A DNA stretch of 64,000 nt, taken from positions 403,692-467,691 of the forward strand of contig JAJNNY010000030.1 of NCBI GenBank assembly GCA_022453515.1, written 5' to 3'. Below the pieces are notes generated by a model. That model was not told where the DNA came from, did no database searches, and worked only from the letters and a program-made list of their open reading frames with translations. This DNA comes from Astrocystis sublimbata. Its lineage: Eukaryota; Ascomycota; Sordariomycetes; Xylariales; Xylariaceae. The first letter of the stretch is position 1; each line of letters starts with the position of its first letter. The position numbers were made by a program, and so were the translations under genes. Shown here piece by piece: positions 1 through 64,000 of this stretch.

Positions 1-1666
1 CGTGTTGCTGACCGAGGGTATAGAGCTCACGAACACGATTCGCATGCTATGATTGCTGCCACTTGAGAGTTCAACAAGGTGGCCGGTGCGGGCAGGAAAG
101 TCTCGAATGATTCGATCGAAAGGCCGAAGTCAAGACGCCAAGCGTTGTAGACAATAACATCCGCGCCTGAGCGGATTGTATCGTATTCAGGTCTGGTCAA
201 ACTGAGGGGAGGCTGGCCGACGTTGACTGGCATGTACACTATCTTATGTGAAAGCTCGTCGGCTGAAGGCGTGTCAATTTACGAAGGGATGCTGCTTACC
301 TCTTCTGTGCATTTGCCCCACGGTTCAAGCAAAATGTTTGTTTTATGCTTAGGGTTCTCAGCAGCTTCAGCAGTATATGCGAGCCAAAATATCCTGTGGA
401 TCCATCAAGACTACCGTTGATACTTCTGGAGATTGTATAATTAAGTGTAGGCTGTAGGACGGTGGAAACCGGTAGTGCCTCAGTGTGCCGCAATAGAATC
501 TCGTCCTTCAACCGCGTTCTCGTAAATTGGTGATCGTCTTCGGGTACTCTACCTTCGTGGAGAAAGTCGAACATCACACGAGACAGATCTGCGAGTGTGT
601 GGTTCCTGTAGATCGTCCATGGCGATACCCAGTTGACTAACCTATCGCTATGCTTTCGAAGGTGGCGCCTCAGGCTCGCTGAGATTTCGAGTATCTGCAC
701 GGAATCCAAGCTATGCGAGTAGAAGTCTTCGTTTTCCTTCAACGAAGCTCCATGTACAAATGACATGGTGAGAATGCCCAGGTGGTAACTTCAGATAATT
801 GATATATGTGTTGAAATCCAAGCGTCAGGCCTTCGCCAGCCGTACCCTCTTCTGGATTCGAATCATACAGACGCTTCTTCAATCAGTTTACGCATCATGG
901 TGCCTTTCCCAGTCCTAGCCAACAGCTTGTATGGCGACCAACATATGACTTTGTCTCGTGAGATTCGGCCTTGCCCGGGCACAAGGGCGTTCGGCTTTTG
1001 TATAAGTGGCCAGACACCATCAACGAATGAGTTGCGCAAGTCGTCGTTTGGAGCTTCATTGGATTCAACTATCAAAGCTGTCAGGGACTCCAATCATCAA
1101 TGCCCCCTTTACAGGTGGGTGACCCTGTATACTGACCTCAAACATTATGTGGTTGGGCTTCTCACCATCTTGCCAGAACAATGATGTTGTCTCGACGGCC
1201 ATAATAGCTGAATAGGCTAGACTTCGTGGGATGACGTACAAATAGATCTTTGGTTGTATATTCCGAGACACCTGAGATATTGTGGTAGATAGCGGTTGGT
1301 GCTTTCGTCGGCACAGATCACGAGTTCGAAGATGTTATTCGCCACTCGTAGGCCACCATCTCATGTTTGTAGTTAGGGTTGAACTCGTGCCAGGCCCAGT
1401 CCTCGCAGGGAAGCGCTGGTCCAGGCACTTGGAGTGTTTCTGTATATCCAAAAGGTGACACTCATTAAACCACTTTGGAGGCGCGATCGCCGCCAGCTCC
1501 GGAGGATGGTGCACCGCTGTACGCAACAAAATCAACATCCCTGAGCAGCTGCTCGATAATAGACTCTGTCTGGGATCGTTGCAGCTGTCTGGCCCAATAC
1601 CACAGGAAGCAGTCTTTTTCCATATGCTTCACCTTTTCCGAGGGCTTTGGTCAAAGGAGACGCCAT
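1..1666 (-). pseudogene. NRPS-like adenylation-thiolation-reductase gene, decayed and truncated
   Basis: This is a relic of a single-module NRPS-like enzyme (aminoadipate-reductase architecture) that would activate a carboxylic acid, load it on a phosphopantetheine arm and release it reductively. Reading leftwards from an ATG at 1664-1666, the N-terminal motif SPLTKALGKGEAYGKRLLP leads into PDRVYY near 1560, then jumps directly to a late adenylation segment (FVAYSGAP, about 1520). Most of the AMP-binding core is therefore missing. Frame changes occur near 1,530, 1,400 and 1,180. The adenylation C-terminus is recognisable by GEKPNHIMFEVSIQG and by ARTGKGTMMRKL at 863-920. A thiolation site (HSLDSVQILE, Ser of DSV) lies near 700, and a Rossmann start (GSTGYFGSHILLKLL) at about 300-430. 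A plausible intron (GTAAGC...TTCAG, about 245-295) leads to the reductase segment DVIVYNAWRLDFGLSIESF. The gene runs off the left edge. Several disruptions make a working enzyme very unlikely. Confidence 0.8.
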
Positions 1667-4600
1667 ATTAGCTGATTTCGTTGGTTCCGTGGAGGTCGTG
1701 TTCGTTTTGGGTTGAGAAGGGTGCGCAATGATTATGAGGTGGTACTGCCTCTCCCTTACGCAAAGCAACTATGTTGTAGCGAGCAAAACAGATGGGATGA
1801 ATTGCACTGCAATAGAGCTTTCAGGAAAAAGTAACTATACCACCGAGCACCAATATTTCTACTACCAACATGCATAAGGCACAATGTCGATGGGGACAAA
1901 CTAACAGCCAGAGGTGACTGATTATTTCCGAATATCTTAAGACGCAGCTGTTCCAGGCCTGGTAGTTCCAATGCCCCAGATTAAGAGTAACCCCAAATCT
2001 AGCGATCAAACAAAGATTGCCGATATGTCAACGTGCGCCTCGATAATTCGGGTGTCCTCACCAATGGTCATAACATCTGACGACTTGGTCCAACCATCGA
2101 TATTCCCTAGGTATTCGTATAGCACGGCGGCCTAAAAGCAAATTTGCTGCCTTGGCACCTCATCGGCAAAGACTAGCTTGCTCAACTTGCGACCTCTCCA
2201 AGATCCTAGCTGCACGAAGACCTCTCTACTCAGATTGGAGTTGGAAGCCTTCACCGACTTCGCTTTTACCACTTCTACTCTAGAGAGGAGGAAATGCCTG
2301 ACATTGATCGTTATGTGTCAATCCAGGCAATTAAAATACACGCATTTGGGCAAGGAAGCTGGCAACGAATAGTTACTCCATTTTGCATATTCAACCTTGG
2401 CTTCTCGGTTGATATTTTTCCAGCGGATCTCCAAAGCAATAAATTATTCCCCAGCGGTTATGTACATTGAGAGAGGTAATTAATGGATGACCATGTATTG
2501 TCAAGCTCCCATTATTTTTTTGAATAGAGGTTAAATCATGCCTAAGTGTATTTACTAATTACCCTGACCTACATTTGGCAAACGAAGCATGAAATAGGAC
2601 AGATCACTAACATGAATTCCAATATTATTTTACCTATAACTCTAAGTCATTGTGATCCTTGACCTTGATACGGGAGCTTGCTGTCATAATCTCTCCTTAA
2701 TCTTGAAACTATCAGTCCTGCTATAAAGGCTAAGCTCATATTACCACCACATATCCTCGGGCGAGAAACTTACATACCACTCGTGTGTACATAATCATAT
2801 GCTGTAAGCGCTCGACGATGCCGACAAGTGGCCCGGGTACATCGAAGTGCCCTTTAGCTCCTGCTGTTAAGTTGATAATTATCAATTGCTTCACTAGATA
2901 AAACACTGCGTGGATTTGAGGCAATAGATTCTTGCTTTGTCTTCAGATCTGGCTGGTGTAAGTTAATTATTAGAATGCTAGTACAGTTTTAAAAGCTAGA
3001 CGTACCGAAACCACCGGCACACAAGCGATGTTCGATACATTGGTTCTAGCTCCTCGTGATAGTCCGCAGCACTGTTTTGCTGCTGGCCTTTGGTGTTTGC
3101 GGCTTCCGGTAATGCAGCGGCGGGTGTAATGCTGGTTTTAGACCACAGTAGTAGTGACCCCATTGCTTTGACTTTTGAGCAAATAATTCATCTCTTAAGA
3201 TTCCATTACGAAATCCTAAAGGGTGAACAAAAGATCGCCGAAAAAAGGAAAGTGAAGGAGAAAAAGAGATCCAAACTCTCCCATGATAATTACACCTCGA
3301 ACAAGAATCAGACCTACTTTAAAAACACCTTGTGAAGACAGAGTTCGACGGGGCCTCCACATGGGGCGGCGCAGGTTCGTCATGGCGTCTTGACTCACAA
3401 CTGAGTCATTCAGACTTGGGCCAACTTCTCGCGCCTTTGTTATAGTCTCTTCCTGAGGCTACTGGTCGATCGATCTGCTATTGTGTAGCATTTCAAGATA
3501 GTAATTATCTTCCAGGGTTTCAATGGCATCTACGCAGCCAAATTTGGAGAAGGTTGGGTAGTTAGTTAGTTGGTTATGATATATACCCAAAGGATGAAAT
3601 GGAGTTTCAGGTTGGGCTGGGTGATTCTTGGTTGAACATGTGACTTAGAAGTGTAAGCAATCTATCGTAGTAGGTAAATCTGTATATTGGTAAGTACGTC
3701 GGGACACCTTTTTAGTTGGCTTGCAGACATTGTCGCCATTGCTTCATTGTTCCTCACGCTGTAAGATGGTATCATGGACTGGCTGTGAAAATCCTGGCTC
3801 TAGGATGGTTGGGGCTTGTGAATCATAGACAGATACGAACCGAACTTCTATATAGTATTTATGAGATTTGAAGAGAGGGTAAAATATACCGAGGGAACCG
3901 TTTGGGGACTATACGGGGCTCCGTTTTGTAGATTGGTGGTCTGATATGAGACAGACGCTGAGTCTAGTCAGGTTCTATTAAGTGTGCAGTGCATAGTGAA
4001 AGAGAAATAGACGAGTGCGTGAGGTGCAAGGCGAAGAAGAAGAATATCGACATGCGTAGCCTGGAGGAATAGATTTTCTAAGAAAATGGTTGAGTCCTAA
4101 ATCGCGCATTGAGCGTATATTCGACTGTTATTACTACAGCTCCTCCTTTCTGGACATTACTAGTGATGGAGTAAGGTCTGCATATCCTGCAAGTGATCGA
4201 ATCTGGTATGTTGGCGGTGAGGATATCGTGGGAGTGATGGCACGAAGGAGAGTAGGTGTTTTCCACTTCACCAAAACGACCGGAATGCGAAATATGCCGC
4301 TACAGGATCGTAAGGAGCGTCAGTTACTGTGTTCTGGGAACATGTTGAGTCGAGCGGGTTCCAAGGGTGTGGATAATGACCACATCTTGCACGGGTAAAG
4401 GCGCTCTTTTCCCTCCACCCAAATCCAAGCGGAACTTATAGACATGACAACTAATACCTTGGTAGTTACCCATTGGATGTGTGTATATGGTAAGGCGTAC
4501 GTACAGGTTATAGGAATAGTTTAAATTGTCACTCACAAGTGGTTGAATATGAATAGTACGAGAACACCTTGGAAGAGGAAATGCCCCCACCTCGTGATTT

Positions 4601-7600
4601 TCTCTGTGGAAATCCACCATGTCTTCCTCCCAGACTGAAGCTGAGAGTAATTCAAATCCCGAAGATATCCGCTATTGAGTTGAGCGATTAGTAAATATTG
4701 AAGAAGGAGCACATGACAATGGCAAGCTGACGACCGTATTTTGCCGGAAGTGAAAATGCCCCACGGAGCTGAACAACTTATCGGCAAAGTGACGTATCTA
4801 CACACATGTGTAGGCAGACAGGCTGCCTATATGTAGTAGACCTTGATGTCCTTTTGTCCTGCCTTGCCTTGCCTCACCAAGTTCTAGTTCTAGTTCAATC
4901 TACATGTTCATGCAGCCACACTCCCACACTGACACCTAGGTAGCCGGCGTGACGGGATACTAGAAGCGGCACAGCGCTTAGTCGTATTGGGAGGGAGGGC
5001 CAGAGGATCACGAGATGAGATCGAATGTTCCATCGTGGATGGGGCTTTAGCAAGTAAGATAGATACCGACGTCCTTTTGCGATGTCGTGATCACGCCGTC
5101 ATATTTGTCTTTATCTGCATCCGTACTATTGGTATTACCATCGCACATAGCCTCGGGTTAGATGTCTTATGATGTATGATGTCAGAAACCCATTTCTCTC
5201 TTGTGATCGGGATCGTGGTCGTGATCGGAACTACCGCAAGTAAATCAATCTTTCTTATATTCACATAGTATGCATGCATGTATGTATGTAGGTATGCAGT
5301 AGATTGCAGCATCTCATCCAGAGCAGGATTCACAAAACGATTCCAAGCCACGCGATGTGCTTATACAATCGTAGTATCCAGATCGTGAATCGGAGATACT
5401 AGATAGAGGTAGGAAGGTGAGAAGGTGGGAAAGGTGGGAAGTGGAAACCTTGGCAACAATTCTAGAACGCTTCCCAGCTTTTGGAACAGAGAGGAGCTGA
5501 CGGACGGGTAAGGCTCGCTACTTCGCTCGCCTGGGAAGCTATTTATAAACCTGCCTGCCTGTTTGCCTGCTTGCCTGCTTGTGCTGAACCCAGGTGGAAG
5601 GATGGGATGCATACACTACACTACGCTACGCATTAGGCGGGTTGCATGCAGCGTGGCTGGCTTTTCCCCACGGCAACGGCTGAACACACCACGCACTAAC
5701 AAGAATCGTGACATCGGCTTCTGTATGTGCAGGAGGGTGTGGGGACAATCGTTCCAAGTGTTGTGTAGTGCTGCGTACTGACTGGCCTACGAGACTCCAG
5801 ATTCAAACTGATTGCTTTGTGTGTGTTGGATCGTGATCATTGTTATAATATACAATAACCACAACTATACACCGAACTCGGAGGTTAACGTAGTATTCGG
5901 CTTCAATTTGTATGGTCACATAGTCCCACGCTGTGAAACACCGTCTGCCGAAGTCTCTTCAGTCCGAGTGTATCAGGAGGGTCAAAACCATCCGATCTAT
6001 TCTTTCTCTATCTTGCTCTATCTTTTCTTTTCATTCGGTCTAGACCAGTGACGAATGTGGCTGGTTCGCTCGGTTCGGACTCCGTGAGGGGAAGAGGAAG
6101 AAGTCTACATACCAAGACCCCAAACTACTGTACGTTCGCGTCACGTTCCCGAGACGACGTGCAGAATATAAGACGTCCGGCGAATAGGCTAATGGGGATG
6201 CGAAACTGTGGATCGGACGGAATCCATCTAGGCAATACGCAGCTTGTCACCAACGTCCCGTCTCGGCGCCGAAAATGCACGTGGGCCGTTTTGCCACGTG
6301 CCGTCGCGCCATTCTGAGGAGAGCGTTATACTTAGGAAACAGTCAGATGTGTGACTAGTCACTTTGTGTTTTCAAGCCGCTATCTAGGATTCTTGAGTGC
6401 ATCAGCAGGGCTGCTAAGGAAGGTACTTTAAACGGAGCATCGCATGAGAAAGTTTCTTGTTGTAAGAGGTATGTTAGTCGAAGTGGTTACGCTCCACTTC
6501 TGTACAACGTCCTGCTTCTGTTTGTTGGAACGAGAGAAATTGGCATGGCACTGTTATTGTTATTGGCGTTGATAGCAGATGCCAATGTGTCTGATACCGG
6601 TATTTGGGCTTGCCATTTCGCCGAGACATGCAAGACGGGAAGCTATAGTCAGCCAACAAAGTCGAATCCGCTGCGATGGTCGAGGTGCAGCTTGTCAGCA
6701 CTTGAGCATCGTAGCGTGCTCTCGGCGTGTCAGACTAAGATCTCGTGAATCTCTAGAGAGGTGCCCGTCGACGAAGCTACCGGTAGTGTCGTGGTAAGAG
6801 GCAGATCCCCCACGAACGGCTGATTGGACCGTCGTCGATGGCTGAGGGCCTAACCGTGTCGCCGTGTCATGCTAGAGTGGATTGACAAGCCATAACACTT
6901 ATCTCGCCTGTGTTTGCATCCCACTATGATGGTACGCTACTCCAGCCGCCTACGCGCCGTCCTGGAATTTCGTGGTGAAAGTGGTATACTATGCACTCTA
7001 TGCAAAACCACAGCAGATGCCCCTGATCGTCACCGCCACGCATCCCTGCTGATATGCTTATGCTATTGTTTCAGAGATGTCTAGCTCTACCCAGCGACTT
7101 CAGGCATGACGACATGGTTCATGCCGTATACTTACTAAGTTGCTAAGTTGCCCACTCTCGCCCACTCTATTGTTCGCTGCTGAACAAAAGATCAAAAAGA
7201 ACGAACTTGAAAGACGGCACTGAATCGTGCGACGGTTTCGCCACCAGTCCGTTCGCGCTTTCTCTATGGCACTTGGCTGGCGAAAGGAACGAACAGCTGC
7301 GGATCTAGATTCCGCCCTAGGGCTTTCGAAGGGCTTTCTCTGAAGCGGCGTGTGGCGGTAGGCGTTGGTTGAATACGGTGAGGACGGGAAGACAAAAGTG
7401 GGATAAAAATAGAGGGGTGGTGTGACCCTTGACCTGGCGACTCGCGAGCCTGGACTGACGGGGCTCGACAGGGTGAGGTGGTATTGTGTATCGTAAGGTG
7501 TGTGATTGATGGCATTGATAGGCCGGACAGGCATTCATACGGTTAGAGAGGAAGGCTTTCTGGGCTGTTTGGTAGGCTGGCAGCACGTGTTGATGTGCCA

Positions 7601-9462
7601 TTTCTGTCCACATTTCCGCGCATCCCGTCTGTTTCTGTGCAACCTACCGGTATTGCTGTGTACGGCAGTAGATATGCGCGCAGGAACGCCACATCGTTCT
7701 CTTGTGCGGCACGGCATTCTAGAAGCACGCATACCCTCGGCTCGGGTTGATCGTGCCTCAGATGCACTGCGACCCCATGCAACCCAAGACCCAAGACGAC
7801 GCTATCGCGCACCGAGGACGCAGCAGAGCACGGCCAGTCCGATCTGCGCAGCCTGGTCACAGTATTTGTAGATAGATACCCGAAGCGGCAAGGCGATGGG
7901 CTGGACATACGTAAATAATGATGACAGCAAAACAAATTCCAAACTGCGCAAGTAAAGAGTTGACAATTCCGTCTGATTCATGAATCCATGGCTGCGGTCA
8001 AGTGATTGGGATATGCACCGCTAAGGCGAGGTAGGGTTAGTCGGCTGTGGGACTGTACAGCTTGCTTGCTCGATGAGTGCTTTGTCGAGACGATCCCGAC
8101 GACGATGACTGCTGCGGGAGAATGAGCATCACGGCGACACGGCAACCACCGTATGATGTGTCAGTGGCATATACCACGATAACAGGTCATAACAGGTCAT
8201 ATAACAATAAGAACAACGATAGTGATAATAATAGCAGCTGGGAAGGCCAGGGAAGGCAGACGGAACAATGGACAGAAATGAACAAGTCAAGCGTGGTGTA
8301 GGGGTGTAGAGAGCAGAGTGCTACCTCGAACCTCGCTCGAAGCGGTGAGAACACTAAAGCAGGAATTAGGGCAGCTGGCTTTATCACCATCACGGCACAA
8401 TACTACCTCGTTGGGTGTTAGCGCAGCCACGGAAAAGATACTCTGAAATGAGCGAATCCCATTGGCAGCAGCACCGCCCCAAATCCAGCCAAGCCAACGG
8501 TGGCGACGGTGACAGCACCCTGTATATAGTACCCAATGCAGCCAAGCGCGCTCCCGCTGCCAGGATTGTTAGATTTGAGCGCCGTACTGATGGACATTAC
8601 GCGTGGACGGAATCTATACGGGTAGAGGGATCAGGAAAGGGGATCCGTCACAGAGGGATTGGTTACGTATGTAGAAGCCTTGTCCGGAACCAGCACGACC
8701 GTATTGTTGTCTTGACCAGGCTTTCTTTTTTCGGTTGCTGGGCAGGGGAGACGAGGGAGAGTTGATCAGGCAGTGATGGAACCCCTCGAGCCCCTTGCCC
8801 CTATTGGGTAGTAGTCGGGCGAGTAAGGGAATGCAAATGATGCAATGACTAAGTGTGCAGGTATGCGATCAACGAAGTTCATTTCTCGCACGTGCCGGCC
8901 TATGTTTCCCCTTCTTTTTCCCGCTCCGAACCTGAAACAACGTTGAGTGGCCTTGATACAAAGCGGCAAGGTCAATCTGGCGGGCCCCTGTCGGTGATCC
9001 CTGGCCTGTTTGTGTGGCACCCCCCTCAGACCCTGGCGTAGACCCCGGCGCTCGCGGCTCGCCTGCACTTCCCTGACGCTGCCTTGACCCGATTCGGCAT
9101 TGTTCCAGAAACCGTGCCACTAAGCCTGCGCTAGAGACCAAGACAGGTCTAAGTCGGTCTAAGACAGGCGAGACAGGTCAATGAAGCCCACCAAGCATTG
9201 TGTGCTGCCAACAATCCAAACGCCGCCAGGGACCAAAAAAAAAACACGTTCTGTGACGAGCCCAGCCGATCAGCACCCCATGTCTGCCCATCTCACCCAC
9301 ACATGACAAGCACCACGCACCACGCACTACTACTAGTACTACAATCCCATCAACGCTGCTCCGTATCCATTCCCCGTCCCGCATCCCAGCATCATCTCAT
9401 ATTATATATCCCTTGACCCCCCTCCCACAGACCGCCCAGCCTCTCGCTTCTCTTGTTCCATC
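1667..9462. other. Gene-poor spacer, about 7.8 kb
   Basis: No reading frame here is long enough, or similar enough to a family I know, to call a gene; the longest open frames lack domain motifs. The stretch 2,400-2,750 is AT-rich and may be old decayed repeat. Simple-sequence tracts are present: an ATGT-type run near 5,270-5,300, a CCTG/CTTG run near 5,547-5,580, a direct AACAGGTCAT repeat at about 8,180-8,202, and GACAGGTCTAAG-like repeats near 9,140-9,180. A TATA-like ATATTATATATC at about 9,399-9,410 sits roughly 55 bp before the next gene's ATG and may belong to its promoter. Possible non-coding RNAs cannot be judged. Confidence 0.5.
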
Positions 9463-10418
9463 ATGACTTCAACCACTACCAACAACACCACCACCAACAA
9501 TACCAACCCTACACCTGCACAGGAAGAGTTCCAGCAGTTCATCGACAGCAACACAGACAACGGACCACGCGTACACCCTGAGGACCGTGACAACCGCAGC
9601 GACAACAGCGACCAGGACGAGGAAGACCGCTACCGTGAATCACAGATCGCCGACGCCATGCGTGTCCCCGCTATCAGATCCGGCGACATGAAGCTGCCGC
9701 CCGCCAGCTTCGACTCGGGCCGTGCCACCGGCGTCAAGGGTGTCATCGCCGACGCCCGCGCCTACGAACAGGCCCGCCAGGGCAAGTGGCGGAACAAGGT
9801 CGGCGCTGTGCGCCGTTCCGTCATGGGCCTGTCCCTCACCGGCGCCCAGCCCAGATCCAACGGCTCCAGCCCCGCCGACAGTGACGATGACCGCGACTCA
9901 GATGAGGAGGCTTTCCTACAACAGTGGCGTGAGGCTCGGCGACTAGAGCTTGAGGCAGAGTCCAAGAACGGCGTGCGGAGTCGTCGCACCAGCCCCAGCC
10001 CTCGCATGTTCGGCCGTCTAGATACCGTTGATGCCCTGGGCTACCTCGATGCCATTGAGAAGGTTGGCCGCGAGACAGTAGTCGTTGTCTTCGTCTATGA
10101 CCACGAGGTAAGCTCACTACTTCTACCGCCCCAACCGCTACGATATATCCGTGCTAACTTTGACACCAGTCCCAAGTATCAGAAATGATGGAGTCAGCTC
10201 TGCGTCCTCTTGTATCCACAAACCCCACCATCCACTTCGTCAAGGTGCACTACGAGGACATTGAGTTCGACAACGCCGCTGTCCCCACAGTCCTTGCCTA
10301 CCGGAACCAGGGAGACCTCTTCGCCAACCTGACCGGCATCATCGACAGCATACCCGATGATGAGGAATTCGACACGGACTCGTTGAAGAAGGTGCTACAG
10401 AAGCACAGCGTCTTGTAA
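9463..10418 (+). CDS. plp1: Phosducin-like protein (G-beta-gamma chaperone, BDM-1/Plp1 type)
   Basis: Two exons, 9463-10107 and 10170-10418, join in phase 0 across a 62-nt intron (donor GTAAGC, branch GCTAAC near 10,153, acceptor CACCAG), giving 297 aa. Residues 1-60 are Thr/Asn and acid rich and contain HPEDRDNRSDN, the hallmark of fungal phosducin-like proteins. The middle is charged and Ser-rich. From about residue 190 a thioredoxin-fold phosducin domain follows (DTVDALGYLDAIEKVG, VVVVFVYDHES, then FVKVHYEDIEFDN and VPTVLAYRNQGDLFANLTG). No CxxC motif is present, as expected for this non-redox thioredoxin fold. Family knowledge: phosducin-like proteins work with the CCT chaperonin to assemble G-beta-gamma, and BDM-1 in filamentous ascomycetes supports G-protein signalling. 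It stands alone, with long spacers on both sides. Confidence 0.92.
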
Positions 10419-13400
10419 TGAAGAACCAACCATGTTCGCAACGAGGGTCTCGGCAACAAACAGCCGTGCTCTGTTGTGACCTGAGTGTGGGTGTGTCTCG
10501 CACCACCCGCCTAGGCTGTGCCTACCACCACCTTGGTTTCTTGCCTTATTATTCTCATTAACTCATTATAATGGCTTGCTCCGATTGCATCTGGAGCTTG
10601 CACGTACACATACATACATCACAACCTTGATTGATACCCACAAAAGTCGGCTCGGAGAAACGACACGGACATGAAGAAGAGCGACAGAAAGAAACGTCGA
10701 ATAATGTTTTCGAAGCTTTGCTCAGGGGGGCAGAGCAAGCCGTCTCACAACTGGGATTGGCCATTACTACGCTTCCAATTGATTTTTGATTCGAGGGTCG
10801 GGGTCCAGTGTTTTAGTGATTATTCACTGGGTAGTTCTTTGTGCCCGGTTTGTTTTGGGCAGCAAGATCAGATTCAGATCAGATCCACAGAACGGAAGGA
10901 CGATACCCCATACGGAAGGAGTTGGTGGCTCAATTGATTTGATTCAGAGAGGGCGTCGACGGATAGATGGGAACGGTTACTACAATGGAACCGGGCTGAA
11001 TGAGGAAAGCTCACCGCTTTCGAAAGCCAACATACGATGCCCTGGGCTAGGAGGAGTTTTGGACTTGGACTTGAACGGGCTAAGGCTCAGGCTTAGGAGG
11101 CCATAGATAGATATGATATGAGATGAAGGAGGAGTCCTTGTCAATCAAGCAAATCCATGGAGAAGCATATTGATAAACATATTCTGTTCTATCATATATC
11201 CTATCGGATCATGTTTGTTCGGCTGTAATGATTGCGTGACGTGGAACAAGTACAACTGCTTGCTACAATTGCGGCAATACTCATGACCTCGTTGTGTGCC
11301 ACAATATGTGACACTGTTCATCACATCGGATGCTACGATCGGCGATGTGCTTACGACTTCACCAGATTTAGACACATTTGATGGACGATGTCCCAAGAAT
11401 TAATTAAACCGGCCTCGCCGGCCGCCAGTCAGTCATTTTCTTACCAAGAATAAAGCACCATTTTAGGGCTCTTATGTCAGATGAACACATCGAGTTTTTG
11501 TTTCGTTTTCAAAAAGTAGGATGAGACGACAATAAACAGTAATGTATTAGCCGTGCTTCGTCTATTTTCCGTATAACCTGCCAGCTTGAGTAGTTTTAAG
11601 TAAAAGTAATCAAGATGCCGTAACAAGTGATCTGGTGGTATTAAGACTCGCTAATTACGCGAATCAAATACCATGGTCTGGGCCCGTGTCCGAGTTCGGT
11701 TTTATATCTTTTTGTTGATATGAAGAGAGAATCCTAGCAGATAACGCGGTCGGGACCTCCAGACGTTTTTGCCCGGTCATCGGCACGTTTTTCTAGATAG
11801 GGACGGGGACGGTGATGCGGCTCGAATTTGCCTTTTCGTGTACCTGCACGTGCTTGGAAGGAGGAACATATTGCGACTGTCATGGCTCTACGACTTGTTC
11901 GGTGTATCACCAGTCAATATAGAATTGTCCTTATATACTCCAGTAGCGATTATTCACCAATCCCTTGGGCCACATGGTATAAGATGAAATGCCTTTCTTC
12001 CGAGATTGTGAGTGAGCAGGGTGTTCTTTTTGTATGTAGCCTCATGTAGTCAAATGCTTGTGGCAGATACGGCATGCATATGACGACAGGCATAGATGAC
12101 GTGTATCCCACACCACAAGGGCACTTTCAATAAGAAAATTAACTTTTAACCCTCACCCACAGATCCGGATCCCCATTACGGGCCCGGTCACGGCGAAAGT
12201 TGAAAGTGAACTGTATACGGGGCCCGTGAAGGGGTCGGCGATGCCGTAGAGGTATCCGAATGGACGGTCGGCGAAATCGGCGACGTCGGGATGGATGGAT
12301 GAATTTAATGGAGAGATGACGCGTGCGGGTCTGGATGCCTGCAGGTTGCCCAATCGACTTCGATAAATTGATGAGCACTTCCCCACGGCCAAAACCTAAG
12401 GCTCGGGACCATGGCTGCTGTTTCAACTACTAGGTCCACGGTATACCAAACCCCGCCATCGTGGCAGGCTATCGTGGCCCATTTAATGCACCAGGTTGAG
12501 TGTTGAGGCGTTGGTCCACGAGTGTTTCGACGTAATGTCATGGATGTCATGCATTGATAATGTAGGTAGATAGCTTTGTTGGCCGTCTCTCACTCGTCGA
12601 GTTTGAAACAAGAAGAAGAAGAAGAAGCGGGAAAACGAGAAAACGAGCTTGGCCACTTGGCCTCGGCGACCACTATACAGTCACCTAGATGGCTCTGTCT
12701 GCGCATTGTGTGCTCGAACTTCTCGTGGTGCGCTCAACTACATTGTTAGTACATGCAAGGCTGTCGACTATTGAGTATCAAAAAGTAGACTCCAACCCAG
12801 ATACTACAGCTAGGATACCACCGTAGTTCTGCAGTATGAGTTGGTTCGGGGCATCGTGACTCAACTATTGGACGCCAGCGCTGCTTTTACGTATGCAGGA
12901 CTGCACGATAGTCACGGAGGCAATCTTGGCGTACAGCTCGATGACTCCAAACTGAATGGGAGATGCAAGTTTAGGTGATGTGTTCTGGCACTTAGGTAAT
13001 GTAAGTGCGGCAGTCATATGCCAATATATAAGGTTGGGAAACTGGGAGACGGAGCAAATAAGCAAGTTGGAGCGAAGGTATTTCCTAGGTACTTTACTTG
13101 CCGTACTTATACGAGTACGGGGCATGAGCTTGGTCGAGACCTGCGAGGCTGCCTGGCCGTCCTGCAGATCATATTCCCCAAGGTTATTTTCTTTGATTTT
13201 GGGACGAAGATTATCCTAGAGACTGCATGTTGAACTGCCTGCTGATTTATATGAAATGGGCATGCCCAAATACGCACAACCTTGAAGACTCAGCGCATAC
13301 ATACAGATATGAGGCATGTACGTAAGTAAGGCAATCGAGGCAGCTACGTTGATGCAACAGATTACGGTACCCTCCGAGGCCCCATTGCCCCAATTCCACC

Positions 13401-15026
13401 GTTACCCCTCCTGCGGCTGCTTATCTACGCCGGTCACCAGACCAGACGCCCGCCACTTACAGCGCAGCTCCTTGTACCTAACCACCACCTTGGACGTCCA
13501 ACACCTCCCCAAACTGCACAAGGTGCCCTGCAACATTAGGTCACTTATCTAAGGCGCAACTGCTCCTTCGAGGGGCCTAGGTAAAGTATCCACGATACAT
13601 GTAGATGTTAGGTACTCCGAAGGCACTTGCCCCAGACTGGGTCACTTTCAGGGTCCTTTGACCTGAAGTCACAACCTTGAAGCCGCGAACCATGTGCAAC
13701 AAGTTTATAACTTGATCGCCACACACATCTAAGCAACAGTGATTCCGTATACCTTGCCAACTTTCCACGACTTGTGTGTATTATTTCCTTCGCTGTTCGC
13801 GTTACCATGTCTTAGCAGTCATAGGCCATTTATCATTGACGACCTACCTGCAGCAACACACATCCCACTTGCTGCTGCTGCTGCTGCCCCGCCGACTCCG
13901 ATCTGGACAGAAGCCCACCTAGGTTCTTTGAACTGAGCCGTCGTCTCAAGTCACTTGGGCTCCTGCTTGGTTTGGCCTTACTCTGGTACGGTAAGCCTTT
14001 TTACTTGTCTGTATGAATTTTTTTATTTTTTATTGCGTGATAAATCTTCGTTTTCTGCATGCTCAAACGTTGGTTTTGGGGGTTGATGCGCGCACCTATG
14101 TTGCAGGGGGGTAGGTACCTATGATGTACCACGCAGCTCATAGCGGCTCGCCCCTCCATGACCCAACCCGCATTCACCCCTCCTCCCACCTAAAACACCA
14201 GGCAACACCGGCGACCAGTCCACCTCATCCCATCTGCACCAGCAAGGTACCTGCCACTGACCAACCTTCATTAACTTCAGCAATACTTCAACCATTTACA
14301 CTTTACTGCTGCCTTCCACCTTAGGGTCCAGCCTGGCACCGACATTTCCGAGCAACCCTTCCTGACGCCATCACTCCGAGTACATCTTTTATCTTTTCCA
14401 TATCTGTAGGTAATTCCACCTTCGCATCACCTACATCCACATCCACGACACCGAGGCGGCCCACTTCAACCGCATCCCAAACTCATCTGCCATCACACTC
14501 TCCGGAAAGGTATGATCGATCTCCTTACTGACCTGTTCTCCGCATCACTGCTTTCGCTCCTCTATCTACAAGCCGTGTCCACGAGCTGCATCTCCCACTT
14601 ACCCTTCCACTCCCATCTCCTGACTCACCCTCTACTTCAACTGCACCCGCCGACTACCCTGCTTTGAGCTTGCCCACCGTGATTTCTAATCCTTCCTTCA
14701 TCAAGCCATTTCTACGTGGGTAGCCCGCGTTTTGGCTGCCTCATCCAAAGTGCAAATAGCTCGTTCCCTTCTCCAACATTTACTCGCCTTGCATGTTTCA
14801 TACCTGTATCTTCGGGCTGACTGAACGTTCCTCTGTGGCAGATCCAACGTTTTCACCACGACCCGTTGTTCTCGATCTCGACAAAACCAGACCTGTACCT
14901 CCGGTCTGACAAACACACACACACACGCAAAGCTTCGAGCCCGTCATCCCTCGTCTGTCCAGCCGAAACCCGCGGTCAGCTCAAGGAATGACGTGATATG
15001 CCTGTGGCTTTCTCGTCTACCACGTT
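10419..15026. other. Spacer, about 4.6 kb, no supported gene
   Basis: No family-level coding signal was found. A pair of overlapping minus-strand open frames at 12,139-12,550 has protein-like stretches (PDVADFADRPFGYLYGIADP), but they break frame and match nothing I recognise, so at most this is a gene relic. GAA and CA microsatellites occur near 12,610 and 14,910. From about 14,150 the sequence is pyrimidine-rich and CA/TC-rich, which in these fungi is typical of promoter and long 5' leader DNA; it probably serves the gene starting at 15,027. Confidence 0.45.
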
Positions 15027-16985
15027 ATGGAACAGTCTGATTCTGATTCGCCCGATCCCCAACTGAGATCTGTTCGAGCACAAACAACGCCGCACTCGTC
15101 GTCTCTCCTCTCTCCTCTGTCGACCCCCCGGATCGCCAACAGCGAGCCGAGCCCCGAGCCCTCTCACGTGGAGGAGCTATCCGACTCTATACTTAACCTG
15201 CGGTTCCCGAAACCCGCAGGCAATCGCCAGCTGTCTAACTGGATATCGTCCAGCTCGCCAGACATCATGCAGCCAGGCAGCATTACCGACACCGATCTCA
15301 GCCTCTCTGAGCTGGGATACGATGTCATCGGCACAGATGGAGAGAGCCAAGCCGAGTCCGTCGCAAGTTCCTTCGACTATCAGCAATCCGACGGCATCCA
15401 GAGCCTTGCCGGCACCGATGTCGATACTGATTCATCTGATGACGAGGACAGTAATCTGCACGAGACTACTACAAGCGATACCACTGTTGTCCATGTCGAA
15501 GACCGCGCCCTCGCAGCCCAGAGGGAAACCGAGAGGGAAGCCGCAGCTGCCATGGACCGAAGCTTAGAGATGGTGGAACGAAGTTTAGAAAACCCCACTA
15601 ACTTGTCACTCGCTGGCTTCTCTCCTTTCACATCTGTGACTTTGCCGGATCTGTCCGGAAAACACGAACCATTTGCCGTAGAAGATACATCTCTCGTGGC
15701 AACTGACGCGTTGACGGAGCCTATGTCCATGGAAACGGCGCAGCAATTTGTTTCTCATTCGCCCAAGGCCTCACCAAAAGCCGAGCGCTTGCCAAAAACA
15801 GCCCGCGATGCCTTCCGTCTAGTGCAACCGGCATTGACCGTAATGGTCCTCTTAATGCTGCCGATGCTGGCGAACTACCTCATGGGGTCGATGTTGATGG
15901 TTCCCAAAGAGCTAGCGACTGTCCCGGTGGCGTCTGTACCCGTTGTTGTCAGCTCGTCTTCCACCTCGACAACATCTTTCGCAGCCACCCCAACGACTGC
16001 CATTTCAGGGACGCCAGATGCTCTGCAAACTTCAAGCTCTCGCAATGGCCTTGGGCTGTTCCCATTTGGGAAAGATGACACCCAGACAGAACTGACTGTT
16101 GCCACGACGCCCTCACCGGCACCTGTGTGCTCGGTAGAGCGAGTCGGACGAGACGAAATCCTGGTTCGCATTCCCCAGCGTGTCAAGAATTCTTGGCTAT
16201 TCAATGATGCACTTTTGATTGCCGTGAGTCGCGAGCTTCACGATGTCCCTACAAAGGTGTCTTCTGTCGACGATGGCTTCCTCATTCGGGTGCCTCTGAG
16301 CGAGGCGTATGGCGCACTGGACGTGACGATCGCGACCAGCCACAAGCCTCGCGTGAACAAGTCGTTCCGCGTGCACTTTGCTATGGCCGGGTTCACAGAT
16401 GCACTCGATGCAGGCAAGCAGCTCGTCCGTGGGTTTGCGCAGCGAGTTGTCGACACGGTAAATGGAACGACCTCATGGGTTGAGGATACGTACATACCTG
16501 CAATGGACGTCGTGTCAAAGCACGTCTCCAGCCAGACAGCTTCGATGTCCCAGTCGGTGCTGCATGGGCTTCAAGAGGCGACAGACAACCTCTTCGCTAT
16601 CCCCAACCAAATTGTCGCTCAGATCCGACGATCCCTCGACATGAAGACCGCCTTGCGACGCATGTCCCAGTTGCAGCTCGAATTGACACAAGAGATGAAC
16701 AATGTCCACGAGGAGCTACGCGTAGCGGTCCTGAAAAGCCGGCTCAGCTCTCGACTATTGTGGCTGAAGCTGCGAGGCAAGGCAGAAGAGCACGGCCAAT
16801 ATTCGAGCAAAGCAGAACTTTTCCTGAAGGAGCAGCGTGGCCGGTTCGAGTCGGCTAGGGCTGAGAGGGCCGAACGCACGAAGCAGCGGATTCGGGCTTG
16901 GCGCGAGCGGGACCGCCCCGTTGCGCCCAAGGGTTCGTCGTTTTGGAGCAGGATGGAGGCATTGGCGGGGTTCGGAGCCAACTAG
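15027..16985 (+). CDS. Uncharacterised single-pass membrane protein, 652 aa
   Basis: Intronless frame from ATG 15027 to TAG 16985. I do not recognise the family. Residues 1-260 are low-complexity, rich in Ser, Asp, Glu and Pro, with acidic runs such as DTDSSDDEDSN, and are probably disordered and cytosolic or nucleoplasmic. A strongly hydrophobic stretch near residues 265-295 (LTVMVLLMLPMLANYLMGS) is the one clear membrane segment. A Ser/Thr-rich linker follows. Residues about 370-450 look globular (SVERVGRDEILVRIPQRVKN, then short beta-like strands). The C-terminal 200 residues are helical and charged, with amphipathic coiled-coil character (TALRRMSQLQLELTQEMNNV) and a basic tail. A membrane-anchored scaffold or tether is possible, but no function is assigned. 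Codon use and the uninterrupted length of 652 codons make it a real gene. Confidence 0.82.
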   Translation: MEQSDSDSPDPQLRSVRAQTTPHSSSLLSPLSTPRIANSEPSPEPSHVEELSDSILNLRFPKPAGNRQLSNWISSSSPDIMQPGSITDTDLSLSELGYDVIGTDGESQAESVASSFDYQQSDGIQSLAGTDVDTDSSDDEDSNLHETTTSDTTVVHVEDRALAAQRETEREAAAAMDRSLEMVERSLENPTNLSLAGFSPFTSVTLPDLSGKHEPFAVEDTSLVATDALTEPMSMETAQQFVSHSPKASPKAERLPKTARDAFRLVQPALTVMVLLMLPMLANYLMGSMLMVPKELATVPVASVPVVVSSSSTSTTSFAATPTTAISGTPDALQTSSSRNGLGLFPFGKDDTQTELTVATTPSPAPVCSVERVGRDEILVRIPQRVKNSWLFNDALLIAVSRELHDVPTKVSSVDDGFLIRVPLSEAYGALDVTIATSHKPRVNKSFRVHFAMAGFTDALDAGKQLVRGFAQRVVDTVNGTTSWVEDTYIPAMDVVSKHVSSQTASMSQSVLHGLQEATDNLFAIPNQIVAQIRRSLDMKTALRRMSQLQLELTQEMNNVHEELRVAVLKSRLSSRLLWLKLRGKAEEHGQYSSKAELFLKEQRGRFESARAERAERTKQRIRAWRERDRPVAPKGSSFWSRMEALAGFGAN

Positions 16986-18276
16986 TTTCCATTCCATCTC
17001 AGCATGGGGGCGTCACTATATCTCGTGATTCCTGTTGGCGTTACGGGTCTGGCGTTGATCTTTCGTTCTTTCACACTTCTATCACCCGTCTGCTGTGGCA
17101 TGACCTTGCGCCCCCTGCTACGGAACTCGGTATATTTGATATGATGCCGAAACCATATACATGGGAGCCGTGCCTGCGGATCAGTAGTCATGGGGCTACC
17201 TGATGCCCTTGCTATCATTTATTCTACCTCTGCTTTATCCCCCGAGGGAGTTGATTTCTAACATAGAGCGCACATTACCAAGGGAGGTCGGGCGCACGCA
17301 CGACATGAGGCCTCTCACGTGCAGTTTAGCTGGCTTTCATGGGCTGGTAAGGAAGGGCGAGGCATCATCTCGGACAATGTATCTATGCGATAGAGTTGTT
17401 GGCGATGGATGCGCCCTCTGAAGTGCTTGACGTGTTCAGAGGAGGCCATTCGTTACTACCACAACACGGCAATGAAGGGCTCGAAGGTCTTGTGCGGTAC
17501 TACCACTGTTCATCTACCTTCCCTTAGGTACCGTGAGTAGGTCAGGTAGTACCTAAGTGTTTGCCTCTATTGCACGTATGCGACGTTAGTTCGATAGATA
17601 CCATACAGCCTCGAGGTTGCTATATAATAACACAACTCTTCTCTTAAGTGTTGAGGTAATGGCAATGATAATGATAATGCGCACTTGACTTGAGCTTCTT
17701 GATTACCTAGTATATTTCCATGTAATGGAACTATCTATGGCATAGTTCGCGCATTTCCCCAGTTTGTTATACTCACAACCTTACTATTTCCTCGATGAAT
17801 GGGTATGGAGGGTTTGTATATGATTGGAGTTGATGAGGGGTGGATGTGAAGAGTGTTTGAACAGCCACGAGAATGAATGAAGCTATTCGAACGTTCAAGA
17901 TTGACCATACATTTACTTAGGTACCTAGCGCCGGAGCTAGCGCCTCACTGTCTCCACGCACGTGCCTAAGGCAGCCACTCGAGCCACTGTCTTCAACGCA
18001 CCAGGCGAGCCAGGCACCACTGGTTTACAGTAGTGGCACGGTGAGGGTACATAGGTACATGCGAATAGGTATCCCCGTACCTCCTGTACGTGATCTCGGA
18101 CCATGCTAGCATCCAACACCGCGAACCCACTTCATCAACCTCACTTCCATCCGGACCACCACCCATACTTATTGCGCCCGCGACTCTCCCCCTCAAACCA
18201 CACACGGATCCATCTTTTTACCGACCGCATCATTTTTCACACCACACATCGTATCGAGAATACCGATTTCCTCAAG
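16986..18276. other. Spacer between the membrane-protein gene and sgf73
   Basis: No gene is seen. Short palindromic motifs of the GGTACCTAGGT/TACCTAAG type recur (about 17,525-17,560, 17,920-17,930, 18,050-18,080), and a small AATGAT repeat lies near 17,660. The last 150 bp before 18,277 are C-rich and CA-rich, like a fungal 5' leader. Confidence 0.45.
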
Positions 18277-19916
<1,640 letters not shown>

Positions 19917-21881
19917 GTAACCTCGATGGGTTGCTGTGTTTTTGGGGCTTGCTTGCATACCTGCATACTTGCGGGCGGGCCGAGCCTATGAAGGATGGGC
20001 GGGATTTGGCGTCCTCCGCTCTCCCTGTCTAGTTTGGCTCAATCAGGCTCAGGCCACGACCATGACCTCAAACACCGCGTTTGCGAATGCGGATTCTTGG
20101 TTTGTCTACCAAAACCCTAAAGATCGTCACAATGGGGTTGCCAGACGTTGGTGACGATTCGGAATCTCTGAAGCTGAAGAGACTACCGTCTCTGCCTCCT
20201 GATATCCTGATGTCTACGACGATTCCATCAAAACCAGTTCAGCCGAAGAAGTGGGGTGTACAAGATGTGTTTATTGTTGAACAGCACCCGGTGTATGGGC
20301 GGGTGCCATGGCGTGGCGTTTTTTTTCTTCTCCTCAGGCAGCGCATTTATACCACGATACATGTATCATTTACGGTCACGGTTACGGTCACGGGGGAGTT
20401 TCCTTCCTTTTCATTTTCACAGCGGCGTTGGTTTTCTTTTCCCTTTATTGTTTATACGCATCACCGTCTAAAGGCTTGGCGTTCAGGTTGCCATTTTTTT
20501 CAAAGGCGAAGACAGCGGGTCGGACGAAACGTGTTGGTTAAAGTCGGGTCAGGTCAGGTCGAGCTCATGTGTGGATGATGAGGACATGGTACCCGAACAA
20601 TCGGTCATGAAGATGAGAACCAACATGTCGATCTGCTTGAGTTTCTGTTACCTGGTTAGGTATTTTCCGACTTGACTCTCAGGTCTTACTTGGTATATTC
20701 GCCTACCAAAAACAGCGCAACATGAAAGGGACGATGTGTGTGGATGTAGAGATAGGCTAATATCTGTGCTACAAGAGAAGAGCTCAACTCAGGATGGCGA
20801 CTCTTGAAATAAAATAAAATGATAGTTCCAGTTATCGATGTATTTTGTAAAGTTTGACGTCTAGGTTTTTTCCCTCTAATTGTTGCTTTTAAGCAAAGTG
20901 ACCTGCTGAGGGTAAGTAACGTGTTTGTCCGAGGTCTGCCTCCCATTTTTTTTAATATTTTGTCTGTAGGAGAGTATTCTGACTATAGAGGCTAGTACTT
21001 CGGGAACAGCCCCTTAACAATATACAGGCTGCAGATTATAGAATCTTCGATTGGGCTGGTAAATGTGCAGTATACATTGGTGCCTAACTTACAACATACA
21101 TGTTCAATTTACCTTGTCATCTCTCACAGTCTGTTCGTACCTCAGGTCTCCATGGTTGCCTTGGTCGGGTAGCTCGCGAGGCTCGTTGGTCAAGAATCAC
21201 ATGTATCTTCTCCATTTCCCCAGAAATGACTAAGCTCCTTCGGGGTAAGAGTCGTCCCAAAAGCTAGGGTGGATGGGGCTAACGATGACGTCGACTCTAC
21301 CTGTCTAAGACAAGCCTCGGCTCATAATTTCGTGGACATCATATGTGATGTTTCTGCCGTTCTAAACCGCATCTTCTTCCGGTACTGAATGCATTCTGGT
21401 TGCGACGGGATCCTCTGAAATCCATGCGAACCTCGACGCCCATGACCTAATTATAATCACCACGCTCTGCACGAATATCGCCGAGCCGTCCAATAGCACT
21501 GCGACAGATAGCAGGGCGAACAACATCACACACACCTGAGAAAACCCAACTTACTCCAATTCGATCCCGACGAACCTGCATTTCCCAATCACATCACAGA
21601 AACAGGGTGTGAGAGGCACGGAAGCAGCGATTTGCTAGGCGGACTACAGACACATACGAGACACAATCCGGTTACTAGGTAGTATTGAGGCGCGTATCCA
21701 AAACTACACCTACATACGCGCCTAAACACGATCGACAATCACACCACACCAGTGCTCAAGGACACATACGCAGTATACGCAGTCTATGTGATCAGCCCAG
21801 CGATCCGGCAACACGTGTAAACCCCTCGATTGGACTCAGCAATAGGTATAAAGCTCCTACCGGGGAGGACAGGACCTCAAC
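19917..21881. other. Spacer, about 2 kb
   Basis: No supportable gene. Open frames near 20,080-20,580 lack motifs and lie in the probable 3' region of sgf73. A GGTCACGGTTACGGTCACGG repeat lies near 20,375-20,395. AT-rich DNA at about 20,800-20,960 and a CA-rich stretch from about 21,500 (likely promoter and 5' leader of the carrier gene) are the only structure visible. Confidence 0.45.
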
Positions 21882-23557
21882 ATGTCGCCCTCATCATCAT
21901 CGCCACCCCTCCCAAACCCCAACAGCATCCTCCCAGCTCTGCACCACGCCTCGTCCGGGTCATTGGGCACCTTGATATCAACATGCGGCCTGTATCCGCT
22001 GTCCTTAGTCATCGCGCGTCTGCAAGTCCAGCGCCAGCTCCGCCGCCGGAGTCAAGGTCGCGGCTGCAATCGCAGTCGCACCACTCTCGAGGAGGATCCC
22101 ACAGGACGCGCACGGACAGGACCGGAGGAGAAGGGAGAGAGCTACAGCTCCAAATCGTCGAACCCGACAGCCAGCCCCGGAGTCGCCGATCCCACCGGTC
22201 CTCGTACCAGTCCGGCTCCTACTTCTCGCATTCCAGGAGATCGTCTCTCCTCTCCGACTCAAACGCAAACTCTAAGTGGACAGGAACAACGACAACAACA
22301 ACACCCGCCGGTGGTCAAAGGGAAGGAAGAAGACGACGAAGAAGAAGAGAGGAGAGAAGAGGAATACGCCGGCATCGTCGACGCTTTTTCGCGGATCTGG
22401 AGGTCCGATGGAGGGCTGAGAGCGTTTTATACTGGCCTAGCGCAAGGTAAGCTATCCCTTCCTTTCTCTCGCATCCACTTTCCTCTCTCCTTTCTCTCGC
22501 ATTTCACACATATCGTATATCACCTACCCTCTAACAGCAACGTGGCTGACAACAATTGTTAGATGCAACCAAATCTGTCTTGGACTCTTTCCTCTTCTTT
22601 CTATTCTATGAGTGGTTCCGCGCCCTGCGTCTCAAGTCCCGCCGTCGCCGCGGCGCGCAGGCCCTGAAGAGCAAAGGCAGAGGGCTGGGGTGGGTCGAGG
22701 AGCTCGCCGTCGGCATGGCGGCCGGCGCGTGCTCGCGGTTCTTCACGACGCCCATCGCCAACGTCGTGACGAGGAAGCAGACGGCGACACTCACCAAATC
22801 AAAATCAAAATCTACATCCAGCCCGGACAGGGATGACGGGAAGGGCGACGACGACGACAACAGCGTCCGCGAGATCGTGCGCCGCATACGAGAGGAGAAA
22901 GGGATAGCGGGCTTCTGGTCGGGGTTCTCGGCCAGTCTGGTGCTGACGCTGAACCCGAGCCTCACGTTCTTCCTCCAAGAGGCGCTGAAGACGACCTTTG
23001 CGGAGCAGACGTACGATGATCCCGGCCCGAGGCTGACGTTCCTGTTTGCGGCCTCGAGTAAGGCGGTCTCCAGTTTCGTGACCTATCCCTTTCAGATCGC
23101 CAAGACGAGGTTGCAGGCGGGGATTCCGCTGGATACGGAGGATGAGGATCAGGGTCAGGATATGGATGAGAAAGGCTCAGGGGAGCACGAAGAGATGCAG
23201 TCCGAGAGCGGGAAAATTCTTGCCAAAACCACCACCACCACCACCACCACCGCCGCCATCTGCGCCGTGCAGAACCTCGCGCAACGAAGCATCTTCGGCA
23301 CCGTCGCGCAGCTGATACGGAGCGAAGGCCTCGCCTCGTTGTACGACGGCGTCGGCGCGGAGCTGGTCAAGGGCTTCTTCAGCCACGGGACGACGATGCT
23401 GGCGAAAGACGTCGTGCACAAGGCGCTGTTCAAGCTGTATCTGCTGGTTGTGGGCGTGCTGGTCGAGATGAAGACGAGGCCGCTGTCGAGGACGATGCTG
23501 GCGAGAAGGGAACAGTTGTTCCGGGCGCTGATTAGGAATTTCGTTTCTAGGCCTTGA
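21882..23557 (+). CDS. Peroxisomal-type mitochondrial-carrier-family transporter (PMP47/ANT1-like)
   Basis: Two exons, 21882-22446 and 22563-23557, with a phase-1 GT-AG intron, giving 519 aa. The protein has three carrier repeats. Repeat 1 begins LISTCGLYPLSLVIARLQVQ (degenerate PxD/ExxK/R signature PLSLVIAR) and ends FYTGLAQDATKS. Repeat 2 holds FTTPIANVVTRKQ and FWSGFSASLVLTLNPSLTFFL. Repeat 3 holds VTYPFQIAKTRLQAG and LYDGVGAELVKGFF. The NPSLTFF-type element and the long hydrophilic insertions are characteristic of peroxisomal adenine-nucleotide carriers, which import ATP for fatty-acid activation; substrate here is inferred. It is longer than the usual 300-350 aa because of an Arg/Glu-rich insertion in repeat 1 (about residues 55-165) and linkers including eight consecutive Thr encoded by (ACC)8 at 23228-23251. 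It is convergent with the NOSIP-like gene. Confidence 0.88.
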
Positions 23558-23962
23558 GGGGTTAGGGTGGGTGGTGGTGGAAGTGGAGGTGGAGGGAGGC
23601 CCCTTCGTGTTACTTCCGTTTCGTCTTCGATTGACAGGGCGTGGAGTTTATTAAGATTTTTGGAAATGTCCAGCATAGCAAAAATTCTGTAATATATCGG
23701 CTCGTGTAATTGGATTCAATCTGGGCGCTGAGGCATCTTCTCATGGGTCAGATTATGAGAATTTGGTTTATACAGCACAGTTGCACACATATCTTCTTTC
23801 TATGTGTTCAAAGCATCCTTCATCTGGCTACGGAGGGTATATAAACAGCATGTAAACAGGTATACATATATGTCTCGGCGCGAGCCAATATCATGGACAA
23901 GTTCCATATAACCTTGAACTCCATCGTGAGATCCCATTATCAGAGTAATTCAACAGGCCCGC
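23558..23962. other. Shared 3' region of convergent genes
   Basis: A 405-bp spacer between the stops of the carrier (plus) and NOSIP-like (minus) genes. It begins with a GGTGGTGGTGG/GGAGGTGGAGG purine run and becomes AT-richer. It contains no coding signal and presumably holds both polyadenylation regions. Confidence 0.5.
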
Positions 23963-25123
23963 TCAGCACTGGAACGCGGCAACGCCGCTCTTGCGCACCT
24001 GGTTGGCGCCGCCGGCCGAGTAACCGGTGCCCTCACTCCTGAGCTCGACCAGGCCGGGCCGTATCTTCTCTTTTTCTTTCTCTTTGTCTTTCTTGCCCCC
24101 TCCTTCTTTCTTGGCCTTGTTCTTGTGCTCTGTGAGGTCGGCGTCGCAGACGTAGCATCGCAGCGCGTCCTGCTCGGCCTCGGTCGCGTGCGGGTCGTCG
24201 TGGCGGTGGCTGCTCTTCATGAACTTGGCCACGCAGCTGCCGCACACGACGTGGCCGCAGGGTTTGGCGAGCGTGGCTTTGGAGGAGTTTGAGAGGCCTT
24301 TCTTGCACGAGGGGCATATATGTGTTGTTGTTGTCTTTCCTCCTCCCACTCCTCCTGTGCTTCTCTTCGCCGTCTTGTCGTCGTCGTCCCCTTCCTCTGT
24401 AAACCGCACGCTAACAAGTGTGTGCAGCGAGTATGTGTGCGGCCTGTCCTCCGCTGACGCGGGACATATCGGGCTCGTCTTCACCTTCTTGACGATGTCG
24501 TGCAGGGCGTCGCGCGTGTTGCTCGAGGGCGTCACCGAGGGGACCCAGAAGGACGGCAGGTGCGGCTCGGCGGCCTTCTCGGCGTCGATGGCCTTGCGCG
24601 CTTTCGCGCGGTCCGAGGCGGCGATGCGCGACACTTCGGACGCGTCGAGCTCGAATTTCCGCTTTCCTGGGCGTTGGTGTTGTTGTTGTTCGGGGGCATC
24701 TGTGTCTGTGTCTTTGTCTCGGCTTTCGTGTGTAGGTGTAGTTGTAGATGTAGATTCGACCCTCGCATCAAGCCCGCTCTGCGTCATCTCGAACTCCCTG
24801 ACGGCCCGCTCGTGCGCCTCGGCCTCGAGCCTGGCGCGCTGCTCCTGGGCCTCGCCGTCCGAGGCCACCTGCAGGCGCGCGACGCGCTTGATCTCTTTTT
24901 TTTGTGCCAGGATGTTGCTGAGCGCGCACTCGCGGCAGAAGATGTCGCCGTGCACGCAGGATACGGGCTCGATGGCGCTTTCGAGACATAGCCGGCACGC
25001 CGAGAAGGGCAGGTAGCTGTCGCGCGTCAGACGCGCCGAGGTCGAGGTCCAGGATTGCCGCGCTAGCTCCCGCTCGTAGGACGTGAAGACGGCGCGGGAT
25101 GTGTTGCGTTTGCTGTGGGACAT
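23963..25123 (-). CDS. NOSIP-like RING/U-box E3 ubiquitin ligase
   Basis: Intronless, 386 aa, starting MSHSKRNTSRAVFTSYER, the conserved N-terminus of NOSIP-family proteins. Residues about 40-75 form the N-terminal half of the split RING/U-box (CRLCLESAIEPVSCVHGD, then FCRECALSNILAQKKEI), ending in the QKKEI motif typical of the family. A charged helical linker follows, with KRKFELD near 165. The C-terminal half resembles a second RING: CPSCKKGLSNSSKATLAKPC, GHVVCGSCVAKF and CYVCDADL. Animal NOSIP is a nuclear ubiquitin ligase; the fungal orthologues are poorly characterised. Lys/Glu/Asp-rich repeats (DKEKEKEKEK) sit near the end. It is transcribed divergently from tafazzin across 881 bp. Confidence 0.88.
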   Translation of the reverse strand: MSHSKRNTSRAVFTSYERELARQSWTSTSARLTRDSYLPFSACRLCLESAIEPVSCVHGDIFCRECALSNILAQKKEIKRVARLQVASDGEAQEQRARLEAEAHERAVREFEMTQSGLDARVESTSTTTPTHESRDKDTDTDAPEQQQHQRPGKRKFELDASEVSRIAASDRAKARKAIDAEKAAEPHLPSFWVPSVTPSSNTRDALHDIVKKVKTSPICPASAEDRPHTYSLHTLVSVRFTEEGDDDDKTAKRSTGGVGGGKTTTTHICPSCKKGLSNSSKATLAKPCGHVVCGSCVAKFMKSSHRHDDPHATEAEQDALRCYVCDADLTEHKNKAKKEGGGKKDKEKEKEKIRPGLVELRSEGTGYSAGGANQVRKSGVAAFQC

Positions 25124-26004
25124 TTTGATTTGGCTTGCTAGGGGGTGGATGCGATGCGAGGAGTCGGTTGGGTTAGGTTGGAGATGGTTGTGAGGACGAT
25201 GCCCGAGCGGGCGCGGCGTAGAGGGGTGGTTTGTGGAAGTCTCTGAGAGCTGTCAGATGGCCATGGCGAAGATAAAAGTAGTTCTGGTGTTGGTTTGTCT
25301 TATGGGTATGAGAAGTTGAGAAGTGAGAGTGCTGGCAGAGTTCAAAGCTTCTAGGTAAAGAAACGTGGAAGTGGAGCTCCCATGCGCCGGGCCGGGCCTC
25401 AGCGTCAATGTCTGTCACATGCGATTTCTTAATTGCACGTAAATTCACCTGGGATACTGAGTAATTTAGCGATTCTTACCATTGCTATATGATTACAATT
25501 AATTACTATACATATAGTTTCTTAATATGCTGAAGCTATAATCTAGATGTCCTAAAGTCTATAATAAAATAGAAAGAATTATCCAAGATATAGCTTCGAA
25601 TTTGGTACAGGGATAGCTAACGGTAGCAGCGCCTTGGCGGACGGAGCAAGAACGGACTGGTGGGACGGACTGGTGGGACTTGCCTGCCTTAGCTCGACAA
25701 CCCCAACGTCCGGTTCCTGCAGATTGTCGAGATGGAAAGAACTTGCGCCTTGCGTGCGGAAACCACGACCTTTAATAATACACCCATCACATCTCGATAT
25801 GTAGTTCTTCTCATGCCAGCTTTACTTTGTCCACCTCTTCTCTCTTCTCCATACATCTATCGATAATGCCATTCTTCCTCGACATTATAGCAGAACCGTG
25901 AGTGAGAGAAAGAGTGAGTGAGACCGCATGCGACGAACGAGGTGAGAGTGAGATTCCGGAAGTGAGTTGAGTGAGAGTCTCCCTCCTCGCATCACATCGC
26001 TACA
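25124..26004. promoter_or_regulatory. Divergent promoter region of NOSIP-like and tafazzin genes, with an AT-rich island
   Basis: These 881 bp separate two divergent starts, so they should hold both promoters. About 25,440-25,620 is markedly AT- and TpA-rich relative to its flanks and may be a small decayed repeat. A GAGTGAG/AGTGAGA purine repeat (about 25,900-25,975) precedes the tafazzin ATG. Confidence 0.5.
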
Positions 26005-26910
26005 ATGCAAACATTCTGGGAGTCAATCACATCCGACAGCATGCTTCAGGAACCCCAGGGCCCAAGCCTACCTTGGCGCATGACTTCGTCCTTGGTCATG
26101 GGCCTCACGGGCTCGCTGTCGCGCGTCTTCTTATACGGCCTCAACACGGTCGAGGTTACGGGGCTGCAGGGGTTTCTCGACATTCTCGACAGGCGGAAAG
26201 ATGTCGAGGGGAGGCAAAGGGGTCTTATCACCGGTATGTTTTTTTTTCATCTCACCCACTGAACACCAGCTTCATGCTTTTCTCATTTTCATTTCCACAT
26301 GTCTCCAAATCAGTGTTCAGATACATTCATGCATTGTTCTCGGCTTTACACGTCAATAACTGACAAACTTGTCGCTCAGTGTCCAACCACATTAGCGTGT
26401 ACGTCTTACTTCTGTATCCATGCACTTGTTAACCCTCACGATTGAGGCTTGAGTCACTTAAGACTTGAGTGGTTCTGGTTTCTCACACAAACTACCAGAC
26501 TCGACGATCCCCTCATGTGGGGAGTACTACCCTTCCGATACCATTTCAACCCCTCCAACCATCGCTGGGGTCTAGGCGCCCACGACATATGTTTCAAAAA
26601 TGCGTAAGTGTTGCCGCTGAATCATCCCACCTGTCTATCACACACTTCACCTCCATGCTCTTGTGGTAGGTAGGCAGTTAACCAGTCCAACCTGATCCTA
26701 ACACACACACACAGCTTCCTCACAACCTTCTTCTCCGCCGGCCAAGTCCTGCCGACCTACCGGTTCAAGCACTCAGCCCACGGGGGTCTCTTCCAGCCGA
26801 CCGTCTCCTCAGCCATCAAGCTGCTCTCCTCGTCACCCTTCTTCACACCATCCGAGCCCAACGACAACCCCACATCCCCTTCCTACAATAACAACAGCAA
26901 CAGCAACAGC

Positions 26911-26990
<80 letters not shown>

Positions 26991-27759
26991 CCACATAACA
27001 GCAGCCGACGCCCTCCTAACCAACCCGCCCTGGCCCTACCGCCTCGACGGCACAGTCCCGCCCTCCTCCTCCTTCCTCTTCCAAGACGCCTTCAACGCCA
27101 CCATACAAGCCCACCGCGCCTGGGTCCACGTCTTCCCCGAGGCCTGCGTGCACCAGCAGCCGCGCATGTTCATGCGCTACTTCAAATGGGGCGTCGCGCG
27201 CATGATCCTCGAAGCCGACCCCGCGCCGGAGCTAGTCCCCATCTTCATCGACGGCACGCAGCGCATCATGCCCGAGGACCGCACATGGCCGCGCTTCCTG
27301 CCGCGCGTAGGCAATACCCTACATGTCGCCTTCGGCGCACCCGTCGATATGGAAGCGACCTTCGGCGATCTGAGACGGCAGTGGAAGGCCCTGGTTAGAG
27401 AACAGGGCGTGAAGGAGCTGGAGAGAGAACTGCAGTTGCTGGCCCGTAGTGAAGGCAAGGTCGTGCAGAAGATCAGAAAGAAGATGGCGCCACTGAAGGA
27501 ACTGAGTACGGCGCGCGTTAAGGATCGGGGCGATCTCTCGTGGTCCGAGGAGCTGAGGTATGGCGACGAGGCCGTGCGGCTCCGCGTCGAAGTTGCGAAG
27601 CGCGTGCGGGACGAGGTCCTGAAGGTCAGGCGCGCCATGGGCTATCCGGACGAGGAACCCGCCGAGTTCGCCCTCGCTGAGACGTGGAGGACGGAGGAGC
27701 CTGGGCCGGATAAGTTGAAGAGTGGTGTCGATGAGGGTTTGGTTAACAAGAAGGGTTAG
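26005..27759 (+). CDS. taz1: Tafazzin, cardiolipin-remodelling acyltransferase
   Basis: Four exons: 26005-26233, 26380-26398 (19 nt), 26499-26603 and 26715-27759. The spliced product is 465 aa. Residues 77-85 read VSNHISVLD, the acyltransferase HX4D motif (His80, Asp85); it is encoded across the microexon. Downstream family blocks are WGLGAHDICFKNAFLTTFFS, RAWVHVFPEACVHQQ, FKWGVARMI and PIFIDGTQRIMPE. Family role: CoA-independent transacylation of monolysocardiolipin in mitochondrial membranes. It is longer than the 381-aa yeast protein, mainly because of an insertion between FFTPSEPND and HITAADALL containing a poly-Asn run encoded by (AAC)27. The start at 26005 is chosen because it gives the family N-terminus just before the SLPWR motif; an upstream frame from 25971 does not match. 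Confidence 0.93.
26887..26991 (+). repeat. Coding AAC microsatellite, poly-Asn in tafazzin
   Basis: From 26,911 to 26,991 there are 27 uninterrupted AAC units, preceded by AAC/AGC alternation from about 26,887. All are in frame and encode Asn with a few Ser. Pure codon repetition points to recent slippage, so its length is likely to vary between strains, and the assembled length may be inexact. Confidence 0.95.
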
Positions 27760-28691
27760 AGACAAATAAATAGGTATGTTGGAGAGAATGGGGAGGAAGG
27801 GGAAGAAGGGGGGGTAGAGAGACTTAGCGTTGGGTCTGCGGGACAGAGCATTCGAATTTGGCACATATGTACGTGCCCGTGTATTGGAGTCACAGGTTCA
27901 CAGCGACAGCATTGTTCACACAACATTGGTCTAGACAGCTAGCCTTAGGTAGCTTGGAGGGAGGTGAGTCAGGGTCAGCGAAAAGGTTCCGAATAGAGCA
28001 CAATATAGATAGACAAGAAAACAGGAGTGTTCCTAACGGAATTGAATTAATTAATGCATCACAATCAAATTTCTTTTTCTGGTCACGACCTCCTTCCTGT
28101 AAATGCTACATGACAAAGCTGTCTACAATCGAAACAACCGACAAGACAGATGACGCCGCAACGCCTTTTCCTCCCTTTACCTGCTTCGCCAAACGACCTA
28201 ACGACTACCGAATGCATCTATCTATTCCCCGCAAGGAAAAACAGAAACGAAAACGGAATACACGAGTATAGAGCATTATTCGAATGCAGTAATGAGTATT
28301 GTGATATGCTTGAATAAGCACTGTGGCTACGCCCTTTGACAGCATAACAAAGCAACTGATACGCTTATAACGCTCGACATCTCTCTGACACCCACTCCAA
28401 AAGTTCGACATCGCTGCGGCAGAAGAAACAGAAAAAGAACAGGAAGAAAAAAAGAAAAGGGAGAAAAGGATGAGAATGCTAGGTCACCCCCCATCAATCC
28501 GACGCATCCACTTTTGGATCCCAACCCAGATGAATCAGATCTGCCGCCCATTCTGCCTCCCAATCCCACCGAAATTGATGTTGCTCTGACTGTTGCTGCT
28601 TACCAGCATGGTGCGAAACTGGAGAAGGTTGGGGCTATATATTTTGTGGTGTTTGTTCTTGCCCCTGCCCATTTTCCGCATAATCTGGGTT
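27760..28691. other. Intergenic DNA containing the visible left limit of the inverted repeat
   Basis: This lies between the tafazzin stop and the open extension behind the PHO85-type kinase. No gene is supported. The mirror of the right edge of the window (64,000) falls at 28,569, so the left arm is seen from there inwards. Whether pairing extends further left cannot be decided here. Confidence 0.5.
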
Positions 28692-28967
28692 TCAGGGGAT
28701 CATGGTCCACGAAGACTGCTCTGACTGCTCTGACTGCTGCTGCTGCCCATTATCCGCACCACCTGGGGGTCGAGTGACTTTGGTCCACGAAGATGGTTCT
28801 GGGTGTGGGGGGACTTTGGTCCACGAAGATTGCCCCGAAGATTGCTCTGATTGATCTGGTTGCATCATGTCCTGCTCAGTCTCGTCAATATCCGCTTTCA
28901 AAGCCGCCTCCAAAGCCTCTACCCTTTCTGACCATTGCCGGCGTGCTTCTAGTTTGAACCGTTTCTC
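28692..28967 (-). other. Open 91-codon extension in frame behind the PHO85-type kinase stop
   Basis: Immediately after the kinase TAG (28968-28970), and in the same frame, 91 sense codons run to a TGA. The translation looks protein-like: an amphipathic charged helix (FKLEARRQWSERVEALEAAL) and then a Gln/Ser-rich tail with two copies of SSWTKV and one SSWTM. It could be reached by stop readthrough. Alternatively, the TAG may serve as a 3' splice site with the weak donor GTGCAG near the end of the kinase domain (a 108-nt removal, multiple of three). It could also be a relic of a longer protein. No ATG starts it cleanly. Confidence 0.4.
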
Positions 28968-30034
28968 CTAGTAACTCGCATCGTAGGAGCCCTGAGAGGC
29001 AACGGGCTGCGGCGCATAGCCCCTGGACTGTGCGTGCTGCTGCTGCTGCTGTTGTTGCATTTGTTGTTGCTGCACCAGCAGGTCGGAGAACCACGGGTGC
29101 TGCAAGGCGTCGTAGGCGCTGATGCGGTTCTCGGGGCGCAGGACGAGCATGCGGCTCAGGAGATCGATGCCTAGGTGGTCGATCTGGGGAAGGATGACGC
29201 GCAGGTCCTGGGTGGCGTACATCTGGAAGCTCGTCTTGTACTCGGGGAAGCTGCTGATGCCGGGCCAGGTGCGCTCGGTGGGGGTGCCCATGATGCGGAA
29301 GATGCGGATGATCTGGTCCTCGTTGGTGGTACCGGGGAAGAGGGGGCGGCCGGTGTACATCTCGGCCATGATGCAGCCGGCGGACCAGATGTCAATGCTA
29401 GTGTTGTAGGTGCGGCTGCCGAGCAGGACGTCGGGGGCGCGGTACCAGAGGGTGACGACCTCGTTGGAGAAGGTGTTGACGGGGATGCCGAAGGCGCGGG
29501 CGAGGCCGAAGTCGCCGAGCTTGAGGGAGCCCTTGCCGTTGATGAGCAGGTTCTGGGGCTTGAGGTCGCGGTGCAGGACGCGGTTCTGATGGCAGAAGTC
29601 GATACCCTTGAGCAGCTGGAACATGAAGGACTTGATGGTCATGGGCTTGAGGGCGCCGCGCTCGCCGTGGGTGTCCATGTACTTCTTGAGGTCGCCGTCC
29701 ATGAACTCGAAGACGAGCATGAGCTTGTTCTCGGTGTGGATGACGTCGTGCAGGGCGACGATGTTCTCGTGCTTGAGCTCCTTCATGAGGGAGATCTCGC
29801 GGATGGCGGTGCTGGGAGTGCCCTCCTCGGAGTCGAGGTGGATCTCCTTGAGAGCGACGAGCTCGCCGGTCTGGCGGTTGCGGCCTTTGAAGACCTAAGG
29901 GGCATGGATGCAAGAGTCAGTGATCAGTGGTGTTTCTTTGGTGATTCGTGCGGTTGACGACGTACGGTTGCATACGTGCCCTCTCCTAGCTTCTCGAGCT
30001 GTTGGAAGGAGCTCGGATGCCTCTTCGCGTCCAT
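28968..30034 (-). CDS. pho85: PHO85-type cyclin-dependent kinase (left copy)
   Basis: Two exons, 29966-30034 and 28968-29894 read leftwards, with a 71-nt phase-0 intron; 331 aa. Landmarks: Gly loop GEGTYATV at 17-24, catalytic Lys39 in VALKE, the cyclin-binding helix PSTAIRE at 50-56, HRDLKPQN at 131-138, DFG at 151-153, and activation loop [20 protein letters not shown] with a Ser where many CDKs have Thr, as in yeast Pho85. The tail is Gln-rich ([15 protein letters not shown]). In yeast Pho85 with various Pcl cyclins controls phosphate response, glycogen and cell-cycle exit; the fungal orthologues PhoA/PhoB and PREG-PHO85 act likewise. It is divergent from the septin-like gene. Confidence 0.95.
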
Positions 30035-30971
30035 GGTGGCGGGGGATGTGCTAGCCGGGTACTGGGGAGGGAGGGCTTCTTGGTGTTCTGGGGGGTTCTG
30101 GCGGATGTGGGAACAACAACGATGTTCATTCAGACGAGAGGCCAAAATGATGGGATGGATTATGTATGATATGTGGATACGGATGGGGGAGAGGAGGAGA
30201 GGAGCAGCTCGGAGGGGCAGATAGATAGATAGATGTTGGGCTAAGGTAGGATGCTTGACGTGTGGGTCTGTCTGTCGTCCCTTCCTCGCCTTTGCTTCTC
30301 CAAGTGTGGAAAGTACTTACCTACCAGTCGCCATTACTGCGTGGCACGAGTGACACCATGCCCGTTCGAGTTCGAGCAATTTCCACTTCAGGCATAGGTT
30401 GCAGCTTCCACACAACATCAACAACTACCACTCCACTCGTACCTACTGTGACATGTGAGTAACGCCATGGACAGGTACATATGTACCTATGTACTCTGTG
30501 GTGCCCACGGGGGTGCGGGGTCTTTTGAACTCTCCCCACCTCCCCCACCTCGAAACGAGAGACCCTGGTTATGCGTACTCTCCGCGGTACGCTTGCGACA
30601 TCTCGCGCATGAGAGCTCGTGTTTTGTCTTTTACACTTCATATGTGGCAGTAACGGGTCGTGAGATATCATACAACGAGTACCTAACCTGTATGGCCACA
30701 GCGCCTCGTCGGCTACACATGACGAACCGCCGCCGTCCCCCTTAGCCTTTAGCCCCCCTATCTCGCAGCTTACTCTGCAGATACGTCTTATCGACACGCA
30801 TCTATGCGACGGAATATCAGTCTAGATTAAACTCTGCCTCTGCTGCCCACGTCTCTTTCTCAACCGAATAATATACTCCATGTGCCACATATATAATAGT
30901 ACCTTGTTGAATGCCTCTGTCATCCTGTCCATCCTGTCCATCCTTATCCTTTCACATATCACGACGCCACC
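30035..30971. promoter_or_regulatory. Divergent promoter region, kinase and septin-like gene (left copy)
   Basis: These 937 bp lie between two divergent ATGs. A GATA-type tetranucleotide run (AGATAGATAGATAGATG, about 30,218-30,234) and a TCCATCCTG triplicate (about 30,922-30,950, just before the septin-like ATG) are the visible repeats. No coding signal. Confidence 0.5.
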
Positions 30972-33139
30972 ATGCGACCCGTCCACCCCGGCGATGCCCG
31001 GACTGCCGCTTCACAGCATCATCGCCCCCATCTGATGGCTCGTCCACCCACGAGTAACATCGTGTCCTTCTGCGTCGCCGACGAGGCTGCCCTTGACGCC
31101 CGTGGCCACGCCCCCGTCATCCCGCCCCCCCACAGCGCTGAATCCAAGAAGGTGAATGAGGGCCTGCCCCCGGTCGGCGGTCGGCATCTCCGAGAGGACC
31201 GAGTACACAAGACCGCAGACGACGATGCTTCGTTCTCCCCGCTCTCGGAGCCCCCTTCCGATTTTTGGACTCCAGCCTCACCACCATCACAGTCTGGGCC
31301 GTCATCCTCACCACGCCCTATCACGCCCACCATGCTCGCCAGTTCCGCTATCAGCTCCATCGGCAGCTCCTCGCCGAGAACAGCATCCTTTGAAAGCTCC
31401 CTCTCCGACGATGACGATGTCCAAAGCTACGACCTACCCTCTGTGACTGCATCAGACTCAGCCTCGGCCACATCTATGCTGGGTCGCGCGAGTGCTCCCC
31501 AGCTCGTCATGCCCAGCATCAGCATGCCCAGTCGTCGCCCCTTTACCGAAACCGGCAAGAACCTCGGCCACCTGAAGGTTCTCCTGGCTGGTGAATCCGG
31601 TATGTTCACCATTCTACCTCGCCACCATACTGACTGTCAACTGACCCCTTTACTTCTTCAAGGCGTTGGCAAAACATCGCTATTGAAAGCCATTGTTCAG
31701 TCCTGTCATCACATCGTGCATGTGGATCCCATATCGCCCCTGAACCGGAGTGCTTTCGAAGTTCACGCCAGCACAAAATCTTATCCGGGATGGTGGCATG
31801 AACTAGGCGTCCCTTCCATATCCCACCAGCGAAAGAGCCGAGAGGGCAATGTCCTAGAACGTAACCTCTGTTTCGTGGACACCCCGGGCTACGGCTGTCA
31901 ACAATCGGCAAGTGACTTACCCATGCTGTTCAGGCTTGTTCTAACGCGACACAGGTGATGGGGGCCATCAAGCCATGTGTCGACTATGTGGAATCTCACT
32001 TAAACAAGTTATCATCACCTGACTTAAGTGAACCTGATCTGATGAGCATGCTAGGAGGTGACGGTGGTTGCCAGGTGGATGTTGTTCTCTACCTCATCTC
32101 ACATAGTATGCCCTCCACCCCTTTTCACTCCCACCGCGAGACACAGCAGACGTGGGCAGCTAACACATACTCCAATCAAGGACTCAAAGCAGCTGATTTG
32201 GAATACATGCGTTGTCTCGCCGCCTTGACCAATGTTATTCCTATCTTATCCCGAGCCGATCTTCTCTCGGCGGAGCAAATCGGAACGAGCAAACAGCGGA
32301 TAGCTGCACAACTTGCAAGCTCGGGCATCCAGCCGTTCAGTTTCACGTCCACAGCGGACCTGGAAGAGCAGGAATGGGCGACACCAACCATTCCCTACAC
32401 CACGTCTAGTGTGACTCGGGATGACCACGAAACCATGGATGCTAGCATTCTCATGAAATCGGATTACATAGAGCCGCTTATCCCGACAGATCTTGCGTTT
32501 CTCGTAGACAAGATGTTCAGCGTCGACGGAGCGTCCTGGCTCCGACACTCTGCGGCTAAGAAGTACCTCCAGTGGCGCGAGTCGACCCCGCGTCGGCCCC
32601 GTGACCTATACCAACTGCTCAGCTCTCCGGTGTGCGACTACTCGACAGCGTTAACTCGGCGGTCTGATCCGTTCGCCACTCGACATGACCGGCAGCCAAG
32701 CGGTCCAGGTCCAGGCCCAGGCGTGCGATATGAGGTTGCTGACTGGGCTACGGATCTGCAGCGGAGCCAAGCGGCTGAGAGACAGAGATACGAGGCTCTG
32801 CTGCGCGGAGAGCATGCCATTTGGCTCACAGAGAAGCTGGGCAAATGCGTGCAGGATGGATCCTTGACAGCGACCAGCCCAGGCCACGGAGCTGTTACCA
32901 ACAACGGTAGTAATGGCGGACGGAGATCTCCGAGAGGAAAACGGGGTGCTTCCAAGACACAGCAGCACCAGGATCCGCTGGGTCTGCTACAAGCGACGCT
33001 GGATATGAAAGCGAAGAGCTGGCTGGCCGTGGAAATCGCCAGTGGCTTGGGACTGATTGGCCTGGCTGGCCTAGCGTGCTGGGTTGGTTGGCCATCCAAG
33101 GCGATCGGGAGGATGAATGAGTGGTGCATGGGGTTGTAA
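30972..33139 (+). CDS. Septin-like P-loop GTPase with C-terminal membrane segment (left copy)
   Basis: Four exons: 30972-31599, 31663-31907, 31955-32105 and 32181-33139; 660 aa. The second intron begins GCAAGT, a GC-AG intron. Residues 1-190 are Pro/Ser-rich and probably disordered. The G domain begins near 198: G1 GESGVGKTS at 207-215, G3 DTPGYG at 282-287, and the G4-like SRAD at 365-368 inside NVIPILSRADLLSAEQ, the pattern of septin GTPases (AKAD/ARAD). The LISHRLKAADLEYMRCL block restored by splicing intron 3 is also septin-like. Residues about 623-645 are hydrophobic (EIASGLGLIGLAGLACWVGW), a likely tail anchor not found in core septins. It is therefore called septin-like rather than matched to CDC3/10/11/12. 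Membrane-tethered GTPase function is inference. Confidence 0.85.
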
Positions 33140-33911
33140 GAGATAGATAGGTGTTCGAATTACCATCTCGGGAACGAGACTTCAGTGATTGTCAGGTCCG
33201 CTGCGTATACACCGCGCAAGCTGTCATTGGTCCCAAGCATGGCGCAATAGGTTAGCAATAGGGAGTGCTCGTTGGATTTTTGGGACTGGAACTGGGTTGA
33301 GGATTGGGAAGGGCTCTTGCAATTGTATTAGTATTATAGCAGCAACAAATAGTAATATCATAGGCACATTGGAAACAAGGCGGCTTAAACCACCAATTGA
33401 TAATACTAACCGCGCGATAGGAATATATATAAGATATTTAATATCCCTTTATTACTGGACTAATATACCGAGTAGATAGATGGTGCTCTACCTTCAAGCG
33501 CGTTTCTCAAACAACGGTAGTGGCACGAGTGGTATATCATGACCAATGCCAATGCCAAGACGCGTGGCGTCATGGACGCACGTCGTCACGTTAAGCCATA
33601 TTCAGCAAAGATCGCCATTCCAGCTCCCTTGCTCAAAGAGTGTGTAAGACAGCGTCAAAAGGACGTGCTCGCGTGCCCAGGTGGCGAGGGCGATAGGCAT
33701 GCCAGGTGTCTCAGGTGTCTCAGGTGTATTGGCTTGGGGTTGCGCCTTGGCTGTTCCGAGTTCCCATCGACATCAACTTCTCCCAGCCATGCTGTCCTCA
33801 CTCATCCCGGGTAATTGTTGAAACAGCGCTGATCCAATTCAATTGAATCCAGTCCCAATTGAACCCCAATTTCGCTGCGCTTTTGCTTCCTCTCCTGTCC
33901 TCAATGCCAAC
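33140..33911. other. Spacer with AT-rich patch and 9-nt tandem repeat (left copy)
   Basis: About 33,300-33,480 is AT- and TpA-rich, possibly a small RIP-decayed relic. At 33,703-33,728 the unit CAGGTGTCT is repeated almost three times. A frame open to 34,844 starts upstream with TTG; the transporter ATG is at 33,912. Confidence 0.45.
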
Positions 33912-34844
33912 ATGAACTTCGGACAGACGGTCGCGAGCGCGATCATCACGTTCGCCATCACCAACGTCGACGACGCCTTCGTCCTAGCGACCTTCTTCGC
34001 CGAGTCCGCCACCTCGTCGTCTTCGCGCAACGACCACAACGCCCTGACGCCCCTCAAGATCACCATCGGCCAGTATGTCGGCTTCACCGTCATCGTCGCC
34101 ATCAGCCTGATCGGCTACGGCGTCTCCGTCGTCCTGCCGTACCAGCCCATCGGCTTTCTAGGACTGCTGCCCATCGTCCTGGGCTTCTGGAAGCTGCTGG
34201 GCCTGTTCCTCGATACCAAGGGCCAGGACGAGGAGACCGAGGAAGAAGTCGAGAGCGTGAGGCGCACAAAGGGCTATCTGAGGGCCATCGCCAAGGTCGC
34301 CCTCATCACCGTCGTCAACGGAGGCGAGAACCTAGGCACCTACGTCCCGCTCTTCTCGCAGGCTGAGGGCGCCGAGATCGCCATCTACCTCGTCGTGTAC
34401 TATATCCTGCTGGGAGTCTGGTGTCTGGTGGCCTTTCTCATCATCAGGCAGAAACATGTGCTGGCGGTGGTGCATCGGTATGCCGATATGGTCATCCCTT
34501 TCTTGTACATGGGGATAGGCGTCTATATCGTTGTTGTGTCGGAGGCGTATCCGTGGGCGATTGACAAGGTCGATGACGAGCTGAGGACGAATTCCGGAAG
34601 AGCTATCTTGGCGGGCGTGACGTCGGCGTTCCTGCTACTCGCTATTGGTGCCATGGCGTGGATTAAGTGGCGCAGGAGACGCAAGGAGACTGGGGACGTT
34701 TTGACTGCTGAGGATGGGGATGGCGCGGGTGTTAATGACCCTACGAGTGCGGCTGCGACGGCGACTACAACTACGGCACCCGTCACGGACCCCGAGATTG
34801 GAAATGCCCCGGCGCGGGATTTGAATTACGGAACTATGAAGTAG
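33912..34844 (+). CDS. CadD-family (cadmium resistance) membrane transporter (left copy)
   Basis: Intronless, 310 aa from ATG 33912 (MNFGQTVASAIITFAITNVD). The N-terminal helix with the ITNVDDAFVLATFF motif is the signature of the CadD/LysE-like cadmium resistance transporter family. Six or so hydrophobic segments follow: VGFTVIVAISLIGYGVSVVL, IGFLGLLPIVLGFWKLLGLF, ALITVVNGGENLGTYVPLFS, a YLVVYYILLGVWCLVAFLII segment, VIPFLYMGIGVYIVVVSEAY and one near the C-terminus. The NGGENLGTYVPLF block mirrors the first motif, consistent with the family's internal duplication. The tail is Thr/Ala-rich and cytosolic. Bacterial members export Cd2+; in fungi the substrate is not established. The frame is open 69 nt upstream but only through non-ATG codons, so 33912 is preferred. 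Confidence 0.85.
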   Translation: MNFGQTVASAIITFAITNVDDAFVLATFFAESATSSSSRNDHNALTPLKITIGQYVGFTVIVAISLIGYGVSVVLPYQPIGFLGLLPIVLGFWKLLGLFLDTKGQDEETEEEVESVRRTKGYLRAIAKVALITVVNGGENLGTYVPLFSQAEGAEIAIYLVVYYILLGVWCLVAFLIIRQKHVLAVVHRYADMVIPFLYMGIGVYIVVVSEAYPWAIDKVDDELRTNSGRAILAGVTSAFLLLAIGAMAWIKWRRRRKETGDVLTAEDGDGAGVNDPTSAAATATTTTAPVTDPEIGNAPARDLNYGTMK

Positions 34845-36305
34845 CGAACAGGGCGCAGCCAATTCAGCAAATGACTAACTAACCAGCCATCACGATGGGT
34901 TGTCCAATTACCCACAGATAGGCGCCAATATGAGCTTCAACTATTACGTCGCTACGGACACCCGTCCCTCACCCCATACCTGATCATAAGCGATGGTTTC
35001 CGACATCCATGTTTCTGGAAAGCGTTGCGTCAATAGCAAGTTGCCTCCTCTCGCCAGCCCCAGTCGCCGTCTGATGGGATGTCGCTCGTGGAGGTTCTAT
35101 GATTACCTAGGGTAATCGTCACCGCGGCTCGATCCCTGCGCGCCATTAAGGCAATTACTTCCATATACGCTGCCGTGTAAGTGTTCGGATTGCATTGGCT
35201 TTTTTGGACGCTCATCTGACCCAGCTAGCTATTATGCAGATTCTATATAGGACTCAGTCCTCTTGTAAACTACTTACTGCACAAGCGTTTCAAGGTGAAG
35301 CGGTATTCGCTGTTGCCCCTGCGACTCGAAATTACTTCATCGTGTTTCGACGATGAGGCATGAAGGCTACCCCGCGATCACGGCCAGGACCTCTATGCGC
35401 CACCAAAGTGAGGGGCGAAGCGGCTTCTTCGGCGTGCCGTGCCCTGCCCCTTGTCACAGTTCTCACTGCTGGGAGTCTGGTCAATAGATATTTTTGCTGC
35501 ACAAGGAGAAAAAGGCTCCTTTTCTGCCTAAAGCCAGGGACGCCATTCCCTACCGACCCGTGACACCATTGGACGGAGAGTAGTATGTGCTTATTGGGTT
35601 GTGAGAGAGCTTCTCATGGGATACGACGGGGATCTGAACATCCTTGGGTGTGAGCAGCATCGTGCTGCGCTGTCTTCGCTTCTGAGGGTGTGATTGTCGA
35701 GTTGATTTCCGCATTATAGATATGACTACATAGTCTTGATCCATCGTCGAGAGAATTGCATATCCAGTCCACCTCGCCCTCGAGGTGAGTCGGCAGGCAA
35801 CCGGAGCATCTTTTAGTGCTTCGACTTCGATCATCTCTCCATCAGCTTGTATGTGGTCAGACTGACCCAAACACCTATTACCATGTCTGTTTCTGGGGCG
35901 TGGTGCGTCCACCGTCAATGGTCGAGATGACAGCAAGGTGTGGCAGGAAGACGAAGGCTTAGCTGAAATTGTACTGGTGTTGGGGATAGCTGAACCAGCT
36001 GAACTGAGGTGGCTCGAGCTATTGAAGCAGCGTAGATATGGCACATGATTGAGTGGTGCCAAGAAACCAGCTGTAAGTGGCTAGCTGCTAAGTGCGTCTG
36101 CTTGAGGTGGTCGAGAACATGAGGGGGTCGAGAACATGAGGGGGTCGAGAACATCAGCCGCGATGGTTTCGAACGTCTATATAGACATAAGCATACAACT
36201 GGGCTTCCTTGAACTGGTCAATCTGATTAAATTAAACCTCTATTGGCAATGTTGATGATCTATCTGCCTTATCGTGATTGTCCCGCCTCCGCTTGATTGA
36301 TAATC
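34845..36305. other. Spacer, about 1.5 kb (left copy)
   Basis: A minus-strand open frame at 35550-36062 has no ATG at its head and no recognisable domain; it is not called. The 12-mer GGTCGAGAACAT occurs three times with 5-nt GAGGG spacers at 36,109-36,154, about 150 bp before the coiled-coil gene's ATG, and could be a regulatory repeat. Confidence 0.45.
36109..36154 (+). repeat. Three-copy 17-nt tandem repeat upstream of coiled-coil gene (left copy)
   Basis: GGTCGAGAACAT at 36109, 36126 and 36143, with GAGGG between copies. The mirror lies at 56,415-56,460. Its promoter position is suggestive; function unknown. Confidence 0.85.
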
Positions 36306-38810
36306 ATGGAGCTCATCAGACGTGATCGCCGATTGCGGTCCTTCACGCGCTTGCAAAACCCATCTGAAGCGACCTTAAATACATCTACGATTGAAACCCC
36401 GGCCTCATTCAGACAATGGGTCAATCACGGGCCACCACCGCAGCTCGCCACAGCGGTCCAGAGCAAAGATGTCTTCGTGAAGCAAACGTACGAACACTTC
36501 CAGCACGTGTGCAAGAGCACATGGACAACCAATATGGAGAACGGCATCAACGTCATTGTGTTCCTCGGAGACTGTCTTATTGACGTCTCAGATCCCAAGA
36601 CTAAGCAGATTCGAGTGATCTATACTCGTAATCATGAGCGGAACGTCGAGTTGAAGGGCGGCTTTGCAAATTACATGTCTATCCCACAGGCAGTGAACAA
36701 ATGCCATGACAAGTGCAAGGCTGCATTCGGCATCTTGCAGAAGTCGATGGGGGAAATCTCATCTGCTGCGAACGAACTCCATATCTCGCTGGGCCCTGTG
36801 AGTTTGAAGCCAGATTGGGTCTTGAGAACATAGTTACTAATGTCAGAGCAGCTAGGGAAACTTGCCCAGGCCACCCAGAACACCTCTGCAGATGCATCGA
36901 TCAACAAGCAGTGGCATGCGAGAGAGGTCTACAAGTTCATTGATGTGCAAATACAAGAGAGGCAGAAGATCATGGCCGAGTGGGCTAATCTCGGCGAACA
37001 CGTCTCGAATCTTCATGAAGTCTTGATTGACCAACTCGGTTAGTGCAGGACATCTCCCCTTTATCCCCTTTGTTATCTCAATATTTGTTGCCTTAACCTG
37101 TCGCTAATACTTACGAAGGCGTTTTTAATGACGAGGAGCTCAGATTGGAAAGAGAGATTAGACTAGGACATAACAAGACTGAGTCTCTGGACGAACGAAT
37201 CAAATCTCTCATGCGGGAGCAATCCATGGCATCCAATGACTTGTCCAGTCAAAGAAAGTTAAGGAGAGAGATACTAGGGCAGAGAGTCCATCTGCAAAAC
37301 GTCCAAGGGGACACGGCAGAGGAGCTCGACAAGGAAAGAGCGAACCAACGCCAAGCCGAGCTTCGCGAAGCAGACGAACAGTCTAGATTCAGCATTGCCG
37401 CCCAAGAGGATAGGGATCGGCGAGATAACTCGAGCGGTGAGTCGTGTTCCGGATGCTGAAGCTGGATTTCCGTTTTGTATTGACTGTATGGTTGCTCTAC
37501 TAGTCTTCAAGAAACTTTTCAGCTCGAGCTATGCGGAAGCGTCGAACTCTCATACCCAACGGACTCAAAATCGAAGTCTGCAGCATCAGAAGAACTTGGA
37601 CGATCAACTCGTTGGCAAATCCAAGATCCGCGCCCTTGAACAGGAGCTGGAGGCTGTCCAGCGCAAGATACGCAGGACGGACGACCCTGCTACGAAGGAA
37701 AGAGAGGTCGAGCTACGGAAACGGATCGACGAATTGAGTCTTGAGGTCGCAGGGGGCGAAACCAAGATTGAGAAGGAGCAGGAAAAGTTTGACGAGGCAA
37801 ACCAGGTTCTCCTGAATAACCAGCAAATGCTGGATTATGTGGTGAGTAATTGGATTTTACGCGAACTGCAGCATTGATCGGATGATGAAATGAATTATGT
37901 AGAAACTGACGAGGTATTAGGTACAATACAAGAACATCGTCCCAGACTTGTGTAGTCACCTCGCGAGCCTGGAAACGTATATCAGCCTTGTTATGACGTC
38001 CCTAGATGAGTTTTTGAACGCCATACCGAAGGGACTGGAAAGAGTTGACAAGTTTTTGGTCGGTATGGGATACAATGACGAGACCGGAGTCTTCGCCCAA
38101 ATCAATCGATCGCAGGCAGACATCAGGGTATTCACCGAGCCCCCAATGCTCGCTAATTATGCATCGGCACATCATACTAATCGGATGAATGTAGGAGTCA
38201 GTCGAAGACGCCACCATGTCGAGGGTGACGTTTGGTATCGTCCATCACATGGCGACACGGTGGACCGAGACCTGTAAGCAGATGTATCAGAAGGCATTGG
38301 CGAACATTGCGCCGATGGGGTCAATCAGTTCCGCCGCGGCCGCCCCAAAACTGTTCCTCGATTTCCAGAGCCGAAGCTCCGATAGCGTGTCCCAGATCTC
38401 CGGGAGCAGCTCGAATGGTCCGCCTAATCACTTGGCTTCCAAATACGACGCCACCCATCTCGATGGATTCTCGAGAGACGAGAGACGGCAGTTCCTGTGG
38501 GAAGGGCAGACTCGCACGATTGCAGCTATGAAAGGTGGTTCGGACACGGTATGGTATTATTGGCATGATGCAGCTCCATTGTCTCCTTCCCTTCGTTCGT
38601 AGGGTGAAGCTTGTACTGACTGCCACTCAGGAGAGAGCTCGTTTGATAGAGTGTCTGAATAAAAGCTATCAGGATGTCATGATCTCACCTGAGGTTATCA
38701 ATATGGCCAAACAGAGATCCATTAGTTGGGTACAGCAGCTGTCAAGGCTGTCGAGCCGCAGACGGTCGGCGGTTGAAATGCCTGTTTTAGAAGATCCCAT
38801 CCAGGGATAG
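36306..38810 (+). CDS. Uncharacterised coiled-coil protein, seven exons (left copy)
   Basis: Exons: 36306-36797, 36849-37038, 37119-37436, 37504-37841, 37921-38127, 38195-38548 and 38631-38810, all GT-AG and frame-consistent; 692 aa. I do not recognise the family. Residues 1-60 are basic. About 60-165 includes a conserved-looking helical block (HERNVELKGGFANYMSIPQA). From about 165 to 330 there are long charged helices (LERVEL-like heptads; EERELRLEREIRLGHNKTES lies at the exon 3 start). About 335-450 is a second coiled coil (KSKIRALEQELEAVQRKIRR). About 450-690 is helical again with a Ser-rich loop (SRSSDSVSQISGSSSNGPPN). There is no signal peptide and no clear membrane segment. Two helical bundles flanking long coiled coils suggest a structural or membrane-acting helical protein, but no function is claimed. 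Several introns are only 51-82 nt. Confidence 0.75.
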
Positions 38811-39120
38811 TATACAGGCTGCGATGGATCTCTACGTCCTGTTGCGTTGTGTGTTCACGAACATCTTCCTTAAGTTATACCCACGGGATAGGTACTCAGG
38901 TAATTATGCTTAGGGGAGGTGACATAACGGTCTGTTTCCTCCGTCTCGAAACGAATGATGTTGTTATTACACATGCAATCATTTCCACGTGGGTTAGTAG
39001 AGTAGCAATCCGATTGAACTTAATGCGCTTGGAATAAGATACGCATATATCTGGAATATCATGGCAATGTTGATCTGTCGCTCTCGCATCTTGTGCAATG
39101 ACTTGCAAAAGGCAGCTACG
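38811..39120. other. Convergent 3' spacer (left copy)
   Basis: A 310-bp stretch between the stops of the coiled-coil gene (plus) and the conserved unknown gene (minus). No signal beyond AT-rich 3' DNA. Confidence 0.45.
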
Positions 39121-39987
39121 CTAGAGGTCTTTACGAAGACTAGCACCCATTTCCATGTTCGACATACGCTTCTCCTCTTCCTCATTTGGCTCTTGCCACC
39201 ATTCCGAGAACTTTTTCTTCTCGAACCCCTTCTCCTGCCACTCGCGCGCACGCTTCGCATCAATTTGATGCCAAGGAACGTCAAGGTCTTTGGAGATGCA
39301 ATCCTTGACGTATTCTTTGACAGATATCGAGGCTGATTCGTCGCCTGGTTGGTCGTCCTGATCAAAGAAAATCTCAAACATTTCGCGCTCTTCGCGTCTC
39401 TCTCTCTCCATAGCCTTGTCCATACCACGCACGATGCGTCCCTTGTTGTAGGCTTTTGGCTTCATCCAGTCGTCCACCTTTTTGTAGTCCAGCTGGAAGC
39501 CAGCCGCGTCGTACGTAGGGGTCCCGCGAGCGCCTTTCTTGTGGCAAACAAATAAGTCGTGGAACGTCTCCGAGGGGTCAAGGAAGCACTGCTCTCTGAA
39601 CAACAGGTTCTTCTGGTAGGCGCTGAGTCTGCCCTTCGGCCGCTCGGGTTGCGGAATGACAAATCTCTGCTTGAATTCCTCGGTCAAGTCTCGGCCTTCG
39701 AATCGCGGTCGAGACAGCCGCCCGGGCGTCGGCCGAGGATCTCGCAGCTGGCTCCGGTCGTAGTCGAACTCGAGGTCTGGCGTTGTGAGGCGCGGCCGTT
39801 GCTCCTCGGCGGGGGCTTCCGGTTCTTTGGTGGACGCGGTGTCGGATGTCTTGGCTCGCTTCCCGTCGGCTGCGGCTGTGTCGGGTATATTGTTGGTCGA
39901 CTTTCTCTTCGCTCCTCTCGTCTGTGGTCCGTCGCTGCCACCAGTCGAGGAAGCTGTCGCGTCTTTTCACGCTTTACGAGGTGGCAT
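39121..39987 (-). CDS. Conserved unknown protein with in-frame TGA at codon 7 (left copy)
   Basis: The frame spans 289 codons from ATG 39985-39987 to TAG 39121. It begins MPPRKA, then TGA, then KDATASSTGGSDGPQTRGAK and stays open to the end. The first 90 residues are basic and disordered (KRKSTNN, DGKRAKTSD). The rest looks strongly conserved and globular: FDYDRSQLRDPRPTPGR, RFVIPQPERPKGRLSAYQKN, LLFREQCFLDPSETFHDL, FQLDYKKVDDWMKP, VPWHQIDAKRAREWQEKGF and the C-terminus GASLRKDL. I do not know its function; the basic start suggests a nuclear protein. The TGA could be a CGA-to-TGA mutation making this a pseudogene, a base-call error, or a sign that translation starts elsewhere. No in-frame ATG precedes the conserved part. 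The 24 nt around the TGA are too short for an intron. Confidence 0.65.
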
Positions 39988-41055
39988 GGCGATGAGATTG
40001 TATTAGTACTGTGAGAAGTATGTAATAAATAAACCAAACTTATGCCGTTGTGGTTGATGAAAAGAGTTGCCGTAAGTGTGAGGTTTTAGGGAGGTATATG
40101 TATTACTGCTTGTTAGATGATGTAATAGCTGGGGTGGCGGAATACGCGTTGTCGCGTGAGACACTAGTGACACGCTATATAGAATATACTACGAGGTACG
40201 GGATGGGTAAGAAATCGCCCCACCAGGTACCGTGCACAGACGTTAATGCTGGCGTAGATCTCGAGGAAGTATTCTTTTTGTAACTTACTTTGGTCGAGTT
40301 GCGTGAGGTTTGTTAGGGGCGCCTCTCCAAACCCTTGACTTACCTACAGCGACTTGCGGGGCGATATCTTATACCTATAGGACCTCGTAAGAGTTACGGG
40401 TTGCGCGCTATGGGCACTTGTACGGCAGTCTTACATAGTATCTGCGGGGAAGCTGTCCTTCATCGGGTCATATTGAAGTGATTGGTGCTTATGTTCCGTC
40501 CTGGGATAAATCCATTATACTGCAATAGAAGTGTTATGTTATGAAGCGATGTTGCTAATGTAAAATGTAAAGTTGTCTGAACTGAGAGTGAATCACGTCC
40601 AGGACCTTGATAGATACGGAACTACTCGAGCGTGTCTACCTAAGCTAATTGAGCGATGAACTATAGATGCTCCAGGTAAATTGGGCTTGTGAGACTCTTC
40701 TTTTATGCTACGGTAGTATTTATGTCCAGCCTTACTATGCAGTCTTCGGAGCTGAAAGATCCTAATTAGGAATTCTTTCCGAGGTTACATTGTATTTTTG
40801 TATAATTCGGTATGGCAAGGATGACGGCTATAAATATCCACCCTATAACATTCCATATTGGTGATTAGTGGACTCATATCGGTGCAATCTCAAATACTTG
40901 GCGGAAGCAATGCTTGGCTGGGCTGAGATGCTGGGCGCCCCCATCTGATAACGAAGTCCTGCTCGTCGCGCTACTTCGTTCTGTCGTTTACTCTGTTTAA
41001 GTAGTATAATCACCCCTCTTTGGAGTCGGCGAACGTGGACCTCAATTTCTAACGG
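39988..41055. promoter_or_regulatory. Divergent promoter region (left copy)
   Basis: 1,068 bp between the divergent starts of the conserved unknown gene and the DUF3433 gene. No coding signal; presumed to hold both promoters. The middle (about 40,480-40,860) is AT-rich. Confidence 0.45.
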
Positions 41056-44000
41056 ATGTTATGCGAAATTAGCGGTCATTCAAGTATGCATACATCTCTC
41101 ACTCAGAGAACTGGCCCCTCGTATCGAGCAGTGCCGTATGCCCAAGACGATGCTCTTACTGAAGACTACGCTCTCACAGACTATCGGTCCTCAAGAAATA
41201 GCACTGGTCACCATCCTGCAGATGTTCCACTTCTCCCAACGCCGTCATGCGATAGCGACGCAGGGTCGACCACGAGGGCTGGTCATGTCGTGCGTGACAG
41301 GATACAAGATTGCTCCAATCCGAACGTCTCTGGAACAAGATTGACATGGCTTCCGTATATGCTACGTTGGCCTACTCTGGTAGCGATACTTGCTTTCACT
41401 GCTGCGTTAGGGGTTATCGTGGTGATTGTTCATGCGATATCCGCCAGCCACAAGGGCCTCGTGGCTGACGATGGGTCGGGAAGCCTCATTATTCTTTCCA
41501 AATTTATACCGACCTTGCTTGCCGTCATTCACGGCATTCTTCTGACGATGCTGCTTAACGACGTCAAGCGAACACAACCATTTGCCAACCTGGCTTCATC
41601 TTCTGGGGCCTTGGCTGGACAGTCTCTCACTTGGGTAGCTGATACCTGGTGGGAATGCCTTGTTGCGAGCCTGCCGAAACGCAATATCAAGAAGACCAGC
41701 TGGGCCATGCTATGCACTAGTGTTGCCTTCATATTCAGCTTCCTTATCGTGTCACCCTTCTCCTCAACTTTACTTGTTTCCAAAGATGTTCTCTTCGTCG
41801 AGGAACGAGCGTTCTCTCAGCTGAATATATCATCGGCTCTGCCTCTTCGTGCCCACCCTGTTGGCACCACGTGCTTCCGCACAGTGAGTAATCTTCTGCA
41901 GAATGTCACGACCTCGGCGTGGATCACCGATAGCCGAGCTATACTGCCTTTTTGGCCATCGACGATAAATGATGCACCTCTAGGCCCGATACTCACCGAT
42001 TCAGCACAGACATGGTTAGCTAAGACCACGGTATTTGACGTCGAGATGGAGTGTGAGCAGATGAAGCTCGTCGAATTCGTTTCCTTTGATTTGTATCATG
42101 CCGAGGGCAACTTCACAACTTCATCAAAAAGAGCAAGACTTCTCTCTCTGTCAGGATGCTCTCTCACTATCACACTCACAGAAGGGGGTGCCTTATATGC
42201 AACTGGTGGTGCAGTGTGGTCTGGTTTGCGCGGTATCAATACGAGCTTTGATCTATATTCTGATACTCCTCCACCCAGAGTTGACGGTTGCACGCAAGAT
42301 GAGATTATCTTCCTCTCTGAACAATTGTATCAGGGACTTCCGCCAATGCCACGGTCCTCGGCCAGATTTGTAAAACGAACTTTTTTATGGGGTACCCCAC
42401 CGTCACAGTTACCCTTTCAAAGAGCGCTTCCTCAGTCGAGATAGACGAGTCTGTATATTCGTCTATCCGCAAGCCAATTCCGGATACCGTTGCAGACTCG
42501 TCATCGTTCCAGCGCGTTTTTCTCAACACCACGAACTGGAGCATGCATCTAAAAAAGCCTGTCGGGAGCCCTCGTGCTTTCGCTTCCGGCCCTGCTATCA
42601 TGCTATCGGCTTTATACGACTATTCCCCAGAAAAGATGGTTGCCGACTCGTACTTTCTCCAGAACGCGGGGCGTGTCAAGCAGCGCTTCTTTGGCGAGCT
42701 GCTACGTGATGTCTTTGATACGGCATCCGGGAGCGATGCAATTAAAACAACTGGAACAACCAGCGAGACGAAACGACGAGTGGTAGTGGTACCTTCTGTG
42801 GCCATCATTCTGGAAATTTCCCTAGTTCTACAATTCATTCTCCTATCGACTGTCCTTGTAACCACACGAATATCTAGGCGACCGTTGGGTCTGTTTGCGG
42901 ACCCGGCGCCACCCATCCGCGTAGCCAAACTGATTTCGAACCAACCGGACACATTAAAGTCTCTGGAATACTTGCATGGAACTTCTTCTAAGGACCTGGC
43001 GCTTTCACTGTCGGATAAAAGATACCTGTTGAGTCAAGGGAGGATCCATCTCGCATCCACAAAAGGTGGCCCTAACGACATGTCCTCTTCTCAAGAATCA
43101 CATTCACCTCAGCCTAGCTTGTTGAATGCTTCCGGCGCAGAGAAGCAATCATATACATTCTCATTATGGGTGTTCATTGTTCTACTTTTCTTGCTGTCGG
43201 CTGTGTTGACCGTGATAGCATATCTTTACTGGTACTCCGATGCCGTCGGACTTTACCAAACTGCATTCGTATATGCCTTTAACATTTCGTTCGGCGGTCT
43301 TGATCTGGGAGATGTAAATCCAGCTTCGCTTCTCACTACCCTTGTCGCGGTTATTATTGGTCTGTGGTGGGGGTCCCTAGACACAGCACTTCGAAGGATA
43401 CAGCCATATCTCATTCTCGCCAAAAAACCAATTACCAAGTCTAGATCCGAAGGTGTATTGATCTCATACGTCTCGTCTTATCTACTGTTAGCAGCTTGGA
43501 GAGCATTCAAGCGTACCCACTGGGTATTGGCTCTGGTGTGCACCGGCGCTTTTCTTTCGGAGATACGTATGTTTGATTTAACCTCTTCCGCAATCCCCAG
43601 TACCCTGATTCTAACCTCGCCAGTCACCATTGCGATGTCATCACTTTGGGCTAGAGAAGCCGGCGCACTACCGCTGGTAGTTGACGTACCGCGACAACTC
43701 GAATTACGGCAAGTCCCGAGACTATCGGCGGGAGAAGAGCAGTTCACGTCCCACGCAGGGAATTATAAGAAGACCGTTCTCTCAGATCTGTTCGAAAACA
43801 TGAGAACGTCTTGGATCTACGGCGCGGCGGTGCAGATATCCCTGGAGGGATCGGAGCCACCATGGAGCTCGGGAGGTTGGAGCTTTGTTCCATATGACTT
43901 GTCACTGATTCCTTCCACAACGCTCCAGAACACGGGAAACAAAACAGCAGCGCCGAAATATCCCACAAATGCTACTGTAGACACTATAGCAATCCGTGCG

Positions 44001-45545
44001 CGACTCGAGTGCTCTCCATACGAGTACTTGGATCTCGAAGATAGCAAGACCTGGCTCACCGAGTGGGACTTGACCGACACTACGCAATGGGGTAGAAATA
44101 CTAGCACGGAACTATCTCGCGGTTTCGAGCTCGGCTTATCGGGTAAAGGATACAACAGCATTGGCGACGAAAATGTGCTGCTCTACTTGGACGAACGACC
44201 TGATGTGCAAGGGAATTATTCAACATTTTTCGTCAATAATAAGCGGTTCCAATGCTGCGAGAACAGAACCGAGGACGGAACTATTAACTCAGGTTCAGTG
44301 GGTTATTGGTCGCCGAATCTGCGAAACAGTTCGTTCTACCCCGATTTTGCGGACACCTGGCCTGCGAACTTCACAGTGAAATGGATTCACGGCAGACCTA
44401 TTGAGGGCTATTGCGGCATTGTGGACACTTTCGGATGCCTCCCTCGGCTACTGTGGATTGAAAAGCCTCGCATGGCTGCATTAAACTGCATGCCTGTCAT
44501 CGAGACGGCAGATGCTACGGTTACAGTCAATGCAGCAGACGGGAATGTTCTCGGCTTTACACTTCGTGGTGAGCCACGACCTGATGACTACGCGTGGTCC
44601 GATGATTTCAAACAGCATAAATATGATGATTCAGTTGGTGGTTTCAAAATCAACATCACCACATCTCACGGGGTTCTCTTCCTCACGGCACTTCTGGGCG
44701 CAGCGGATCTAGATGAGGTTGTAGGGACTAATCTGAACTACCTCTTCACAGAGTCCGAGAGCATCGAGGATCAGACTTTCAACATTCGCCAGCCAGGTTT
44801 AAATGCCGACTTGATGACCTACTCTATGCTATCGCTTGTGGATTATGACCACGAAGCACTCCTCGACTTAGACACATTGACGAGCACGGCTCAGCAGACA
44901 TTTACAGCTTTGTTTCAGCATTTCGCCAGCAACAACGTTTCTTTTACATCAGGCGGGTATGTGTTTCAACCACCCGGCGAAAAGTTACCGAGCGACCTTG
45001 ACGGGCCGGTGACCAAGAGCCCAAGAGCCGACGATGCGGCACTCCTGTACGAAACAGTCGTCATGAACCTGTCTCGCTCGGTGGAACTTCTCAAGATTTC
45101 CAAGCCCGCAGCTTACATCTGCTTATCGATACTAGTTTATCTGATCATCGCGGGAGTGACCCTCACCATCGTGTCTCGGGGATACCCGAGCGTGCTCCGA
45201 AGGCGGATCAATAGCATCGCTGACGTGGCTGTCTTGATGGCTGGGAGCCAGCGGCTTCTTGGACTGGCCCGTGAGAAGGCTATCAACAACCTCACGCTTG
45301 ATCCAGGTACAAGGGTGCGCCTGGGCTGGTTCAACAATGCGAATGGGACGAGGAGATGGGGCATCGAGGTTGTTGATAAAGGAGAACAGGAGGGGCTGGT
45401 CAGTGATGATACACCGCCAAGAAGCGATGCTTCGTACTTTGGAACAGGAAACGAAGTGTATACCATGGCTCCTGAATTTGGCTCTGCGCAATTGGAAAAT
45501 GAAGAATTGGTCTATATAGCTCCTACCTTGGCTCCTTATATTTAA
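41056..45545 (+). pseudogene. DUF3433 multi-pass membrane protein, one frameshift (left copy)
   Basis: Two overlapping frames, 41056-42444 and 42387-45545, are the halves of one gene; I place the frame change near the GGG at 42333-42335. Before it the protein reads DGCTQDEIIFLSEQLY, and after it GTSANATVLGQICKTNFF, which continues the DUF3433 pattern. One extra base there would give a single frame of about 1,496 codons. Hydrophobic segments occur near residues 100-125, 148-172 and 215-240, a second set follows in the middle (VFIVLLFLLSAVLTVIAYLY, LAAWRAFKRTHWVLALV) and one lies near the C-terminus (YICLSILVYLIIAGVTLTIV). Large loops rich in N-glycosylation sites suggest a surface protein. DUF3433 proteins are common in Pezizomycotina; function unknown. 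This copy ends TLAPYI because of a T deletion relative to the right copy. A 47-nt intron with a poor GTTGCA donor would also restore frame but would remove conserved sequence. Confidence 0.75.
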
Positions 45546-45638
45546 AGTGGCTAGATACATCAAAGGCCTAGCGAATATTATCTATAGACCCCTTATAAAA
45601 TATATATATAAAACAGTATTTTAAAAAAAAATAGAATA
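45546..45638. other. AT-rich junction between DUF3433 gene and transposon relic (left)
   Basis: About 90 bp of AT-rich DNA ending in a TA dinucleotide at 45637-45638, the likely target site of the adjacent element. It includes an A9 run that is A8 in the right arm. Confidence 0.5.
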
Positions 45639-46236
45639 ACGTCATCCACAAGTAGTCGCACCCAAGTAGTCTTTGCACTTTTTAATATTTCTAAACCTTT
45701 TACTTTTACTTACAAATACTTTACTAATTATAATATAATATGTAAATCTAGTAAAGCTAATCTATAGCTAGCGATTTAGGCTAAAAAACGTAACCCTGAA
45801 TTTTCCCTACGTAAAATTACTAAGATCTATAATATCTATAACCGTATATTATCCCAACGTTTTAATAATTCCTAACTATACTACCTTACTAACCAAAAAT
45901 TACGAAAACTTACGATATTTAAAGAAGATACGGTTACTAGACGCGTAATCGAGCTAGATTCGCGAGCGTTTCCGCCCCGGCTTCGATATATTAAAGAAAT
46001 AGCTAATATCCTCCGATATATACGCGACGCGAAGCCCATGAGCAAGAACTGGGCCTCGAACTTCGTATAACAATAACCTAACCTCCGAACGCGTCTAAAT
46101 CGTTAAATCGATTACCAGCGAGCTTTTAACGAAAATCCTATAAGTTATCGCGTATAGTTTAAGCTTATAGCTAATATAATTACGAAATACGGTATTATAG
46201 TTAAGCCTAAACTACCCTTTTAGCTTGGATTTCTAA
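45639..46236 (+). mobile_element. Truncated, RIP-decayed pogo/Fot1-like DNA transposon (left copy)
   Basis: After a TA, the element starts ACGTC(C)ATCCACAAGTAG, with a repeated AAGTAGTCTTTGC-like motif typical of a terminal inverted repeat. A fossil transposase frame runs 45756-46196 with seven in-frame TAA/TAG stops (45765, 45777, 45873, 46068, 46074, 46104, 46155). Ignoring stops, it shows the N-terminal helix-turn-helix (ELSLRK-like: PEFSLRKITKIYN) and the CENP-B-type DNA-binding block: ELDSRAFPPRLRYIKEIANI, KNWASNF, PNLRTRLNR, DYQRAFNENP. The stops fit CAA/CAG-to-TAA/TAG and TGG-to-TAG changes, the C:G to T:A signature of RIP on both strands. The DDE catalytic half is absent, so the element is dead and cut off near the palindrome centre. 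Confidence 0.85.
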
Positions 46237-46325
46237 AATACTTACTATTTCTTTTAAGCTTTAGATATTATTTTAATAAGAGTTAATTATTCTAAGCTTT
46301 AAAAAGAATAAAGTAAGTAAGAAAG
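46237..46325. other. Palindrome centre: imperfect AT-rich turnaround
   Basis: From TTCTAAAATACTTACTATTT on the left to its diverged partner on the right, the arms no longer match exactly; gaps and changes surround a TTAA at 46283-46286. The motif AGCTTTAGA/TCTAAGCTTT flanks the centre as a small inner inverted repeat. It is either a real short spacer or a poorly resolved assembly join. Confidence 0.7.
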
Positions 46326-46930
46326 TATTTAGAAATCCAAGCTAAAAGGGGTAGTTTAGGCTTAACTATAATACCGTATTTCGTAATTATATTAGCTATA
46401 AGCTTAAACTATACGCGATAACTTATAGGATTTTCGTTAAAAGCTCGCTGGTAATCGATTTAACGATTTAGACGCGTTCGGAGGTTAGGTTATTGTTATA
46501 CGAAGTTCGAGGCCCAGTTCTTGCTCATGGGCTTCGCGTCGCGTATATATCGGAGGATATTAGCTATTTCTTTAATATATCGAAGCCGGGGCGGAAACGC
46601 TCGCGAATCTAGCTCGATTACGCGTCTAGTAACCGTATCTTCTTTAAATATCGTAAGTTTTCGTAATTTTGGTTAGTAAGGTAGTATAGTTAGGAATTAT
46701 TAAAACGTTGGGATAATATACGGTTATAGATATTATAGATCTTAGTAATTTTACGTAGGGAAAATTCAGGGTTACGTTTTTTAGCCTAAATCGCTAGCTA
46801 TAGATTAGCTTTACTAGATTTACATATTATATTATAATTAGTAAAGTATTTGTAAGTAAAAGTAAAAGGTTTAGAAATATTAAAAAGTGCAAAGACTACT
46901 TGGGTGCGAAGACTACTTGTGGATGGACGT
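46326..46930 (-). mobile_element. Truncated, RIP-decayed pogo/Fot1-like DNA transposon (right copy)
   Basis: Reverse complement of the left relic, starting at the TA at 46931-46932 and running leftwards. It has the same seven RIP-type stops and the same truncation. It differs from the left copy only by indels: an extra C in its terminal repeat, three extra bases in AGTAGTC(TTC)GC, one A fewer in an A-run that breaks the fossil frame, and one extra C near the centre. Confidence 0.85.
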
Positions 46931-46996
46931 TATTCTATTTTTTTTAAAATACTGTTTTATATATATATTTTATAAGGGGTCTATAGATAATATTCG

Positions 46997-49900
46997 CTAG
47001 GCCTTTGATGTATCTAGCCACTTTAAATATAAGGAGCCAAAGGTAGGAGCTATATAGACCAATTCTTCATTTTCCAATTGCGCAGAGCCAAATTCAGGAG
47101 CCATGGTATACACTTCGTTTCCTGTTCCAAAGTACGAAGCATCGCTTCTTGGCGGTGTATCATCACTGACCAGCCCCTCCTGTTCTCCTTTATCAACAAC
47201 CTCGATGCCCCATCTCCTCGTCCCATTCGCATTGTTGAACCAGCCCAGGCGCACCCTTGTACCTGGATCAAGCGTGAGGTTGTTGATAGCCTTCTCACGG
47301 GCCAGTCCAAGAAGCCGCTGGCTCCCAGCCATCAAGACAGCCACGTCAGCGATGCTATTGATCCGCCTTCGGAGCACGCTCGGGTATCCCCGAGACACGA
47401 TGGTGAGGGTCACTCCCGCGATGATCAGATAAACTAGTATCGATAAGCAGATGTAAGCTGCGGGCTTGGAAATCTTGAGAAGTTCCACCGAGCGAGACAG
47501 GTTCATGACGACTGTTTCGTACAGGAGTGCCGCATCGTCGGCTCTTGGGCTCTTGGTCACCGGCCCGTCAAGGTCGCTCGGTAACTTTTCGCCGGGTGGT
47601 TGAAACACATACCCGCCTGATGTAAAAGAAACGTTGTTGCTGGCGAAATGCTGAAACAAAGCTGTAAATGTCTGCTGAGCCGTGCTCGTCAATGTGTCTA
47701 AGTCGAGGAGTGCTTCGTGGTCATAATCCACAAGCGATAGCATAGAGTAGGTCATCAAGTCGGCATTTAAACCTGGCTGGCGAATGTTGAAAGTCTGATC
47801 CTCGATGCTCTCGGACTCTGTGAAGAGGTAGTTCAGATTAGTCCCTACAACCTCATCTAGATCCGCTGCGCCCAGAAGTGCCGTGAGGAAGAGAACCCCG
47901 TGAGATGTGGTGATGTTGATTTTGAAACCACCAACTGAATCATCATATTTATGCTGTTTGAAATCATCGGACCACGCGTAGTCATCAGGTCGTGGCTCAC
48001 CACGAAGTGTAAAGCCGAGAACATTCCCGTCTGCTGCATTGACTGTAACCGTAGCATCTGCCGTCTCGATGACAGGCATGCAGTTTAATGCAGCCATGCG
48101 AGGCTTTTCAATCCACAGTAGCCGAGGGAGGCATCCGAAAGTGTCCACAATGCCGCAATAGCCCTCAATAGGTCTGCCGTGAATCCATTTCACTGTGAAG
48201 TTCGCAGGCCAGGTGTCCGCAAAATCGGGGTAGAACGAACTGTTTCGCAGATTCGGCGACCAATAACCCACTGAACCTGAGTTAATAGTTCCGTCCTCGG
48301 TTCTGTTCTCGCAGCATTGGAACCGCTTATTATTGACGAAAAATGTTGAATAATTCCCTTGCACATCAGGTCGTTCGTCCAAGTAGAGCAGCACATTTTC
48401 GTCGCCAATGCTGTTGTATCCTTTACCCGATAAGCCGAGCTCGAAACCGCGAGATAGTTCCGTGCTAGTATTTCTACCCCATTGCGTAGTGTCGGTCAAG
48501 TCCCACTCGGTGAGCCAGGTCTTGCTATCTTCGAGATCCAAGTACTCGTATGGAGAGCACTCGAGTCGCGCACGGATTGCTATAGTGTCTACAGTAGCAT
48601 TTGTGGGATATTTCGGCGCTGCTGTTTTGTTTCCCGTGTTCTGGAGCGTTGTGGAAGGAATCAGTGACAAGTCATATGGAACAAAGCTCCAACCTCCCGA
48701 GCTCCATGGTGGCTCCGATCCCTCCAGGGATATCTGCACCGCCGCGCCGTAGATCCAAGACGTTCTCATGTTTTCGAACAGATCTGAGAGAACGGTCTTC
48801 TTATAATTCCCTGCGTGGGACGTGAACTGCTCTTCTCCCGCCGATAGTCTCGGGACTTGCCGTAATTCGAGTTGTCGCGGTACGTCAACTACCAGCGGTA
48901 GTGCGCCGGCTTCTCTAGCCCAAAGTGATGACATCGCAATGGTGACTGGCGAGGTTAGAATCAGGGTACTGGGGATTGCGGAAGAGGTTAAATCAAACAT
49001 ACGTATCTCCGAAAGAAAAGCGCCGGTGCACACCAGAGCCAATACCCAGTGGGTACGCTTGAATGCTCTCCAAGCTGCTAACAGTAGATAAGACGAGACG
49101 TATGAGATCAATACACCTTCGGATCTAGACTTGGTAATTGGTTTTTTGGCGAGAATGAGATATGGCTGTATCCTTCGAAGTGCTGTGTCTAGGGACCCCC
49201 ACCACAGACCAATAATAACCGCGACAAGGGTAGTGAGAAGCGAAGCTGGATTTACATCTCCCAGATCAAGACCGCCGAACGAAATGTTAAAGGCATATAC
49301 GAATGCAGTTTGGTAAAGTCCGACGGCATCGGAGTACCAGTAAAGATATGCTATCACGGTCAACACAGCCGACAGCAAGAAAAGTAGAACAATGAACACC
49401 CATAATGAGAATGTATATGATTGCTTCTCTGCGCCGGAAGCATTCAACAAGCTAGGCTGAGGTGAATGTGATTCTTGAGAAGAGGACATGTCGTTAGGGC
49501 CACCTTTTGTGGATGCGAGATGGATCCTCCCTTGACTCAACAGGTATCTTTTATCCGACAGTGAAAGCGCCAGGTCCTTAGAAGAAGTTCCATGCAAGTA
49601 TTCCAGAGACTTTAATGTGTCCGGTTGGTTCGAAATCAGTTTGGCTACGCGGATGGGTGGCGCCGGGTCCGCAAACAGACCCAACGGTCGCCTAGATATT
49701 CGTGTGGTTACAAGGACAGTCGATAGGAGAATGAATTGTAGAACTAGGGAAATTTCCAGAATGATGGCCACAGAAGGTACCACTACCACTCGTCGTTTCG
49801 TCTCGCTGGTTGTTCCAGTTGTTTTAATTGCATCGCTCCCGGATGCCGTATCAAAGACATCACGTAGCAGCTCGCCAAAGAAGCGCTGCTTGACACGCCC

Positions 49901-51513
49901 CGCGTTCTGGAGAAAGTACGAGTCGGCAACCATCTTTTCTGGGGAATAGTCGTATAAAGCCGATAGCATGATAGCAGGGCCGGAAGCGAAAGCACGAGGG
50001 CTCCCGACAGGCTTTTTTAGATGCATGCTCCAGTTCGTGGTGTTGAGAAAAACGCGCTGGAACGATGACGAGTCTGCAACGGTATCCGGAATTGGCTTGC
50101 GGATAGACGAATATACAGACTCGTCTATCTCGACTGAGGAAGCGCTCTTTGAAAGGGTAACTGTGACGGTGGGGTACCCCATAAAAAAGTTCGTTTTACA
50201 AATCTGGCCGAGGACCGTGGCATTGGCGGAAGTCCCTGATACAATTGTTCAGAGAGGAAGATAATCTCATCTTGCGTGCAACCGTCAACTCTGGGTGGAG
50301 GAGTATCAGAATATAGATCAAAGCTCGTATTGATACCGCGCAAACCAGACCACACTGCACCACCAGTTGCATATAAGGCACCCCCTTCTGTGAGTGTGAT
50401 AGTGAGAGAGCATCCTGACAGAGAGAGAAGTCTTGCTCTTTTTGATGAAGTTGTGAAGTTGCCCTCGGCATGATACAAATCAAAGGAAACGAATTCGACG
50501 AGCTTCATCTGCTCACACTCCATCTCGACGTCAAATACCGTGGTCTTAGCTAACCATGTCTGTGCTGAATCGGTGAGTATCGGGCCTAGAGGTGCATCAT
50601 TTATCGTCGATGGCCAAAAAGGCAGTATAGCTCGGCTATCGGTGATCCACGCCGAGGTCGTGACATTCTGCAGAAGATTACTCACTGTGCGGAAGCACGT
50701 GGTGCCAACAGGGTGGGCACGAAGAGGCAGAGCCGATGATATATTCAGCTGAGAGAACGCTCGTTCCTCGACGAAGAGAACATCTTTGGAAACAAGTAAA
50801 GTTGAGGAGAAGGGTGACACGATAAGGAAGCTGAATATGAAGGCAACACTAGTGCATAGCATGGCCCAGCTGGTCTTCTTGATATTGCGTTTCGGCAGGC
50901 TCGCAACAAGGCATTCCCACCAGGTATCAGCTACCCAAGTGAGAGACTGTCCAGCCAAGGCCCCAGAAGATGAAGCCAGGTTGGCAAATGGTTGTGTTCG
51001 CTTGACGTCGTTAAGCAGCATCGTCAGAAGAATGCCGTGAATGACGGCAAGCAAGGTCGGTATAAATTTGGAAAGAATAATGAGGCTTCCCGACCCATCG
51101 TCAGCCACGAGGCCCTTGTGGCTGGCGGATATCGCATGAACAATCACCACGATAACCCCTAACGCAGCAGTGAAAGCAAGTATCGCTACCAGAGTAGGCC
51201 AACGTAGCATATACGGAAGCCATGTCAATCTTGTTCCAGAGACGTTCGGATTGGAGCAATCTTGTATCCTGTCACGCACGACATGACCAGCCCTCGTGGT
51301 CGACCCTGCGTCGCTATCGCATGACGGCGTTGGGAGAAGTGGAACATCTGCAGGATGGTGACCAGTGCTATTTCTTGAGGACCGATAGTCTGTGAGAGCG
51401 TAGTCTTCAGTAAGAGCATCGTCTTGGGCATACGGCACTGCTCGATACGAGGGGCCAGTTCTCTGAGTGAGAGATGTATGCATACTTGAATGACCGCTAA
51501 TTTCGCATAACAT
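46997..51513 (-). pseudogene. DUF3433 multi-pass membrane protein, one frameshift (right copy)
   Basis: Mirror of the left gene, with the same frame change at the GGG run (50234-50236). A TTT here, where the left copy has TT, changes the end of the protein: it reads APTFGSLYLKWLDTSKA and stops at 46997, nine residues longer than the left copy. One added base would give about 1,505 codons. If the arms are a fold-back artefact, one of the two C-termini is simply a sequencing error. Confidence 0.75.
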
Positions 51514-52581
51514 CCGTTAGAAATTGAGGTCCACGTTCGCCGACTCCAAAGAGGGGTGATTATACTACTTAAACAGAGTAAACGACAGAACGAAGTAGCG
51601 CGACGAGCAGGACTTCGTTATCAGATGGGGGCGCCCAGCATCTCAGCCCAGCCAAGCATTGCTTCCGCCAAGTATTTGAGATTGCACCGATATGAGTCCA
51701 CTAATCACCAATATGGAATGTTATAGGGTGGATATTTATAGCCGTCATCCTTGCCATACCGAATTATACAAAAATACAATGTAACCTCGGAAAGAATTCC
51801 TAATTAGGATCTTTCAGCTCCGAAGACTGCATAGTAAGGCTGGACATAAATACTACCGTAGCATAAAAGAAGAGTCTCACAAGCCCAATTTACCTGGAGC
51901 ATCTATAGTTCATCGCTCAATTAGCTTAGGTAGACACGCTCGAGTAGTTCCGTATCTATCAAGGTCCTGGACGTGATTCACTCTCAGTTCAGACAACTTT
52001 ACATTTTACATTAGCAACATCGCTTCATAACATAACACTTCTATTGCAGTATAATGGATTTATCCCAGGACGGAACATAAGCACCAATCACTTCAATATG
52101 ACCCGATGAAGGACAGCTTCCCCGCAGATACTATGTAAGACTGCCGTACAAGTGCCCATAGCGCGCAACCCGTAACTCTTACGAGGTCCTATAGGTATAA
52201 GATATCGCCCCGCAAGTCGCTGTAGGTAAGTCAAGGGTTTGGAGAGGCGCCCCTAACAAACCTCACGCAACTCGACCAAAGTAAGTTACAAAAAGAATAC
52301 TTCCTCGAGATCTACGCCAGCATTAACGTCTGTGCACGGTACCTGGTGGGGCGATTTCTTACCCATCCCGTACCTCGTAGTATATTCTATATAGCGTGTC
52401 ACTAGTGTCTCACGCGACAACGCGTATTCCGCCACCCCAGCTATTACATCATCTAACAAGCAGTAATACATATACCTCCCTAAAACCTCACACTTACGGC
52501 AACTCTTTTCATCAACCACAACGGCATAAGTTTGGTTTATTTATTACATACTTCTCACAGTACTAATACAATCTCATCGCC
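51514..52581. promoter_or_regulatory. Divergent promoter region (right copy)
   Basis: Mirror of 39,988-41,055; no additional content. Confidence 0.45.
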
Positions 52582-53448
52582 ATGCCACCTCGTAAAGCGT
52601 GAAAAGACGCGACAGCTTCCTCGACTGGTGGCAGCGACGGACCACAGACGAGAGGAGCGAAGAGAAAGTCGACCAACAATATACCCGACACAGCCGCAGC
52701 CGACGGGAAGCGAGCCAAGACATCCGACACCGCGTCCACCAAAGAACCGGAAGCCCCCGCCGAGGAGCAACGGCCGCGCCTCACAACGCCAGACCTCGAG
52801 TTCGACTACGACCGGAGCCAGCTGCGAGATCCTCGGCCGACGCCCGGGCGGCTGTCTCGACCGCGATTCGAAGGCCGAGACTTGACCGAGGAATTCAAGC
52901 AGAGATTTGTCATTCCGCAACCCGAGCGGCCGAAGGGCAGACTCAGCGCCTACCAGAAGAACCTGTTGTTCAGAGAGCAGTGCTTCCTTGACCCCTCGGA
53001 GACGTTCCACGACTTATTTGTTTGCCACAAGAAAGGCGCTCGCGGGACCCCTACGTACGACGCGGCTGGCTTCCAGCTGGACTACAAAAAGGTGGACGAC
53101 TGGATGAAGCCAAAAGCCTACAACAAGGGACGCATCGTGCGTGGTATGGACAAGGCTATGGAGAGAGAGAGACGCGAAGAGCGCGAAATGTTTGAGATTT
53201 TCTTTGATCAGGACGACCAACCAGGCGACGAATCAGCCTCGATATCTGTCAAAGAATACGTCAAGGATTGCATCTCCAAAGACCTTGACGTTCCTTGGCA
53301 TCAAATTGATGCGAAGCGTGCGCGCGAGTGGCAGGAGAAGGGGTTCGAGAAGAAAAAGTTCTCGGAATGGTGGCAAGAGCCAAATGAGGAAGAGGAGAAG
53401 CGTATGTCGAACATGGAAATGGGTGCTAGTCTTCGTAAAGACCTCTAG
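52582..53448 (+). CDS. Conserved unknown protein with in-frame TGA at codon 7 (right copy)
   Basis: Mirror of the gene at 39,121-39,987: ATG 52582, TGA 52600-52602, final TAG 53446-53448. The TGA is identical in both arms, so it either predates the duplication or, if the arms are one locus read twice, is a single observation. Confidence 0.65.
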
Positions 53449-53758
53449 CGTAGCTGCCTTTTGCAAGTCATTGCACAAGATGCGAGAGCGACAGATCAAC
53501 ATTGCCATGATATTCCAGATATATGCGTATCTTATTCCAAGCGCATTAAGTTCAATCGGATTGCTACTCTACTAACCCACGTGGAAATGATTGCATGTGT
53601 AATAACAACATCATTCGTTTCGAGACGGAGGAAACAGACCGTTATGTCACCTCCCCTAAGCATAATTACCTGAGTACCTATCCCGTGGGTATAACTTAAG
53701 GAAGATGTTCGTGAACACACAACGCAACAGGACGTAGAGATCCATCGCAGCCTGTATA
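53449..53758. other. Convergent 3' spacer (right copy)
   Basis: Mirror of 38,811-39,120; nothing further seen. Confidence 0.45.
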
Positions 53759-56263
53759 CTATCCCTGGATGGGATCTTCTAAAACAGGCATTTCAACCGC
53801 CGACCGTCTGCGGCTCGACAGCCTTGACAGCTGCTGTACCCAACTAATGGATCTCTGTTTGGCCATATTGATAACCTCAGGTGAGATCATGACATCCTGA
53901 TAGCTTTTATTCAGACACTCTATCAAACGAGCTCTCTCCTGAGTGGCAGTCAGTACAAGCTTCACCCTACGAACGAAGGGAAGGAGACAATGGAGCTGCA
54001 TCATGCCAATAATACCATACCGTGTCCGAACCACCTTTCATAGCTGCAATCGTGCGAGTCTGCCCTTCCCACAGGAACTGCCGTCTCTCGTCTCTCGAGA
54101 ATCCATCGAGATGGGTGGCGTCGTATTTGGAAGCCAAGTGATTAGGCGGACCATTCGAGCTGCTCCCGGAGATCTGGGACACGCTATCGGAGCTTCGGCT
54201 CTGGAAATCGAGGAACAGTTTTGGGGCGGCCGCGGCGGAACTGATTGACCCCATCGGCGCAATGTTCGCCAATGCCTTCTGATACATCTGCTTACAGGTC
54301 TCGGTCCACCGTGTCGCCATGTGATGGACGATACCAAACGTCACCCTCGACATGGTGGCGTCTTCGACTGACTCCTACATTCATCCGATTAGTATGATGT
54401 GCCGATGCATAATTAGCGAGCATTGGGGGCTCGGTGAATACCCTGATGTCTGCCTGCGATCGATTGATTTGGGCGAAGACTCCGGTCTCGTCATTGTATC
54501 CCATACCGACCAAAAACTTGTCAACTCTTTCCAGTCCCTTCGGTATGGCGTTCAAAAACTCATCTAGGGACGTCATAACAAGGCTGATATACGTTTCCAG
54601 GCTCGCGAGGTGACTACACAAGTCTGGGACGATGTTCTTGTATTGTACCTAATACCTCGTCAGTTTCTACATAATTCATTTCATCATCCGATCAATGCTG
54701 CAGTTCGCGTAAAATCCAATTACTCACCACATAATCCAGCATTTGCTGGTTATTCAGGAGAACCTGGTTTGCCTCGTCAAACTTTTCCTGCTCCTTCTCA
54801 ATCTTGGTTTCGCCCCCTGCGACCTCAAGACTCAATTCGTCGATCCGTTTCCGTAGCTCGACCTCTCTTTCCTTCGTAGCAGGGTCGTCCGTCCTGCGTA
54901 TCTTGCGCTGGACAGCCTCCAGCTCCTGTTCAAGGGCGCGGATCTTGGATTTGCCAACGAGTTGATCGTCCAAGTTCTTCTGATGCTGCAGACTTCGATT
55001 TTGAGTCCGTTGGGTATGAGAGTTCGACGCTTCCGCATAGCTCGAGCTGAAAAGTTTCTTGAAGACTAGTAGAGCAACCATACAGTCAATACAAAACGGA
55101 AATCCAGCTTCAGCATCCGGAACACGACTCACCGCTCGAGTTATCTCGCCGATCCCTATCCTCTTGGGCGGCAATGCTGAATCTAGACTGTTCGTCTGCT
55201 TCGCGAAGCTCGGCTTGGCGTTGGTTCGCTCTTTCCTTGTCGAGCTCCTCTGCCGTGTCCCCTTGGACGTTTTGCAGATGGACTCTCTGCCCTAGTATCT
55301 CTCTCCTTAACTTTCTTTGACTGGACAAGTCATTGGATGCCATGGATTGCTCCCGCATGAGAGATTTGATTCGTTCGTCCAGAGACTCAGTCTTGTTATG
55401 TCCTAGTCTAATCTCTCTTTCCAATCTGAGCTCCTCGTCATTAAAAACGCCTTCGTAAGTATTAGCGACAGGTTAAGGCAACAAATATTGAGATAACAAA
55501 GGGGATAAAGGGGAGATGTCCTGCACTAACCGAGTTGGTCAATCAAGACTTCATGAAGATTCGAGACGTGTTCGCCGAGATTAGCCCACTCGGCCATGAT
55601 CTTCTGCCTCTCTTGTATTTGCACATCAATGAACTTGTAGACCTCTCTCGCATGCCACTGCTTGTTGATCGATGCATCTGCAGAGGTGTTCTGGGTGGCC
55701 TGGGCAAGTTTCCCTAGCTGCTCTGACATTAGTAACTATGTTCTCAAGACCCAATCTGGCTTCAAACTCACAGGGCCCAGCGAGATATGGAGTTCGTTCG
55801 CAGCAGATGAGATTTCCCCCATCGACTTCTGCAAGATGCCGAATGCAGCCTTGCACTTGTCATGGCATTTGTTCACTGCCTGTGGGATAGACATGTAATT
55901 TGCAAAGCCGCCCTTCAACTCGACGTTCCGCTCATGATTACGAGTATAGATCACTCGAATCTGCTTAGTCTTGGGATCTGAGACGTCAATAAGACAGTCT
56001 CCGAGGAACACAATGACGTTGATGCCGTTCTCCATATTGGTTGTCCATGTGCTCTTGCACACGTGCTGGAAGTGTTCGTACGTTTGCTTCACGAAGACAT
56101 CTTTGCTCTGGACCGCTGTGGCGAGCTGCGGTGGTGGCCCGTGATTGACCCATTGTCTGAATGAGGCCGGGGTTTCAATCGTAGATGTATTTAAGGTCGC
56201 TTCAGATGGGTTTTGCAAGCGCGTGAAGGACCGCAATCGGCGATCACGTCTGATGAGCTCCAT
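53759..56263 (-). CDS. Uncharacterised coiled-coil protein, seven exons (right copy)
   Basis: Mirror of the left copy. Exons in minus-strand order: 55772-56263, 55531-55720, 55133-55450, 54728-55065, 54442-54648, 54021-54374 and 53759-53938; 692 aa with no difference seen. Confidence 0.75.
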
Positions 56264-57724
56264 GATTATCAATCAAGCGGAGGCGGGACAATCACGATAA
56301 GGCAGATAGATCATCAACATTGCCAATAGAGGTTTAATTTAATCAGATTGACCAGTTCAAGGAAGCCCAGTTGTATGCTTATGTCTATATAGACGTTCGA
56401 AACCATCGCGGCTGATGTTCTCGACCCCCTCATGTTCTCGACCCCCTCATGTTCTCGACCACCTCAAGCAGACGCACTTAGCAGCTAGCCACTTACAGCT
56501 GGTTTCTTGGCACCACTCAATCATGTGCCATATCTACGCTGCTTCAATAGCTCGAGCCACCTCAGTTCAGCTGGTTCAGCTATCCCCAACACCAGTACAA
56601 TTTCAGCTAAGCCTTCGTCTTCCTGCCACACCTTGCTGTCATCTCGACCATTGACGGTGGACGCACCACGCCCCAGAAACAGACATGGTAATAGGTGTTT
56701 GGGTCAGTCTGACCACATACAAGCTGATGGAGAGATGATCGAAGTCGAAGCACTAAAAGATGCTCCGGTTGCCTGCCGACTCACCTCGAGGGCGAGGTGG
56801 ACTGGATATGCAATTCTCTCGACGATGGATCAAGACTATGTAGTCATATCTATAATGCGGAAATCAACTCGACAATCACACCCTCAGAAGCGAAGACAGC
56901 GCAGCACGATGCTGCTCACACCCAAGGATGTTCAGATCCCCGTCGTATCCCATGAGAAGCTCTCTCACAACCCAATAAGCACATACTACTCTCCGTCCAA
57001 TGGTGTCACGGGTCGGTAGGGAATGGCGTCCCTGGCTTTAGGCAGAAAAGGAGCCTTTTTCTCCTTGTGCAGCAAAAATATCTATTGACCAGACTCCCAG
57101 CAGTGAGAACTGTGACAAGGGGCAGGGCACGGCACGCCGAAGAAGCCGCTTCGCCCCTCACTTTGGTGGCGCATAGAGGTCCTGGCCGTGATCGCGGGGT
57201 AGCCTTCATGCCTCATCGTCGAAACACGATGAAGTAATTTCGAGTCGCAGGGGCAACAGCGAATACCGCTTCACCTTGAAACGCTTGTGCAGTAAGTAGT
57301 TTACAAGAGGACTGAGTCCTATATAGAATCTGCATAATAGCTAGCTGGGTCAGATGAGCGTCCAAAAAAGCCAATGCAATCCGAACACTTACACGGCAGC
57401 GTATATGGAAGTAATTGCCTTAATGGCGCGCAGGGATCGAGCCGCGGTGACGATTACCCTAGGTAATCATAGAACCTCCACGAGCGACATCCCATCAGAC
57501 GGCGACTGGGGCTGGCGAGAGGAGGCAACTTGCTATTGACGCAACGCTTTCCAGAAACATGGATGTCGGAAACCATCGCTTATGATCAGGTATGGGGTGA
57601 GGGACGGGTGTCCGTAGCGACGTAATAGTTGAAGCTCATATTGGCGCCTATCTGTGGGTAATTGGACAACCCATCGTGATGGCTGGTTAGTTAGTCATTT
57701 GCTGAATTGGCTGCGCCCTGTTCG
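56264..57724. other. Spacer, about 1.5 kb (right copy)
   Basis: Mirror of 34,845-36,305. The three-copy 12-mer lies at 56,415-56,460, reading ATGTTCTCGACC on the plus strand. An open frame at 56507-57019 lacks an ATG and domain signal and is not called. Confidence 0.45.
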
Positions 57725-58657
57725 CTACTTCATAGTTCCGTAATTCAAATCCCGCGCCGGGGCATTTCCAATCTCGGGGTCCGTGACGGGTGCCGTAGTT
57801 GTAGTCGCCGTCGCAGCCGCACTCGTAGGGTCATTAACACCCGCGCCATCCCCATCCTCAGCAGTCAAAACGTCCCCAGTCTCCTTGCGTCTCCTGCGCC
57901 ACTTAATCCACGCCATGGCACCAATAGCGAGTAGCAGGAACGCCGACGTCACGCCCGCCAAGATAGCTCTTCCGGAATTCGTCCTCAGCTCGTCATCGAC
58001 CTTGTCAATCGCCCACGGATACGCCTCCGACACAACAACGATATAGACGCCTATCCCCATGTACAAGAAAGGGATGACCATATCGGCATACCGATGCACC
58101 ACCGCCAGCACATGTTTCTGCCTGATGATGAGAAAGGCCACCAGACACCAGACTCCCAGCAGGATATAGTACACGACGAGGTAGATGGCGATCTCGGCGC
58201 CCTCAGCCTGCGAGAAGAGCGGGACGTAGGTGCCTAGGTTCTCGCCTCCGTTGACGACGGTGATGAGGGCGACCTTGGCGATGGCCCTCAGATAGCCCTT
58301 TGTGCGCCTCACGCTCTCGACTTCTTCCTCGGTCTCCTCGTCCTGGCCCTTGGTATCGAGGAACAGGCCCAGCAGCTTCCAGAAGCCCAGGACGATGGGC
58401 AGCAGTCCTAGAAAGCCGATGGGCTGGTACGGCAGGACGACGGAGACGCCGTAGCCGATCAGGCTGATGGCGACGATGACGGTGAAGCCGACATACTGGC
58501 CGATGGTGATCTTGAGGGGCGTCAGGGCGTTGTGGTCGTTGCGCGAAGACGACGAGGTGGCGGACTCGGCGAAGAAGGTCGCTAGGACGAAGGCGTCGTC
58601 GACGTTGGTGATGGCGAACGTGATGATCGCGCTCGCGACCGTCTGTCCGAAGTTCAT
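57725..58657 (-). CDS. CadD-family (cadmium resistance) membrane transporter (right copy)
   Basis: Mirror of 33,912-34,844, 310 aa, start ATG at 58655-58657. No difference from the left copy seen. Confidence 0.85.
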   Translation of the reverse strand: MNFGQTVASAIITFAITNVDDAFVLATFFAESATSSSSRNDHNALTPLKITIGQYVGFTVIVAISLIGYGVSVVLPYQPIGFLGLLPIVLGFWKLLGLFLDTKGQDEETEEEVESVRRTKGYLRAIAKVALITVVNGGENLGTYVPLFSQAEGAEIAIYLVVYYILLGVWCLVAFLIIRQKHVLAVVHRYADMVIPFLYMGIGVYIVVVSEAYPWAIDKVDDELRTNSGRAILAGVTSAFLLLAIGAMAWIKWRRRRKETGDVLTAEDGDGAGVNDPTSAAATATTTTAPVTDPEIGNAPARDLNYGTMK

Positions 58658-59429
58658 GTTGGCATTGAGGACAGGAGAGGAAGCAAAAGCGCAGCGAAAT
58701 TGGGGTTCAATTGGGACTGGATTCAATTGAATTGGATCAGCGCTGTTTCAACAATTACCCGGGATGAGTGAGGACAGCATGGCTGGGAGAAGTTGATGTC
58801 GATGGGAACTCGGAACAGCCAAGGCGCAACCCCAAGCCAATACACCTGAGACACCTGAGACACCTGGCATGCCTATCGCCCTCGCCACCTGGGCACGCGA
58901 GCACGTCCTTTTGACGCTGTCTTACACACTCTTTGAGCAAGGGAGCTGGAATGGCGATCTTTGCTGAATATGGCTTAACGTGACGACGTGCGTCCATGAC
59001 GCCACGCGTCTTGGCATTGGCATTGGTCATGATATACCACTCGTGCCACTACCGTTGTTTGAGAAACGCGCTTGAAGGTAGAGCACCATCTATCTACTCG
59101 GTATATTAGTCCAGTAATAAAGGGATATTAAATATCTTATATATATTCCTATCGCGCGGTTAGTATTATCAATTGGTGGTTTAAGCCGCCTTGTTTCCAA
59201 TGTGCCTATGATATTACTATTTGTTGCTGCTATAATACTAATACAATTGCAAGAGCCCTTCCCAATCCTCAACCCAGTTCCAGTCCCAAAAATCCAACGA
59301 GCACTCCCTATTGCTAACCTATTGCGCCATGCTTGGGACCAATGACAGCTTGCGCGGTGTATACGCAGCGGACCTGACAATCACTGAAGTCTCGTTCCCG
59401 AGATGGTAATTCGAACACCTATCTATCTC
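58658..59429. other. Spacer with AT-rich patch (right copy)
   Basis: Mirror of 33,140-33,911, including the AGACACCTG tandem repeat at about 58,841-58,866. Confidence 0.45.
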
Positions 59430-61597
59430 TTACAACCCCATGCACCACTCATTCATCCTCCCGATCGCCTTGGATGGCCAACCAACCCAGCACGCTAGGC
59501 CAGCCAGGCCAATCAGTCCCAAGCCACTGGCGATTTCCACGGCCAGCCAGCTCTTCGCTTTCATATCCAGCGTCGCTTGTAGCAGACCCAGCGGATCCTG
59601 GTGCTGCTGTGTCTTGGAAGCACCCCGTTTTCCTCTCGGAGATCTCCGTCCGCCATTACTACCGTTGTTGGTAACAGCTCCGTGGCCTGGGCTGGTCGCT
59701 GTCAAGGATCCATCCTGCACGCATTTGCCCAGCTTCTCTGTGAGCCAAATGGCATGCTCTCCGCGCAGCAGAGCCTCGTATCTCTGTCTCTCAGCCGCTT
59801 GGCTCCGCTGCAGATCCGTAGCCCAGTCAGCAACCTCATATCGCACGCCTGGGCCTGGACCTGGACCGCTTGGCTGCCGGTCATGTCGAGTGGCGAACGG
59901 ATCAGACCGCCGAGTTAACGCTGTCGAGTAGTCGCACACCGGAGAGCTGAGCAGTTGGTATAGGTCACGGGGCCGACGCGGGGTCGACTCGCGCCACTGG
60001 AGGTACTTCTTAGCCGCAGAGTGTCGGAGCCAGGACGCTCCGTCGACGCTGAACATCTTGTCTACGAGAAACGCAAGATCTGTCGGGATAAGCGGCTCTA
60101 TGTAATCCGATTTCATGAGAATGCTAGCATCCATGGTTTCGTGGTCATCCCGAGTCACACTAGACGTGGTGTAGGGAATGGTTGGTGTCGCCCATTCCTG
60201 CTCTTCCAGGTCCGCTGTGGACGTGAAACTGAACGGCTGGATGCCCGAGCTTGCAAGTTGTGCAGCTATCCGCTGTTTGCTCGTTCCGATTTGCTCCGCC
60301 GAGAGAAGATCGGCTCGGGATAAGATAGGAATAACATTGGTCAAGGCGGCGAGACAACGCATGTATTCCAAATCAGCTGCTTTGAGTCCTTGATTGGAGT
60401 ATGTGTTAGCTGCCCACGTCTGCTGTGTCTCGCGGTGGGAGTGAAAAGGGGTGGAGGGCATACTATGTGAGATGAGGTAGAGAACAACATCCACCTGGCA
60501 ACCACCGTCACCTCCTAGCATGCTCATCAGATCAGGTTCACTTAAGTCAGGTGATGATAACTTGTTTAAGTGAGATTCCACATAGTCGACACATGGCTTG
60601 ATGGCCCCCATCACCTGTGTCGCGTTAGAACAAGCCTGAACAGCATGGGTAAGTCACTTGCCGATTGTTGACAGCCGTAGCCCGGGGTGTCCACGAAACA
60701 GAGGTTACGTTCTAGGACATTGCCCTCTCGGCTCTTTCGCTGGTGGGATATGGAAGGGACGCCTAGTTCATGCCACCATCCCGGATAAGATTTTGTGCTG
60801 GCGTGAACTTCGAAAGCACTCCGGTTCAGGGGCGATATGGGATCCACATGCACGATGTGATGACAGGACTGAACAATGGCTTTCAATAGCGATGTTTTGC
60901 CAACGCCTTGAAGAAGTAAAGGGGTCAGTTGACAGTCAGTATGGTGGCGAGGTAGAATGGTGAACATACCGGATTCACCAGCCAGGAGAACCTTCAGGTG
61001 GCCGAGGTTCTTGCCGGTTTCGGTAAAGGGGCGACGACTGGGCATGCTGATGCTGGGCATGACGAGCTGGGGAGCACTCGCGCGACCCAGCATAGATGTG
61101 GCCGAGGCTGAGTCTGATGCAGTCACAGAGGGTAGGTCGTAGCTTTGGACATCGTCATCGTCGGAGAGGGAGCTTTCAAAGGATGCTGTTCTCGGCGAGG
61201 AGCTGCCGATGGAGCTGATAGCGGAACTGGCGAGCATGGTGGGCGTGATAGGGCGTGGTGAGGATGACGGCCCAGACTGTGATGGTGGTGAGGCTGGAGT
61301 CCAAAAATCGGAAGGGGGCTCCGAGAGCGGGGAGAACGAAGCATCGTCGTCTGCGGTCTTGTGTACTCGGTCCTCTCGGAGATGCCGACCGCCGACCGGG
61401 GGCAGGCCCTCATTCACCTTCTTGGATTCAGCGCTGTGGGGGGGCGGGATGACGGGGGCGTGGCCACGGGCGTCAAGGGCAGCCTCGTCGGCGACGCAGA
61501 AGGACACGATGTTACTCGTGGGTGGACGAGCCATCAGATGGGGGCGATGATGCTGTGAAGCGGCAGTCCGGGCATCGCCGGGGTGGACGGGTCGCAT
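59430..61597 (-). CDS. Septin-like P-loop GTPase with C-terminal membrane segment (right copy)
   Basis: Mirror of the left copy. Exons in minus-strand order: 60970-61597, 60662-60906, 60464-60614 and 59430-60388; 660 aa, with the same GC-AG second intron. Confidence 0.85.
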
Positions 61598-62534
61598 GGT
61601 GGCGTCGTGATATGTGAAAGGATAAGGATGGACAGGATGGACAGGATGACAGAGGCATTCAACAAGGTACTATTATATATGTGGCACATGGAGTATATTA
61701 TTCGGTTGAGAAAGAGACGTGGGCAGCAGAGGCAGAGTTTAATCTAGACTGATATTCCGTCGCATAGATGCGTGTCGATAAGACGTATCTGCAGAGTAAG
61801 CTGCGAGATAGGGGGGCTAAAGGCTAAGGGGGACGGCGGCGGTTCGTCATGTGTAGCCGACGAGGCGCTGTGGCCATACAGGTTAGGTACTCGTTGTATG
61901 ATATCTCACGACCCGTTACTGCCACATATGAAGTGTAAAAGACAAAACACGAGCTCTCATGCGCGAGATGTCGCAAGCGTACCGCGGAGAGTACGCATAA
62001 CCAGGGTCTCTCGTTTCGAGGTGGGGGAGGTGGGGAGAGTTCAAAAGACCCCGCACCCCCGTGGGCACCACAGAGTACATAGGTACATATGTACCTGTCC
62101 ATGGCGTTACTCACATGTCACAGTAGGTACGAGTGGAGTGGTAGTTGTTGATGTTGTGTGGAAGCTGCAACCTATGCCTGAAGTGGAAATTGCTCGAACT
62201 CGAACGGGCATGGTGTCACTCGTGCCACGCAGTAATGGCGACTGGTAGGTAAGTACTTTCCACACTTGGAGAAGCAAAGGCGAGGAAGGGACGACAGACA
62301 GACCCACACGTCAAGCATCCTACCTTAGCCCAACATCTATCTATCTATCTGCCCCTCCGAGCTGCTCCTCTCCTCCTCTCCCCCATCCGTATCCACATAT
62401 CATACATAATCCATCCCATCATTTTGGCCTCTCGTCTGAATGAACATCGTTGTTGTTCCCACATCCGCCAGAACCCCCCAGAACACCAAGAAGCCCTCCC
62501 TCCCCAGTACCCGGCTAGCACATCCCCCGCCACC
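61598..62534. promoter_or_regulatory. Divergent promoter region, septin-like gene and kinase (right copy)
   Basis: Mirror of 30,035-30,971. Confidence 0.5.
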
Positions 62535-63601
62535 ATGGACGCGAAGAGGCATCCGAGCTCCTTCCAACAGCTCGAGAAGCTAGGAGAGGGCACGTATGCA
62601 ACCGTACGTCGTCAACCGCACGAATCACCAAAGAAACACCACTGATCACTGACTCTTGCATCCATGCCCCTTAGGTCTTCAAAGGCCGCAACCGCCAGAC
62701 CGGCGAGCTCGTCGCTCTCAAGGAGATCCACCTCGACTCCGAGGAGGGCACTCCCAGCACCGCCATCCGCGAGATCTCCCTCATGAAGGAGCTCAAGCAC
62801 GAGAACATCGTCGCCCTGCACGACGTCATCCACACCGAGAACAAGCTCATGCTCGTCTTCGAGTTCATGGACGGCGACCTCAAGAAGTACATGGACACCC
62901 ACGGCGAGCGCGGCGCCCTCAAGCCCATGACCATCAAGTCCTTCATGTTCCAGCTGCTCAAGGGTATCGACTTCTGCCATCAGAACCGCGTCCTGCACCG
63001 CGACCTCAAGCCCCAGAACCTGCTCATCAACGGCAAGGGCTCCCTCAAGCTCGGCGACTTCGGCCTCGCCCGCGCCTTCGGCATCCCCGTCAACACCTTC
63101 TCCAACGAGGTCGTCACCCTCTGGTACCGCGCCCCCGACGTCCTGCTCGGCAGCCGCACCTACAACACTAGCATTGACATCTGGTCCGCCGGCTGCATCA
63201 TGGCCGAGATGTACACCGGCCGCCCCCTCTTCCCCGGTACCACCAACGAGGACCAGATCATCCGCATCTTCCGCATCATGGGCACCCCCACCGAGCGCAC
63301 CTGGCCCGGCATCAGCAGCTTCCCCGAGTACAAGACGAGCTTCCAGATGTACGCCACCCAGGACCTGCGCGTCATCCTTCCCCAGATCGACCACCTAGGC
63401 ATCGATCTCCTGAGCCGCATGCTCGTCCTGCGCCCCGAGAACCGCATCAGCGCCTACGACGCCTTGCAGCACCCGTGGTTCTCCGACCTGCTGGTGCAGC
63501 AACAACAAATGCAACAACAGCAGCAGCAGCAGCACGCACAGTCCAGGGGCTATGCGCCGCAGCCCGTTGCCTCTCAGGGCTCCTACGATGCGAGTTACTA
63601 G
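62535..63601 (+). CDS. pho85: PHO85-type cyclin-dependent kinase (right copy)
   Basis: Mirror of the left copy. Exons 62535-62603 and 62675-63601, with a CACCATGG start context at 62531-62538; 331 aa. All kinase landmarks (PSTAIRE, HRD, DFG) are identical to the left copy. Confidence 0.95.
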
Positions 63602-63877
63602 GAGAAACGGTTCAAACTAGAAGCACGCCGGCAATGGTCAGAAAGGGTAGAGGCTTTGGAGGCGGCTTTGAAAGCGGATATTGACGAGACTGAGCAGGAC
63701 ATGATGCAACCAGATCAATCAGAGCAATCTTCGGGGCAATCTTCGTGGACCAAAGTCCCCCCACACCCAGAACCATCTTCGTGGACCAAAGTCACTCGAC
63801 CCCCAGGTGGTGCGGATAATGGGCAGCAGCAGCAGTCAGAGCAGTCAGAGCAGTCTTCGTGGACCATGATCCCCTGA
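63602..63877 (+). other. Open extension behind the PHO85-type kinase stop (right copy)
   Basis: Mirror of 28,692-28,967: 91 sense codons in the kinase frame after TAG 63599-63601, ending in TGA. The repeated CTTCGTGGACCAAAGTC units (about 63,740 and 63,777, with a variant near 63,856) encode the SSWTK motif. Confidence 0.4.
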
Positions 63878-64000
63878 AACCCAGATTATGCGGAAAATGG
63901 GCAGGGGCAAGAACAAACACCACAAAATATATAGCCCCAACCTTCTCCAGTTTCGCACCATGCTGGTAAGCAGCAACAGTCAGAGCAACATCAATTTCGG

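Follow-up and report, generated by a model that had tools for sequence, protein, structure and literature searches.

Fold-back structures have been described both as products of laboratory handling and as rearrangements of real chromosomes. Fold-back reads make up about 0.55-0.6% of Nanopore genomic DNA reads and are attributed to library preparation by PMC12870357, which describes them as not systemic in three PacBio samples. In DNA copied by displacement amplification, 3' ends prime inverted sequences at short complementary stretches, and these stretches measured 2-21 nt in over 70% of the junctions reported in PMC1855051. Fold-back inverted duplications are also described from human chromosomes (PMC3907307).

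Here, we analysed a giant palindrome in a stretch of 64,000 nucleotides (hereafter the window) from the assembly of the fungus Astrocystis sublimbata, a member of the Xylariaceae. The feature is genuine in the deposited sequence but most likely not a feature of the genome. Judging from sequence, we put a probability of about 95% on the reading that this palindrome is an assembly artefact, in which a fold-back read would have led the end of a contig back over its own locus.

The assembly under study comprises 189 contigs and 42.6 Mb, and the window is positions 403692-467691 of C114, a contig of 467,691 bases. An earlier note on this DNA had described a giant inverted repeat, which we confirmed: positions 28569-45529 (left arm, forward strand) match the reverse complement of positions 47040-64000 (right arm, reverse strand) over 16,961 bases with 0 mismatches, a degree of pairing for which we dismiss a chance origin. 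Each position x pairs with 92,569-x, from 28569/64000 through 45529/47040, so that the inner border of the right arm lies one base from the 47,041 given previously. On the left, the pairing ends where it had been placed, since a query covering 28000-29500 was duplicated only in 28569-29500, with an identical second copy, while the 569 bases searched to the left of 28,569 (28000-28568) were single copy, without a second near-identical match. The left arm is therefore joined to single-copy sequence, and it is probably the genuine copy of the locus.

The right arm, by contrast, is probably an artefactual second copy. It had been thought to run off the window, which left room for a larger repeat, but window position 64000 is C114:467691, the terminal base of the contig. 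A search of the assembly found no other contig overlapping the outer end of this arm and no base beyond it, and arm pieces of 2.5 and 3.0 kb each had exactly two near-identical copies in the assembly, both in C114. We also asked whether the end of C114 is a chromosome end. No telomere repeat was seen by eye in the final 300 bases of C114, and a telomere-repeat search of the assembly gave none in C114 among the 100 listed of 145 matches. A junction could be hidden if the contig is broken here.

Between the arms, the inner palindrome (45530-47039) carries the pairing inward to a fold at about 46,284, with small indels and without any unique spacer, bringing the total palindrome to about 35.4 kb. 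The inner halves are 100% identical in 45528-45630/46938-47040, 99% in 45651-45898/46667-46914 and 97% in 45896-46246/46320-46670. A gapped alignment from 757 to 70 bases from the centre contained six indels (five of a single base in homopolymers, one of TCT) and 0 substitutions, and the last 50 bases before the centre added six further indels and two substitutions, the latter at most 38 bases from it. Overall, the two halves of the window's palindrome differ by 12 indels and two substitutions, that is, by short indels rather than by substitutions.

We found the same fault elsewhere in the assembly. Thirteen more fold-backs were aligned, in C57, C45, C38, C132, C158, C68, C13, C23, C59, C32, C41, C14 and C141, and all 14 (the window's included), when self-aligned around the fold, have their centre 0.8-20.9 kb from a contig end. 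Following the window's transposon through the assembly brought up three of these palindromes (C57, bases 1-3020; C45, around 8740; C38, around 3389), and mirrored copies in C132 were exposed by the telomere-repeat search, with 5401 arm bases at 99.9% identity, 0 mismatches and four gap openings.

A regular sample of every ninth contig, chosen to avoid bias (n=20, 40 termini, 29 of them tested), gave a fold-back in 7 of the 29 termini, namely 4 of 17 starts and 3 of 12 ends. The folding starts were C158, where self-alignment placed a palindrome about base 806, together with C68, C23 and C59 from the 16 that were searched; the folding ends were C14, C32 and C41 from the 12 searched, each with an inverted second copy on its own contig. 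The fold-backs of C13 and C141 were exposed by the same terminal searches. Three of the 20 starts lay outside the search, C32 (poly-A) and C41 and C95 (both AT-rich), as did eight of the 20 ends (C5, C50, C77, C86, C104, C122, C140 and C149), which by eye are mostly AT-rich or repeat-like. The terminal test detects only fold-backs whose arm extends to the terminus; inner inverted repeats in 2,000-base self-alignments of the C41 and C95 starts (78% and 90%) stop short of the contig end and were left uncounted. As an interior control, we used the first 12 qualifying of 17 loci from earlier searches, a non-random set in which every piece is 40 kb or more away from any contig end, and none of the 12 had a near-identical inverted copy among the best 40 of 80 candidates scored. 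Taken alone, 7/29 against 0/12 is a small contrast. In one interior piece there is a dispersed repeat with other copies at 76-87% identity, and a second piece has a 55-base match at 93%.

Two of the fold-backs can be compared with unfolded counterparts. C59 folds at a place equivalent to C126:208870, where C126 runs straight, and C32 folds at about C179:672,000, where C179 likewise continues straight; no inverted self-match was found in the 2.2 kb examined around either position. Since C126 and C179 run unfolded, and as far as the contigs of this assembly tell, the folds of C59 and C32 are not fixed features of the chromosomes. One might instead imagine that the folds are real and form in the living mycelium, by breakage and folding back of AT-rich repeats mutated by RIP, and that some of its nuclei would then carry large inverted duplications at many loci. 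C126 and C179 would then represent the unrearranged nuclei, which would also explain the folded and unfolded pairs; we nevertheless hold this to be highly improbable. A further pair, C13 and C68, represents a single locus, on which the two fold points are offset by about 230 bases, and this offset suggests two separate chimeric molecules. Alternatively, 455 central bases may have been lost from C13.

For the C114 locus itself, no unfolded contig was found by the transposon search or by searches with 5.5 kb of the 17-kb arm. Our verdict on C114 thus follows from the assembly-wide pattern and is judged from the example of its neighbours. The earlier note had left the choice between an exceptional rearrangement and an assembly fold-back; the arm that stops at the contig end, the frequency of folded termini and the two unfolded counterparts favour the latter, and nothing calls for a rearrangement.

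The differences between the arms point in the same direction, with one exception. Beside the 14 folds, 15,461 aligned columns contained 74 indels, 68 of them of a single base, and 25 substitutions. Nine of these substitutions are no more than 50 bases from a centre, C68 has one at 134 bases, and the remaining 15 form one cluster in C132, 905-1041 bases from the centre; at all folds other than those of C68 and C132, the compared stretch has no substitution farther out than 50 bases. The cluster in C132 does not fit simple read error and counts against an artefact. With C132 excepted, the arm differences look like uncorrected long-read indels and unlike mutation or RIP. The 100% identity of the window's arms is also compatible with a very recent real event, which we counted against an artefact as well. 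On the same side we placed the three PacBio samples of PMC12870357, in which fold-backs were not systemic.

Sequence composition varies among the folds. AT-rich DNA surrounds 12 of the 14 centres, with a GC content of 0.04-0.35 within 100 bases, and the other two (0.45 in C32, 0.54 in C59) are exactly those with an unfolded counterpart. We infer that the fold-back remained a redundant small contig if the true path could easily be followed, whereas in AT-rich repeats it became the end of a contig.

In the window, the fold lies in an AT-rich, RIP-mutated transposon part (45636-46265, forward strand), mirrored on the right side at 46300-46932 (reverse strand, outer border approximate). This transposon may be Fot1/pogo-like, a family name suggested by residues read by eye. 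It has at least 45 matches in the genome, including the palindrome's own two, and among the best 40 of 75 candidates scored the best other copy is 90% identical. The fold itself (46259-46297) is a loop of about 25 bases enclosed by an inverted repeat roughly 7 bases long (46259-46265 and 46291-46297), which is imperfect in the window. Three other copies of the transposon, L011, L012 and L020, continue past the position of the fold, and the two 7-base stretches pair perfectly in L012, with a single mismatch in L011 and with more than one in L020. The right arm tracks these three copies as far as the inverted repeat and then turns. It is here, at the short inverted repeat of a RIP-mutated transposon, that the correct route was probably lost in assembly.

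A fold inside a transposon would also be expected of a natural element of the fold-back or composite type, with arms that had grown to 17 kb, and C38, C45 and C57 do contain inverted pairs from the family in question. These three are themselves fold-backs near contig ends, though, with mirroring that exceeds the element match, and GC content is ordinary around the centres of C59 and C32. Moreover, the arms in the window hold ordinary genes, and L011, L012 and L020 already suggest a family consensus without a palindrome at the fold. We regard this as the least probable of the explanations considered.

The transposon copies bear a clear record of RIP. For 11 copies (the window's and ten others among the matches listed), all pairs summed gave 3889 transitions against 95 transversions. 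Where the window copy has T against a C in one of the others, the next base is A in 173 of 253 cases; T-to-C differences were also present (138). By comparison, the 17-kb duplicate carries no such marks, as neither substitution nor RIP separates the arms at any of the 16,961 positions, although a very recent event would lack such divergence too. If the duplicate were real, it must have escaped RIP in every sexual cycle since its formation.

These observations bear directly on the possibility that the giant palindrome is real. Repair of a recently broken transposon by fold-back annealing, followed by replication into an inverted duplication of at least 35 kb, would give perfect arms; reads could not cross this duplication, and the contig would break. 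The site is repeat-rich, and the fold has a short inverted repeat and a loop spacer, as in fold-back duplications described in PMC3907307. On the other hand, such a palindrome would share the assembly with 13 fold-backs of a similar kind, all close to contig ends, and unfolded contigs contradict two of these. Besides lacking any overlap with another contig, the outer end of the right arm was not found joined to chromosome sequence or to a telomere, and the arms show no independent divergence in a genome whose transposons are marked by RIP. Consequently, we consider a real palindrome very unlikely, and continue to favour an assembly fold-back.

The junctions offer some indication of how such molecules could arise. 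At the C59/C126 junction, a 3-base repeat is followed by a 16-base genomic loop, the complement of the repeat and then the reversal. The C32/C179 junction skips about 36 bases and has a few inserted ones, and inspection showed no clear inverted repeat there. As far as its letters allow us to judge, the footprint of the window's fold is that expected if a 3' end primes synthesis on the strand to which it belongs. A short inverted repeat informs on the chemistry and cannot separate an artefact from a real duplication, because the artefact at C59 and the real fold-back duplications of PMC3907307 both have one.

A missed hairpin adapter, or a template/complement read left unsplit, could have taken the place of enzymatic snap-back. 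This would be a variant of the artefact reading, non-exclusive and with the same consequence. Older Nanopore protocols deliberately joined both strands, according to PMC12870357, and the lack of a clear inverted repeat at C32/C179 would suit such an origin. Conversely, the loop at C59/C126 is genomic and flanked by a 3-base repeat, and the window's fold sits at an inverted repeat of a transposon. Eight of the 14 fold centres were compared with a presumed PacBio adapter sequence, and none matched it (the best score was 14 of 90). Altogether, we think this variant possible but rather unlikely, and retain snap-back priming as the preferred origin.

Based on these findings, we propose the following course of events. 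While the DNA was amplified or the library prepared, a 3' end within the AT-rich transposon may have snapped back at the short inverted repeat and used its own strand as template, yielding fold-back molecules that would then be sequenced as long reads. The transposon would have left the assembler without a good linear path, so that a fold-back read was followed back over the locus, and the contig, whose right arm reaches its last base, may have ended 17.7 kb from the fold where read evidence gave out. Consensus correction could have made the unique arms identical while leaving the mostly one-base indels that we observed near the fold. The genome would then probably hold one copy of the locus, and the chromosome would continue past the transposon on another contig.

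Since the arms are identical, any genes present are mirrored, and these mirrored genes are probably one locus written twice. Pfam matches were obtained for five of the nine arm frames scanned: a protein kinase (28968-29894, reverse strand), mirrored near the contig end; a septin-like/DUF6780 frame (31916-33139, forward strand) and a cadmium-resistance-transporter-like frame (Pfam Cad; 33822-34844, forward strand), both mirrored in the right arm; and two frames with DUF3433 domains, which belong to one gene. A homologue search for the Cad frame added only the window's own protein. The last open frame of the DUF3433 gene (42321-45545, forward strand, 1074 aa) has one additional T a few codons ahead of the stop in its right-arm mirror. 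It is 98% identical over its full length to the Astrocystis sublimbata protein cluster P0001, which has two member sequences from one contig of 467,691 bases, and these two members are probably the annotation of both arms.

What the palindrome conveys is therefore a warning about assembly and not a statement about biology. Genes in the arms are probably counted twice, as P0001 illustrates, and duplicates of perfect identity mimic very recent gene amplification. With about a quarter of the tested contig ends affected, uncritical use of this assembly would mislead studies of duplications, of escape from RIP and of palindromes.

Compared with the systems described, the window's palindrome resembles the read artefact of PMC12870357 in that both halves come from one locus, the second as the reverse complement of the first, and the turn carries hardly any foreign sequence or none. 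It differs in that the artefact is described there in reads and is here carried into contig ends, and the sequencing platform may differ as well. The 3-base and roughly 7-base repeats at two of the folds recall the chimeras of multiple displacement amplification (PMC1855051, PMC6218980), although the DNA here may not have been amplified. Finally, the short inverted sequences at the boundary and the loop-derived spacer are shared with human fold-back inverted duplications (PMC3907307). Those human cases are real chromosomes, documented by array, capture sequencing and PCR, whereas here the arm stops at the end of a contig and two sister cases have unfolded counterparts in the same assembly.

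The transposon part on the left side of the window's fold (45636-46265) belongs to an AT-rich, RIP-mutated family with more than 40 genome matches among those listed, several of which lie near contig ends. Searches with contig starts and ends showed that certain sampled termini have 98-100% copies on other contigs of the same assembly (G000), namely C5/C153, C131/C130, C95/C107, C176/C148/C84 and C113/C58/C141; these copies are unmerged overlaps, redundant contigs or repeats.

We observed that contig C32, the opposite end of which is a fold-back, opens with 2000 A residues (C32:1-2000, locus L050; GC 0.00); this is another type of error from assembly or sequencing. In C81, a dispersed repeat occurs as an exactly mirrored pair (8653-8739 and 10282-10368). 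Since their position sums are equal, C81 may be a further fold-back; it was left out of our tally.

The arms of the C132 fold-back differ by 15 substitutions, all falling, upon arm-versus-arm alignment, in one cluster 905-1041 bases from the centre (277747.5), without parallel at the other folds. This fold-back also mirrors interstitial TTAGGG repeats (C132:275136-275658 and 279836-280358), for which the telomere-repeat search gave a spacing of about 490 bases. Among the matches listed, the same spacing is found in C15, where it adjoins a long telomere-like array.
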